A stretch of 64,000 bases of DNA from Buxus sempervirens (lineage: Eukaryota; Streptophyta; Magnoliopsida; Buxales; Buxaceae), in the NCBI GenBank assembly GCA_947561395.2, contig OX387190.1:23430858-23494857 (forward strand). The letters are read 5' to 3'. The notes under the pieces were generated by a model. It made no database searches and was not told the DNA's origin. It saw only the letters and a program-made list of their open reading frames with translations. Positions 1 to 64,000 of this stretch are shown piece after piece. Position 1 is the stretch's first letter. Every line of letters begins with the position of its first letter. The position numbers and the translations under genes were made by a program.

Positions 1-605
1 TAATCGAATTGATTGGTTCTAAGTTATAAATTGATTTATATATTTCAGTTGATGATTATTGTAAATGTTCTGAACCTTGTTGTGAATTCTTATTATTTAA
101 TGTGATACGGGTTGTCTCACTTGTACTTGATTACTTGTGATGTATTAGGATTTGAGATATATCTGCATGTGTATTAATTTATCATGTGATGACTTACTGG
201 GATCTCCAATCTTATTTAGTTATTTATTATATAGATTGTGTAGATTCCATAGTCTTGGAAGTTGGTATCGGGTAGATCCGGATTTAGAGGTATAGCTGTT
301 GTCATCCTCATTTATTGTATTTATCTGTATTTCATTTTAGATATTGTATTTCGAGATTATGATTTCGTACTAGATATTTTGTTAAGTCTTCCGCTTTATT
401 ATTATTTGATTTATTACACTCTGATATATTTGATGAGCATGGATTATCTGTTGGTATCAGATGATAAATGGTATTCATAGATGAGTGAATTCGGATTTAT
501 TGTCTCAAATTTAATTAAGATCCGGATTTACTTGTCACCCGACATACCAATTCAAGTAATTTTGTAGTTTAGGCCATAAGATGCTAGAATTGAACTGGTG
601 TATAT
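1..605. other. AT-rich stretch without recognisable gene
   Basis: No coding pattern, RNA gene or clear repeat could be recognised here. The longest open frame (262-480) is AT-rich and hydrophobic with no family resemblance, so I treat it as chance. Confidence 0.6.
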
Positions 606-1045
606 CAACAAAATTATTGAAAGGGGCTACTTTTACAACATATTTATAAAAACATGCTTAGAAAAGTCAATGATACCAAAACATCCTACTTTTTCAAAGT
701 AATTGCCAACAAGTCCAAAAAAACTATAGTTAATATTCTATTCACTAAATGCCCTATGAACAACATACTAGTATCCTACAATTATTGGACCGATATCCTT
801 GGCTTTTAACTAACGGTGATCACAATAGTATCCCACGAGAATGCCTACATGTATCCCACCATTAAATCAATTAGTATCCTACAAAGAAGATGGTTGTATC
901 CCATGAAGAACGTGCTAGTATCCTATGATGATTGGACTTATGTCCTTAGATTCTAACCAATAATGATAACAATGGTACCCCATGAATAATGTGCTAGTAT
1001 GCTAGCTACGATAATTTGATTAATGTCCTAGGAATATTTGGCTTG
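606..1045 (+). repeat. Left arm of a long inverted repeat (partner about 11686-11940)
   Basis: This arm holds several degenerate copies of a phrase like 'tagtatcctacgaagaac' and an outer block around 'aaaattattgaaaggggctac'. The reverse complement of 11686-11940 shows the same order of blocks, including the shared core 'aaaagcatgcttagaaaa'. The arms point outwards, as terminal inverted repeats would, with the Copia element and an LTR remnant between them. They could instead be two unrelated insertions of one repeat family, because no target duplication was recognised. Confidence 0.5.
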
Positions 1046-2302
1046 TAACTCATGTTGATAGCACTAGCATCATGTGCGCACGTGGGGCGCACGATGCCGT
1101 GCCCAGATTTCCATGGCATTTTCTTTGATTTTGGGGAGTCGCCACTATTCATTGTTAAGGGTGTGAACAGTCACCCAATTTTTTATTTAAATTTATGTGC
1201 ACGGTCTACCCAGAGACTTTGGATAAGTTGTTCGGTTGTAACCCAATGAAGTCCGTAGACACCCTGAGTTACCCTGCTAGATAGCGGGTTCCCATGATTC
1301 GGAATTTAGGCAAGTTGACCTGATTAACTTGTGTGCAAGCTTCCCTAAAATTGGGTCTGTTTAGGCCCACAACAGTAAAACAAAAGTCTAGGCTAATAGC
1401 ATGAAGTCAAAACAATGGGTTGCTGTCTTTTGGATTTTCTTTGTGTGGGCTCATCAAAAAACCCATGAGGGTTTTTTATCACCAAGGCCATCTACAGGCC
1501 TGATATCTCTTCAAGGGCAAAATGGTCAGTTTGTGGATGGGGTTTCATAAAAGCCACTAGTTCACATTGTAAAGGACCAAAATGATAAATGACACACAAA
1601 AAACTGCACCCAAAAACTATTAAAACAATGAAATGGAATAGAAAATATAGACAGGGGATAATTTGAAATAGAAGTTCTAAAAGCATAAAGAAAAGAAAAT
1701 GAGGAAATTTATTTTGTGTCCTAAACTTCTAAAATATCAAAAACCCACAATTGTTTATTAAATTTACAAAATGCACACCCTACCCATTTGCTCAAAAATA
1801 AATGTTAACATCAAATAGGAAGTGGACATCCTCCCTCTTCACATGCTTCTAAACCCATCTTCTCATTAACTTTATTATTCTTTTTTTTTCTTTTGGTGTT
1901 TATACAAAGAAGAAAACCAATGAACAACCATCTCTTGCTGTTCGTTGGTTTGCAAAATCGGGTAAACCTGAATCCATCAAAATATTTTCTTTTGTTGCAA
2001 ATAGCATCTTCACAATGATCACATATACAAAAAAAAAAAAAAGCAGTATGTATTGCTTACAGGAAATAAACCAAAGTGCAACTCCTTCTTAAGATGCATT
2101 ACCGAACCAACAGAAAATTCAGGTTTTGAACAAGAACAACATAGTTTGATCACATATGGATTTAACTAACCTGCTATAAAAGACATCAAAATTAAGCTTG
2201 GAGATGAAGTTCCTCTAGTGCAAAACAGCAGCTCTTTCATTCAACAAGTTCTAAACTTTCTGGAAAAGTTCTCTCTCTTTTTCCTTTGTTTTCTTTGCTT
2301 TG
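1046..2302. other. Gene-free region with a possible LTR fragment
   Basis: No gene is supported. Around 1115-1180 the phrase 'gggagtcgccactattcattg' resembles 'agagtcgccaccattca' near the ends of the Tat-type LTRs further along, so part of this stretch may be an old LTR fragment in the same orientation as E1. From 1500 to 2300 I see only AT-rich sequence with an A-run near 2027-2042. Confidence 0.35.
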
Positions 2303-2560
2303 TGCTAAGAAACGTGAAGGTGGAAGAAGAATTCCTTTCATATTTTCAATATACATGTACACTGTATTTAAAGAAAAGAAATGTCTATAATTGTATCCTA
2401 AAACTCTCCTAGAATCATGTATTGCATAAAGAAATATTCTAATTCCTATAAATCTATTTTGTACAAGGAAACATATTCCTATAACGTAGTGAGTGAGAAT
2501 CTTGACAAACTAGGAACATGGTGAGTTTATAAACTTGAAATATTCTAAAACTATAATACT
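2303..2560 (-). repeat. Copia 3' LTR (short, about 258 bp)
   Basis: Nearly identical to 10400-10657 over its length, starting TGCTAAGAAACG on the plus strand (TGTTAAGAAACG in the partner). On the minus strand it is preceded by the polypurine run GAGGGGGAG at about 2559-2567. Confidence 0.88.
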
Positions 2561-4071
2561 CCCCCTCAAGTTGGAGCATGAAGATCCATAATACCCAACT
2601 TGCGAACAAAATGATGAAAAGACTTACGACCAAGAGCTTTAGTAAAGATATCAGCAAGTTGATGTGTGCTAGGAACATGGAGTGGAGATATTAGACGAGC
2701 TCGGAATTTTTCTCAAACCAAGTGACAATCAATCTCGATGTGCTTGGTGTGTTCATGAAACACAGGATTGCGGGTGATGTGAAGTGCAGCTTGATTATCA
2801 CAAAGAAGAAGCATCGGTTGAGGATGAGGAATAGCCAAGTCATGAAGTAAGAGTTTTAACCAAACTAATTCACAAGTGGTATAGGCCATTGTACGATATT
2901 TTGCTTCAGCGGAGGAACGAGAAACAACGGATTGCTTCTTAGTGCGCCAAGATATAGGACTGTCACCAAGCTTGATAAAGAAACCAGTAGTGGAGCGGCG
3001 AGTGGTGGGACAACTCGCCCAATCAAAGTCTGAATATGCTGAGACCTAAAAATTGCATGTGGGAAAAAGGAATATACCATGACCAGGTGAAGACTTGAGA
3101 TAGCGAAGAACTCGAAGAGCTGCTTGATAATGCGGTTGACGGGGTTGATGCATGAACTGATTGAGAACATTAACAGAGAAAACAATATCAGGTCGTGTGA
3201 TAGTTAAGTAAATGAGGTGACCAACAAGACGCCGATAGATACTGGGATCTGAGAGGAGTTCGCCATCATGAGGTGTTAACTTCAAATTATGCTCCATGGG
3301 AAAAAAAGAAGGACGAGAACCCAAAGTGCCCGCATCAGAAAGAATATCTAGAGTATACTTCCGTTGGTTGAGAAAAATACCAGAAGGTGAAAGGGCAACC
3401 TCTAGCCCAAGGAAATATTTAAGAGAACCAAGGTCCTTGATCTTGAAATGATCAGCTAAGAAGGCTTTCACAGTAGTAAGAGTATGAAGATTGTTTCCTG
3501 TCAACAAAATATCATCCACATAGACAAGAATAGCAGTAAAAGTTTGATCATTGGATCGTGTAAATAGTGAGTGATCAGCCTGTGATTGAGTGAAGCCCGC
3601 AGAGAGGAGAACAGCAGAAAGTTTAGAATACCAGTTGCGAGAAGCTTGTTTTAACCCATAAAGAGACTTGTAGAGACGACAAACCCGAGTCTCCCCCTTA
3701 CCACAATAGCCAGGTGGAAGGGTCATGTAGACTTCTTCATCGAGTTCACCATGAAGAAAGGCATTATGCACCTCTAACTGATGAAGATGCCAATGACGAG
3801 CTGCTGCAATAGCCAGAACACAACGAACAGTGACAAGTTTTGCTACCGGGGCAAAAGTATCATGATAGTCAAGACCTTCAATTTGGGTATAACCCTTGGC
3901 CACTAGACGAGCTTTACACCGTTCAATGGATCCATCTGCACGAAGTTTAGTTTTGAAAACCCATTTACAACCAATGGGCTTCTTAACAGGATGAAGAGGG
4001 TGAAGACTCCAAGTGTTGTTGTCTTCCAAAGCATGTAGTTCAGAAGTTATAGCATCATGCCAATGAGAATG
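2561..4071 (-). pseudogene. Copia reverse transcriptase and RNase H (degenerate)
   Basis: The frame from 4029 to 3046 carries a Copia-type reverse transcriptase: the [12 protein letters not shown] and [11 protein letters not shown] blocks, [22 protein letters not shown], and the catalytic YVDD near residue 170. The thumb region ([17 protein letters not shown]) follows. After an in-frame stop at about 3046 the RNase H domain continues to about 2580 on the minus strand, ending with the motif QLADIFTKAL and then the polypurine tract. Upstream it joins the integrase frame across a stop at about 4072. It would copy the element's RNA in a virus-like particle, but it is not functional here. Confidence 0.9.
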
Positions 4072-5466
4072 CTAAATAGCTTGAGAATAGCTAACAAGAT
4101 CATAATGTGAAGCCAAAGAAGAAATAAAAGAAAAATGTTGAGAAGAGAATTTATGATAAGAAATGAAATTAGCAAGTGGATGAGCCGTACTTGATGAATG
4201 CTGTGAAGTGGATGAAGACGTATTGGACTCGGAAGGCAAAGTGGGACAAACATAGTCTTGAAGATACGAGGGGCGGGTGATGTGGAGACGTGGTCTAGTT
4301 AAGGGAATTGGATTAGGAAGTGATAAAGGATTAGGTGGTGGAACATTAATAGAAGGTGGAGAATGAGAAGGGGAAGGTTCATTATTAGGGGGATGAAGGG
4401 GTTCAATGGGTATCTCAAAAAGGAGTTGAGGAATAACGGTGGAAGTAGAGGATGGAGACATAATGGTGTGATAAGGGAAAACACTTTCAACAAAGGTTAC
4501 ATCACGAGAAGTGAATATTTTTTTTGTTTCCAAATTAAACAATCGGTATGCCTTTTGACTGAGAAGATATCCAATAAATATACAGGGAATGGCCCTAGCT
4601 TGAAATTTATCCCTATGAGATTGTAATGTTTGAGCATAACATAAACATCCAAAAACACATAAGTGGTCATAGTGAGGTGCTTTGTTAAAAAGATTTTCAT
4701 AGGGAGTAAGGTTATCAAGACTAGGTGAAGGAGTACAATTGATTAAATAGGTTGCAGTGAGAATACATTCACCCCAAAAATGAAGAGGAAGATTGGCTTG
4801 AAAACGTAAGCATCGAGCAACATTGAGAAGATGTCGATGTTTACGTTCAGCAACACCATTTTGTTGGGGTGTCTCTACGCAAGTTTGCTCATGGATGACA
4901 TCTTGTTCATGAAAAAAAATGTTGGGTAGCATGAGATAGAAATTCTTGACCATTATCAATACGGATATGACGAATTTTGCATTGAAATTGGGTTTGAACC
5001 ATAGCAAAGAAATTTCTAAGACAATGTAAGGTTTCAGATTTTTAAGGCGCATTAAATACACCCAAGTAACCCGAGAGAAGTCATCTACAATAGTCAAGAA
5101 GTAATGAGCACCCATGGTGGAAGCTGTATGATAACCACCCCAAATATCACAATAAATGCGATCAAAGACAAAAGTACTTTTATTTGAGTTCAAAGAAAAA
5201 GGAAGTCTGGTGTGCTTTCCTTTAGCACACACATCACAATGAAGTGGTTTATTAGAATGAGATAAAAAACTGGGTAAGCATGAATGAGAAGGATGACCAA
5301 GTCGCTGGTGCCATATATTGGACTGAACAGATTTGTTGACATGCAAGGCTACAAGAGAAACATGCTTGTAGTAATAGAGTCCATTACGCTCTTCACCCAT
5401 TCCAATCAACATCCTCGTGGTTAGGTCCTGGAAAACACAAAAGGTAGAGAAAAAATAGCAACACAA
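4072..5466 (-). pseudogene. Copia GAG-pre-integrase and integrase (degenerate)
   Basis: A GAG-pre-integrase zinc-binding segment (WHQRLGHP, then CDVCAKGKH) leads into the integrase core, with a first acidic residue in YCDIWGG and [10 protein letters not shown]. The glutamate block [14 protein letters not shown] follows. Between them the block with the second catalytic aspartate is readable only in another frame near 4945-4985, so at least two compensating frameshifts are present. The C-terminal part is proline- and serine-rich, as in other Copia integrases. It lies directly upstream of reverse transcriptase in the same polyprotein. Confidence 0.88.
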
Positions 5467-6371
5467 TTCAAAGATTTGGTAATTTTACTGATGGACAAGA
5501 GATTAGATTCAAAATCAGGAACAAAGAGAACATTATGAAGAGTAATTGAGGGAGATAAATGAAAGGTACCAACGCGAGAAACAGGAACAACATCACCTGT
5601 TGGCAAACGAACAGGACTAAACTGATGTGTAACAGTTGGTTTGATAGGAGAAGATGAATGCATAGACATGTGGTCAGATGCTCCACTGTCTATAATCCAA
5701 TCAGATAAAGTACAAGAAGACGAATCAGAGATGGGTACAGAAGAATTACCAGCAAAGTTGACAGAAGGAGGCTTGAGTATATCCATTAATTGGTTATATT
5801 GCTCACTAATTAAACCAGGGATCCCAGGTTCGGTTGAAGTTGCAGGTGGACTAGCAGAAACCTGGTGAGCCACAAATTGGCGACTTGTATCATTCCGTGA
5901 AGTGTTACGATTTTGATTCCAATGAGCAGGAAAGCCAATGAGGCGATAGCAAGAAGCTTTAGAGTGCCCGATTTTGCCACAATGTTCACAAGTATGACTA
6001 TTTTTTCCTTTGGGTCGAACTTCACGCACATGAAGGTTCTGTGATCGATTAACTTGCATAGCAGCAATGTCTGGCGTGGGTAACAGGAGATGGAGAAGAC
6101 GTTGTGTTTCTTCTTGGTGGAGAATGGAGTATACTCGATTCACAGCAGGTAAAGGCTCCATAGCTAAGATTTGACTTCTGATCTGGGCATAAGATTCATT
6201 CAATCCCATAAGAAATTGGAAAACCCGTTCAGTGTCCTGCAAGCTAGCTGAATCCTTGGATGCCCCACAAATGCAATGTGGTGGAGGTTGTAATGCACTA
6301 AGCTCTTCCCAATATTGTTTAATATTGTTGTAGTACTATGCAAGAGAAAGAGTATCTTGTCAAAGTGTGGC
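5421..6371 (-). pseudogene. Copia gag C-terminal part, zinc knuckle and protease
   Basis: This is the part of gag downstream of the inserted LTR. It shows the conserved gag stretch ERVFQFLMGLN, a CCHC zinc knuckle (CEHCGKIGHSKASC), and the aspartic protease active site in DWIIDSGASDHMS. Two stops lie in the stretch directly next to the insertion (about 6330-6371). The frame overlaps the integrase frame at 5421-5466, which marks a frameshift. The joined gag would bind genomic RNA and the protease would cut the polyprotein; neither can be made intact here. Confidence 0.85.
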
Positions 6372-9300
6372 TATAGCACCCCGAAACCAGGTCCACCCGT
6401 GGAGGGTTTATGCTGGCTTCCGAGTGCTAATTTAAGGCCCAAAGCACGATGAAAACAATCTTAAGAACTAACCAAGACACTTATAATAAATTCCTAAAAT
6501 TTTCAGAAAAACTGCTATATAACACCTATAAATACAAGGCTGGGCTACGCCCCTGATACCTGATAATCACAGATATGTATATAAACAATATACATCTAGT
6601 CAAAAATTAAACCATCAAGACATACAGATCTAAAAATAAGTTTCACACCCTCTCTCTCTCTCTCTCTCTCTCTCATCATTTACAACATATACAATATCCA
6701 AAAATGTAATCTACAACTATCAAAAAGTGAAATTTCGCCTTCTATGGGTCTAGTTGGGATGATAATATTCTTCCGACCTGTATTCCGGATAACTCTCAAA
6801 CTCTACCCCGCTACGCGACTCACTTGCCGGGTCTGAAAACAAAACTGGTAAAACAAAACTTGCGTGAGACAATTGTCTCATTAAGTAGCACGATGCATGA
6901 TATAAACAGTTATGCAATTTCAGATAATGAAATAACATACTAACATCCCATACGATGAATCTCTATCCAAATCATGCGAAGAAACAATTAATATCATTTA
7001 AACAATACTAGTAACGAGCAAATAAAGTCAGATTAAACCAAACTACGATGTCAGCATAAAGTGTATGTACAAAACTTGTGGATTCGTGATTCTATAAATC
7101 AGATAACCGTATATCTGATTAAATAACCCAAAAGTATACCACTATGTGAGAAATGATTTCCTGGTGCTGAAAACAAAACACCTAGTAAACAGGGAAAACC
7201 ACACGTGCGACATAATCTCATTAGGAAGTAATATGCACAAGACATTGTTATACTAAACCATGATATGCAATTTGAAACACAAAATAATATAAGTTTTATC
7301 AGAAACTATGCTAAATCCACACGTGAGCATCCTTATCATAAGTATGCTATATCTAATACAAACAAGAATTTAAAATACCATCAAACCTGGAAATCTCCCT
7401 ACGGAGTACCTCCTCACTGGGGTTAGCAAGTACAACCCAAATATAAAACGAATCTAGTACCAATCTCATGTCAAACTTGATGAGGGAACCATGCCGGGTC
7501 TATGTACCTTATCCCAATACCATATCCGATGAGGAAGCCAAACGGGGCCTATGTTACCTCATCCCAACACAACACTCGATGAGGGAGCCACCCAGTGGTA
7601 TGCAATTGGCCCAGGTATTAACTCGACAAGCCATCACTAAAGCACAATATAGATTGACTGTAGATCACAACCCTCTAGGCTACATAGACTCGTATAAGAA
7701 TTAACCATTCAATTATTTTACTAACAAAACCTGTAAGAAATCAACTGCCCAAGTGTAACTCAATCCAAGTGAACCTCGCTGTTCACTTACCATTAAATCC
7801 CTAGGCCATTCTGCCTTTCGGGATGCCATAGGCTCATTGCCTTTCTCAACTATCAAGAAGCCTCAGCTTCGGTTTCCAATAACACAACTCAAACATTTTA
7901 TCAAACCAAAGCATTAATGAATCAAGGTAAAGAATAATTGTATAAACCACAAGTTAGAAGTAAACCAATGTCATGTTTGGAGAAGACCAATATAAATTAT
8001 CCACGGTTGGTTTGCAGTTGCTATTTACTCTGCAGAACTGATTTTAACTAGTTAATTGAATGTTACATTTGATCTAATCTATAAGGAATTGATATACGTG
8101 CTATACATCGTCAGAAAGCTCTACGAGTCTAGTTTCCAACGCAATAAACGGTGGGCAATTCGGAATTTCCTATAGGAACTTATGGCCATTTTACTACAGG
8201 TCGTTTAAACCTGCCGCGAAACCCAATGGACGGAAATCATCACTTTTTCTTGATTTTTTTCTTGCAATACCTCGAGTTCCAATCGGTCCTAAACCAATTC
8301 CATTCAACTACAAACACCCTAAACTAAATTTTAAACCACTAATATAAATTTTTACATGAAGACTCCTAGTCCTCGCAAACCACCGAAATTGTCACAATTG
8401 CAGTAATAGACACTATAGCTAAACTCTGTCACTAGAAGCCATCAATAAAAGCCTTCAGATGCAATACTTACATATATGGCAGGACCCTTTAAGATAGCAC
8501 AGGCAAGCACATGTAATGGGATTGGATCTGAACTATCAATTCTAAACAAGGAATGGGATCTTTTCCTTTTTAAAATTTCCACAACATAACCATAACCATT
8601 GGCAAATTCTAATCAGCTTCTTTACCATAACATGATCATTTGTAGGTTCTAATCAGCTAACGGCAACTAACGACAACTAACAGCAACTAACAGTTACTAA
8701 CAGCGACTCTTACACTAATAGAAACTAACAATTGGGCAGGATTTGGAGAATAAATTCTCACAATCAAACTCCTACACTAACAACAACTCAATCAGAGTAC
8801 TTCAAGCAACTCCAATCAGATCCTAAGCTTACCTCAACGCCCAACCCAAAATAGCAACTCCTAACATAATATGAAAATACAGAAACATCCAAGCACCGAA
8901 GGTTCTAACATAATGTGTAAATACAGCAATTGGGTTCAGCAAATTAAATATGAAAATACAGCAATAGAGAAATTGGGTTCAGCAATTGAGGTCAACAAAT
9001 TAATCTAACGTAAACAGCAATTTAATCTAACATAAAAACAACAAAGTAACCTAACATAAATAGCAATTGGGTGCAGTGATTTAATCTAACATAAACAGCA
9101 AATGGGTTCAGCAAATTAATCTAACATAAACATCAATTTACAGCAATAGAAACAGAAACAATAGTAACCCAATAGGAATCAATCAAAACAAAAACATAAA
9201 ACCCAACAGAAATCGATCAAAACAGAAACCCAACAGAAATCGATCGAAATAGAAACCCAACAGTAATCGAAACCCAACAGTAATTAACAGGAATCGATAA

Positions 9301-9930
9301 AGACAAAGAAAGTGCTACTTACCTGCGATTGAGAAATCCACACGCCCAAACCCCCGTTTCCTCTTCTCCTCTGCGTTTTCCCCTTGTTCTGTTAACCTTC
9401 GACAAACGAACCTGATGAACGAACCTCCCTTCTCCTTCTTCTTCTTCTTCTTCCCCACGTTTTCTTCTCCTCTCCTTTTCCACGTTTTCTTCTCCTCTTT
9501 TCTTCCTCTCTTTTCTCCTCCTTCTCCTCCACTCGATTTCCCCCTTTTTTTTTCTGTTAACCCTCAACAACGACCATCCCCTTCTCTTCCTCCTCTTCTT
9601 CTTCTTCCTTCTTTCTTCTTTCTCCTTTCTTCTTCTTCTCTTTTCTCTTCTTCCCCCCTCCTTCTTCTTCCTCCACGGTTTCCTTTCCTCTCGTTTTTTT
9701 TTTCCTCATTTCCTTCTAACCCTAACGTAATACCCCCTTTCATTAAATGTAAATTGTTTTTTTCTTTTTTTTTTAAACCATTTAACCGGTTCAATAAACT
9801 GAACCAACCCATTATACTACAAAACTAACCAACCCACCCAAATGGTTTAATTGAATTGTTATTTCTCTATTTGTTCTTATTTAATAATTTTAATCTTAAT
9901 TAAAATTTCTCAAAATTCCGGGTTTTTACA
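6372..9930 (-). mobile_element. LTR-like insertion (solo LTR or LARD-type element) inside Copia gag
   Basis: The insertion interrupts the Copia gag frame and is flanked by a perfect 5-bp duplication gtggc (6367-6371 and 9931-9935). On the minus strand it begins TGTAAAAACCCGG and ends GGGGTGCTATA; the last CA appears mutated to TA, as C-to-T change would give. No coding capacity is visible. The size and TG start suit a 3.5-kb solo LTR or a non-autonomous element. The minus strand has a pyrimidine-poor leader with a consensus splice donor (CAG|GTAAGT, about 9318-9326) and a long CT-rich stretch (plus strand) at 9420-9720. A (CT)n microsatellite lies at 6651-6674 and phrase repeats such as 'cagcaattgggttcagcaa' at 8900-9140. 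Confidence 0.75.
6651..6674. repeat. (CT)n microsatellite
   Basis: Twelve uninterrupted CT dinucleotides inside the LTR-like insertion. Confidence 0.95.
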
Positions 9931-9935
9931 GTGGC

Positions 9936-10346
9936 TATGTCTCTCTTGAGACAAAATATCCTTGGATTGTTGCTTTGAGAAAACCGAGCCTCAAGATCAA
10001 CCCATACTTCATGGGGTGTATTGCAATATATAAGACTACCAGTGAGAGATTTGTCAATACTGTTGAGGAGCCAAGAGAGAACCATGTCACTGCATCTCTC
10101 CCACAAGTGAACAGCTTCAGCATCATTATTGGGTTTCTTGAGAGTGCCATTAACGAACCCAAGTTTATTCTTTGCATTGAGAGCCATCCTCATAGCTCTT
10201 TGCCATGTAGAATAATTGTCTCCAGTAAGAAGAGAGGAGACTAGAACAGCACTAGGATGATCAGATGAGTGAAGAAAATAAGGGGAAAAAACATTACTCA
10301 CTTGTGAAGAAGAAGACTGGGTAGAAGAATCTGGATTATCAGTCAT
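9936..10346 (-). pseudogene. Copia gag N-terminal part
   Basis: The frame starts with an ATG at 10346, 41 bp inside the primer-binding site. It shows the Copia gag blocks SVLTGDNYSTW-like (here LVSSLLTGDNYSTWQRAM), KLGFVNGTL and W..LDLEARFSQ, ending at the insertion point in gag. The original reading continues on the far side of the 3.56-kb insertion at 6371. Gag would form the particle and bind element RNA. Confidence 0.85.
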
Positions 10347-10386
10347 GCTATCACAATGGAGAACGAGTCTAGAGCTTTAGGATGAA

Positions 10387-10399
10387 GGCTTTGATACCA
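10387..10399 (-). promoter_or_regulatory. Copia primer-binding site (tRNA-iMet type)
   Basis: On the minus strand TGGTATCAAAGCC follows the 5' LTR directly. It matches the common plant Copia site TGGTATCAGAGC with one change, and fixes the element's orientation. Confidence 0.88.
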
Positions 10400-10657
10400 T
10401 GTTAAGAAACGTGAAGGTGGAAGAAGAATTCCTTTCATATTTTCAATATACATGTACACTGTATTTAAAGAAAAGAAATGTCTATAACTGTATCCTTAAT
10501 CTCTCCTAGAATCATGTATTGCATAAAGAAATATTCTAATTCCTATAAATCTATTTTGTACAAGGAAACATATTCCTATAACGTAGTGAGTGAGAATCTT
10601 GACAAAATAGGAACATGGTGAGTTTCCAAACTTGAAATATTCTAAAACTGTAATACT
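10400..10657 (-). repeat. Copia 5' LTR
   Basis: Partner of 2303-2560 with only a handful of differences. It abuts the primer-binding site at 10387-10399. Confidence 0.88.
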
Positions 10658-11500
10658 TAGATTGGGTTCAGTTAAGGGAACAAGGACTGGTTTTCATATG
10701 GGTTGCTCGCCTCTTTTGGGTTACAAGGTTGAAGACAACCCATTGAAAGCCTCCCCAATCAAGTGATCGTGGGAGAGAATGGGTGTTGCGGGAGAGACCC
10801 AAGAGAGACACAAACCAGAGATGGATAGAGAACAGGCAAGCGAGCAGAGAGAGCCGAGGGAGTGAGCCCGAGAGACCCCCGCCCTGCCCTCTTCCTCTTC
10901 CCCCTCATTTTTCGTTTTTTCTTCCCTTTTTCCATTTCTCTGAGAACTCACTGTCCCCCTCATGGTTGCCTCCCTTCTTCTCCATAAGAGAGAAGACAGA
11001 TGGGAGACAGACAGACCCGTGCGGGTCTCCTCTCTTTCTCTCCCATCACCGTTAAGGAGGGGGCAAATTGTCCCCCATCTTTTTAAATTTTTATTTCTTT
11101 TTTATATTAATCGTTTCTTTTGCTTTTTTTTGTCTTTTCCTCTTTTAATTTTAGTAATAAAGAATTTTTTTTTTTTTTTGTCTTTTTACATATTGCATTC
11201 TAATTTTCCGAGTGGCAAACTTGTGACACGAAAGCTTGCCACATGGCAAACAAAACCTTAAAAATTTATAAAAATACCCTTCAAATTGTTTCAAACATAA
11301 CTTTATTGTCCAAATTCCGATTCTCGTAAACTTCATTGCGTTGGAATCATATCGAAGCGTACTTTTCAATGGTGTAGAGGTTACTGACCAAATCAGATTC
11401 TGACAAAATGACCAATTTTTAGTTCCTTGTTTCATCCTACTTAGGGTTTTGTTGTGTTTAATTAGTACTTTTTGGTTCAAGCAAAATTTGGGTGCTTACA
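10658..11500 (-). repeat. Probable LTR remnant
   Basis: No gene is visible. The right end reads GGTGCTTACA, so the minus strand starts TGTAAGCACC like an LTR. A CT-rich tract (10870-11060), AT-rich tail and a 'cattgcgttggaa' block resemble the layout of the insertion at 6372-9930. The left end is lost or hidden by the Copia insertion. It may be an old relative of that LTR. Confidence 0.45.
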
Positions 11501-12060
11501 CATCACACAGTGATTTGAATGATATCTCACTAAAAATGTCAATAAACCATCGATTAATCAAATGCATCTACGATTGATGGACAAAAAAACGTCGATTAAT
11601 CAAACACATCTACGATCAAATAATGGTAACAAAAAGGTCGATTAATCGAGCAAGCAAATGATTAATCGATATTTCATAGGATACTAACATGTTCTTCGTG
11701 GGATGCTATTGTTATCATCGTTGGCTATAAGCTTGGATATCAGTCCAAATCATTGTAGGATACTAACACGTTCTTCGTAGGGTATTTGGGAAATAAAACA
11801 TTAAGCTACAGTATTTTTTGACTTATTGGAAATTACTTACGAAAAGTATTATGTTTTTGTACCATTATATTTTCTAAGCATGCTTTTGTAAAAAGGTTGG
11901 ACAAGTAGCCACTTATCAATAATTTTCCCATTTTAATAACATATATATCAAAAGATTTAATATAAAACTAGCTTAAGATTCTCACGGAAAAGAGGCCAGA
12001 AAGCTGTTGCTGCGAAAACAGTATATAAATGGTGTTAAACACAGTTCAATAATCTAAAGC
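11501..12060. other. Upstream region of the O-methyltransferase relict with short repeats
   Basis: Three degenerate copies of a 'cgattaatcaaacacatctacgat' phrase lie at 11545-11675, followed by the right arm of the long inverted repeat (11686-11940). A possible TATA box (TATATAA, about 12021-12027) lies 115 bp upstream of the relict start codon. Confidence 0.45.
11686..11940 (-). repeat. Right arm of a long inverted repeat (partner 606-1045)
   Basis: Reverse-complement match to the left arm, including 'cgaagaacgtgttagtatcctac' style blocks (in pieces), the GCATGCTTAGAAAA core and an outer 'aaaattattgataag' block. The arms face each other across about 11 kb. Confidence 0.5.
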
Positions 12061-12141
12061 ACTAGCCCAAGAGTCAAGTTTTTCTAACCTCCTCAGGAAC
12101 TCCTCCATACATTGTGCATCAAACATTGATCATCAGCAGAC

Positions 12142-13480
12142 ATGATTCCAAACAAAGACCAGACAAACACACAAACCAGGAGGAAGATGAAGCTTGTATT
12201 CCTGCCATGCAATTGACTAGTGCAGCAGCTCTGTCCATGGTCATGAATGCAGCCATTAAACTCGATGTGCTCGAGATCATAGCCAAAGCTGGCACTGGAG
12301 CTCATCTTACCACTTCAGAGATTGTGTCTCACCTCCCCACAAAGAACCCAGATGCAGCTATCATGCTTGACCGTACTCTGCGTCTCCTAGCAAGCCACTC
12401 TATTCTAACTTGCTCTACATGTACCCTCGAAGATGTGCGAGTCCAGAGGCGATTCGGGCTTGCTCCCATCGGTAAATTCTTTGTCAAAGACGAGGATCGA
12501 CTGTCCTTGGCTCCATTGTTACTCTTGAGTCTTGAATCAAAACAAGGTCCTCATCGAGAGCTGGTAATCATATATTAAGGGAATAAATTTATGTCTCGAT
12601 CGTGTGTTTATTTGGTTCTTATGACTCAAATTTTTGTTCATTGCAGGTACTACTTGAAAGATGCCATTGTGGAAGCGGAGGTTCCATTTGAAAAGGCTTG
12701 GGGAACGACTGCATTTGATTACCACGGCAAGGACTCAAGATTCAACAAGGTGTTCAATACAGCAATGTATGCTCACACTTCTTTAATTATAAAGAAAGTT
12801 ATGGAGACATACAGAGGATTTGAAGGCTTGAACTCGCTGGTCGATGTTGCCGGGGGTACAGGCATGGCACTTAATATGATCATCTCCAAGTACCCCGCCA
12901 TCAAAGGCATCAACTTCGACTTGCCCCATGCGATCCAAGAAGCCCCCGATTATCCGGGTACTGATCATGTTCCAGATTAACTAGAGTACAATACAACCAT
13001 TAGAATTTGATTTTAGAGAGTAGTGATAGAAAGAAAGCTTTATGCAGGTGTGACGCATGTTGGTGGAGATATGTTTGTTAGTGTTCCATCTGGGGATGCC
13101 ATTTTTATGAAGGTAATTAAGCTCCATTAATGCCCTTCAACAGTTAGGCTTTAATTTATTTTCGTCAAGATCAGAAGTTTAATTTACCACACTTGCAGTG
13201 GATATTACACAACTGGAGCGACGAACGGTGCTTAAAATTTTTGAAGAACTGTTATGTGGCATTAATACCAGAAACTGGAAAGATGATTGTGGTTGAATCG
13301 GTTCTTCCAGAGGAACCGGAAGCCAAGAGCTATGCAAAGTCTGTTTTTCAGCTTGACAGTATAATGATAACGTACAACCCAGGAGGAAAGGGGAGAACCC
13401 AGGAAGTGCATGAGGCCTTGGCCAAGGGAGCTGGATTTTCCAACTTCCAAGTCGTGTGTCGTGCTTATAACTGTTGGTGA
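12142..13480 (+). pseudogene. Caffeic-acid-type O-methyltransferase pseudogene (four exons)
   Basis: The family transfers a methyl group from S-adenosylmethionine to phenolic hydroxyls in lignin and phenylpropanoid metabolism in the cytosol. Exons by homology and GT-AG sites: 12142-12563, 12647-12957, 13048-13112 and 13199-13480. Exon 1 has the dimerisation region (AMQLTSAAAL, PDAAIMLDRTLRLLA); exon 2 has the SAM-binding loop LVDVAGGTG (family LVDVGGGTG) and GINFDLPH; exon 3 has [17 protein letters not shown]; exon 4 keeps the catalytic-His motif HNWSDERC and NPGGK. Three lesions argue for a pseudogene: the only ATG (12142) is one base out of frame with the protein; an extra base near 12534 shifts the frame before the exon 1 donor; and the C-terminus stops early at 13480, about ten residues short. 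Transcript evidence could still overturn the exon model. Confidence 0.85.
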
Positions 13481-14459
13481 TCCATGACTAAAATCCTTGT
13501 GTTAATTTATATATTATGATCAGCTTGTTATTAATGTTAATGTTTCTGGGGTATATGGGTTTTCTTCTGTGGCTCCAACCCAGTCAGTCTATGCATGTAT
13601 TTACTTCGTATAAAATTCACTTGGGGGTTCAATTTTTTCCTTTTGTTTTTTTTAATAAAGGCCTTGCCGAGGCAATTTCATTCCAAATGAACACTGTTAC
13701 ACTGGCAGAGGCCGCAGCCATATACAAACAACAAAGGCCAAAACCAGATAAACACAGTCTGAACAAAAGTAGATAAAAAAGATGCATTGAACCATTAAAA
13801 CATGAGACCTGCCATAGTCCCTAACGTCTGCAACTGCCTGGAGGAAATTCAGTGTAGTGACCGGAGTCACGATAACAGATGAAAGCTCATTAGAAGAGCC
13901 TGAGAATTTGTCCGTATATGAACGGATTAAAAGTCCCAATGAATGGGAAACCATTAGTGTAGCCGGAAAGACTACAAAATGGAGGTAATCGAAAAAATGA
14001 TCCCAACCCGGAAAAAGGGGAGAAGCAAACGGTGGGGTGGGTTTAATTGATAAGGTTTAATTTCAATGGAAGTACTTATTCATCTTCTGTAATTTTTCTG
14101 CCATGCTAACATGCTTGGATCTGGTCTTCTGGCCACCCAGAGACGTGTGAATGAGGCTAAGGCATCCAATCTGATTAGTTGCAGGTCTCTGGCTTTAATT
14201 CCAAACTAGCAAGGTGTATGTGCAGTATTGCACGTGTGTAACAAAGGAAAGGGGAGGAGGGAGAACGTGGGAGGAAACAGTTACAGAACTAATTGCAAGT
14301 TTTGAAAAAAAACTGAGGCGATTTGACCATTTTACCCTTTTTATTAATATATCTTCTCAATAGTGTGTAAGGGCTATTTTGGAAAGCTGTGTATTTTGTT
14401 TAGCACGCTTCCCAAGGGGCCTATTCCCATTATATATAGTATTGATAATATACCACTCC
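13481..14459. other. Gene-free flank, possible LINE 3' end at 13640-13985
   Basis: The minus strand of 13640-13985 has an A-rich end (AAAAAAAACAAAAGG) after a stretch such as 'tgtttatctggttttggcc' and 'gcctcggcaaggcc', which recalls plant L1-type 3' ends. No reverse transcriptase is present, so the call is weak. From 13990 to 14459 I see nothing recognisable. Confidence 0.3.
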
Positions 14460-14712
14460 GAATTCTCTGTCCCTATTCCTCTGCCGCTTGAATGTGCCAC
14501 CTATAGCAGCATGCCATGTGGCATTGGACCAATGGTAGAACCATAACTCCAAATCTGAGGGGGCAAAAAAAATTTTTAATTAACACTTCTCATAAAATAT
14601 CGAAATTTCAATGAGTTGGCGTGGGGGGGGGGGAGGGGGGGGAACCCCCTTTTTGCTAAACGGAGAGTGAGGCATTAACAGCCTCTCCTCTGCCCCGTTA
14701 CATTAACTTTCT
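14460..14712 (+). repeat. Left terminal inverted repeat of the MULE
   Basis: Positions 14460-14523 and about 14650-14712 match the reverse complement of 37370-37513 in two blocks. In between, the left end has about 125 bp including a G-rich run (14623-14642) where the right end has only about 18 bp of different sequence. Confidence 0.88.
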
Positions 14713-15166
14713 AAAAAAATTAGAAAAAAAAAAAAAAGGAAACACAAACTAGAACCGGCGGCGCCAAAACGCAGGGGCAAAAATCAAACTTTCTGCCTTT
14801 GCTTTCATGGAACCCTAGCTACCGCCGTTCAGTTGCCCATCTTCGTCAAGGTACTACCTCTCCTATTCTTCGTTTCTTGGTATCAGTTTGAAAAAAAAAA
14901 AATACAAAACCAAAATAGGCGCTAAATCAAACAATGCTGCCCATATTAATTCTGCTCTCATTCTTCTTCTTATTTTTCACTTGAGAGCCCTAAAACTTAA
15001 ATTTTGGATGCCTTTTGGTTTTGCTTCGTGGTATTCATAATCAAATATATTTTCAGGAAGTAAACGTAAGTTTTGATTGAATTTTTCCGCACCAAGAGTT
15101 GACATTTTTAGGAAGTAAATGTGAGTCTTGCTTTTTTGTCAATTTTTTGCAAATTGAAGCAACAGC

Positions 15167-15968
15167 ATGAATGAAAGTTCTTCAACTAAAGCTAGGTTAT
15201 TTGAGCACAATGAAACTTCACAGCAAAAAGTTCAGGTAAAACCATGAGTATACATAAGTTTATTAATCTTTATTTTTTCAATTTAGATTGCTGCTCTTCT
15301 CATTTATAATCCTCATGTAACTTATTGCTTCTTAATATAAAGGGTGCAAAAGAAGGGGAAATCAGTGGATTGTTCTTTCCTCATATGAATATGAATACTG
15401 AGTTTGTTCCAATAGTTGGCCAACAATTTGAGTCAGAATTTGAGGCACATAATTTCTACAATGAATATGCTCGACAAGCTGGTTTTAGCACTCGAATGAG
15501 TAGATTTCATAAAAATTTTGCTGGAGTTGTGATAGACAAAGAGGTTTGTTGTGCAAAAGAAGGCATGCGTCGTAACAATAAAAATTTCTACGATGAATAT
15601 GCTCGACAAGCTGGTTTTAGCACTCGAATGAGTAGATTTCAAAAAAATTTTGCTAGAGTTGTGATAGACAGAGAGGTTTGTTGTGCAAAAGAAGGCATGC
15701 GTCGTAAGGATAAAAGAGATCCAATAACAAAAAGACCACGTGCTGCAACAAGAACAAGATGTAAAGCACACATAAAGATTCAGTGGACAGATTATGGGAA
15801 GTATGAAGTTTGTAGATTTGAAGAGGGGTACAATCATCCTCTTCTTAGCAGGCAAATGACTCAGCTATTGAGGTCTCATAGGCATATTAGTGAGATGCAA
15901 GCTGCAGAGGTTGATATTGCAGATAGTGCAGGCTTAACACAGAAGGAAACAATAGACCTAATGGTTGT
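15167..15968 (+). pseudogene. FAR1-type MULE transposase, 5' part (exons 1 and 2 start)
   Basis: Exon 1 runs 15167-15235 (ATG to a CAG|GTAAAA donor) and exon 2 starts at 15343 after a T-rich acceptor; both are phase 0. Exon 2 carries the FAR1 DNA-binding (WRKY-GCM1-like zinc) region: FYNEYARQAGFSTRMSR and the cysteines of VCCAKEGMR, then KAHIKIQW and YEVCRFEEGYNHPL. A 132-bp direct duplication (15451-15582 and 15583-15714) repeats the first half of the zinc-binding domain, which is abnormal. The exon is cut at codon-level precision by E1 and resumes at 32060. MULE transposases bind the terminal repeats and cut them in the nucleus. Confidence 0.85.
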
Positions 15969-17870
15969 TGTGAGACACGGGAAAAATCACCAAGATGATC
16001 ATCCCTCCGTCAACACACAGGGCTCAACGTAAAAAGTGGGAGAGTCGCCACCATTCAGAATTTTGAGGTGAGAATGGACACCAAAATGTTCAAAATCATT
16101 AAAAAGTGCAAAAAGCCAATTCTAGGGTAAAAATAACCCTACTTGAAAATCAACTCCAGAGATGGGTAAGGGGATTAGATTATGAACGGGGGAAGGTGTT
16201 AGGCACCCCTATTCATCCACACGAAGTGGTAGCCAAGTGTATGTTCATGCAAAAATAAGAAAGCTTGCTAAAATCATAGAAAACCTTGAAAAAGGACCAA
16301 TGTATGATATTTTCACATGAAGATCTAAATGGATTCTAGATCCTCTCTTATGTCAATATCATTTTTGGAATATCACAAAAAGATGTAAATCAAAGCACAA
16401 TTTATTCAAAAACCAAGTTGAATCAAATCCGGAAAATTCGGTGAAAAGTAATGCCATTTGTCTTGAAATCATTCAAATACAATTTTAAATCAAATCAAAC
16501 CAAATCCATTTGAAATATTATAGTAAATAAGGGTCTCATGCAAAATTTCACTTCATTCCGATAAAAATCCTAGGAATTATGCTCCTTTAAAGTTGCTGTT
16601 GGGGATAATCAAAAAGTGATAAGTGGGCAACTTTGGGAAATTGCATAGAAACATCCACTTCATAAAAATCCACGAAATTTGGTGTGATTGAAGTCTGTAT
16701 GACCATCTTTCAAAATAAACTAGCCTCATACAAAAATCCCTTCGGATGTGCCTTGGGTGGTCTCCCGAACAGGCCCCGAAGATCATAGATTTACCCAGAA
16801 AAATGCCATTGAATAGTTCTGAGTAAATCGGCTACCAATAATTCAAATGGAGTCAAAAAATTATGAAACCAACTGGATTTGAAAATAGACTCATAAAGGA
16901 GTGCCCAGAAAAAAATCACTCGAATCGGACTTAAAACGAACACATGGCGCTCCGTCGAAGTGACAAGTTCTGTATTTGAACCTGAACTGTCCAATCAACT
17001 TCGACAGAGAGGTGTCAAAAATCCGTTTGATAGAAATTTATGAAATTTGGTGAACATAAACTACACAGTCTCACCTTTCCCATGGTTCTGGAATTGCTCC
17101 AAAATTCATCCGGACGATGAAGTTATGAGCGTCCGAATTAATGGTACAGTTGCTGTCAAGCTAAGCCACTTTTGAAGAAAACCAAATCCGAAAATTTGAT
17201 AAAAATGTGTGATCCGTGCAAGATGAACACAAATACTTTAAAAATCATTCAAAGACATTCCAAAATTGATTGAGGCCATTTATTTCAGATTTATCACAAT
17301 AAATGCAATAAACCCAAAATATGAGCCTATCCCGCCAAAATAGTGCTATGTATGTGCAAGTGTGGAAAACCATATAAGATCAATAAAACAACATAGCATG
17401 CATACATTTTTATCAAAATAAGGTTCTAAACACCTAGGGTTCCGTTCCATGATCGTTTCCTTCTGTTCTCTCTCCCCGTTAAACACGGTTCTTCAAGATA
17501 ATCAAGGGTACTTTGAATATGAAACGGTTTACAATCAATCAAAAGGCTTTACGCTACATAGGTTCTAGCACTAGGGTCAATCCCCAGTCTCGTTTCTCCT
17601 AGATCCCGCCTCCACGTTTTACGGCTAGGGGGAGTCTCGAGATACTTTGAGCCGGGGAAGGGTTTTCACCCACAAAGAAGGCCTTATTCTACAGAAAGGT
17701 AGAAGAAGAGATCTAGATCTAGGAATGTAAAGACAGAAAATAAAATAAAAGTTTGAGGCTTACCTGGGTTCTGGATGCGATCCCGCAGCGGTTTTCTTCT
17801 TCTCTTGGAGTTCTTCTTAGCGAGAATTCAAAACAAGAGTTAATGGCCCTTTGCTTAAAGAGGAGCCTCC

Positions 17871-17878
17871 TATTTATA
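17871..17878 (-). promoter_or_regulatory. E1 LTR TATA box
   Basis: TATAAATA on the minus strand, in a GC-poor context followed by AGGAGGCTCC. The same box occurs in the other E1 LTR (31173-31180) and in the related LTRs. Confidence 0.75.
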
Positions 17879-18045
17879 GGCAAAGGCTAGGGTTAGGGTT
17901 GGTGAGAATGGTAGACACAACATAATGTCTATAGCCCACCAACCTTAACCCTAAGGCTATTTCCGAGATTTCCCCTCATTTAATGAGGGATATGATGGTA
18001 AAAGTGAAAAGCTCTCGGAAAACCCTAATTTTGAGCAAAACTAGC

Positions 18046-18187
18046 GTATCCGGCATGTCAGGCCGGATACACAAGTACCTTAATGTATCCGGTCTATGAT
18101 GCCGGATACACTGAGGTCTACTTGTATCCGGCATTTTCCACCGGATACAAAAAAGGACACTTGTATCCGGCCTGAGTTGCCGGATAC
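18046..18187. repeat. Four palindromic units in the E1 3' LTR, 39-bp period
   Basis: Units start at 18046, 18085, 18124 and 18163. Each is 25 nt: GTATCCGGC (or -GGT), a variable 7-nt spacer, then GCCGGATAC (or ACCGGATAC). Spacers are ATGTCAG, CTATGAT, ATTTTCC and CTGAGTT. They lie 168-316 bp upstream of the LTR TATA box. Confidence 0.95.
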
Positions 18188-18758
18188 AAGGAAAAAAGCC
18201 TTTTTTTCCAAATTTTAACATAGGCAATACTTATTTACATGTAATATCGTTTAAGTAAATGTCCTCGTATTTTTTAATCTCCATTTACTTAGGATATTAC
18301 ATGTAAATAAGCAAACACCCCCCATTTGAATCCATTAAAAATAGTTCCAGACCCAAATTCCAAGTGAATAAAAAGTCAACTTTCCAGTTCTAGGCAAAAT
18401 TCCGATTTTTCAGGTCTGGAAAAAAGATTCAATATGTTAAAACCAAGGTATTCGCCAAGATTTAAAATCTCAAAAAATTCTTTTATGCAATAACATGGCT
18501 AAAAACCTGATTACCGGGAAAAATTATCTTGAAATCTGGCTTTAAAAAATATTTCATTTTCTGGGGTCAAAAGTCAACAAAATTGAACCGGAAAAAGTTT
18601 GACTTTGCACAAAAGATTGAATTCGGGCCTTTTCCTTTTCCGTTTTGGATTCAAATGGGTTAAGTATCTCAAACCCAATGCAAAGAATTGAAAATTCCAA
18701 TAAAATATTTCTCTCCTTCAAGATTTCTCAAAAATCGTGCAATTTTGGGGTGTCTACA

Positions 18759-18773
18759 ACTGCCCCTCTTTGC
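18759..18773 (-). promoter_or_regulatory. E1 polypurine tract
   Basis: GCAAAGAGGGGCAGT on the minus strand, directly before the 3' LTR. E2 has a close match in the same place. It would prime plus-strand DNA synthesis. Confidence 0.85.
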
Positions 18774-19575
18774 TGGAGTTGTAGCACAATTAACAGCAAA
18801 GAATAGACACAACTCAAAATTGCACGTTTGAAAGACACCTCATTAATTGAACTTGCTTTGGTCAAACAAATGAGTGATAAAAATATGGATTTGAAGATAG
18901 CCAATGAAACCCCTGCTGTGTATAGTCTGACGGGGGTGGCGTCTCTTCCTTATTTCAGATTTCTTTGAGCTCTCGTGGCTATGAAAAGAAATCTGAGACA
19001 AGCAAATTTTGAAAAGAATGTGGATTTAAAATTGACCTCTGCAAACTCAATTGCTTTTAATGTTTTTCAACAATAAGGAAGGAAATATTTTATTGAATTT
19101 TCCTGATTGATTTTCTTATTTGATTTACCTAGGTGCCATTTGATGCCCAAACCTGTGCTTAAATATTCTGCAACTTGCTTTTGCTTCTTCATCTTCTTGC
19201 TCTCTCAATAAGGATGTATGTGCCATTGCTGCCCATAGCCTGCCTTCATTCTTTTCAACTACCCAAGTGAATGCCTCTTCTTGATTGATGGATTTGAAAA
19301 TCATGATCTGTTGATCTAACCTCATGCCCTTACAACCCATGACCTCTCATTCATGCCTTCTTACTGCTCCAGTAAAATCCTTCTTCATGATTGAAGAATT
19401 AGAAACCCTTGTTTAAAGGAGAAAACATGCAACTGCTTCGAAACTTCTTCTTTTTTTTTCTCTTTTTTTCTTTTTTCTTATTTTTATTCTTTTTCTCTTT
19501 CTTTTTTTTTATCACTTTTTCTCTTTTTTTTTCTTTTCTTCTACAATACATTGAAATATTTCCCCCTTTCTGCAG
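18774..19575. other. E1 3' non-coding region with a long T-rich tract
   Basis: No complete gene. A very T-rich stretch (19450-19560) ending TTTCTGCAG at 19575 is the intron end and acceptor of the antisense DUF7745-like gene. The first exon seen in E2 is missing here. The short minus-strand frame at 19125-19340 has no recognised relatives in the window. Confidence 0.6.
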
Positions 19576-20363
19576 CTTTGGTTACTTGACCACCTGAATC
19601 AAATTGAGATGATTGATCGACGCTTCTCTCCAAGAATGAAAGTTCTTGTCTTGATGAGCAACCGAGGGTGTCTTGACATTCCAGGAGGTAAACAGGGCTG
19701 GTTTACTTTCTTGGGTTCACTCCAGGATGACCAGGTGAGATGGCCTGGTACTTATCAACCCAATGCAGAGACTGTGATTAGCTTCCGAGACCGCAACTTT
19801 CTGATTCTAGCTGGCCTGAGACATGCAGTGTTGTATCTTCCTCTGCGGGTCCTTCGTCAGTTCTGAGCAACCCAGGGGATTATCATCCCAAGTGGGTATG
19901 AGGATCATCTTGGGCCCCTTTCTCCAGCTACCATGAAGCTGAATGCCTGGTTGATGAGGGAGTGGTCCTATGTTCGCTTCATGCGTGGCCTGGTCTTCTC
20001 AGAAGCCCATGTGAAGGATTATCTCTTAAGCGACTCCAGCAGATATGGGTACGAGAGGCCCAGGAGCTTAGGACACGGGGCCTTGATATGGAAAGGCAAC
20101 TTGCAGAGCAGGTATCTCGCCGTCTGGCTATGGAGAAGCAACTTGAGGAACATAGGCAGGCCCGCTGTCTTGAAGTCCGAGCATTGAGGCAGAAGCACCA
20201 GGATGCTTTAGCCAACCTTAGGAGCATGCGGATTAGGCAGACTCTTTCAGATGAGGTTATTTCCTTCTTGAGTGATCCCGCTGCAGAGGGGGCTTCTGGA
20301 GTTATCGCAGCTCAAGCAGCTCGGATTCGAGAGCTTGAGGAGCGGCTAGGAGACAGAGATTAG
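19576..20363 (+). pseudogene. Antisense DUF7745-like gene of E1, exon 2 only, broken
   Basis: This is antisense to gag-pol and corresponds to exon 2 of the intact E2 gene (52579-51725). Shared blocks include LMSNRGC, GGKQGWF, RWPG.YQP and the coiled-coil end IRQTLSDEVISFLSDP followed by ELEERLGDRD and a stop. A TGA at 19863-19865 and a frameshift with a deletion near 20030 break the frame. Exon 1 is absent. Its survival with the same C-terminus in two diverged elements implies the gene was once maintained. Function is unknown; the DUF7745 name is from memory of plant proteins with this pattern. Confidence 0.75.
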
Positions 20364-21339
20364 CTTTATTTCCTGCACATTTTTCTTTCATACCTTTGTA
20401 CGAAATTGAACTCCAATAGTGGAAAGCCAAAGGATTTAATTCAAAATAAAATTTTTATATTATTGGCCTCAGAATGCTCAGATGCTTGTAAAAACAAAGG
20501 TTTTATGAAAAGTATTTGATTTATCATCACTGGCCAAAGTATAATTTTTCCTTTTTATATTTTTTTTTTATTTTTTGAAATTTGGTCCATGCACTTAATC
20601 ACCTATAATTAAAGGAATTAGAACCAGGTTAAATAATGAAAAGGGTGGTCCAGAAAATAATGAGGGATCAGAACCGTCCATCTTAGGACCTTTAAAATCA
20701 TCCCCAAATGCCTTTTTTCCAGAATTGACCGTATTACCCAATCTGCTCAGTTTCAGTACTTGTGCTGATTTTTCTTCAAGCTTGGGTTTCCATGATCAAC
20801 TCAGCCACTGATTTTTCCTTTATATTTTTTTTCTTTTTTCCTGCCAATATTGCCCCTAGCGCTAGTTACGGTTTTCACTAAGGCCGGCTTCTGTATTCCG
20901 TCATCACCAATCTTACTCTGACATTTGAATGAACAAACTAAGATCACCGAGGGCTTAAAAATAGGACGAAATAAAGGCTAGGCTCGGTTTATGAAAGAAA
21001 GGGTATTAAAGGCCCGAAACATTTTCAAATGCGGAAATAGGTCAACCGGACTTACAGTCATGATGAATTTAACCCTTTTCCCCCCAAATTGCATTTTTTG
21101 CATCTTTTTTCACATTTGGCTTTAATTTGCCATTTTTCATTTCTTTTCCTCTCTTTTTTCTTTTTTTTCCACTTTGCCCCAATTGGCCTTGCCCCAATTT
21201 GTTTTGCCTCCATATAAGACTGTAAATCCGGTTTAGGTTTATCAAAGAAATGAACCAGCTCAACTTGGCTAGACTAGGGATTAAAATTTTGAAGGGAATA
21301 AAGAAAAATGGCCTCGGATCATTTCCTAGAAATATTCAC
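20364..21339. other. E1 spacer between the antisense gene and integrase
   Basis: The 3' ends of pol and of the antisense gene converge on this stretch. It has low-complexity T-rich runs and partial similarity to 50674-51724 of E2 (for example 'tgatcaccgagg' type blocks), but lacks the palindromic cluster seen there. No gene is recognised. Confidence 0.6.
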
Positions 21340-24300
21340 TCAAGGAAAATACCTTTTTACTGCATCAGAGTTAATTGGCTCAGGAAAATCTGACCCATCC
21401 ATTTCTGCTAAAATGAGTGCACCCCCTGACAGGACCTTCTTGACGACATAAGGCCCTTCCCAATTGGGCTTGAACTTACCACGAGGGTCTTCCAAAAATG
21501 GTAGAATTTTCTTTAGAACTAGGTTTCCTTCTTGGAAAGTTCTGGGCCTCACTTTCTTATTGTAGGCCCAGGCTATTCTCCTTTGGTACAACTAGCCATG
21601 ACATAGTGCTTTTAACCGCTTCTCTTCTATCAGGTTGAGTTGATCATGTCTTGACTGTACCCATTCGGCTTCTTCTAGTTCTGCTTCCATGAGCACTCTG
21701 AGTGATGGGATTTCTACTTCCACTGGCAAGACTGCTTCCATTCCATAGACTAGGGAATATGGGGTTGCCTCAGTTGAGGTTCGGATCGAGGTTCTGTAGG
21801 CATGTAGAGCAAGTGGCAGCATTTCATGCCAATCCTTGTAGCTCAATACCATCTTTTGAATGATTTTCTTTATGTTCTTGTTTGCTGCTTCCACTGCCCC
21901 ATTCATCTTTGGCCTGTACGGAGCTGACTTATGGTGGATGATCTGAAACTGCTCACACATTTTCTTCATGTCCTTGTTCTTAATATTTGAAGCATTGTCT
22001 GATACTATGGCACTTGGCAGTCCATAGCGACCAATGAAATTGTGCTTCAAAAATTTAATAACATGGTTGCTTGTGATATTTGCATATGATGCTGCTTCTA
22101 CCCATTTAGTGAAGTAATCAATCGCCACCAGGATGAATCTGTGCCCGTTCGATGCCTTAGGTGAAATCATGCCAATAACATCTATGCCCCACATAGAGAA
22201 GGGCCATGGTGATGTCATGTTGTGCAACTCACCTGGGGGTGCATGCTTATTATCTGCATATATTTGGCATTGATGGCACCTCCTGACATGTATACATCAA
22301 TCATGTTCCATGGTCGTCCAGTAATATCCCAGCCTCAAGATTTTCTTCGCAAGCATGTGCCCACTCATGTGGGGCCCACAAACTCCTCCATGTACCGTTT
22401 CAATCAGTCTTTCCGATTCAGTCTTGGCTACACATCTGAGCAAAATGTCGTTATGTGACCTCTTGTACACATGTCCACCACTTAGCAGAAACTGACCCGC
22501 CAACCTCTGTATTGTCCTTTTCTCAATAGCAGTGGCATTTTCTGGCAGATTCCGATTGTTCAAGAAATTTTTGATGTCTTGAAACCACGGTGCTTCTTCT
22601 TCTGGTGCTCCCTCTAGAACGAGACAGTAAGCCGGTTCATCTCTAACCTCAATTTCCAGCGATCTGATGTCTACTCCTTCTGGTATGCTGACCATTGAAG
22701 CCAAGGTTGCTAGAGCATCCGCAAACTAATTCTTGGCCCTTGGCATATAGTTGAAGGAAATTCGAGTGAAATTTGTGCTTATTTCTTCCAAATACTGGTG
22801 ATAGGGGATCAATTTGTGATCCTTGGTTTTCCACTCACCAGTTGTTTGGAAGATGATAAGACTCGAATCCCCGTATACGTCAAGTTCCTCTACTCCATGA
22901 TCCATGGCTGCTTGCAATCCAATTATGCATGCTTCATATTCTGCTATGTTATTGGTGCATTGGAATCTCAGCTTTACTACAATCGAGATGTGTGAACCAT
23001 CTGGTTTAACCAAGACTACTCCTATTCCGTTCCCATTCATGTTGGCGGCCCCATCAAAGAACATCTGCCAAGAACTCTCACTTTCCTCCTCTTCAGTGTA
23101 CAAAATTGCCTCATCGGGAAAGTTGGTCTTCAAGGGTTGACATTCTGGCAGAGGATGTGCAGCCAGGTGATCAGCTATGGCTTGACCCTTGATCGTCTTC
23201 TCTGGGTGATGTACGTGAGGTCAAATTCGGACAGTAGTAGTTGCCATTTTGCCGTCCTGCCAGTCAGTGCCAGTTTCTCAAATAGATACTTCAGTGGGTC
23301 CATCCGAGATATCAATAGTGTGGAGTGACTAAGGAAATAATGCCTTAGCCTCTAAGTTGCCCACACTAGAGCACAGCAAGTCTTCTCCAATGATGAATAC
23401 TTAGCTTCATATTCCGTGAATTTTTTACTCAGATAGTAAATTGCCCTTTCTTTTCTTCCAGTCTCATCATGCTGCCCCAAGATGCATCCCATCGATGTTT
23501 CCAACACTGACAAGTACAGGATCAGTGGTCTTCTTGGGGTTGGTGGCACTAGCACAAGTGGGTTCAGTAAATATTCCTTGATCGTATCGAAGGCCTGCTG
23601 GCAATCCTCATTCCAGACCGTCGGGTTATCTTTCCTCAGAAGCTTGAAAATTGGTTCACAGATAGCAGTGAGCTGTGCTAGGAACCGGCTTATGTACTGA
23701 ATTCTTCCAAGAAAACCACGGACCTCCTTCTCGGTTCTGGGTGCTGGCATTTCGATTATGGCCTTGGCTTTAGCAGGGTCAATTTCAATTCCTCTTCGGC
23801 TCACAATAAATCCCAGTAACTTCCCTGATGTAACCCCAAAGACGCACTTAGCCGGGTTAAGCCGTAGACTGTACTTCCTCAGACGATCAAACACTTTCTT
23901 CAGATTGACCAAGTGGTCCTCCTCTTTGCATGATTTGGCAATCATATCGTCCATGTAGACCTCCATCTCTTTGTGGATCATGTCATGAAATAGTGCTGTC
24001 ATGGCCCGCTGGTATATTGCCCCAGCGTTCTTGAGCCCAAATGGCATGACTGTATAGTGGAATATGCCCCAAGGTGTGATAAATGCTGTTTTTTCTTGAT
24101 CTTTCTTAGCCATCTTGATCTGATTATATCCTGAGAAGCCATCCATGAAGGAGAATAGGCTATGTACCGCAGTATTGTCCACCAAGATGTCTATGTGTGG
24201 AAGCGGAAAATCATCCTTAGGGCTTGCCTTATTCAAATCTCTATAGTCCACGCACATTCTGACTTTCCCATCCTTCTTTGGTACCGGCACTATGTTTGCG

Positions 24301-24943
24301 AGCCACTCAGGGTACGTAGAGACTGCCAAAAATCCGACTTGAAATTGTTTGACCACTTCGTCCTTGACCTTTAAGGTCCATTCTGGCTTCAATCTTCTCA
24401 GCTTCTGCTTAATTGGCTTAACCCCTGGCAAAATTGGCAACTTGTGCACCACCATGTCAGTGTCCAACCCCGGCATGTCCCGATATGACCAAGCGAACAC
24501 ATCTTTGTAGTCTGCCAAGAACTGTGACATTTCATTTTTCTGCACATCAGACAGGCATGACCCGATTTTCACAATTTTTGAGTCCTCTTCGGTCCCAAGA
24601 TTTATGGATATGGTCTCCTCAATATTAGGTTGGACCCCCTTTTCATGACGTTCCAATTGGTATTCAATTTCTTTTGGAACGTCTTCTTCTTCGACCTCGG
24701 TCTCTTCTTCGATCCCCATGAGGTCAAAGTCGAGCTCAAGGTCGAAGTCATATTCAACCTGGTCCAATTCAGTCTGATTATATGCTTTATAAGTGGTTTG
24801 GACCTTTTTGAAAAATTTAAATTTTCTAGAAAAAATAGAAAAATCTTTTTGGGTTTTTTGTGAGCCTTCTAAACATAATTCCCCTGAAGATGAAGGCCCA
24901 TTAGAACCTTCAGGGAAATGGCATTCCACTATTGGAGTTTTTT
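21340..24943 (-). pseudogene. E1 pol: reverse transcriptase, two RNase H domains, integrase
   Basis: Read in the -1 frame relative to gag-protease after the A9 run (24938-24946). The reverse transcriptase keeps KPEWTLKVKDEV, VDYRDLNKASPKDDFPLPHID, FMDGFSGYNQI, PFGLKNAGA and YMDD. A first, Gypsy-type RNase H follows (LYLSVLETSMGCILGQHDE). A second RNase H (MFFDGAANMNGNGIG, EYEACIIGL, YGDSSLII) sits before integrase with an HHCC finger (CHQCQ), IDVIGMI, VSDNASNI and NGAVEAANKN. Breaks: TAG at 23352-23354, a frameshift near 23210, TAG near 22734, TGA near 22294, TAG near 21592. Several of the TAG codons replace conserved CAG. Confidence 0.92.
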
Positions 24944-27900
24944 TTTGGAAGCCGCGTCAGTTTGCCGAACTAACGCTGCTTCAAAGGTAAGGGGAGTTTC
25001 CTCCCAATTGTTTAATACAAAATTTTTGGGAGCAGGGGAAATAGGGAAAGCCTGCTCCTCAAGCCCCGCGTCCGATGCCATCATCACCGGGTGGGTACTG
25101 CCCTTTTCAGCTACGGGGCCCAGTCCAGATATAACCTCATCCGGAATCTTTACTGCGGCCCAATCAATGAAAGGTAGCTCGTTGTCACTACCAGTTTTTT
25201 CGCCCTCAGTCATGGCGAAGAAAGCCCCCACATCTTCAGAGAAGTTTGTCCGCTGCTCTGGTTGTGGCCCAGGCCCATCCACTGCTCCCAGTATTGGAGA
25301 TGGGTTGTATGGTTGCAAGGCCGAAACAAACGGCTTTTGAAATGGGTTGATGTTGTAGTAGGGAGGCTTGGACTGGTCTATGGGAGGAGATATTTGGATT
25401 GTATAAGAGGGTTTTGGGAAGCTTTCCCTTAAATGAGGGAGTTTTCCTTTGCTTCTTTCCTCTCCTTCTTCATGCTTCATCCTCCTCCATCTTCTGGGCT
25501 TGAAGCCCAACCCTACTTTAGGGATCAGTTTCTTAGCCGTGATTGGCTCCACCATCCCCTGCAAATTGATTCCCAGGCCTTTCCCCGGGTGAAAGTGGTA
25601 TTTCTCCATCACTTTCTTGACCATATTTTCTGCAGTAGTCCCATTTTCCTTCTTTTTCTCACACCCCCCAGGTATGAAATTTACCGCCTCAAATTGAAAC
25701 GAGTGGAATGCAATCTTGTCAACAGTCAAGTCCACATTTATCAAGGGTACATCAGGTGACACAATGGGCGGCACCAAGTTTTCGGCTAGGACTGTTATCA
25801 CCCTTTGCCCTCTTACATATTTCACCCTTTGGTGGAGCGTGGATGGTATTGCCCTAGCCGAATGTATCCACGGCCTCCCTAGGAGTAGATTGAAGGCTGC
25901 AGGTATATCCATCACCTCAAATGTGATGTTGAAGATATTCGGCCCAATTGTGATCGGCAGTTCAATCTCCCCTAGGGAGTGGGTCTTGGAGCTATCAAAA
26001 GCCCTCACTATTCTTCCATTCTGCTTGATCATTGACTGGTCCAAACCAAGCTTGGTAAAAGTGATTAACGGGCAAACATTTAACGCCGACCTGTTGTCAA
26101 TTAAAACCCGTGCAATCATGCAGCCCTTACAAAACACTGTGATGTGCAAAGGGTCAACATGATAGCACCCACCTGGGCTGATCTCACCCTCTGAGAAACT
26201 TATCACATTATGTGACAAGATTTGACCAACCATTTTGCCAAGCTGGTCTGGATCAATTGTCTGGGATACATGTGCACTCTGTAGCACCCTTAGCAATGCA
26301 TCCCTATGCTTTTCGGAATTCAGCAAAAGGCCCAGGATTGAAATCTGAGCCGGGACCTTGTTCAGCTGATCCACAAGATTGAATTCACTCTTTTTGATTA
26401 TTTTTATAAGGTCTGCTACCTCATTTTCTGCACCCTGGGGTGTGTCTTCTCCTATTTTTGTCTTTCCTTTTTGTTTTCTTTTTTCTTCTGTTTCTTTTTT
26501 TTCTTTTTCTACTTCTGTCTCCTTCTCTTTCTCTTCACCCCTGCACATCTCCCTGACCTCGTCATGAGGTTCACCTCCTCCTGGTTCTGGTTCCTAACCT
26601 TTGGAACCGTAGCCGTGATTCCCTCGCTGTAATTCCATGGTACAGCGGCCTCAGAGTAAGCTAATTTAGGGATGTTAACCACTAGTGGCTGGAGTTTGGA
26701 CCGGGATGTATGGGCCGGTTTAGGGATAATCTGGGCGGGCTGCACATTTACAACCAAGGGTTGAAGTTTGGATTTTTTGGGGACGGAAGAAGTGATGGAG
26801 GCATTGGTGGGGTCAAGGTTGATGACCAGTGGAGCCTTAGACGGCTTAGATGGTGAATAGATGGGTGGACTGCAATTGAAGACCAATGGGGGCCTTGCAG
26901 TATTCATCTGGGCCATAAGAGAGGAGACCCGGTTTAAGGAGGAGCTTATGTCCTCAGCAGCAAGATTATTTTTTTGGGAGACCATGTTGACCTCCTCCTC
27001 TTCCTCCTCTGGGAAAAATCGGACCTGGACAATGGTCCCTACTGGTGCTATAAGCTGAGATTGGTCAAAGGCCCTTCTCGTGGTGGATATGGCCGTGATG
27101 GAGTTGGATGGGCCTGCCCCATTGTGGTAAGGCAGAGGGTTCTGCCCAATATTATTCCCGGACGGTGCGGGTGCTGCAGTGTTAAAAACCAAGGCCTTCT
27201 GGTCCAACAAGTCCTGGACTGCGTGCTTCAACACCCAACAAGCATCTGTAAAGTGCCCCGGTGCACCCATGTGGAAGTCACAGGTGACTGCCGGATCAAA
27301 ATTCCTCCCCTTAGTGGCATTCGGGCTTGGTTCCTTCAAGATCACATATTCCCCTTTCAGCAGGGTTGGCAATAATTGGGAAAGAGATACCGGAAGGGGA
27401 GTAAAGACTCAGTTCTTTCTTGCTGCGAACCAGGCCTCCCTCTCTTCCTTGGAAAAAGTCCTCCTTGGGTTAGCTGGCACGGAGGGAGAGAAGTTGACAT
27501 TGTGTGGGGTCTGATAAGAGTGCTGGGCCTGTTGGGCCTGCTGGGGTGCAGAGATATTTACGTGAAGCGGCTTCTTGGCTGGAGGAGCCTGGACCAAATT
27601 CACTTCCCCTTCTTTTCGGGTCCCCGTCTTCTTGAACCCAGTTCCCTTCTTTTGTGCCAGGGAAGCAGCGGAATCAGACTGCCCAGTCAAAGTAGAATAA
27701 TCAATAAGCCTTCCTGACCTGACCCCTTCCTCGATCCGGTCCGCTACCTGTACCAGGGCTGCAAAGTTGGTGGTGATCTGACCCACCAAATGGTTGTAGA
27801 AGGGCTGCCCCAGTGTGCCCATAAACGTGGAAATCATTTCTGGCTCTTGCATAGGTAGCCTGACCTGGGAGGCGGCCTCTCTCCACCTTTTGGCATACTG

Positions 27901-28623
27901 CCGTACTGGCTCATCCTTCCCTTTACTCATCCTCATCATGTCGTACCGGTCTAGCACAATCTCCGAGTTGAATTTATATTGGTCTAGGAAAGCATCAGCT
28001 AAATCCTTCCATCTCCTGATCCTTCCATGGTCCACTGTAGCAAACCACCTAAGAGCTGACCCGGTCAAACTCCTCTGAAAGAGTTGGATTAATATGCCGT
28101 CATCCCGGCCAAATTGGCATAGGGCCCCGCAGTATAATTTTAAATGGCTCATGGGGCAGCCTGTGCTGTCGAACTTGTCGAAGTCCGAGCACTTGAACTT
28201 GGCCGGTAGACATACGTCAGGGTACATGCACAGATCCTCGAAGGTGGTGCCTCCATGGCTGTTTCCTCCCTTCACTTCCTTCAGCTCTTCTTGGATCCTT
28301 TCTATTCTGAGCAGCATTTTCTTTTCCATTTCTTCTCTGGCCTTTTCTTTCTCCAGCTCTTTCTCTGATTTTGCTGTATTTTCCCTGATCATAATGGGTT
28401 CAGGGACTGGTTCAGAAATGGGCTCAGGCATGGGTTGAGCCGGAGGCGGCATGTAGGCCTACGGTGGTGGTGCCTGATGAGAAGTTGACGCTTGATTTTG
28501 GGCCTGGGCCTGAGCCGCCAGTAAGTCTCCCAGCATCTTGGCCAGACCAGCCACTTGCTCATGCAGCTGAGCAAAGTCTTGAGCGGGGATAGTAACTTGG
28601 GCTTGGTTCTCTTCAATATTCAT
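24929..28623 (-). pseudogene. E1 gag and protease
   Basis: The start is the ATG at 28623, chosen because the same N-terminus (MN.EE.., FAQLHEQVAGLAKML) opens the intact E2 copy. Domains: coiled, glutamine-rich N-terminus; retrotransposon gag fold (about 28300-27700, PAKFKCSDFDKFD, LKLYCGALCQFG, GSALRWFA); zinc-binding C-x2-H variant (CDFHMGAPGHFTDAC, about 27270); aspartic protease. The protease active site reads DNRSA where E2 has DNGSA, replacing a required glycine. A G-patch-like HPGKGLG follows. Breaks: TAG at 28459-28461, TGA at 27409-27411 and a frameshift near 26540. It ends just past the A9 run shared with E2. Confidence 0.9.
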
Positions 28624-29503
28624 GGCTCTGGCTTTAGATCTGGTTACGGGAGCAATGGTTGCAAATAATTGTACCTAGATCAGGAAAAACAAAGAAACAT
28701 GCCAGCTCCCATTTAATCTGAGTCATACACCTATAAATGTAGATAAATGGGTTAAGTGAACACAAGTCCGGATTTATTTGTTTTTTTTTTTTCTTTTTTT
28801 TTTTTTTTGGTGTGTTGGAATATTTTAGGGCTTCCAAGGGTCCCGTATATTTTTGATTTGATTGGTACGAAAAGGACCAACCAAGGGTTTTTATGGAACA
28901 TTTTAGGGCTTCCAAAGGTCCCATTTTTTTTTTTGATTTGATTGATAAAAATAACCAACCAAGGTTTTCATGGAATATTCTAGGGCTTCCAAGCGTCCCA
29001 CACATGTTTTGATTTGATTGATAAAAATAGCCAACCAAAGGTTTCTTGGAATATTCTAGGGCTTCCAAGTGTCCCACAAATGTTTTGATTTGATTGATAA
29101 AAATAACCAACCAAAGGTTTCTTGGAATATTCTAGGGCTTCCAAGTGTCCCATAAATGTTTTGATTTGATTGATAAAAATAACCAACCAAAGGTTTCTTG
29201 GAATATTCTAGGGCTTCCAAGTGTCCCACAAATGTTTTGATTTCATTGGTAAAAATAACCAACCAAAGGTTTCTTGGAATATTCTAGGGCTTCCAAGTGT
29301 CCCACAAATGTTTTGATTTGATTGATAAAAATAACCAACCAAAGGTTTCTTAGAATATTCTAGGGCTTCCAAGTGTCCCATAAATGTTTTGATTTGATTG
29401 ATAAAAATAACCAACCAAAGGTTTCTTGGAATATTCTAGGGCTTCCAAGTGTCCCACAAATGTTTTGATTTAATTGATAAAAATAACCAACCAAAGGTTT
29501 CTT
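28624..29503 (-). repeat. E1 leader with 76-bp tandem repeats
   Basis: About nine copies of a 76-bp unit, marked by AGGGCTTCCAA, run from about 28815 to 29503; the first two are more diverged and carry T-runs. The array directly abuts the truncated 5' LTR, so the primer-binding site is missing. E2 has a different tandem array in the same place (42431-42750), whose distal copies share the phrase GAAGCCCTAGAAT. Confidence 0.93.
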
Positions 29504-32059
29504 GGGTAAAAATAACCCTACTTGAAAATCAACTCCAGAGATGGGTAAGGGGATTATATTATGAACGGGGGAAGGTGTTAGGCACCCCCATTCATCCACA
29601 CGAAGTGGTAGCCAAGTGTATGTTCATGCAAAAATAAGAAAGCTTGCTAAAATCATAGAAAACCTTGAAAAAAGACCAATGTATGATATTTTCACATGAA
29701 GATCTAAATGGATTCTAGATCCTCTCTTATGTCAATATCATTTTTGGAATATCACAAAAAGATGTAAATCAAAGCACAATTTATTCAAAAACCAAGTTGA
29801 ATCAAATCCGGAAAATTCGGTGAAAAGTAATGCCATTTGTCTTGAAATCATTCAAATACAATTTTAAATCCTAGGAATTATGCTCCTTTAAAGTTGCTGT
29901 TGGGGATAATCAAAAAGTTATAAGTGGGCAACTTTGGGAAATTGCATAGAAAACTCCACTTCATAAAAATCCACGAAATTTGGTGTGATTGAAGTCTGTA
30001 TGACCATCTTTCAAAAGAAACTAGCCTCATACAAAAATCCCTTCGGATGTGCCTTGGATGGTCTCCCGAACAGGCCCTGAAGATCATAGATTTACCCAGA
30101 AAAATGCCATTGAGCAATTCTGAGTAAATCGGCTACCAATAATTCAAATGGAGTCAAAAAATTATGAAACTAACTGGATTTGAAAATAGACTCATAAAGG
30201 AGTGCCCAGAAACAAAAATCACTCGAATCGGACTTAAAACGAACACATGGCGCTCCGTCGAAGTGACAAGTTCTGTATTTGAACATGAACTGTCCAATCA
30301 ACTTCGACAGAGAGGTGTCAAAAATCCGTTTGATAGAAATTTATGAAATTTGGTGGACATAAACTATACAGCCTCACCTTTCCCATGGTTTTGGAATTGC
30401 TCCAAAATTGATCCGGACGATGAAGTTATGAGCGTCCGAAATAAGGGTACAGTTACGGTCAAGCTAAGCCACTTTTGAAGAAAACCAAATCCGAAAATTT
30501 GATAAAAATGTGTGATCCATGCAAGATGAACACAAATACTTTAAAAATCATTCAAAGACATTCCAGAATTGATTGAGGCCATTTATTTGAGATTTATCAC
30601 AATAAATGCAATAAACCCCAAATATGAGCCTATCCCGCCAAAATGGTACTATGTATGTGCAAGTGTGAGAAACCATACAAGATCAATACAATAACAAAGC
30701 ATGCATACATATTCATCAAAATAAGGTTCTAGAACCTAGGGTTCCGTTCCATTATCGTTTCCCTCGGTTCTCTCTCCCCGTTAAACACGGTTCTTCAAGA
30801 TAATCAAGGGTACTTTGAATATGAAACGGTTTACAATCAATCAAAAGGCTTTATGCTACATAGGTTCTAGTACTAGGGTCAATCCCCAGTCTCGTTTCTC
30901 CTAGATCCCGCCTCCACGTTTTACGGCTAGGGGGAGTCTCGAGATACTTTGAGCCGGGGAAGGATTTTCACACCCAAAGAAGGCCTTATTCTACAGAAAG
31001 GTAGAAGAATAGATCTAGATCTAGGAATGTAAAGACAGAAAATAAAATAAAAGTTTGAGGCTTACCTGGGTTCTGGATGCGATCCCGCAGCGGTTTTCTT
31101 CTTCTCTTGGAGTTCTTCTTAGCGAGAATTCAAAACAAGAGTTAATGGCCCTTTGCTTAAAGAGGAGCCTCCTATTTATAGGCAAAGGCTAGGGTTAGGG
31201 TTGGTGAGAATGGTAGACACAACATAATGTCTATAGCCCACCAACCTTAACCCTAAGGCTATTTCCGAGATTTCCCCTCATTTAATGAGGGATATGATGG
31301 TAAAAGTGAAAAGCTCTCGGAAAACCCTAATTTTGAGCAAAACTAGCGTATCCGGCATGTCAGGCCGGATACACAAGTACCTTAATGTATCCGGTCTATG
31401 ATGCCGGATACACTGAGGTCTACTTGTATCCGGCATTTTCCACCGGATACAAAGAAGGACACTTGTATCCGGCCTGAGTTGCCGGATACAAGGAAAAAAG
31501 CCTTTTTTCCAAATTTTAACATAGGCAATACTTATTTACATGTAATATCGTTTAAGTAAATGTCCTCGTATTTTTTAATCTCCATTTACTTAGGATATTA
31601 CATGTAAATAAGCAAACACCCCCCATTTGAATCCATTAAAAATAGTTCCAGACCCAAATTCCAGGTGAATAAAAAGTCAACTTTCCAGTTCTAGGCAAAA
31701 TTCCGATTTTTCAGGTCTGGAAAAAAGGTTCAATATGTTAAAACCATGGTATTCGCCAAGATTTAAAATCTCAAAAAATTCTTTTATGCAATAACATGGC
31801 TAAAAACCTAATTACCGGGAAAAATTATCTTGAAATCTGGCTTTAAAAAATATTTCATTTTCTAGGGTAAAAAGTCAACAAAATTCAACCGAAAAAAGTT
31901 TGACTTTGCACAAAAGATTGAATTCGGGCCTTTTCCTTTTCCGTTTTGGATTCAAATAGGTTAAGTATCTCAAACCCAATGCAAAGAATTGAAAATTCCA
32001 ATAAAATATTTCTCTCCTTCAAGATTTATCAAAAATCGTGCAATTTTGGGGTGTCTACA
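29504..32059 (-). repeat. E1 5' LTR, truncated
   Basis: It matches 16125-18758 of the 3' LTR and ends at 32059 beside the target duplication. The final 156 bp (those matching 15969-16124) and the primer-binding site are deleted at the junction with the tandem repeats. An internal deletion of about 80 bp lies near 29868. TATA box 31173-31180 on the minus strand. Confidence 0.92.
31348..31489. repeat. Four palindromic units in the E1 5' LTR
   Basis: Same four 25-nt units as at 18046-18187, starting at 31348, 31387, 31426 and 31465, with all arms and spacers unchanged although the two LTRs differ at many other sites. Confidence 0.95.
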
Positions 32060-33858
32060 GTTGTAGAACATGGTGGAATTGAAAACCTTGGATTTACACG
32101 TGTAGATTTACGAAATCCAATGCCAAGAATAAGATAAGCATGAGTAAGGGAGATGTTGGGGAATTAATGCAATTTTTTGGAAGAAAGCAGTCTGATGACC
32201 CAAGCTTTCGTTATGATATACAGTTGGATGATGACAAGTTGATAACCAATATTTTCTAGGTTGATGGTGGCATGATTTTGGATTATGTACATTTTGGTGA
32301 TGTAATTTGTTTGGACACAACATATAAAACAAATACAAAAAATCGTCCACTTGCCTTTTTTGTTAGGGTGAACCATCACAAGCAAAGCATTATATTTGGT
32401 GTTGCACTTTTGTATGATGAAAGTGTGGAGTCTTTTTCGTGATTGTTTAGGACATTTTTAAAGGCTATGAATGGTAAAGAACCTCAAACAATTCTAACAA
32501 ATGAAGATCTAGCAATGGCTAATGCAATTAAGTTGGTGTTACCTAGAACATACCATAGAAATTGTGTTTGGCATTTATATTAGAATGCCGCTAAACACTT
32601 AAGCCACGAATTCAATTCAAATAAGGAGCTGGTTGTGGATTTCAAAAGGTGTGTTTATGACTGTCATGATAGTGAAGAATTTGAAAAAGCTTGGGAAATA
32701 ATGCTTTCAAAATATAATCTGGTTTCAAATGATTAGTTGAAAAGGAAGTACACAGATAAAGAGAAGTGGTCACTTGCATATGGTAGGAATACCTTCTCTG
32801 CTGATATGAGTAGCACACAACGGTCAGAAGTCATGCATAGTATGATAAAAAAGCATCTAAACAAGCAAAAGTGTATGGCTCGTCTGTTGGTTCACATTGA
32901 CAAAGTTTTGCAAAACCGTTGTTATAGTGAATTAGAGGCAGATTGCATCATGATGCATAGTGTACCAAGGCCAGATGCAAATTCCATCATTCATAAGCAT
33001 GCTAAGGTAATCTTTACCCCAAAAATATATGATGAAATTCATGAAGCTTTAAATGAGATATGGGAGTGTGTTATTCAAAGTTCTTGTGAACGTGGGCTAG
33101 TGATTGAATATGTTGTACTAGATCAACAGTTAAGGAAGCACAGAGAATACAATGTTACCTTGATAGAGTGCAAGTTAAAGTCAACTGTGCTTGCAAAAAG
33201 TTCAAATTTGCTGGAATTTTATGTAGACATGCTTTCAAGATTTTGAATAGACATGATATAAATATGATCCCTGAACACTACATCATGAAACGGTGGACTA
33301 AAAATGCAAGAAGTGAACATATGCATCAAGTTTTCACATGTACTTCAAACGTGGATAGAGGAAAAACATTGGAATTACTCACAGATATAAAAAATCGTGT
33401 CAACGTTTTATGCAAATTGCTTGTAGAGCTGCTTTAACTGAAAAAAAAAAACATAACTATGTTATGCAACAAGCAAATGTGATGGTAGAGTTTGTGGAAA
33501 AGCTATTAAAGAGGTGAAGCTTATAGACATTCAAAATGACAAACCTACTTTAGAAGAACATCCAGTTGATGAGCATGCTACTAATGCCAATGACTTTGCA
33601 AGTGATCATGAAAATATTATATGTGGACCAAATAAGATTATTAATCCAGTTTTGTCACAAGTTGATTTAGAGGCCCAAAATCTCATGCAACAAGCAAAAG
33701 GAGTGAAAATAAAAGGTAAAGCCAGCCGTGTTGGAGGAAGTGTTCAAAGAATACAAGGTGCTTTATCTAAAGCAGTCAATAAAAAAAGAAGAAAGAACAA
33801 GCAGCGTGTGCAAGACCATATCAACCAAAATATTCCAATTGTTAATCAAGTAAAATGA
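32060..33858 (+). pseudogene. FAR1-type MULE transposase, catalytic and SWIM part
   Basis: The reading resumes after E1 with EHGGIENLGFTRVDLRN. The MULE transposase core follows: the first aspartate in CLDTTYKTN, then [16 protein letters not shown], the second acidic block in ILTNEDLAMANAI, and HRNCVWHLY. Further on is RSEVMHSMIKK and a SWIM zinc finger (VNCACKKF..GILCRHA), PEHYIMKRWTK, then a lysine-rich tail (33514-33858). Breaks: a frameshift near 32125; stops in place of tryptophan or glutamine at about 32258, 32440, 32581 and 32734; frameshifts near 33160 and 33440. The first half is at 15167-15968. Confidence 0.9.
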
Positions 33859-34086
33859 AACTTACATTTATAATTCTTAATTTTATATTTTATAAAATAC
33901 AAAATTATATATGCTTAGTCTAACAAGTTTGATCTTATTATCTTTACAATATCCTTTCCAATTTCAAACTGTCCAATTCCCTTCAAATCAGATGGCTCAA
34001 ATGGTTTGACTCTTGACCAAAATCTTCAGTATTATCATAGTTTTATATTTTAATGCTAATATATTTTTCATGTCTATTGTTTAAAG

Positions 34087-34360
34087 TTTTATGCCACATC
34101 AACTGGGTCCTAGTATTGAAAGTTTATCACAGCATCATGGTTCACATAGCTTCACTCAATTGTTACGAGTAAGTTGAAAACAAATTATATTACTATTTTT
34201 TATTTTATGTTAGAGTTTGTGCACGGCCAAAATTAATTTTTTCTTTTCTTTTTATACTTAGTCTTTCATTTGGTTGATGCATGAATCCATGAATCAAGTA
34301 ATTTATACTCAAGAGAGTCAATCCCAAAATGAAGTACTATTGAATCATGATAAGGAGTAA
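34087..34360 (+). pseudogene. FAR1-type MULE transposase, last two exons
   Basis: Two short exons fit the end of the gene. Exon 34087-34168 (PHQLGPSIESLSQHHG) has an acceptor TTTAAAG and a donor GA|GTAAGT. Exon 34262-34360 starts after TACTTAG and ends at TAA. Both lack stops inside. The assignment rests on splice signals and position, not on a recognised domain. Confidence 0.5.
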
Positions 34361-34684
34361 TTAATAAATTAGTAGGTATTTTTTTCTTTTTTGTATTTCC
34401 ATTTATTTTGAAAATTATACTTAGTTTCTTAGGCTTTTAATATGGTCCGCTGGTATTCCTAGGCTTTTGATATGGTCATCTGCTAAGCTGCAAATTGTGA
34501 TTTTCTAGACATTGAATGTGCCGCTCCGGTTTCATCTGTGTTTTTTGTCTGTAATTGTGAACCCACTTCAGGATTGCCACGAAAGTTTTGGTTTTCATTT
34601 GAACTGCCGGTCTCTGTTACACCCCTCTTGGGATAAGATGGTTCATGGTTGTGCTACCCTTCATGTATAATCCAAGTTACTTAG
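34361..34684. other. MULE 3' region, no gene
   Basis: AT-rich sequence after the transposase stop, with a near-direct phrase repeat 'aggcttttaatatggtc' / 'aggcttttgatatggtc' around 34432-34480. Nothing else recognised. Confidence 0.5.
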
Positions 34685-35635
34685 TGTGAGACATGGAAAA
34701 ATCAATTTAATGATTTCCTAATCATCACACGGGATTATATAAAACAAAGAGTCGCCACCATTCAATTTAGGTGTGAATGGACACCAAAATATTAAATAAG
34801 CAGAAAAGGCAATTTTAGGGCAAAATATCCCTCCTAAAAAAAACAACCAGAGATGGGTAAGGGGATTAAGTTATGAACAGGGGAAGGTGTTAGGCACCCC
34901 TATTCATCCACACAAGGTGGTTGCCAGGTATTGTTCATGTTTAAAATAAAGGAAAAAGCTTGCTATAAAAATCACACAAAATCACAAAAAAGGCAAAAAT
35001 ATATGGTTTTCATATGAATAGTCTGATTGATCCAGAACTTTCAAATATGATCATACCATTCCTAGGGTTTCATGATCAAAATAAAATTGAGATAAAATCA
35101 AATAAAATCAATTTAAAGTGAAAAATCAAAAAATCTGGCTTCAAGCTAAATTCTAGAAATCTAGAAAAATATGATTTTTATAAAATATTTCAAAATTGAA
35201 CTTGAACAGTCCAGGATATAGATAAAGCCCAAATTTCACATTAAATCAGAAAATAAAAACCAAAAATACCCACGTTGATGAAGAACATCAAAAGGGGAGA
35301 ACTGAGACCGTAGGGTCTTCTCTCAATAATGAAAAACAATTTAAAAACCATATCATGAAACCCTAGAATTTACTTCCAGGCTTCTGGATCCAGATCTACC
35401 ATATTGATCATGATAAATCCAGGATCTTAGCCTAAAATCACAAAAATCGCAAAAACAGTGCTGTAGGTGCAAAAGTGGCAAAAATCCAATTTTTAGAAAA
35501 AATATGGATCTCATGCTATAAACATCATAGATTCATGTTATTCATTCAGATATATCATAAAAAGCATTAAAACATGATCAGGATATTTAAAACAGCCACA
35601 TCTCACAGATTATAGCACATGGGGGTCTACCCTAC

Positions 35636-35899
35636 GGATCCACCTGTTCCCCTTTCCCCTAGTTCTCTCTTCACGTTTTACGATTAGAGAGACTCTTGAG
35701 GTACTTAGAGATAGGTTTGGGTATACAAACACAATCACAGGACTTATTCTATGGGGTTCTATTCTAGGGATCCACCTGTTCCCCTTTCCCCTAGTTCTCT
35801 CTTCACGTTTTACGGCTAGAGAGACTCTTGAGGTACTTAGAGACAAGTTTAGGAATACGAAATAGATATGGCCTTATTCTACAGCAATAGAGATGATCC
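35636..35899. repeat. 132-bp tandem duplication in the solo LTR
   Basis: Two copies begin with GGATCCACCTGTTCCCC at 35636 and 35768; the copies differ at several sites (for example ACGATTAG and ACGGCTAG). It duplicates the conserved stem-loop motif region of the LTR. Confidence 0.85.
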
Positions 35900-36054
35900 T
35901 ATTACTTCTAGAATTGAAGACAGAAAATAAAAAGGGATAGGGGACTTACCTGGATTGAGCAGGCAGGCAGCAGGAGTTCTTTCTCTTCTCTTGGAGCTTC
36001 TTAGAATTCCTTGGACTCAAAATTTCGTGGCCCTAAGCTTGAGGAGAGAGCCTC

Positions 36055-36062
36055 TATTTATA
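36055..36062 (-). promoter_or_regulatory. Solo LTR TATA box
   Basis: TATAAATA on the minus strand in the same AGAGGCTC context as the E1 LTR TATA box. Confidence 0.7.
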
Positions 36063-36263
36063 GGCAAGCACAGGGGCAAGGCTGGTCTAGAAGGATATAT
36101 CCTGATCCTCAGGATAGAGTGAAAATTGGAGGTAATGCCCATCCATAGCCAACCAAGGTGGCTTCAGCGAATAAAATACGTAATTCGCTCATTTAAAGAT
36201 ATATTGGACTAAAGATAAAGCTCGGAAATCGAGAGAAGGACAAAACTCGCACGTGTCTTTAGT

Positions 36264-36339
36264 GACCGTAAATGCACTACGATCCAATGGTGACCATATT
36301 GTTACTACGGGCGCGCCTGACCGTAGAGAATTTTCGGTC
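36264..36339. repeat. Three palindromic units in the solo LTR
   Basis: 21-nt units start at 36264, 36292 and 36319. Each follows GACCGTA, 7-nt spacer, TACGGTC with one or two mismatches. Spacers are AATGCAC, TTGTTAC and GAGAATT. They lie 200-285 bp upstream of the LTR TATA box. Confidence 0.8.
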
Positions 36340-36475
36340 GCGACAGGCCAGTGAAGGAAATACGGGCAAAGTCTACTTAGTCAATTTTTATGCATTTTTG
36401 ACCTGTTTTAAGCTTAAATTACATGTTTTTATTATTTTCTCATTTTGTAGTGCAATTTGGGGTGTCTACACTTAG

Positions 36476-37369
36476 CCATCAAGGATGGTCAACCCCTTTC
36501 TTGGCGGTGGCGACGGTGTTATTCTTTCCATGAAACAGCCAGATTTATTCATCATCAAGAGGCCTATCAAGTGTAAGAGAAGCAGGTTGGGATCTTTGAT
36601 TAGACCGAGAAACTTCTTATGAATCAACCACTTTGATTTCTGAATTTTTTGTTGATGAAGGTGGAATCTGCTGCATTGTGATTGTAGATGCGTTGGAAAT
36701 AGAAATTTGTTGAAACAATAATTCTTGAATAACACCAATTTGTTCTGGATTTTTTTGAAACACTTGTTCTTCAACTAGATTGTTGATTTGTCAATTTATC
36801 TTCCCAAGATGGGAACATTTGCAAGAGAGAGATAGAACCAAGCCAAACTATGAAAAAAAGTTCTATAGAGAAAATGCCAAGAAGCAAAAAATCATCAAAG
36901 AGAAACCTATTAGTGAGGAATCAGATGTTGCTAATTCGCGAAATTTAAAAGGAACTCTAATACATGTATAGAATTAGAATCCCTTTTACAGAAGGATAAC
37001 AAGAAAGATTTCTTAGAGTGCTTACAAGAAGTGGAATTGAAAATATAACAATTAAACTGCAATACGTGTTTATTTCATGGGATTTTATAGAAACAAAACT
37101 AGAATAAAGAGAGAAAAAAACAGAGAAAGATGTAGAAATAAAAAGAGGAAAAAACGGAGAAAGATGAAGAAATAAAGAGAGAGATAAAAAGAGGGAGATA
37201 GAAAGAGATTGTTAGGTTAAGGTAGAAGACTTCTTGCTGTTTCTGGCTCAGAGTTCGGCTTAACAGCTTTGTAAATTCAGGGTAAAAAAAATTTTTGATT
37301 GTTGCATTTTGGCAAGTCCTTTTCTAGTTTGCATTTGCTTTTCTTTTTTTATTTTGTATTTTCATTTAA
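36476..37369. other. MULE right interior, possible decayed minus-strand ORF
   Basis: On the minus strand, 36790-36480 reads as a protein-like frame with blocks such as QKNPEQIG, QQIPPSSTKNSEIKVVDS and SLTLDRPLDDE, interrupted by two stops. It could be a fragment of a second MULE gene or of a captured host gene. From 36980 to 37369 the sequence is purine-rich (GAGAGA runs) without features. Confidence 0.3.
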
Positions 37370-37513
37370 CGAAAGTTAATGTAACAGGGCAAAGGAGAGG
37401 CTGTTAACGCCTCACTCTCCATTTAGCAAAAACTTTCTGTCTCTCTCCTCTGCCACATGGCATGCCGCTATAGGTGGCACACTCAAGCAGCAGAGGAATA
37501 GGGACAGAGAATT
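37370..37513 (-). repeat. Right terminal inverted repeat of the MULE
   Basis: The reverse complement matches the left terminus from GAATTCTCTGTCCCTATTCC (outer block) and again over TTTTTGCTAAATGGAGAGTG (inner block), with a shorter middle than the left copy. Confidence 0.88.
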
Positions 37514-37704
37514 CAGACATGGTTTGAAAGCACAACTCAAGCAATCAAAGAAAGACCTTGAGATTAGAAATGGGGAGGGTTTCGACAAACCTGTAGACAC
37601 CCCAAATTGCACCCCAATATAAGAGATTAACTAAGATGGGCTTTAAATGTCTTACTTGAGCCTTGACATGTGTCAAGCTTTCAAAAACAATCAAAATCAG
37701 TGCC

Positions 37705-37971
37705 AACCGCACTGTGTATGCGGTTTTTATAATCTCGGTCTCAACCGCCCTATATGTGCGCTTGCAACCGCACACACAGCACGGTTCACGTCAATGCTTG
37801 TTGCGCTGGCGGCCACGTGGCTTCGCGAAGCTTCGGCCGTTAAGCCGCGTGGACAGCAATCAATTAAAGCATAACTGAATTGAACCGCCCTGTATATGCG
37901 GTTTGGTCAAATTTATACATTAACCGCACTTTGAGTGGCGGTTGTGTAGAAACCGCACTGAGTATACAGTT
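37705..37971. repeat. Palindrome cluster A of E2 (six units, 5' LTR)
   Basis: Units start at 37705, 37743, 37766, 37883, 37922 and 37951. The first is perfect: AACCGCA, spacer CTGTGTA, TGCGGTT. Others have one or two arm mismatches; 37922 is 22 nt. All lie 200-470 bp upstream of the LTR TATA box. Confidence 0.93.
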
Positions 37972-38172
37972 TTGGCTGTTCCGAGGCTTTGCGAAATGGC
38001 TCGATCTCTGAGCCTTATTTACGCATATTACCTCTCTCTCAAGGACCTAAACTCCCTATTTCACCCTCCGAAACTTGCTGAATTACTCCAATTCAAGCCT
38101 TGGAGGAGAATTGGAATAATCTAGAAGGCCTTTTTGGCCTACCCTTGGGACTCTTATACCCTTGACTTGGCC

Positions 38173-38180
38173 TATAAATA
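38173..38180 (+). promoter_or_regulatory. E2 LTR TATA box (repeated at 59196-59203)
   Basis: TATAAATA in the context GGCC-TATAAATA-TAGG, matching the position and context of the boxes in E1 and the solo LTR. It sets the U3/R boundary shortly downstream. Confidence 0.75.
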
Positions 38181-38413
38181 TAGGGGTCCTCCTCTTGCAA
38201 ATGGCTGACAATCTGAAGCTTAGAAGCTCTGCAAGAAGAAGGAGAACCTCTGCTGGATTGGCTACTCAACTGTTCAAGCTACTAAGGTAAGGCCTATTTG
38301 AGTTATTGCTTCCCTTTTACATTCTAGCAAATCTCTCATCTTCTACCTTTCTGTAGTGTAAGGCCTTTGTGCATTTTTGCAACCCCAAACCCCTTCTAAA
38401 GTACCTGGGAATC

Positions 38414-38440
38414 CTCTCTAGCCGTAAAACGTGAAGAGAG
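38414..38440 (+). other. Conserved LTR stem-loop candidate
   Basis: CTCTCT and AGAGAG flank a 15-nt loop AGCCGTAAAACGTGA. The loop core recurs downstream of the TATA box in the E1 LTR (about 17614-17628) and twice in the solo LTR (about 35673 and 35805), with the same 6-bp stem in the solo LTR. Its place in the transcribed LTR suggests an RNA element, for example for packaging, but that is inference. Confidence 0.5.
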
Positions 38441-40004
38441 AGCCTGGGGAAAAAGAAGGTGGAATGGATCCTCTAGGTTTAGAACCCTCAAATGATGAAA
38501 AGCATGCTATATGGTTATTTTGAACCCTTGAATGCTTCTCTGATTTTATTTTATATTTGGAGAAGATGTGAATCCATGCTCTCAATAGCCATGGATTCCA
38601 ACTTTCTCATAGAAATGTGATTTTCCACACCTTCACACTCACTTTTCACTATTTTCATCAAATAGGCTAGATCTTGGGCTTTCCATGTTCAATATAAAAT
38701 CTGAGGTCCTAGGCCTTAGAATGAGTTTTAGAACTTCATGAGGAGATTTCTTGTTGATTTTGAGGTTTTGGTCGAATCCACATGCACACATGCACTGGTT
38801 TCCATGTTTCCTCTTCAAAAACCTCAAAACAGGACAGATCTGTGGCCTGTCTTGGAAGACTCATAACTTCATCCTCCGGATGAATTTTTGAGTGATTCTG
38901 AAGACATGTGATAGATGGATGTGTCTACTTAATATCTGGAAATTTTCGTCCACTTCCATGTAGCCAATTTTTGACACCATCTCTTCAAAGTTTGTAAGAC
39001 AGTTCAGCCCAGATTGCTGAACTTGCCGCTTTGATGGTGCACTATTTGCTCAGTTTTAATCCGTTTCCTATGATTCCAGTTTCTGAGTTTTCTTTGAGAA
39101 GTCTACTTTCATTTCCAACTGGTTTCAGTAGATTTCAATCTGTTTTGTGTCTTGGGTGCTCAGTTGACTCAGAAGTGCTCGCTGGCATAGTCCAGAGCTC
39201 ATCTGTGGTCTTCTAGGCCTGTTCAAGAGAGCACACAAGTCACATCCGGATAGAGATTGGTGTGAGATTTTTTTCTTTGGAAAGATGGCACCACATACTT
39301 CCTCCATACCAATTTTCATGGATTTTTATTGAGCCAAACTCCACGGATAGAGCTTTGAAAATGCCTACTTAACACTTTTTCTGAGTTATAACAGCAGATT
39401 TCATATGTGGATTTCTCTCTTGTTTTGGATCGGATTGAGCTGAATTTTCTACTATATACTCTACTATATACCAGTTTTCCAATGGCTTTGGTTTCACTTG
39501 ATTTGGATTTAAATTGAATGAGTTATGGTTTATCAAAGCTTTCAAGTTCTTTTGACCTAATTTCTCCAGATTTGCCTTAGCCGGATTTTCTTCATTTTTA
39601 CTTTGATTTTCCTTCACTCATGAGGTTTTAGAAGTGATGAATCCACAAAGAGAGCCTAAGTTCATTAGACTTCTCATGTGGAATGATCACTTACATGGTG
39701 CTTGTGGTAAGCATCCTTTTGCCCATTTTGTTAGAAAAATGATTCTTAGCATAAGCAAGCATGTGGTAACCGTCTTAGACGGATGAGTGGGGGTGCCTAA
39801 CACCTTCCCCCGCTCATAAATAATTCCTCGTACCCAATCTTTGGATTTTCCTTGTATTAGAGCTACTTTGGCCCTATTTGACATTTATGAAACCTTTGGT
39901 GTCCATTCACACCTTAAATTGGATGGTGGCGACTCTTATTTTTATCGATCCCCGCGTGACGATAACCGGAAGTCATCCGAGATGACGAATCCATGTCTCA
40001 CAAC

Positions 40005-40023
40005 TGGCGACTCTGCTAGGGAC
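40005..40023 (+). promoter_or_regulatory. E2 primer-binding site
   Basis: TGGCGACTCTGCTAGGGAC begins two bases after the LTR. Its TGGCGACTC start resembles the tRNA-Arg-type site I recall for Ogre and other Tat elements. The exact tRNA has not been matched. Confidence 0.7.
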
Positions 40024-41612
40024 ACTTGGAATTGAGCCATGTCTTTTGCTTGCTTATTCTTTGTTTGATTTTATTGATTGTTTGTTGTTTGGAGTGATTG
40101 TAATAAGCATGCTGATTTGAATGCTTCTATATCTAGAGAATGTGAGACCTTAGGAAATAGGGCATGAGATGTGTGATGCTTTGTTTATGCTCAAAACAAT
40201 GTTAGGAGACCTAGCTAGTTTTACCATGCTAGGCTACCATGTTTATATGATGAGCATGTTTTGATTAGGATTCTAATGTCATTGAGCATGTGATCAGGAT
40301 TTTTAGGGAGATATTTTGAATATGTCAAAAGCATGCTCACCATAATTGAATGCTATTTGTTGTATGATATGATAACATGCCTCCATGTTTGCATGATTGA
40401 GTGAATGCATATTTAGATGGAGCATGCTAGGCTTTCTTTTATTTAATTGAATGTTCCCATGTTTATTAGCTTCAAAAATGATCTCTATATCATGCCTTGG
40501 TGTGTATGGCTTGCATGGCTGCGAAAAAAGAGTGGTAAGGGTGGGACGTTGTGTTGAATGTGACTCACTTTTTCAAATGCACTTGTGCACCTTTTTTCTT
40601 TTTTTACACAGCCTACCTATCACCTATAGGAAGTTGAACAAGAATGTGGGTAGCTTGGCGCACCGAGGTCGTTACTTCGGAAAGCGAAAGTGAAAACATT
40701 CACCTTAGAGACTTTGAGCCAATGATGTGATGACATGGTGGATCTAAAATTCTGGTCATACACTAGGCTTGAGCTCTAAGTTGCCAATAAGCCAAAACCC
40801 AAAACCCCTACGCGAAGGTAGAGAAACACCCTTTTGGCCAAAATAAACCAAATGCGATGGGGAAAGGGTTTGTAATGAGGGAAGGCCGTCTTGCATGGCT
40901 CAGGTGACCCAAGGTATGATATGGATACCATCTTGAAGATAAACATGAGGTAACAGGGTATTTTTAGTTTATTCCCTATGATAGTTTTTTTACTTTATAA
41001 GAAGCATGCTCATGGTACCTATTTGTCGGGATTTTGTTTTTCCCAGAAAATTACTGTTAGCCTAGGATTGGTGTAGCCCTTAGTGAGAGTTTTAACTCTC
41101 CTTAGGTGTCACTCTACCCAAATGTCCATAGGAGGCACCTAAAAGTCCCAAAATCCATGCATTAGGTGTCCATTTTTAGGAGGGAGCCTAGGCCCTCCTT
41201 TGTATGAATATGGCTAATCCTCTTTCTTGCAGGGAATTTGGGTGTGAAGGCCATCCAAGAGCTGCTGGTGCAAAGAGCCTCTTCTTTTTCTTTTGTGTAG
41301 AAATTTTCATTCTCAAGCCCAAGGAGGCTAAAATTGTCATTTTTATTTTGATTCATGCCCTTGAAGGCCAATTTGTATTGTAACATGTTTCTTTTATTAT
41401 AAGAGATCTGTTTGTGCATATTTATGGTCTCCTCATGCACCTTCATGAAATTCGTGGTCTAAGCAGGCTTTTAATGCCATTTGATGTCCCAAATGCCCAA
41501 TTTGGGGCAGTCTGGAAGCCACCCAATGGTGAACAATGTGTTTGGGCATTTAACTAAGATAATAAAACCAATTGGAAAAAGGAACAAATCGAAAATCTCA
41601 TTTTCGGCTGGA

Positions 41613-41699
41613 AACCGTCCTGAGTATGCGGTTTTCTGCATTTTCGCTGCAACCGCATGTATCATACGGTTTGAGCCAAACTGTCCTGAGTGTGCGGTT
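41613..41699. repeat. Palindrome cluster B of E2 (three units, leader)
   Basis: Units start at 41613, 41651 and 41679, with arms AACCG(T/C) or AACTGT and GCGGTT or ACGGTT. Confidence 0.9.
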
Positions 41700-42430
41700 T
41701 TAAGCCGAAATCCCATTCTGGCCTTGCTAATTAAACATTTCTGGGTCCTTTCATCCCTAAGTTATATAAGCAAGTGTGCAGTGACTCCAAATAAGATAAA
41801 TGGCATTTAAACCATTCCAAATCCACCCAGATCAAGAGATTAAGGTCATTTTGAACATATTCACCTAAATTGAGCAAATTAATCCAACTCAAAGGTAAAA
41901 ATGATAAAATAAAAGTTGGCTCAAACCAAAAATCAGGTCAAGCACCAAATTTTGGGGTTTAAGCTCATGTTAGGCTCTTTTTACCTAATTTGAACACCTA
42001 ACCCATCTTAATTGAAGTAAATGATTAAAAGAAAATTGGTTCAAATAACCAACCTAATCATACTTCAACCTCAAGAATTAAACTTGGAAATCACAATAAG
42101 CTTCCAAAGCATGTTTTAAGCCTAAAGTGGGATCTGAACCAAGAGTAAAAGGAAAAGAGGCTCAACTCTTTTAAAATGGAGCAAATTCCAACCAAAAATA
42201 AGAAATCTTTAATCATAAAGTATTCAAACTTTTAAGATTTCAACTCATTGGGTCACTGGGAAACCTCTGAATTCCAAGCAAGTGATCAATTAAGGATTCA
42301 ATAAAAAAAAATTTCAAATAAATCACCACCTTAAAGATAAAGTGAGTCTCTTTTTAACTCAAAAACCCTAAGGCTGGAAATCAAAAAATTTTTAGGTATC
42401 TGAAAGCCTTGGAATTTCAGAAAATCAATT

Positions 42431-42750
42431 CATAGGACTCCTGGAAGCCTGAAATTCCAGACTTTTTCAAAATCTTCATAGGCCTTCTAAAGCCTGAATT
42501 TAGAAACTCATAGGACCCTGGAAGCCTGAAATTCCAGACTTTTTCAAAATCTTCATAGGCCTTCTAAAGCCTGAATTTAGAAACTCATAGGACTCCTGGA
42601 AGCCTGAAATTCCAGACTTTTTCAAAATCTTCATAGGCCTTCTAAAGCCTGAATTTAGAAACTCATAGGACCCTGGAAGCCTGAAATTCCAGAATTTTTC
42701 AAAATCTTCATAGGCCTTCTAAAGCCTGAATTTAGAAAATCATAGGCCCC
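42431..42750 (+). repeat. 77-78-bp tandem repeat in the E2 leader
   Basis: Four copies start with CATAGGA at 42431, 42509, 42586 and 42664, with a partial fifth at 42741. Copies differ by an alternating one-base indel (GGACTCCTGG and GGACCCTGG). Confidence 0.93.
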
Positions 42751-43319
42751 TGAACGCCTGCGTAATTTCGGGAGGTTGTGGAAGCCTTAATTCCAAAGCA
42801 TAAGCCCTTGGAAGCTTGCGTAATTCCAAGTCTCGAGTTTGTCTAAGGTTTTTTTTACTTTGGACATCTCATTTTTGTGGGATGTGTTGGAAGCCCTAGA
42901 ATTTTCCAATATTGGTAGGTCTTTTTCGCACCAACCAAGTCATAAGCCCTTGGAAGCTTGTGTAATTCCAATGCTTGATTTGACTATGGGCTTTTACCAT
43001 AGCCATATCATTTCTGTGGGACATGTTGGAGGCCCTAGAATACTCCAACAAAATTTCTGAGGTTTGATCTTTTTCGTATCAATCACCTCGTCTTAATAAG
43101 GTTATTTTAACCATAAATACAAAAATCAAAAAATATGGATACAAAGAAAACCCCAAACTCATGTTCACCAAGCCTACATGCATGCATACATAGGTGCCTA
43201 AAATTGATTTAGGGGGGGTACTAACATTTTTCTCTTTTGTCTTTTTCTTTTACCTAAGGTACTAAGTTCTTACTGCAACCATTGCTCCCCGATGGTCTCA
43301 GAGATTAAAAGCTGCCACC

Positions 43320-46300
43320 ATGAACCCTGCTGAAGAACAATCTACTGTTTCGGCTGAGGCCTTTGCTCAACTGCAAGAGCAAGTGGCAGGGATGACCAAA
43401 CTATTGGAAAATTTGCTGGCCAACCAAGCCGCTCAGGCTCATGTGCAGGCGCAGGCTCAGGTTCACCAGGCTTCATCATCCCACAATGCACCACCACAGG
43501 CTCCACCCCAGACTGAACTTCCACCGCCAATCCAACCTATCCTACCTCAACCTGAACTCTCTCATCCAAACCCCGAGCCTATCCTGATCCGGGAGGAGGA
43601 ATCTGAATGTGAGAGGGAAAAGGAGAAAGAGAAGGAGAGACTGAGGGTAGAAGTGGAGAGAAAATTCTTGGACAAGCTGGAGTCCATTCAAGAGGAACTG
43701 AAAGAAGTAAGGGGGATCAACACGTTGGGAGGTACCAACTTTCAAGATCTCTGCCTGTACCCCGACGCATGCTTACCGGCCAAATTTAAGTGCCCGGACT
43801 TTGAGAAATATGACGGCACCGGATGCCCAATGAGCCATCTGAAGCTCTACTGTGGGGCGTTGTGCCAATTTGGCCAGGATGATGGCATCCTGATCCAGCT
43901 ATTCCAGAGAAGCCTAACTGGGGCAGCCTTGAGATGGTTCGCAACTGTGGACCACGGCAGAATCAGAAGGTGGAAGGACCTAGCTGATGCTTTCCTTGCT
44001 CAGTACCGTTTCAATGCTGACATCGTGCCAGATAGGTACGATATGATGAAAATGAGTAAGGGAAGAGATGAGACAGTCAGGCAGTATGCCAAAAGGTGGA
44101 GAGAAACCGCCTCTCAAGTCAGGCCTCCCATGATGGAGCCAGAGATGGTTACCACCTTCATTGGCACACTGGGGCATCCATTTTACAATCATTTGGTGGG
44201 TCAGGTTACCACCAGTTTTGCTGCCCTAGTGTTGGTCGCGGACCGGATTGAAGATGGAATCAGATCCGGGCGAATCCACGACCATTCTGCCACGGCTCGT
44301 CAACAGGAGCCAACTTTTGATCCTTCTGCCCAGAAGCAAAAAAATGGGGCAAGAAGGAATGGAGGAAAGAAAGAAGGGGAAGTAAACATGGTACAACCCC
44401 AACCACCACAAAAACCCATCCAGATCAATATTGCTGCACCTCCACCCAGTCCAGTGCAGCCACAATCGACCTATCAAAACCCTCTCAACATTAATGTTCC
44501 TCAGGCGGCAATGCCCAACCAAAAAAGGGTATTCTCAAAAGAGGAGAGAGACGCTTGGATGGCGTCCAGAAGGAGCAGGGTCCTTTCCCCTCTTCCTGTG
44601 ACCACATCCCAGCTATTGCCATCTTTGTTAAACGCGGGGTATGTCACCCTGAAAGAACCAAATCCGAATGTGTCAAAAGGAAAGAATTTTGATCCCTCCA
44701 CCACCTGTGAATACCATATGGGTGCACCAGGACACCCTATAGACAGGTGTTGGCCATTAAAACATGCCATCCAGGATTTGATCGATCAGGGAACCCTGTT
44801 GTTTAACACGGCTGCACCCTCTCCCGCCAGGACTGACATTGGTCAGAATCCTCTGCCCCAGCATAATGGGGCTGGTCCTTCCAATTTTGTAGGGACCATC
44901 TCTTCTAGACCTAGGACGTTTGATCCCTCGCAGTTAATTGCGCCAATAGGGACGTCCGTTAGGGTCTATTTTGACCAGGAAGAGATAGAGGAACAAATCA
45001 ATGTCATTTCTGGAAATAATGGAAATGGCAAGACTGCAGAGGACATTAATGCCTCTTTAAACCGGGCCGCTTCTCTTATGGCCCAGCTTAATGTAGCCAA
45101 ACCCCCTCTCATTATTAATTGCAACCAGGCTGTTGCTTCCCCACCTACTCCATCATCCAAACCATCTTTGGTCATTAATTATGACCCCACCACTGCTTCA
45201 ATTACATCTGTTTCCTCTCAAGCCTTAAAATCCTCTCAACCCAGGGAACCCAAGCAATCTTCGCCTCTGGTTATTGAGGTGCCTTCTTCTAAACTTATTC
45301 CCACATCAGCTCCGGCACCAAGGTCTCATCTCCAACCCTTGGTATTTAACGTTCCTAAACCCTCCTATTCAGAAACTGATGTACCTTGGAACTACAGCGA
45401 GGGTTATACGACCACTATCCCAGTGGCCAGGAATCAGGGTCAGGAGGAGATAAACCTCATGACAAGATCAGGGAGGTGTGTGGAAGGAAAAGAACAAGAA
45501 AAGAAAGAGGCAGAACAAGTCCAGAAAGGAAAGGCCAAGATAGGGGAGGACACCCCCCAGGTCGACAGTAAGGAGGCAGAGGACCTCCTAAAAATACTGA
45601 AAAAGAGTGAATTCAATATTGTTGACCAATTAACCAAGGTCCCTGCTCAGATATCAATACTGGGATTATTGCTTAATTCAGAAAAGCATAGGGACTCATT
45701 AATGAAAGTACTCCAGAGCGCCCACGTGCCCAAAACAATTGAGCCAGACCAGCTCGGCACGATGATCGGCCAGATTTTATCTCACAATGTAATAAGTTTT
45801 TCAGAAAGCGAAATAAGCCCTAGCGGATGTTATCACATGGACCCTTTGCACATCACTGTGCTCTGTAAGGGTAGCATGATAGCCAGGGTCCTAATTGACA
45901 ATGGGTCAGCCTTAAACGTCTGCCCCCTCGTAACTTTTGTGAGGCTTGGTCTGGACCAATCCAAGATAAAGCAGAACGGGAGGATTGTGAGAGCTTTCGA
46001 TAGCTCCAAAACACACTCCTTGGGAGAGATTGAACTGCCGATTACCATCAGACCGAATATCTTTAATATCACATTCGAAGTGATAGATATTCCTGCTGCC
46101 TTCAATCTACTTCTGGGAAGGCCGTGGATCCACTCAGCTAGGGCTATACCCTCTACTCTTCATCAAAGAGTAAAATTTATAAGAGGCCAAAGGGTGATAA
46201 CGGTCCTAGCCGAGAACCTAGTCCCTCCCGTCATATCACCGGATGTACCTTTTATTAATGTGGAATTAACGGCAGACAAAATTGCTTTTCACTCTTTTCA

Positions 46301-47087
46301 GTTTGAAACCGTCAACTTCATACCTGGGGGGTGTCTAAAAAAGAATGAGAAGTTGACATGCACCAATAAGATGGTGGAGAAGGTCTTAAAGGATTGCAAT
46401 TTCCACCCAGGGAAGGGGTTGGGAATTAACCTGCAAGGAAGGGTGACGCCCATAGAGGCACAGAGGTTGGTCCCACGAGTAGGACTAGGGATGAAAATAA
46501 GAAGATGGAAGAGGGGACCACAGAAAGAAAATGAGAGGGAAAAGAATCAAGGAAAGTTCCCTCATTTAAGGGAAACTTTCCCGAAGCCCTCTCATACCAT
46601 TCAATGGGCTCCTCCTACAGATTCCTCCAAGCCTCCGTATTTCAATGACAACCCTTTTAGAAAACCTTTTACCTCAACCCTTCAACCTTTTATCCCACTC
46701 TCACCCACTTTGGCGCCCAAAGCCACGGGTGAGCCTGAGCCACTGCCACAAGAGCAGCAGGATTTCACTGGAGAAATAGGGGCATTCTTTGCAATGGCAG
46801 AGGATGAAGGAAGAGAAAAAGCAGAAAAAGAGACTCCTTTTATTGATTGGGCCTCAATCAAGATTCCTGATGAAGTCACCTCTGAACTCAGCCCTGAAGC
46901 AGAAAAGGGCAGTTTTTCAAATCCGGTAATGATGGTATCGGATCAAGAGTTTGAGGAAGAACAGGTTTGCACTATACCACCTATTCCAGAGGGCTTTGTA
47001 CTGAAAAATTGGGAAGAGACCCCTTTGACGTTTGAGGCTGCATATGGTTGGCAATCAGCTGCGGCCTCCAAAAAAAAACTCCATTAG
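43320..47087 (+). CDS. E2 gag-protease polyprotein (1255 aa, intact)
   Basis: The protein forms the particle and processes itself. An ATG at 43320 opens a long uninterrupted frame. Residues 1-130: Gln/Pro-rich and charged coiled region. About 150-310: gag fold (PAKFKCPDFEKYDG, LKLYCGALCQFG, LRWFATVDHG, MSKGRDETVRQYAKRWRE). At 463-477: zinc-binding CEYHMGAPGHPIDRC, a C-x2-H-x5-H-x4-C variant. Near 860: aspartic protease active site IDNGSALN, followed by the flap and LLGRPWIH. Near 1029: G-patch-like HPGKGLG. The frame ends 9 codon-bases past an A9 run (47070-47078), where pol begins in the -1 frame. Codon for codon it parallels E1, which has stops. Confidence 0.93.
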   Translation: MNPAEEQSTVSAEAFAQLQEQVAGMTKLLENLLANQAAQAHVQAQAQVHQASSSHNAPPQAPPQTELPPPIQPILPQPELSHPNPEPILIREEESECEREKEKEKERLRVEVERKFLDKLESIQEELKEVRGINTLGGTNFQDLCLYPDACLPAKFKCPDFEKYDGTGCPMSHLKLYCGALCQFGQDDGILIQLFQRSLTGAALRWFATVDHGRIRRWKDLADAFLAQYRFNADIVPDRYDMMKMSKGRDETVRQYAKRWRETASQVRPPMMEPEMVTTFIGTLGHPFYNHLVGQVTTSFAALVLVADRIEDGIRSGRIHDHSATARQQEPTFDPSAQKQKNGARRNGGKKEGEVNMVQPQPPQKPIQINIAAPPPSPVQPQSTYQNPLNINVPQAAMPNQKRVFSKEERDAWMASRRSRVLSPLPVTTSQLLPSLLNAGYVTLKEPNPNVSKGKNFDPSTTCEYHMGAPGHPIDRCWPLKHAIQDLIDQGTLLFNTAAPSPARTDIGQNPLPQHNGAGPSNFVGTISSRPRTFDPSQLIAPIGTSVRVYFDQEEIEEQINVISGNNGNGKTAEDINASLNRAASLMAQLNVAKPPLIINCNQAVASPPTPSSKPSLVINYDPTTASITSVSSQALKSSQPREPKQSSPLVIEVPSSKLIPTSAPAPRSHLQPLVFNVPKPSYSETDVPWNYSEGYTTTIPVARNQGQEEINLMTRSGRCVEGKEQEKKEAEQVQKGKAKIGEDTPQVDSKEAEDLLKILKKSEFNIVDQLTKVPAQISILGLLLNSEKHRDSLMKVLQSAHVPKTIEPDQLGTMIGQILSHNVISFSESEISPSGCYHMDPLHITVLCKGSMIARVLIDNGSALNVCPLVTFVRLGLDQSKIKQNGRIVRAFDSSKTHSLGEIELPITIRPNIFNITFEVIDIPAAFNLLLGRPWIHSARAIPSTLHQRVKFIRGQRVITVLAENLVPPVISPDVPFINVELTADKIAFHSFQFETVNFIPGGCLKKNEKLTCTNKMVEKVLKDCNFHPGKGLGINLQGRVTPIEAQRLVPRVGLGMKIRRWKRGPQKENEREKNQGKFPHLRETFPKPSHTIQWAPPTDSSKPPYFNDNPFRKPFTSTLQPFIPLSPTLAPKATGEPEPLPQEQQDFTGEIGAFFAMAEDEGREKAEKETPFIDWASIKIPDEVTSELSPEAEKGSFSNPVMMVSDQEFEEEQVCTIPPIPEGFVLKNWEETPLTFEAAYGWQSAAASKKKLH
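47070..47078 (+). promoter_or_regulatory. Candidate -1 frameshift site (A9 run)
   Basis: Nine A residues precede the gag-protease stop (TAG 47085-47087). Pol is open in the -1 frame from this run, and the residues just after it (KTPLVDC in E2, KTPIVEC in E1) are conserved in the -1 frame. The same A9 lies at 24938-24946 in E1. Ribosomal frameshifting or transcript slippage on the A-run would fuse the products. Confidence 0.7.
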
Positions 47088-50000
47088 TGGATTGCCCTTT
47101 TCCTGAAGGTTTTAATGAACCTTCATCTTCAGGAAAAGCCTTTTTAGAAGGTTCTCAAAAAACCCAAAAAGATTTTTCAATTTTTTCTAGAAAATCTAAA
47201 GCTTTCAAAATGTTCCAGACTGCTTATGAACCATACACACAGACTGAATTAGAGCAAGTTGAATATGACTTCGACTTCGAGCTCGACTTCGACCTAATGG
47301 GGATCGAAGAGGAGATCGAGGCCGAAGACGATGACCTTCCAAGAGAAATATCATATCAATTGGAACGTCATGAAAAAGGTATTCAACCTAATATTGAAGA
47401 AACCATTTCCACAAACCTGGGAACCAAAGAGGACCCAAAAATTGTAAAGATTGGTGCATGCTTGTCTGAAATGCAGCGGAAGGAAATGTCCCAATTCTTG
47501 GCCGATTACAAAGACGTGTTCGCATGGTCTTATCGGGATATGCCAGGGTTGGATACAGACATGGTTGTACACAGGCTGCCAATCCTGCCAGGAGTAAAGC
47601 CTATTAAGCAGAAATTGAGAAGGCTGAAACCGGAATGGACTTTGAAAGTCAAAGATGAAGTAGTAAAGCAGTTTCAAGCCGGGTTTTTGGCAGTGTCCAC
47701 ATACCCTTATTGGCTAGCCAATATAGTCCCAGTTCCAAAGAAGGATGGAAAAGTCAGGATGTGTGTGGATTACAGGGACTTGAACAAGGCAAGCCCGAAG
47801 GATGATTTTCCATTGCCACACATCGACATCTTGGTTGATAATACGGCAGTGCACAGCTTGTTCTCTTTCATGGATGGCTTTTCCGGATACAACCAAATCA
47901 AAATGGCAAAGGAGGATTAAGAGAAAACCGCTTTCATCACTCCTTGGGGAACTTTTCACTACACAGTCATGCCTTTCGGATTGAAGAATGCCGGGGCAAC
48001 ATATCAGCGAGCCATGACGGCCCTTTTCCATGATATGATCCACAAAGAAATGGAAGTCTATGTGGATGATATGATCGTCAAATCATGTGAAGAGGAAGAC
48101 CACTTGATCAATCTAAAGAGGGTATTCGACCGTCTAAGGAAGTACAGCTTAAGGCTTAATCCAGCAAAGTGTGTCTTTGGAGCCACATCAGGGAAATTGT
48201 TAGGCTTCATTGTAAGCAGAAGAGGGATTGAGATAGACCCGTCTAAAGCCAAGGCAATCATTGAGATGCCATCTCCTAAAACTGAAAAGGAAGTTAGGGG
48301 CTTTCTGGGAAGAATTCAGTATATCAGCCGGTTCATAGCACAACTCACTGCTATTTGCGAGCCGATCTTTAAACTTCTAAGGAAGAATAACCCAACTATA
48401 TGGAATGAGGATTGCCAACAAGCATTCGACAAAATAAAGGATTATCTGTCAAATCCTCCTGTTCTAGTACCGCCAACTCCAGGAAAACCATTGATTCTGT
48501 ATCTATCAGTTTTAGAAACATCAATGGGATGTGTATTGGGGCAGCATGATGAAACAGGCAGAAAAGAAAAGGCTATCTACTATTTGAGCAAGAAGTTCAC
48601 AGATTATGAGACGAGATATTCGCCTTTGGAAAAGACTTGTTGTGCTTTGGTCTGGGCAACTCAGAGGCTTAGGCACTATTTCTTAAGCTATTCAACTTTG
48701 TTGATTTCCAGGATGGATCCGTTGAAATATCTGTTCGAAAAGCCGGCTTTAACTGGCAGAACAGCGAAGTGGCAGCTTTTGCTTTCAGAATTCGACCTAA
48801 CATATGTCACTCAGAAAGCAATTAAAGGTCAGGCAATTGCTGATCATCTAACTGAGCATCCATTGCCAGATTATCAACCTCTTAAAACGAATTTCCCTGA
48901 TGAGGCTATCTTATTTGCTGAAGAGGAAGAAAGTGAAGACTCCTGGCAGATGTTCTTTGATGGGGCTGCAAATATGAATGGAAATGGGATCGGCGCAGTA
49001 TTAGTAAAGCCAGATGGTTCACATATCCCAATCGCAGTGAAATTGAGGTTTTAGTGCACGAACAACATAGCAGAGTATGAGGCATGTATAATCGGATTAC
49101 AAGCTGCTCTAGACCATGATGTTCAAGAACTTGACGTATATGGAGATTCGAGTCTTATCATCTTCCAAACAACTGGGGAATGGAAAACCAAAGATCATAA
49201 ATTGATCCCATATCACCAATATTTGGAAGAAATAAGTACCAAATTTACTCGAATTTCTTTTAGCTATATGCCAAGGGCTAAGAATCAGTTTGCGGATGCC
49301 TTGGCGACATTGGCCTCAATGGTTAGTATTCCAGAAGGGGTAGACATACAACCACTTGAAATTGAAGTCAGAGACGAGCCAGCTTACTGTCTTGTTTTGG
49401 AAGGAGCGCAAGAAACAGAAATACCATGGTTCCAAGATATCAAGAATTTCTTGGATAATCGAAATTTTCCAGAAAGCGCTAGTCCCACTGAAAAAGAACA
49501 ATACAGAAGTTAGCAGGACAGTTCCTTCTAAGTGGTGGGCAGTTATATAAAAGATCTTACAATAATGTTCTACTCAGATGCGTCACCAAGGTTGAAGCAG
49601 AAAGGTTGATTGAAACAGTGCACGGGGGAGTCTGTGGGCCGCACATGAATGGACACATGCTCGCGAGGAAAATATTGCGATTGGGATATTATTGGTCTAC
49701 AATGGAGCACGATTGTTGCCTACATGTTAAGAGATGCCATTTGTGCCAAGTATATGCTGATAATAAGCATGCACCACCAAGTGAGCTGCACAGCATGACC
49801 TCTCCATGGCCTTTCTCTATGTGGGGTATTGATGTCATCGGGATGATTTCTCCTAAAGCGTCAAATGGACACCGGTTCATTCTAGTGGCCATCGATTATT
49901 TCACAAAGTGGGTTGAAGCTGCTTCGTACGCAAATATCACAGGAAACCATGTTCTTAAGTTTCTAAAGCACAACATAATTTGTCGCTATGGGTTGCCAAA

Positions 50001-50673
50001 AGCCATAGTTTCAGACAATGCTTCAAATATTAAGAACAAGGATATGAAGAAGATGTGTGAGCAGTTCCAGATAACTCATCACAAATCAGCCCCTTACAAG
50101 CCAAAGATGAATGGAGCAGTAGAAGCGGCAAATAAGAATATAAAGAAAATAATCCAGAAGATGGTGGTAAGCTATAGAGATTGGCACGAGATGTTACCAT
50201 TTGCTCTCCATGCTTACAGAACCTCGATTCGAACTTCTACTGGGGCAACGCCGTATTCCTTGGTTTATGGAATAGAGGCAGTCTTACCTGTTGAGGTAGA
50301 AATCCCTTCATTAAGAGTGCTTATGGAAACAGAGCTTGAAGAGGCTGAATGGGTTCAGTCTAGATATGAGCAACTTAATCTGATAGAAGAAAAGCGGTTG
50401 AATGCGCTTTGCCATGGTCAACTGTATCAGAGGAGAATGGCCAGAGCCTACAACAAGAAAGTGAAGCCCAGAGCTTTCCAAGTGGGTAATTTACTCTTAA
50501 AGAAGATATTACCATTTCTGGAAGACCCTCGTGGAAAGTTTAAGCCAAATTGGGAGGGACCTTATGTAGTGAAGAAGGTCTTGTCAGGAGGCGCTCTTAT
50601 CTTGACAGAAATGGATGGGGCAGATTTTCCTGAGCCAATCAACTCCGATGCGGTCAAACAATATTTCCCTTGA
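47079..50673 (+). pseudogene. E2 pol: reverse transcriptase, two RNase H domains, integrase
   Basis: It copies element RNA into DNA and inserts it. Reverse transcriptase: VDYRDLNKASPKDDFPLPHID, FMDGFSGYNQI, PFGLKNAGA and catalytic YVDD near 48059-48070. First RNase H: LYLSVLETSMGCVLGQHDE to QRLRHYFLSYS. Second RNase H: MFFDGAANMNGNGIG, EYEACIIGL, YGDSSLII, FADALATLASM. Integrase: CHLCQ finger, WGIDVIGM, VSDNASNI, NGAVEAANKN, then a C-terminal chromo-less tail with NWEGPYVVKKVLSGGA. Breaks: TAA at 47918-47920 and TAG at 49052-49054, both where E1 shows glutamine, and a one-base loss near 49495. The rest is open, and the lesions look recent. Confidence 0.93.
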
Positions 50674-51724
50674 AGGAATATCACAAAGAAATGATCCGAG
50701 GCCATTTTTCTTCATCCCTCACAAATTTTAATATCCCTATATTAAACCAAGTTGAGCCTGTTCGTGTTTTAAAGAACCCAAACTGGAGCTTACAGTCGCG
50801 ACGGGGGCAGGGTTAATAGAAAAAAACACAAAAAGGAAAATAGCAAAGAAAGGCCAAATACAAAGAAAAGGAAAAAAGGCCAATATTGGGAATGGGGGGT
50901 CACATCCATTATGACTGTAAGCCCAGCTGTCCCATTTTCAAAATGTTAAAATTTTGAGCCTATAATAACCTTCCTTCATAAACTCAACCCAGCCTTCATT
51001 TCGTCCTATCGATCAAGTCCTCGGTGATCTGGGTGTATTCCTTCAAGCTCGGGATGTTAAAAGGGCAATGACGGAATAAATAAGCCGGTCCTAGTGAAAA
51101 CCGTAACAGGCACTAGGGGCAATATTGGCAGAAAGAAGGCAAAAGAAAAAGGAATAAAAGAAAAGAAAGAAACAAGGAAAAGGTCACCAACCGCACTTGG
51201 GATACAGATTGAACTAAACCGCCTTTTTTCTACGGTTTTGGCAGAAGGGCTGTGCAACCGCTTATTGAAGACGGTTTTGGCTAAACCGTTCTGAATGCAC
51301 GGTTTTGTGCAACAGAATTGAATTGAGCAGATTTTCTGCACAGGACTGAACCAGTAGGCTGGGGCAGGCCCCCTGGAAGTGGGAAAGAAACTTGGGGATG
51401 AGTCTAAGGGTTCCAAGGGGGACGGATTGGCTTCCTCCTCATTAACTGAAATACCCTTTTTTGCCCAACTTACTTCAATTCATCCAACTATATGGGATTA
51501 AAGCATCATGGACCAATTTACAATAAAAACACACAAAAATGAAAATTATATTTTGGCCAATGATGAGAAATCAGTGACTTTTCATTAAAACTGTAAGTTT
51601 TTACAAGCATATGAGAGTTCTGAGGCCAATAGTATAAAAACCTATTTTGTATTCTCTATCTTTCCACTAGTGGAGTTTCTCTTTGTACAGGGGTGTAAAA
51701 AAGAAAAAAATACAATAAAAGGGG
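50674..51724. other. E2 spacer between convergent pol and antisense gene
   Basis: No gene. It contains an A/G-rich stretch with 'aaaagg' repeats (50818-50880), palindrome cluster C (51189-51304) and matches to the E1 spacer at 20364-21339. Confidence 0.65.
51189..51304. repeat. Palindrome cluster C of E2 (four units)
   Basis: Units start at 51189 (degenerate), 51217, 51256 and 51284, with arms AACCG(C/T) and ACGGTT. It lies between the 3' ends of pol and the antisense DUF7745-like gene. Confidence 0.88.
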
Positions 51725-53377
51725 CTAATCTCTATCCCCTAGCCTTTCCTCAAGCTCTCTGATCCGAGCCGCCTGAACCGCCACAAGCCTTTCAGCCCCC
51801 TCTGCATCTGGGTCACTGAGGAATGAGATGACGTCATCTGAGAGGGTCTGCCTAGTCCTCATATCTCGGAGCCTGGCCATCGTTTCATCATGCCTGCGCC
51901 ATGCAGCTCTCACCTCGAAGCGACGGGCCTGTATCTGCTCTGATAACCGTCTCTCCAGATCTTCCTTCTCCAATCTCAAGGTTCGGGCCTCCTCCACCCA
52001 TATGAGCTGAAGCCGCCTATGAGAAGCCCGCTCGGTCTCTAAGAGGTCCTCATAGGTAGGACACGGGATAGCAGGGGAATCCACCGGTATGGAAGCGCAG
52101 CTCTGCACCTGCTCTGTAATCCAGAAGATATAGTCCTTCTCATGCAATTTGGAGAAGACAGGACCTCTCAAGAAGCAGGCCTGCGACCATTCCTTCAATA
52201 ACCGGAAGCATAGGCCCATGGTGGCTGGTGTGAGGGGACCAATGAGTTCTTCATATCCATGAGGTACCAAAATCCCTTGAGACTCCTCTCCAAACTGCCG
52301 GATGACTCTCAAAGGCAAGTAGAGCAAGGCAGACCTCAAGCCCATGAGCACAGCGAAATTCTGATCGGAGAAGCTGATCACTGTCTCGACAGAAGGCTGA
52401 TAAGCACCAGGCCATCTCAGCTGGTCGTCCTGAAGCGTCCCCAAGAAAGCAAACCATCCCTGTTTGCCGCCATGTATATTGGGACACCCCCTGTTGCTCA
52501 TCAAAACAGGAATATTTAGCCGAGGGAAGAAGCGGCGGGTGATCTCTTCAACTTGACTCAGGTGGTCAAGTAGCCAGAGCTGCAAATAAAAGGGAAGCAT
52601 TTCTATCTTAGAAAATCTCAATTTTGCAATAAAAGTTATAATTCAAGAAAGAGGGTCAGATTTTACCTGAAGTATAGGGGCGCAGGCAAGGAAACTTTTC
52701 TGCTTCCGGTGATAGCAGTCAGTCAGGGCCTGGTATATTTCAGCCAGGATCATAGGGGCGAGCCTTTCAAGCTCCCTAACTTGGCAAATGACTGAAATGA
52801 GGGATAAATCAACCTCGCTATCACCTCGGGGGAATAAAAGTTGATTGACCACTATCAAGGTCAAAGCATTGAACCAAGCCGACTGGTTGGAGCTATTTAG
52901 CAGCTTCTCAGTCAAAAATGACTTGGATAGGGTCAATAAGGCGTCGGCTTCCCCTAACTCTTTCTTGTTAATCCCTAAAAAGGTGGAGGCTTCCTTTTTG
53001 AAGCTCGGTTTGAGAGGTGGGTTGACAACTTTCTTAGAGAACCTAAGGTTGAGAATGGTTTCAACCTCCTCGACTGTAGGGGTCATCTCTTTTTCCCCAA
53101 ACCTGAAGAGGTTCAATTGAGGCTCCCAATGCCCAATTAGTGCCTCTATGATTTCCCATTTTAGAGGAACCTTTGGGATTGAGAGGAGGTGGCCTAGATT
53201 GGCAGAGGCCCAATCCATCTCATCTTGAGGGGTCATTGAGGAGACCCACCTCTCATAAAATGTATCTACAATGGCATACCTAGTCAAATTAGGAGGTTTG
53301 GACCTAATTTTTGGTCTAGGTGCTGGTATTTCAGGTACGGAAGATGAAGAAGGCACAGAAGCTGAACCAGAAGCCAT
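51725..53377 (-). CDS. Antisense DUF7745-like gene of E2, two exons, intact (521 aa)
   Basis: Exon 1 is 53377-52667 and exon 2 is 52579-51725. The 87-bp intron has a CAG|GTAAAA donor and TTTGCAG acceptor, phase 0. No stop interrupts 521 codons. The N-terminus is Ser/Pro-rich (MASGSASVPSSSSVPEIP). The first domain shows RYAIVDTFYERW and LFRFGEKEMTPTVEEVETIL, the pattern of plant DUF7745 / plant-mobile-domain-related proteins. Exon 2 has LMSNRGC, GGKQGWFAFLGTLQDDQ and FSDQNFAVLMGL; the C-terminal third is a predicted coiled coil ending ELEERLGDRD. It runs antisense to gag-pol, so its intron survives retrotransposition. Function is unknown. An inferred promoter with palindrome cluster D lies 130-250 bp upstream. 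Confidence 0.85.
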
Positions 53378-53508
53378 TGATGGGCAAAAGTGGATTAAAG
53401 GCAGCTAGGAGAGAGAAAATCGCCGAAACAGGGGGTTTCTGACCTAAGCAATACGTCAAAATGACGTCCTGCCCGCAATTCGCGGCTTTAAAATAACCTA
53501 AGGGCAAA

Positions 53509-53626
53509 AACCGCATACACAGAACGGTTATGCCTGAACCGCACTTAATATGCGGTTGCATTCCCGCAAGGTTTAAAAACCGCGGAATAAGTACGGTTCT
53601 TGTATAACCGCCCTGAATGTACGGTT
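53509..53626. repeat. Palindrome cluster D of E2 (four units)
   Basis: Units start at 53509, 53537, 53578 and 53606. The second is perfect: AACCGCA, CTTAATA, TGCGGTT. The cluster is 130-250 bp upstream of the DUF7745-like start codon (53377, minus strand). Confidence 0.93.
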
Positions 53627-53857
53627 TTTGCACAAAAAGGGTTTTTTTCTTCTTTCTTTTAATAAGTCATGTTCCCAGAAAACCTGTTACCTGTATAACA
53701 GTTATAACATGACAGACATCCACAAATAAACAAAAAAATCTACAAAAAAGAAACAAAACCAAATAATCTTCTCTTTTTATATATAACTGAAAGTGGATAC
53801 AGCATGTTTATATACAATTGTCAAATAAATCCTAAATCTAGACCTATCTCCTACAGG

Positions 53858-56671
53858 TCAATCCCTATCGCCTCTACCCCGCCGACGCTGCCGGATGAAA
53901 AAGTGGTCGGAAAAGCGCTGGCTAGCGGGAGAAGAAGGCTCACCAAGCAAGGATGGACCAACAGGAGGCACCGGGTCTACAAGAGGCGCAGGATCAGTAG
54001 AAGAGGCTGAGGCTGAAGCTGGATCATCCCGGGTCAGGTCCATGAAGCAGGAGACTGAAGTGTCCGCAGCCAAAGGAACCAGCTCCAGAACCCGAGAGTC
54101 CTCGACAGGAGGAGATGGATCTGCTACGCCGGGAACATCCTCCTCTCTCGTAGGCTCGGCCACCTCTGGATCTGCTACGCCGGGAACATCCTCCTCTCTC
54201 GTAGGCTCGGCCGCCTCATGAACCGCGGGAACCTCCAAGTCACCCTCCGCTGTCTCAGGAGCAGTCTCTGGCTCAGATGCAGGAGCGGTCTCAGATACAG
54301 GTGCAGCCTCGGGCATCTCGGCCGACTCATGAACTACACCAACAGAGGTAGCCTCGGCCGCCACCTCAGTCTCTCTCTCTCGGGAATCTCCACAGCTCCT
54401 AAAGAGAAGGACCAAGTGCGAGAACTGGATGGTGAAGGCACCACATCCTCCTGGAAGACAAAGACAGACTGATCAGAAGCAGGAAAGATAAAGGAAAAAA
54501 ATGCAAGAAACTGAAGAAGACAGACCTGAGCTCCTGAAGGCCCAGCCTGGCCCTGGGCACTGGCCAACTGGGCCCGCAAGTCAGCAATGAGAGCGGCTTG
54601 CCCAGTGATGATGACGTCGCTCTCAGCAATGGCGGCGTCTCTCTCAGCCAGCTGGCGCTCCAGATCCGCATATCGAGCCCGGACCTCCTCTAGCTGTGCC
54701 TCCTGAAATAAGATAAGAAGAGAAAAGATATCAGTAAATAAGAAAGAAAGACTAGAAGAATTTACAAGAAAAGGAGGTTCATACCGTGGTGTCATAGAGG
54801 CGGATCACTACCCCTCCTATCTCAGTAACTCCACCTCGAACGGGCATGGGCTGCATCAGACAACCCACTGAGACCTGCCCGAACCAGGTATCATAGTCAC
54901 CATCGACTAGAAGGCCATCTCCTGCCTCCCACTCGCCAAAATGGGCAGGGTCGAATGGACCAGAAGGGGTGAAAGGTGCTGTAGCTGGAGGAGCCATTGG
55001 GATCCGGGGCTCGCCAGTATGCTGGAAGAAGAAGCGCTCCCCGAGGTACCATATACTACCCAACTGCCCAATAAAGAATGGGTACCTCTGTCGTCGCTGA
55101 TCCAGGGCGAAAGCGGCGTCCACAAAAGGCTGAAAAGCCAACTCGTCATGCAGGCCGTCAAGACGGGGAACAGATAACTGAGGGTAAACAAAGAAGAATA
55201 TCAGAATCTGATAAAAGGGAGAAAAGGAAATGAGGAAAAGAGAGATGGAGAAAGTGCTTACCTCTCCCCTGAAGGTCCTGTCCAGGTGAGCCCTGGCCGA
55301 CCTAGGGAGACTCTTCTCTGAGTCACGCCTAGTCTGATTCCACCGACGGGCCAAGGGAAATGTCCCCTCAGACAAGGTGGAGGTAGGGCGGAAATGGGCC
55401 ACATAGACCCGAGCAAAGAACTGAAAAAGAAAAAAAAAAGAAGAGAAGAAAAAAAAAGGAAAGAAAAGAAAAAAAAAAGAGGTTAAGCAAAGAGAAGAAA
55501 AAAAAAAGAAGAAGAAAGAAAAAAAAAAGAAAGAAAGTCGTTTATACCTGCAGAAAGGGCCAGAAAAATCTGCAACCCACTCCGGCTCCCCTGGGAGAGG
55601 ACAGGCCAGAAACCACTAGTTGAAGGCCCGCTAGCAGGGTGCCATAGACAAGCTGACCCCACGCGTAGTCCCTCGCTCGGTGCAGATCCCGGAGAAGACT
55701 CAAGAAATGGGGGCTGACGGAAGTAGTATCCTCCAAGCAGAAGCAGGAGCCCATCATCAGAAGGAAAAGAAACCGGAAAGCTATCGGGAAACTGGGATGC
55801 TCCGCTGCTAGGGTACTGAAGCCCCTCTCCAAACATGCCTCCCTCAACCATGTCCGGGAAATACGAGTAATCCTGCTCCGGTCCCACGCCTCCACTGGCA
55901 TCTCGTCATATCCCAACAGCTCGGCAATCTCCAAGTCCGCCGGCCGATCCATCTCAGTGATGACATCTCCAGTCATCCTGATCCCAGTAATAAGAGCGAA
56001 GTCGGAGGGGTGAATGCCTATCTCCACATCAGGCAAATGGAAGCTCAGGGTCTCCGGGAAAAAACGCTCCAACAAAGCCAAGATCAAAGGCCGATCCTGA
56101 CGAACGCCGGTGATGGTGATGAAGGGGCCAAATCCAAAACGGCCCATCTCTCGGCGCAGAGAGGTCGAGCAGGCAGCTACAACATCGGCAAAAAGGGCCC
56201 AGCTCCCTCGGAAATGAGAAGAAGGATATCTAAGAGGGATGTCTGCCCTGACGCCTGCCGAAGGATGCGTCGTCAAACTATGAAGGAGAGGGGTGTCCTG
56301 GATCTGATCTGCTATCTCTGCAGGAATGGCGACACGAGTCGCCCGGGCCCCTGCCCTACCTCTACGACGAGCTCCCCTACGCTCACGGACCTCACCAGCA
56401 GGCTAGAAAGGCGAATAAGAAGGGTTTAAGTTGAATGTGATAAAAGAAAGGCCGGATTTTAAAAAGGGAAAGGGAATACCTCTGGGATCGACTACAGCGA
56501 ATCCCCAGACGCTCCAGAGTCTGAATCTGAGAGCTCCAGACCACTAGGAGAAGAAGGCTCAGGGTCCGGCTCGGCCCTAGAAGAAGAGGCCACATCGGCC
56601 GGGTCCCTCCGAACCCTCGAAGACGAAGGCTCATCTGCGGGACCCCGGGAAGCTCGACGTGTACGAGCCAT
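53858..56671 (-). pseudogene. Antisense plant-mobile-domain-like gene of E2, six exons
   Basis: Exons: 56671-56480, 56402-55548, 55420-55262, 55177-54785, 54702-54526, 54450-53858. All five introns (75-127 bp) are GT-AG and phase 0. Exon 1 is Ser/Arg-rich. Exon 2 holds the plant mobile domain pattern: FFPETLSFHLPDVEIGIHPSD, ALITGI, then FLFLLMMGSCFCLED, LLRDLHRARDYAWGQLVYGTL and FFWPFLQ. Exon 4 has WYLGERFFFQHTGEP; exon 5 is a coiled coil (LEEVRARYADLERQLAERD). The last exon encodes an acidic Pro/Glu-rich tail ending RGRGDRD. Two lesions: TAG at 56492-56494 in exon 1, and a frame change inside the last exon near 54400-54450. Plant mobile domain proteins act in transcription silencing and genome defence. 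The role here is unknown. Confidence 0.8.
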
Positions 56672-58140
56672 CTACAGGACCAATTACAGGGAGAAATTCA
56701 TTATGCTTATTCATTTAAATAAAACCATGATATTTTCTTACATGTCTTCTTTAATTTTTCTTTTCTCTAAATTAATCTAATTCGTTTGGTTTGCAGAAAA
56801 ATGGAGATTGCAGAAGACACTGCAAAAAAATTCTCAACCAAACCATGATCTGGCTATTCTACTCTTCAAAATCTTTGTTCTTTTAGAAGTTTTATTGTCA
56901 TTATTATTCATATAAGACTTATATGCAAGAATGTGAAGGTTCCTGTATACTTATCTTATACGATAAAATGAAAAAGAAAAGGGTGCATTAAGGGTTAGCT
57001 TTTCTGGGAAATCTGTATCCCGGTTTGACATTTTAAGAGGTCTAACCATCTAATCCTATTTTCAGGGCATCCAAGGCAGGCTCAAGTTAACAAGGAAAAT
57101 ACCCGGCAAAGCCAGGCAAATTGTTCAAGCCTAGCTAAAATTATCAAGTCAAGCCCAAGCAAGCATATCAAATCAACAGGTTCACAAGGAAAGGCGATTC
57201 AGGATCACTAAGTTCCTAACAAGCATCCGGGTGTTCAACTCAAATTAATGTTTCTGGTGCTAATAAGGTGTCAGCATCAATTGGATCCAAAGCCAATCAA
57301 TGCCAGCATGCAAGTAAACCAAGAACGGACATCTGTGCCACTATCCCCAAATAGCAAAGATCACACCTTTCCAGGTGGAACATCAACCAAGAAAAATCAG
57401 ATTCATGACAACATGCACAGATACAGAAGTTGGAAATATCAAACAGCATTGGCCTTCAAAAGAATTGCAGAATGTTATGGCAAAATTCAGATAAACCTAT
57501 GCTGTCCACAAGCACAGAAATTGGGAGGTCTCTCAATCAGGAGCAAAGAACCCAAACCATACCAGAAATCTGAGCAGTACAAATCATGGTTGGGTTCAGA
57601 TCAATTTTTACATTGGGCACATGCAAGATTGGGGATTTTCTCCCATCAGCAAATAAGCAGCCAATACAGTCAATCAAGGACAAAGAATCAAAATCATGCC
57701 TCAAACAAGTTCATTCAATCAGCAAATATATGCATGGATTTTCGGATTGAGAATATTCATGAGAAATCCAGATTCGGCCACCTACCTGCTTCGGCCGAAA
57801 ATGTAAGAAAGATAGAGGATTCAACCTCACCGGAGCTCCAGAAGAGAATGGCTGAACGATTGGCGAACTCAGAAAATCCTCAATCGATGAGGAAGCTGAG
57901 GCTAGGTCGTGGTAGGATGGAAAGAGCTTGCCGGAATCCACCAACACAAGAGGTTGTTGATCACGGCTCACAACCGAAGTCGCCGGAGAGAATAGAGTTC
58001 ACCGGAAAAGATGAAGCCGCCGGAGGAAGAGTAATCTCACCGGAGAAAGAAGAGATGAAAGCCGGAGAGAAAGCACGGTCGCCAGAGAAGAGGAACAGCA
58101 CCAGAGTTCTAGGGTTTTCGCGAACGAAATGAAGCCAGGC
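56672..58140 (-). other. Inferred 5' UTR intron and leader exon of the antisense gene
   Basis: Exon 1 is preceded directly by an acceptor-like CTGTAG at its ATG. A donor AAGCAG|GTAGGT at 57786 would end a leader exon reaching about 58140, which on the minus strand is CT-rich with CTTTCTCCGG-like repeats and AACCCTAG, typical of plant 5' UTRs. An open frame on the plus strand (57248-58132) covers the same DNA but looks like compositional bias, so I do not call it a gene. The leader exon is inferred, not seen in transcripts. Confidence 0.45.
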
Positions 58141-58173
58141 GCGGTCGCGGCCTCGGTTATATGAAACCTAGAA

Positions 58174-58272
58174 AACCGCACACACAGATCGGTTGGTATT
58201 AATATTGTTGAAAACCGCACATACAGCACGGTTGAAATTGAAAATGCTAAAAACCGCATGTCCAGTACGGTT
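58174..58272. repeat. Palindrome cluster E of E2 (three units)
   Basis: Units start at 58174, 58213 and 58252, spaced exactly 39 bp, the same period as in the E1 LTR. Arms AACCGCA and (T/A)CGGTT. They lie just upstream of the inferred antisense leader exon (minus strand). Confidence 0.92.
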
Positions 58273-58597
58273 GGCACCCAAAAATGAATTTTCAAAACTT
58301 TTTTCAATCTCTCTCAAAGGATCTATGTCCAGGGCAGTTGTGAATTGCAAGAACCACCATCCTATCAACTTTTGCTTTTAAAATTTGCTCAAATCTCACT
58401 TCATAGCCACGAGTGCTCCGTGAGAGGCGAGGAGAGGATTTGACCCTTAAGGTTAGGGACTTTTCATCAAATCCTTTAAACAAATTCTTTTTCAAAAACC
58501 ATATTGGAGTTCTTGCAGCTCATAATCGAATGGACATGATCCTGAGAGGTGCAATTTGCGGGTCTTTTGCTCTCCGCTGTCAATTGATTCCAATTCC

Positions 58598-58614
58598 AGC
58601 GAAGAGGGGGCAGT
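58598..58614 (+). promoter_or_regulatory. E2 polypurine tract
   Basis: AGCGAAGAGGGGGCAGT directly before the 3' LTR, matching the E1 tract in sequence and position. Confidence 0.88.
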
Positions 58615-61025
58615 TGAAGACACCCCAAATTGCACCCCAATATAAGAGATTAACTAAGATGGGCTTTAAATGTCTTACTTGAGCCTTGACATGTGTCAAG
58701 CTTTCAAAAACAATCAAAATCAGTGCCAACCGCACTGTGTATGCGGTTTTTATAATCTCGGTTTCAACCGCCCTGTATGTGCGCTTGCAACCGCACACAC
58801 AGCACGGTTCACGTCAATGCTTGTTGCGCTGGCGGCCACGTGGCTTCGCGAAGCTTCGGCCGTTAAGCCGCGTGGACAGCAATCAATTAAAGCATAACTG
58901 AATTGAACCGCCCTGTATATGCGGTTTGGTCAAATTTATACATGAACCGCACTTTGAGTGGCGGTTGTGTAGAAACCGCACTGAGTATACAGTTTTGGCT
59001 GTTCCGAGGCTTTGCGAAATGGCTCGATCTCTGAGCCTTATTTACGCATATTACCTCTCTCTCAAGGACCTAAACTCCCTATTTCACCCTCCGAAACTTG
59101 CTGAATTACTCCAATTCAAGCCTTGGAGGAGAATTGGAATAATCTAGAAGGCCTTTTTGGCCTACCCTTGGGACTCTTATACCCTTGACTTGGCCTATAA
59201 ATATAGGGGTCCTCCTCTTGCAAATGGCTGACAATCTGAAGCTTAGAAGCTCTGCAAGAAGAAGGAGAACCTCTGCTGGATTGGCTACTCAACTGTTCAA
59301 GCTACTAAGGTAAGGCCTATTTGAGTTATTGCTTCCCTTTTACATTCTAGCAAATCTCTCATCTTCTACCTTTCTGTAGTGTAAGGCCTTTGTGCATTTT
59401 TGCAACCCCAAACCCCTTCTAAAGTACCTGGGAATCCTCTCTAGCCGTAAAACGTGAAGAGAGAGCCTGGGGAAAAAGAAGGTGGAATGGATCCTCTAGG
59501 TTTAGAACCCTCAAATGATGAAAAGCATGCTATATGGTTATTTTGAACCCTTGAATGCTTCTCTGATTTTATTTTATATTTGGAGAAGATGTGAATCCAT
59601 GCTCTCAATAGCCATGGATTCCAACTTTCTCATAGAAATGTGATTTTCCACACCTTCACACTCACTTTTCACTATTTTCATCAAATAGGCTAGATCTTGG
59701 GCTTTCCATGTTCAATATAAAATCTGAGGTCCTAGGCCTTAGAATGAGTTTTAGAACTTCATGAGGAGATTTCTTGTTGATTTTGAGGTTTTGGTCGAAT
59801 CCACATGCACACATGCACTGGTTTCCATGTTTCCTCTTCAAAAACCTCAAAACAGGACAGATCTGTGGCCTGTCTTGGAAGACTCATAACTTCATCCTCC
59901 GGATGAATTTTTGAGTGATTCCGAAGACATGTGATAGATGGATGTGTCTACTTAATATCTGGAAATTTTCGTCCACTTCCATGTAGCCAATTTTTGACAC
60001 CATCTCTTCAAAGTTTGTAAGACAGTTCAGCCCAGATTGCTGAACTTGCCGCTTTGATGGTGCACTATTTGCTCAGTTTTAATCCGTTTCCTATGATTCC
60101 AGTTTCTGAGTTTTCTTTGAGAAGTCTACTTTCATTTCCAACTGGTTTCAGTAGATTTCAATCTGTTTTGTGTCTTGGGTGCTCAGTTGACTCAGAAGTG
60201 CTCGCTGGCATAGTCCAGAGCTCATCTGTGGTCTTCTAGGCCTGTTCAAGAGAGCACACAAGTCACATCCGGATAGAGATTGGTGTGAGATTTTTTTCTT
60301 TGGAAAGATGGCACCACATACTTCCTCCATACCAATTTTCATGGATTTTTATTGAGCCAAACTCCACGGATAGAGCTTTGAAAATGCCTACTTAACACTT
60401 TTTCTGAGTTATAACAGCAGATTTCATATGTGGATTTCTCTCTTGTTTTGGATCGGATTGAGCTGAATTTTCTACTATATACTCTACTATATACCAGTTT
60501 TCCAATGGCTTTGGTTTCACTTGATTTGGATTTAAATTGAATGAGTTATGGTTTATCAAAGCTTTCAAGTTCTTTTGACCTAATTTCTCCAGATTTGCCT
60601 TAGCCGGATTTTCTTCATTTTTACTTTGATTTTCCTTCACTCATGAGGTTTTAGAAGTGATGAATCCACAAAGAGAGCCTAAGTTCATTAGACTTCTCAT
60701 GTGGAATGATCACTTACATGGTGCTTGTGGTAAGCATCCTTTTGCCCATTTTGTTAGAAAAATGATTCTTAGCATAAGCAAGCATGTGGTAACCGTCTTA
60801 GACGGATGAGTGGGGGTGCCTAACACCTTCCCCCGCTCATAAATAATTCCTCGTACCCAATCTTTGGATTTTCCTTGTATTAGAGCTACTTTGGCCCTAT
60901 TTGACATTTATGAAACCTTTGGTGTCCATTCACACCTTAAATTGGATGGTGGCGACTCTTATTTTTATCGATCCCCGCGTGACGATAACCGGAAGTCATC
61001 CGAGATGACGAATCCATGTCTCACA
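58615..61025 (+). repeat. E2 3' LTR (2411 bp)
   Basis: Gapless match to the 5' LTR, with differences seen at 58617, 58763, 58775, 58944 and about 59928. It ends at the aaacc duplication. Confidence 0.95.
58728..58994. repeat. Palindrome cluster F of E2 (six units, 3' LTR)
   Basis: Copies of the six units of cluster A, starting at 58728, 58766, 58789, 58906, 58945 and 58974. Confidence 0.93.
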
Positions 61026-61030
61026 AAACC

Positions 61031-61362
61031 CTAACCTTCCCTATAAGCTTAGTTAACCAATTATGCTAGAAAATATTATATAATATTAGGCTTTAAATAA
61101 CATGTATAAAGTAATTAATATATATTTTTTGTAAAATATTATATTTTTAGATAGAATATTTTTGGAAAACATGTATTTTAATAGATTAAACTCCAGTTTG
61201 ATGCTGGCTAGCTAGAGTTAGGTTGGACTAAACCTTAACCTGATTTATGAATTACGAAACTGTAAACCAATCTTAATTAGAGTAAATTGGTGTGGGTGAA
61301 ACCATCCCAACTTAAGAAAACCAGAAAACAATTTTTCTTTGACAAAAATAAAGGGTGAAGAC
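61031..61362. other. AT-rich flank between E2 and the hAT-like element
   Basis: No gene or repeat recognised. The last eight bases (gtgaagac, 61355-61362) are the left target duplication of the next element. Confidence 0.6.
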
Positions 61363-62424
61363 CAGGGGCAGCTCAAAGGGGTAGGCCACTAAGGCCCCCA
61401 ACTACGAAGGCCCCCCACTAAGGCAAATTTTTCCCAAATTTTTTTTGGGAAAATTATGAAAAAGGGTCACTTTTTAAAAATATTTATAAAAACCATCCAC
61501 TAAGATGCCAAATTGTAGAAAAGGGCCACTTTTCATTGAAATTAAATTACAAGATCATTTTTAAAAAATAATTAAATTTGAGGATCACTTTACTTGAGAC
61601 ACAAGCACATTGTACATGAGATGGGACGCAAACTTCTTATATGGGACACAAGTTCATTTTACATAGAACACAAGCGCATTTTATGTGAGATACAAGCGCA
61701 TCATACATGGACACAAGCACGTTTTGGCTATAATAAAATGGAGTTATTTTTAAAAAGTGACCCTTCAGGTAATTATTTTTGAAAAGTGGCCCTTTTTTGC
61801 AATTCGGCATCTTAGTGGACTGTTTTTATAAATATTTTAAAAAGTAACCCTTTTCATAATTTTCCCATTTTTTTATGGACCCCACCCCTCACTATGGCTA
61901 CCGCCTAAGGAGTAGAGCCCCCCATTGCTTTCTCTCTCTCATTTCTTATAGAAACAGATTATTTTCTCTCTAAATCTTTTTTTTAAAAAGGGAAAGGGGG
62001 GCTCAGGGTTTCTATCTTTTTGTGAAAAATGAAAGACCCATCTTCTCACACCTATCTTCGCTTCTTATTTGCTACTAAAATCAAAGAAGGGCATTGCTAT
62101 TGAGTTTGCCTTTAGACCGATATTCGATTGCACGTTACTGATTACCGGAAGAGGTCTCTGATCGTTGAATGTTGGAAGTGAAGGTGTCGTTACCCATGCA
62201 TTGAGGCAAAATACCAATATGGGGCACTGATCGCTTTAGCGGTTTAGCAATTTTATCTATCGAAAATGATTTATTGGTTAAACTTGAATACAAAAGTTTA
62301 ATTAGAAATTTTGTATCTAAAAAGGCAAGACATAAATTTATAGTTTAATATTAATTTTTTTTAATTAAAAGGCCTCATTTTTATGACCTTACTTAAGGCC
62401 TCCAAAAAGTTTGAGCCGCCCCTG
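61363..62424. mobile_element. hAT-like non-autonomous DNA element (1062 bp)
   Basis: Perfect 8-bp duplication gtgaagac (61355-61362 and 62425-62432), the size hAT transposases make. Short inverted termini CAGGGGC(A/G)GCTCAAA match at both ends. No transposase frame is present. A smaller inverted-repeat element sits inside it at 61447-61866. Confidence 0.9.
61447..61866. mobile_element. MULE-type MITE nested in the hAT-like element (420 bp)
   Basis: Long inverted arms of about 88 bp start GGGAAAATTATGAAAA at both ends. The flanks atttttttt and attttttta look like a 9-bp duplication with one change, which fits Mutator-type MITEs. Between the arms, about six degenerate 22-25-bp copies of a GACACAAGCGCATTTTACAT phrase lie at 61593-61728. 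Confidence 0.8.
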
Positions 62425-62432
62425 GTGAAGAC

Positions 62433-64000
62433 TATTTTCAAGTGTCAAAACCCTAATTAAAAGTGTGCATAAACAAACAAACAAACAAAAATCGTAAAAG
62501 TGCAAAAAAAAAAGTGAGGAAAATGAACTCAGGGGTAACGTGGTAATTTTACTGATATAATTTTCCAAAATTCAATGACGCTCCTAAAAGAGGATCCAAA
62601 TTTCCGAACATTGAAAGAAACTGCACCAGGAAAGTCCCTAAAATGAAGATGATAGATTGAAAATTTTTGTTGACAAGCCGGCCTTTGAAGTGATAATTAG
62701 TGAATAAAAGCCTACAAAATCTCATGGAAATTAATCTTAATCTGTAAGCCTATAAATTACTTTTCGTTCAAGGTTTAAGGCCCATAAGTTTGAGCAATAA
62801 TTGAATACATAAATTAATACTTTCTTTAAAGACCTCAAACCTAATAAAAGTAACATAAATAGAAAAATTAATTATTATTCCGATATAACCCTAAGCAGCA
62901 GGTCTTCTTTCTTAGTACTAGGGAACTGCACACACTACACATAGCAAACCATATGGGACCCACTTAGAAATAACTCCAACAAGAGCTAAAATTCTATGCG
63001 GTTCAGTTATGCTGATGTAGCATAACAAATCGGTAAAGAGGGATCGTCACAGTGGAGATTGTTTTGCTTATGGAGGGCAAAGTTTAAAATAAAAATAAAA
63101 GGAGGGGGAGGGTGGGCGTGGTGGTGGTGGTGTCTGTGTGTGTGGGGGAGGAGGAGGGAGGGGAGGGGAATATAATATATGGTATGGATGGTTACAAAAG
63201 TAGACAAAACACTAATCCAAAGTACGAGTGAAAAAAAAATTAGAATGGTTAGATTTTTTTTAGGAAATGTTAATTGGATTTTATAATTCATTTCAGTTAC
63301 GGTGATTCATAAGTTATTATACGAGATTTGGTGGGTGAAATGCACGCAGTATTTGTGCCCTTTTGACTCACCTATAGGCTGCGTTTGGATAGCCAGAATA
63401 TTCCGGACTTTGCAAGAAAATAAACTTTCCGACCAAATATGTGCGTTTGGATAGCCAGAAAGCGTGGGTCCCACAGAAAATGAAATCAGTCAAACCACTT
63501 TCAAAGGCCTTTTTGCTTGGTTTCATTTTCCGACCAAAATGGTTTGATTTTGCCAGAAAATAAAATCTGAATTGTGTTCTTACCTATTTGCCCTCTTTTT
63601 TTTGTTTTTTTCAAACCCTAATTCTTTGGTGTTTTACTTGTCATTTGTTAAATATTTAAGTAAAAAAAAACAAGGAGTGGGGTGTTGTGTGTTCTTCATT
63701 TAAAATAAATAAATAAAGTAAAAAATGGGGTGAAGTGTTGCATGTCCTCTATTAAAAAATTACGTAAAATAAATAGGGATTGGGTTGTTGCTTGTTCCCT
63801 ATTAAAAAAAATAGGGAATTAGGTTGTGTGTCCCTTATAAAAAAAAAAGAGAATATATATATGGGATTACTAATATATTATATATGTTAAAAAGGTTAAG
63901 TTTATTCATAAAAAGAGTTAATGTTTACAATATTTTTGTTTCAATTTTATATGGACAAAATTAAAAGGTAAAATAGGAATGTAAAACTTTTCCTGTTAAC
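62433..64000. other. Gene-free AT-rich end of the window
   Basis: No gene is supported. A G/T-rich low-complexity stretch (63100-63168) explains the proline/histidine-rich minus-strand frame there. GCGTTTGGATAGCCAGAA occurs twice (63389 and 63443), a phrase often found at ends of plant DNA elements, but no complete element was delimited. Confidence 0.55.

Follow-up and report, generated by a model that had tools for sequence, protein, structure and literature searches.

Why does one retrotransposon carry 26 copies of a palindrome in its non-coding DNA, and what would read them? The window analysed here is a 64 000-bp stretch of Buxus sempervirens (assembly GCA_947561395.2, contig OX387190.1), and the element, E2, is a 23-kb Ogre-like Ty3 retrotransposon on its + strand. 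The units have the form AACCG-N11-CGGTT; 20 lie in the 5′ LTR and interior, and six are repeated in the 3′ LTR. We put the probability that they are DNA operator sites at about 0.8. The main features of E2 are as follows.

37592..40003, + strand, 5′ LTR of E2, paired with the 3′ LTR
43320..50673, + strand, gag-pol ORFs, from the ORF list and domain matches
43320-47087, + strand, gag/G-patch ORF
47048-47920 and 47969-49054, + strand, RT ORFs
49606-50673, + strand, integrase ORF
51725..53377, − strand, PMD-A gene, an open frame of 521 codons in two predicted exons (53377-52667, 52579-51725)
53858..56671, − strand, PMD-B gene region, with the PMD exon 55548-56402 open
58615..61026, + strand, 3′ LTR of E2, paired with the 5′ LTR

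The LTRs are 99.8% identical over 2412 bp. Between them are Ty3-type gag (E 7e-11) and pol domains (RT, RNase H and integrase), the arrangement of Ogre/Ty3 elements, and the extra ORFs PMD-A and PMD-B, as in Ogre. The 5′ LTR starts TGTAGACACC, and downstream is a PBS-like tggcgactctgctagggac, which we take to be of tRNA-Arg type; this and the PMD genes are our basis for calling E2 Ogre-like. A PMD ORF is carried by 57% of the Ogre elements surveyed in the available text of PMC6317226. None of the 21 host samples compared contained DNA of the E2 LTR or interior, and a search of viral contigs for relatives of the integrase confirmed none.

The sequence-only reading had listed 26 units, in both orientations and all non-coding, and each of these points was borne out. 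A scan of the window with AACCGCA-N7-TGCGGTT (up to 3 mismatches) gave 27 matches where 1.0 was expected (shuffle maximum 5, n = 100): 25 earlier-noted units and two chance-like sites (35445, 49030). With the core AACCG-Ng-CGGTT and up to 1 mismatch, a gap of 11 gave 23 sites, all inside E2, a gap of 12 gave four, two of them earlier-noted units (37922, 58945), and the remaining gaps from 4 to 20 gave 0-3 each; unit 51189, with two core mismatches, was added to reach 26. The arrays fall outside all ORFs of at least 150 codons. After fitting, 11/19 units are + and 8/19 −, and the 11 inner positions then hold 10.1 bits, against 3.0 with shuffled spacers (maximum 3.6, n = 60). The + orientation prevails in 6/8 scored units of U3 and leader (omitting the 22-bp unit 37922) and the − orientation in 5/7 at the putative PMD promoters, numbers too small to claim that orientation tracks promoter direction.

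The arrays (unstranded) and the TATA boxes near them are listed in order along E2.

37705..37971, U3 array from the unit scans, six units (37705, 37743, 37766, 37883, 37922 of 22 bp, 37951)
38169..38184, + strand, LTR TATA box CTATAAATA, ~200 bp past the U3 array
41613..41699, 5′-leader array from the unit scan, three units (41613, 41651, 41679)
41759..41774, + strand, TATATAA box 60 bp past the leader array, candidate internal + promoter
51189..51304, array of four units (51189, 51217, 51256, 51284) between pol and the PMD-A 3′ end
53484..53498, − strand, TATTTTAAAG, a weak TATA-like box of PMD-A picked by eye, lying between the ATG and the array
53509..53626, PMD-A promoter array (putative) from the unit scans, four units (53509, 53537, 53578, 53606)
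58106-58118, − strand, AAAACCCTAG, a 5′-UTR-like stretch proposed for PMD-B
58151..58166, − strand, CATATAACC, a weak TATA-like box picked by eye and proposed for PMD-B
58174..58272, three-unit array (58174, 58213, 58252) at the proposed PMD-B promoter, 39-bp steps, all units −
58728..58994, six-unit U3 array in the 3′ LTR, from the unit scans

Four of the five distinct arrays (U3, 5′ leader, and the putative PMD-A and PMD-B promoters) thus have a TATA box downstream, two strict and two weak. Both PMD boxes were missed by a strict TATAWAW scan, and over 21 kb that scan returned 8 boxes on the + and 10 on the − strand; proximity of a box to an array therefore proves little. The 51189 array has no TATA box within 300 bp. 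Because it was not seen in the sibling elements E1 (regional alignment) and E3 (by eye and symmetry scan), it was probably gained in E2.

The units are set on a lattice. Within arrays, unit starts are 28 or 39 (±1) bp apart in 12/15 steps, against a null mean of 2.75 (maximum 10, n = 20000), and the step length alternates between the two. Each unit can be read as a dyad of half-sites AACCG and CGGTT whose CCG and CGG triplets are 11 bp apart; because units are mostly separated by 11 or 22 bp, the distance from one half-site to the next would be 14 bp or 14+11 bp.

Two siblings allow comparison. E3 is 84-90% identical to E2 in RT and integrase and has both PMD genes. Its arrays, on a 28-bp lattice, lie in U3, the leader (two), and at the putative PMD-A and PMD-B promoters, corresponding to four places in E2. 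The unit is spelled GNCCGT, its letters differing together from those of E2 at all sites: the first base of the half-site is A in 38/38 cases in E2 versus 5/34 in E3 (a tally that retains the row at L028 lattice position 7424, one base out of register). Gag, at 48-67% across seven pieces, is no less diverged than PMD, and rapid change is therefore not peculiar to PMD. E1, a minus-strand sibling in the window, has only a PMD-A remnant (dN 0.29 and rough dS 2.2, near saturation, against the second part of E2 PMD-A) and two copies of one array.

18048..18185, E1 U3 array, four copies of ATCCGG-N9-CCGGAT in exact 39-bp steps, unstranded
31350-31487, the copy of this array in the other E1 LTR

Such exact tandem repeats, typical of E1-type arrays, are what neutral concerted evolution would leave, with functionless units spread and homogenised while reverse transcription is under way, by slippage, conversion or template switching. 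The 53509-53626 array, an inverted duplication (fold z −7.8) that forms one large and imperfect inverted repeat over its full length, fits this too, as do some 7-nt linkers alike at 4-5/7 positions. The last two features qualify the earlier claim that the units are not tandem duplicates, a claim that is broadly right: inter-unit sequences mostly differ between E2 arrays, which argues against neutral spread, as do the alternating 28- and 39-bp spacing and the recurrence in E3 of placement near likely promoters. In E1-type LTRs core CpGs are kept in 26/32 cases versus 97/168 elsewhere (p 0.016, the copies being non-independent), again contrary to neutrality; one of four LTR copies, L013, keeps only 4/8. 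We consider neutral origin improbable.

The sequence-only reading had also suggested that a binding site or RNA hairpin was repeatedly gained or selected. Repeated gain or selection of a site is well supported by the lattice, the arrays beside likely promoters, the respelled E3 arrays and the 51189 array; the hairpin fares poorly. Hairpins in genomic or antisense RNA might serve packaging, stability or termination, or be a small-RNA source. When the five arrays were folded as six segments (U3 as two parts), four folded better than shuffles (z −2.77, −3.95, −2.82, −7.77), and E3 units are complementary further inward (14/17 at positions 6 and 7). Yet two of the six segments, at z ~ −0.6, did no better than shuffles, Watson-Crick complementarity at E2 inner positions 6-10 holds in just 5, 6, 9, 1 and 1 of 19 units, and position 6 is C-A in 11/19. 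The 28/39-bp steps and the placement near likely promoters are, moreover, features of DNA, and we hold a role as RNA hairpins to be very improbable.

Host samples totalling ~210 kb show how far the units extend. CCG-N11-CGG occurs 39 times versus 3.75 in shuffled sequence (maximum 9, n = 20), a tenfold excess, and 14 pairs are 28 or 39 bp apart, versus 0 in each of 14 control combinations of gap and triplet. Enriched units are mostly in E1-type LTRs; since 16/23 symmetric units are of the ATCCG type, related LTRs dominate the enrichment. The E2 spelling recurs in L029, an LTR-like stretch without DNA similarity to the window at 1e-10, so the unit is not strictly family-specific. The earlier description as family-specific was therefore too strong, the same architecture being present in several LTR-type families. 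The pair L021 and L029, with homologous LTR ends, was dropped as proof of dialect switching since the arrays are at different positions.

This sharing is what one would expect if a host transcription factor, or a paralogue family with slightly different half-site tastes, bound the units, the arrays being enhancers adopted independently and PMD not the binder; the E2 spelling in L029 is simpler under a host factor than under an element-encoded protein. AACCGA units closely upstream of a CTATAAATA box in L008 and L029 agree with it. The retention of arrays in E1-type LTRs, although the E1 copy has only a PMD-A remnant, counts against a PMD protein as the binder. Stress-response boxes in other plant LTRs are a precedent, and a database comparison of Sirevirus palindromes, described in the available text of PMC2829016, recovered mainly sites of stress-related factors. 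Against a host factor, E2 and E3 letters differ jointly at all arrays, outer bases included, whereas one fixed factor would keep bases constant. A literature search on LBD proteins as candidates gave no match. MYB-type sites (CNGTTR) were rejected by eye, the flanking bases not fitting a constant Y/R. No plant factor known to us has this site. A host factor is possible, though we would bet against it.

From the observed sites, their lattice and positions, the concerted difference between families and the PMD genes, we infer instead a trans-acting dimer or multimer on the arrays at the LTR, the leader and two putative antisense PMD promoters, which would switch the element on or hold it open against silencing. 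The whole reading, with a PMD protein of the element as that dimer, is close to an even bet, falling slightly short of one. As to the identity of the protein, the balance tips somewhat towards PMD-A or PMD-B, both antisense, and this would make a self-activation loop like that of VANC in VANDAL transposons.

The PMD genes are recognised by their domains: PMD-A matches DUF7745 (E 2.4e-31) and PMD (E 2e-16), and PMD-B matches PMD (E 6e-15). An exon model of PMD-B from simple GT-AG joins was rejected for in-frame stops. Protein searches gave seven matches for PMD-A, all Nicotiana at 27-32% identity (7995 candidates scored), and zero for the PMD-B exon among 7994 candidates scored. An AlphaFold model of a Nicotiana PMD protein (P0005, alignment of 9) had a mean pLDDT of 43 and was unfit for fold search.

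The E2 arrays resemble both VANC targets and Sirevirus palindromes. For VANC, motif binding and demethylation have been demonstrated (Hosaka 2017, PMC5735166; Sasaki 2023, PMC10398659), and in the available text its targets are short multi-copy non-coding motifs beside the element-encoded protein, changing in concert between families. E2 likewise has many short non-coding copies that differ between related families. VANDALs, however, are DNA transposons, whereas E2 is a retrotransposon known here from its sequence, and the VANC21 motif, the 9-mer YAGTATTAY, is nowhere termed a palindrome in the available text of PMC5735166, unlike the palindromic E2 units. Sirevirus RM repeats (Bousios 2010, PMC2829016) are described there as palindromes, specific to an element and present in 8-32 copies in each, that have a CGG/CCG core and precede a conserved TATA box in U3, as the CGG/CCG-core palindromes of E2 precede theirs; in ENV-bearing elements they also precede the extra gene ENV, as the E2 arrays precede the extra PMD genes. 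E2 differs in being Ty3 rather than Ty1/copia by its domains and their order, in triplets nearly always 11 bp apart, in the 28/39-bp lattice and in the antisense PMD genes. Retand/Grande elements, in the available text of Vicient 2025 (PMC11963269), share antisense ORFs downstream of pol and ahead of the 3′ LTR, proposed there as regulators that could bind DNA; those carry Transposase_28 rather than PMD, and their family-specific tandem repeats are reported without a shared operator site being described in that text.

VANC also carries DUF1985, which may resemble part of PMD. Here PMD-B matched DUF1985 at E 0.06-0.11, weaker than the cut-off, and a PMD versus DUF1985 profile-profile comparison gave 7% probability. 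In two host stretches the DUF1985-like region is matched by the PMD profile as well, short of the cut-off; in L001 the matches (E 1.1e-6 and 8.4e-5) both fall short, and a single BLASTP comparison with E2 PMD-B gave E 3e-5. Host PMD proteins keep transposons silent and help certain genes to be expressed, and MAIN/MAIL1/PP7L are linked in Arabidopsis to a 'DOWN' promoter motif, CATGCAGTTT, direct PMD binding being unproven in the available text (PMC7156037, PMC9899485). This motif, taken from a single example, the MORC1 promoter in a figure legend of PMC9899485, matches the E2 half-site TATGCGGTTT at 8/10 positions (p ~0.01); near-matches (up to 1 mismatch) number four in the window, just one inside an array.

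A wider proposal, which we rate as rather unlikely, is that the PMD proteins of Ogre-type elements are sequence-specific self-activators or anti-silencers reading a CCG-N11-CGG grammar of 28/39-bp steps in family 'dialects', that PMD and DUF1985 share common descent, and that the host proteins MAIN/MAIL1 are a domesticated version of this system. If true, self-recognition of the same kind would operate in retrotransposons and DNA transposons. If a host factor binds, the arrays would be an enhancer code of several plant LTR families, undescribed in the literature found. A 21-bp site with family spellings at likely PMD promoters now opens PMD function to a direct binding test.

E2, a 23-kb element, is of Ty3 type, with gag, RT, RNase H and integrase plus two antisense genes 3′ of pol that have a plant mobile domain (PMD-A and PMD-B), and its LTRs (2412 bp) are 99.8% identical to each other. 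We class it as Ogre-like because PMD is common in Ogre elements, being carried by 57% of those surveyed according to PMC6317226. The pattern AACCGCA-N7-TGCGGTT, with up to three mismatches, matched 27 times in the window compared with 1.0 in shuffles. With the core half-sites only (AACCG, CGGTT) and at most one mismatch, a gap of 11 gave 23 sites in the window, all in E2, and every other gap within 4–20 gave 0–4 sites; two of the four sites at gap 12 are 22-bp units reported earlier. The gap-11 sites, the two 22-bp units and the unit at 51189 bear out the 26 units claimed in the sequence-only reading.

Unit anatomy was based on 19 gap-11 units, with both 22-bp units set aside and the LTR array counted in its 5′ copy only. 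AACCG is near-invariant (38, 37, 37, 35 and 38 of 38 at positions 1–5), and inner positions 6 and 7 are variable and mostly unpaired, position 6 being C-A in 11 of 19 units. Both orientations do occur (11 plus, 8 minus), and the oriented spacer has a signal of its own, approximately AACCGYMCTGWRTRTGCGGTT; the 11 inner positions hold 10.1 bits compared with 3.0 for shuffled spacers (maximum 3.6 of 60). Conserved half-sites with an oriented spacer are the pattern expected of a DNA-binding dimer making extra contacts at mid-site. Of the two roles proposed earlier, this favors a binding site, while the mostly unpaired inner positions speak against an RNA hairpin stem. RNA folding was better than in shuffles for four of six array segments (U3 being split in two) and not for the other two; the strongest fold (z −7.8) was that of array 53509–53626, because this whole array is an inverted duplication. 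It forms a large imperfect inverted repeat whose linkers are partly complementary as well.

Four of the five distinct arrays lie upstream of a TATA box, two strict and two weak:

38173, U3 TATA box, strict TATAWAW
41763, 5′-leader TATA box, strict TATAWAW
53484–53498, minus strand, weak TATA-like box of PMD-A, TATTTTAAAG, by eye
58151–58166, minus strand, weak TATA-like box of PMD-B, CATATAACC, then AAAACCCTAG, by eye
51189–51304, fifth array, in the stretch separating pol from the end of PMD-A

The promoters are predictions only, since the strict TATAWAW scan misses both weak boxes and finds 8 plus and 10 minus boxes in 21 kb. The proposed PMD-B promoter is about 1.5 kb ahead of the first ATG of that gene. 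A plus-strand frame at 57248–58132, open over 294 codons and with no Pfam match, overlaps what is predicted to be the antisense 5′ region of PMD-B, and the leader has about four 77-bp tandem repeats (42427–42760) unlike the palindrome arrays.

Start-to-start steps are 38, 23, 117, 39 and 29 in U3; 38 and 28 in the 5′ leader; 28, 39 and 28 in 51189–51304; 28, 41 and 28 in the PMD-A promoter (53509–53626); and 39 and 39 in the proposed PMD-B promoter. Across the five arrays 12 of 15 steps equal 28 or 39 to within 1 bp, compared with a mean of 2.75 under the null and never more than 10 in 20 000 draws. CCG and CGG are separated by 11 bp inside a unit; from one unit to the next the distance is mostly 11 or 22 bp.

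E3, a sibling element elsewhere in the host (L006 and adjoining L026–L028), is interrupted by a nested element and has an in-frame stop within its PMD-B exon. Protein identity to E2 is 84–90% for RT and integrase, 75% and 59% for the first and second parts of PMD-A, 64–65% for PMD-B and 48–67% for gag (seven pieces). Its arrays follow a 28-bp lattice:

U3: 3 units
Leader: 3 units immediately upstream of CTATAAATA, and 5 units closer to gag
PMD-A promoter: 3 clear units, ending just before TATATAAAC
PMD-B promoter: 2 units are clear; they precede the 3′ LTR by a few hundred bases, which matches E2

All 38 half-sites of E2 begin with A, compared with 5 of 34 in E3 (the 34 include one out-of-register lattice position). 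Array places thus correspond between the two siblings, and the letters differ at each of them; the alignment covers the PMD-A promoter, where the last units of E2 and E3 share columns, with a conserved GGACGTCATT nearby. Such concerted change is the pattern described for targets of VANC, a VANDAL transposon protein, in PMC5735166 and PMC10398659. The array at 51189–51304 has no equivalent in E3 (by eye and symmetry scan) or in the sibling E1, although E1 aligns on either side, which argues that it was most likely gained by E2.

E1 (16120–32059, minus strand), whose pol DNA is 78% identical to that of E2, has only a PMD-A remnant; its leader contains 76-bp tandem repeats, and its U3 carries ATCCGG palindromes of its own. 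In E1-type LTRs, CpGs in unit cores were kept in 26 of 32 cases compared with 97 of 168 in the rest of the LTR (four copies of five loci tried, L030 giving no alignment); the P-value of 0.016 is optimistic because the copies are related, and in L013 by itself only 4 of 8 were kept.

The host genome (676.5 Mb) was sampled as 20 stretches (10 kb each) at 2-Mb intervals along one contig, omitting the stretch at position 23 Mb, plus a 2-kb piece; CCG-N11-CGG counts also take in L025. This pattern occurred 39 times (shuffles 3.75, maximum 9 of 20), and with two more symmetric outer bases 23 times (shuffles 0.15), although these 23 are not independent events, 16 being ATCCG units of E1-type LTRs. 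Chains at exact N11 (six) and N22 (eight) spacing were absent from shuffles. Pairs at 28/39 bp numbered 14, in 5 of 20 stretches; none turned up in the sample for any of 14 controls that used a different triplet combination or gap. With stretches added later included, the spellings number at least five:

ATCCGG: E1, L011, L017, L030
ATCCGA: L012, L013
GNCCGT: E3, L021, L015
AACCGA: L008, L029
AACCGC: E2, L029

L008 (7800–7950) and L029 (5480–5700) show a further repeat family of AACCGAAATT palindromes in steps of about 38–39 bp (partly by eye), with a CTATAAATA box a short way downstream. The LTR-like stretch 34924–36470 of the window, 84.7% identical to the E3 LTR, has GCCCG/GACCG-type palindromes near 36300 (by eye).

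The earlier description of the pattern as family-specific holds for enrichment over shuffled DNA and fails for exclusiveness to E2, given the other spellings and L029. This stretch, on another contig and taken for an LTR from its similarity to L005 and several LTR ends, contains seven AACCGC/AACCGT units that form two groups, one sharing the core of E2 itself (AACCGCTCTGTGTATGCGGTT), yet at 1e-10 its DNA is not similar to the window. This speaks against a code private to one family. Several LTR families may share a host factor, or else unrelated elements make use of one element-encoded factor.

The links that make PMD a candidate binder of the arrays are suggestive only. PMD-A has an open frame of 521 codons, and its second part compared with the E1 remnant gives dN 0.29 and dS 2.2, the latter near saturation. 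VANC carries DUF1985, according to PMC5735166. A host search for this family gave three matches, none above cut-off; two DUF1985-like stretches from it (L001, L003) match both DUF1985 (1.1e-6 for L001) and PMD (8.4e-5 for L001) in one shared region. Both matches fall short of the curated cut-offs, but they hint that the two families may be related. L001 aligned to E2 PMD-B with an E-value of 3e-5 (single comparison), but a profile–profile test of PMD against DUF1985 gave only 7%. Four near-matches to DOWN, an Arabidopsis promoter motif linked to the PMD proteins MAIN/MAIL1, occur in the window, one inside an array.

By analogy, VANC would be the nearest mechanism. The nearest published feature is the Sirevirus repeated motif (PMC2829016), a palindrome with a CGG-CCG core that occurs in U3, ahead of the TATA box, as well as before the extra ENV gene. 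The E2 arrays are alike in workings but are not members, differing in their Ty3 elements, 11-bp gap and lattice. Neither for Ogre elements nor for PMD promoters were such arrays described in the literature searched, in which subscription papers were scarcely represented. The E2 arrays would allow a clear experimental test.
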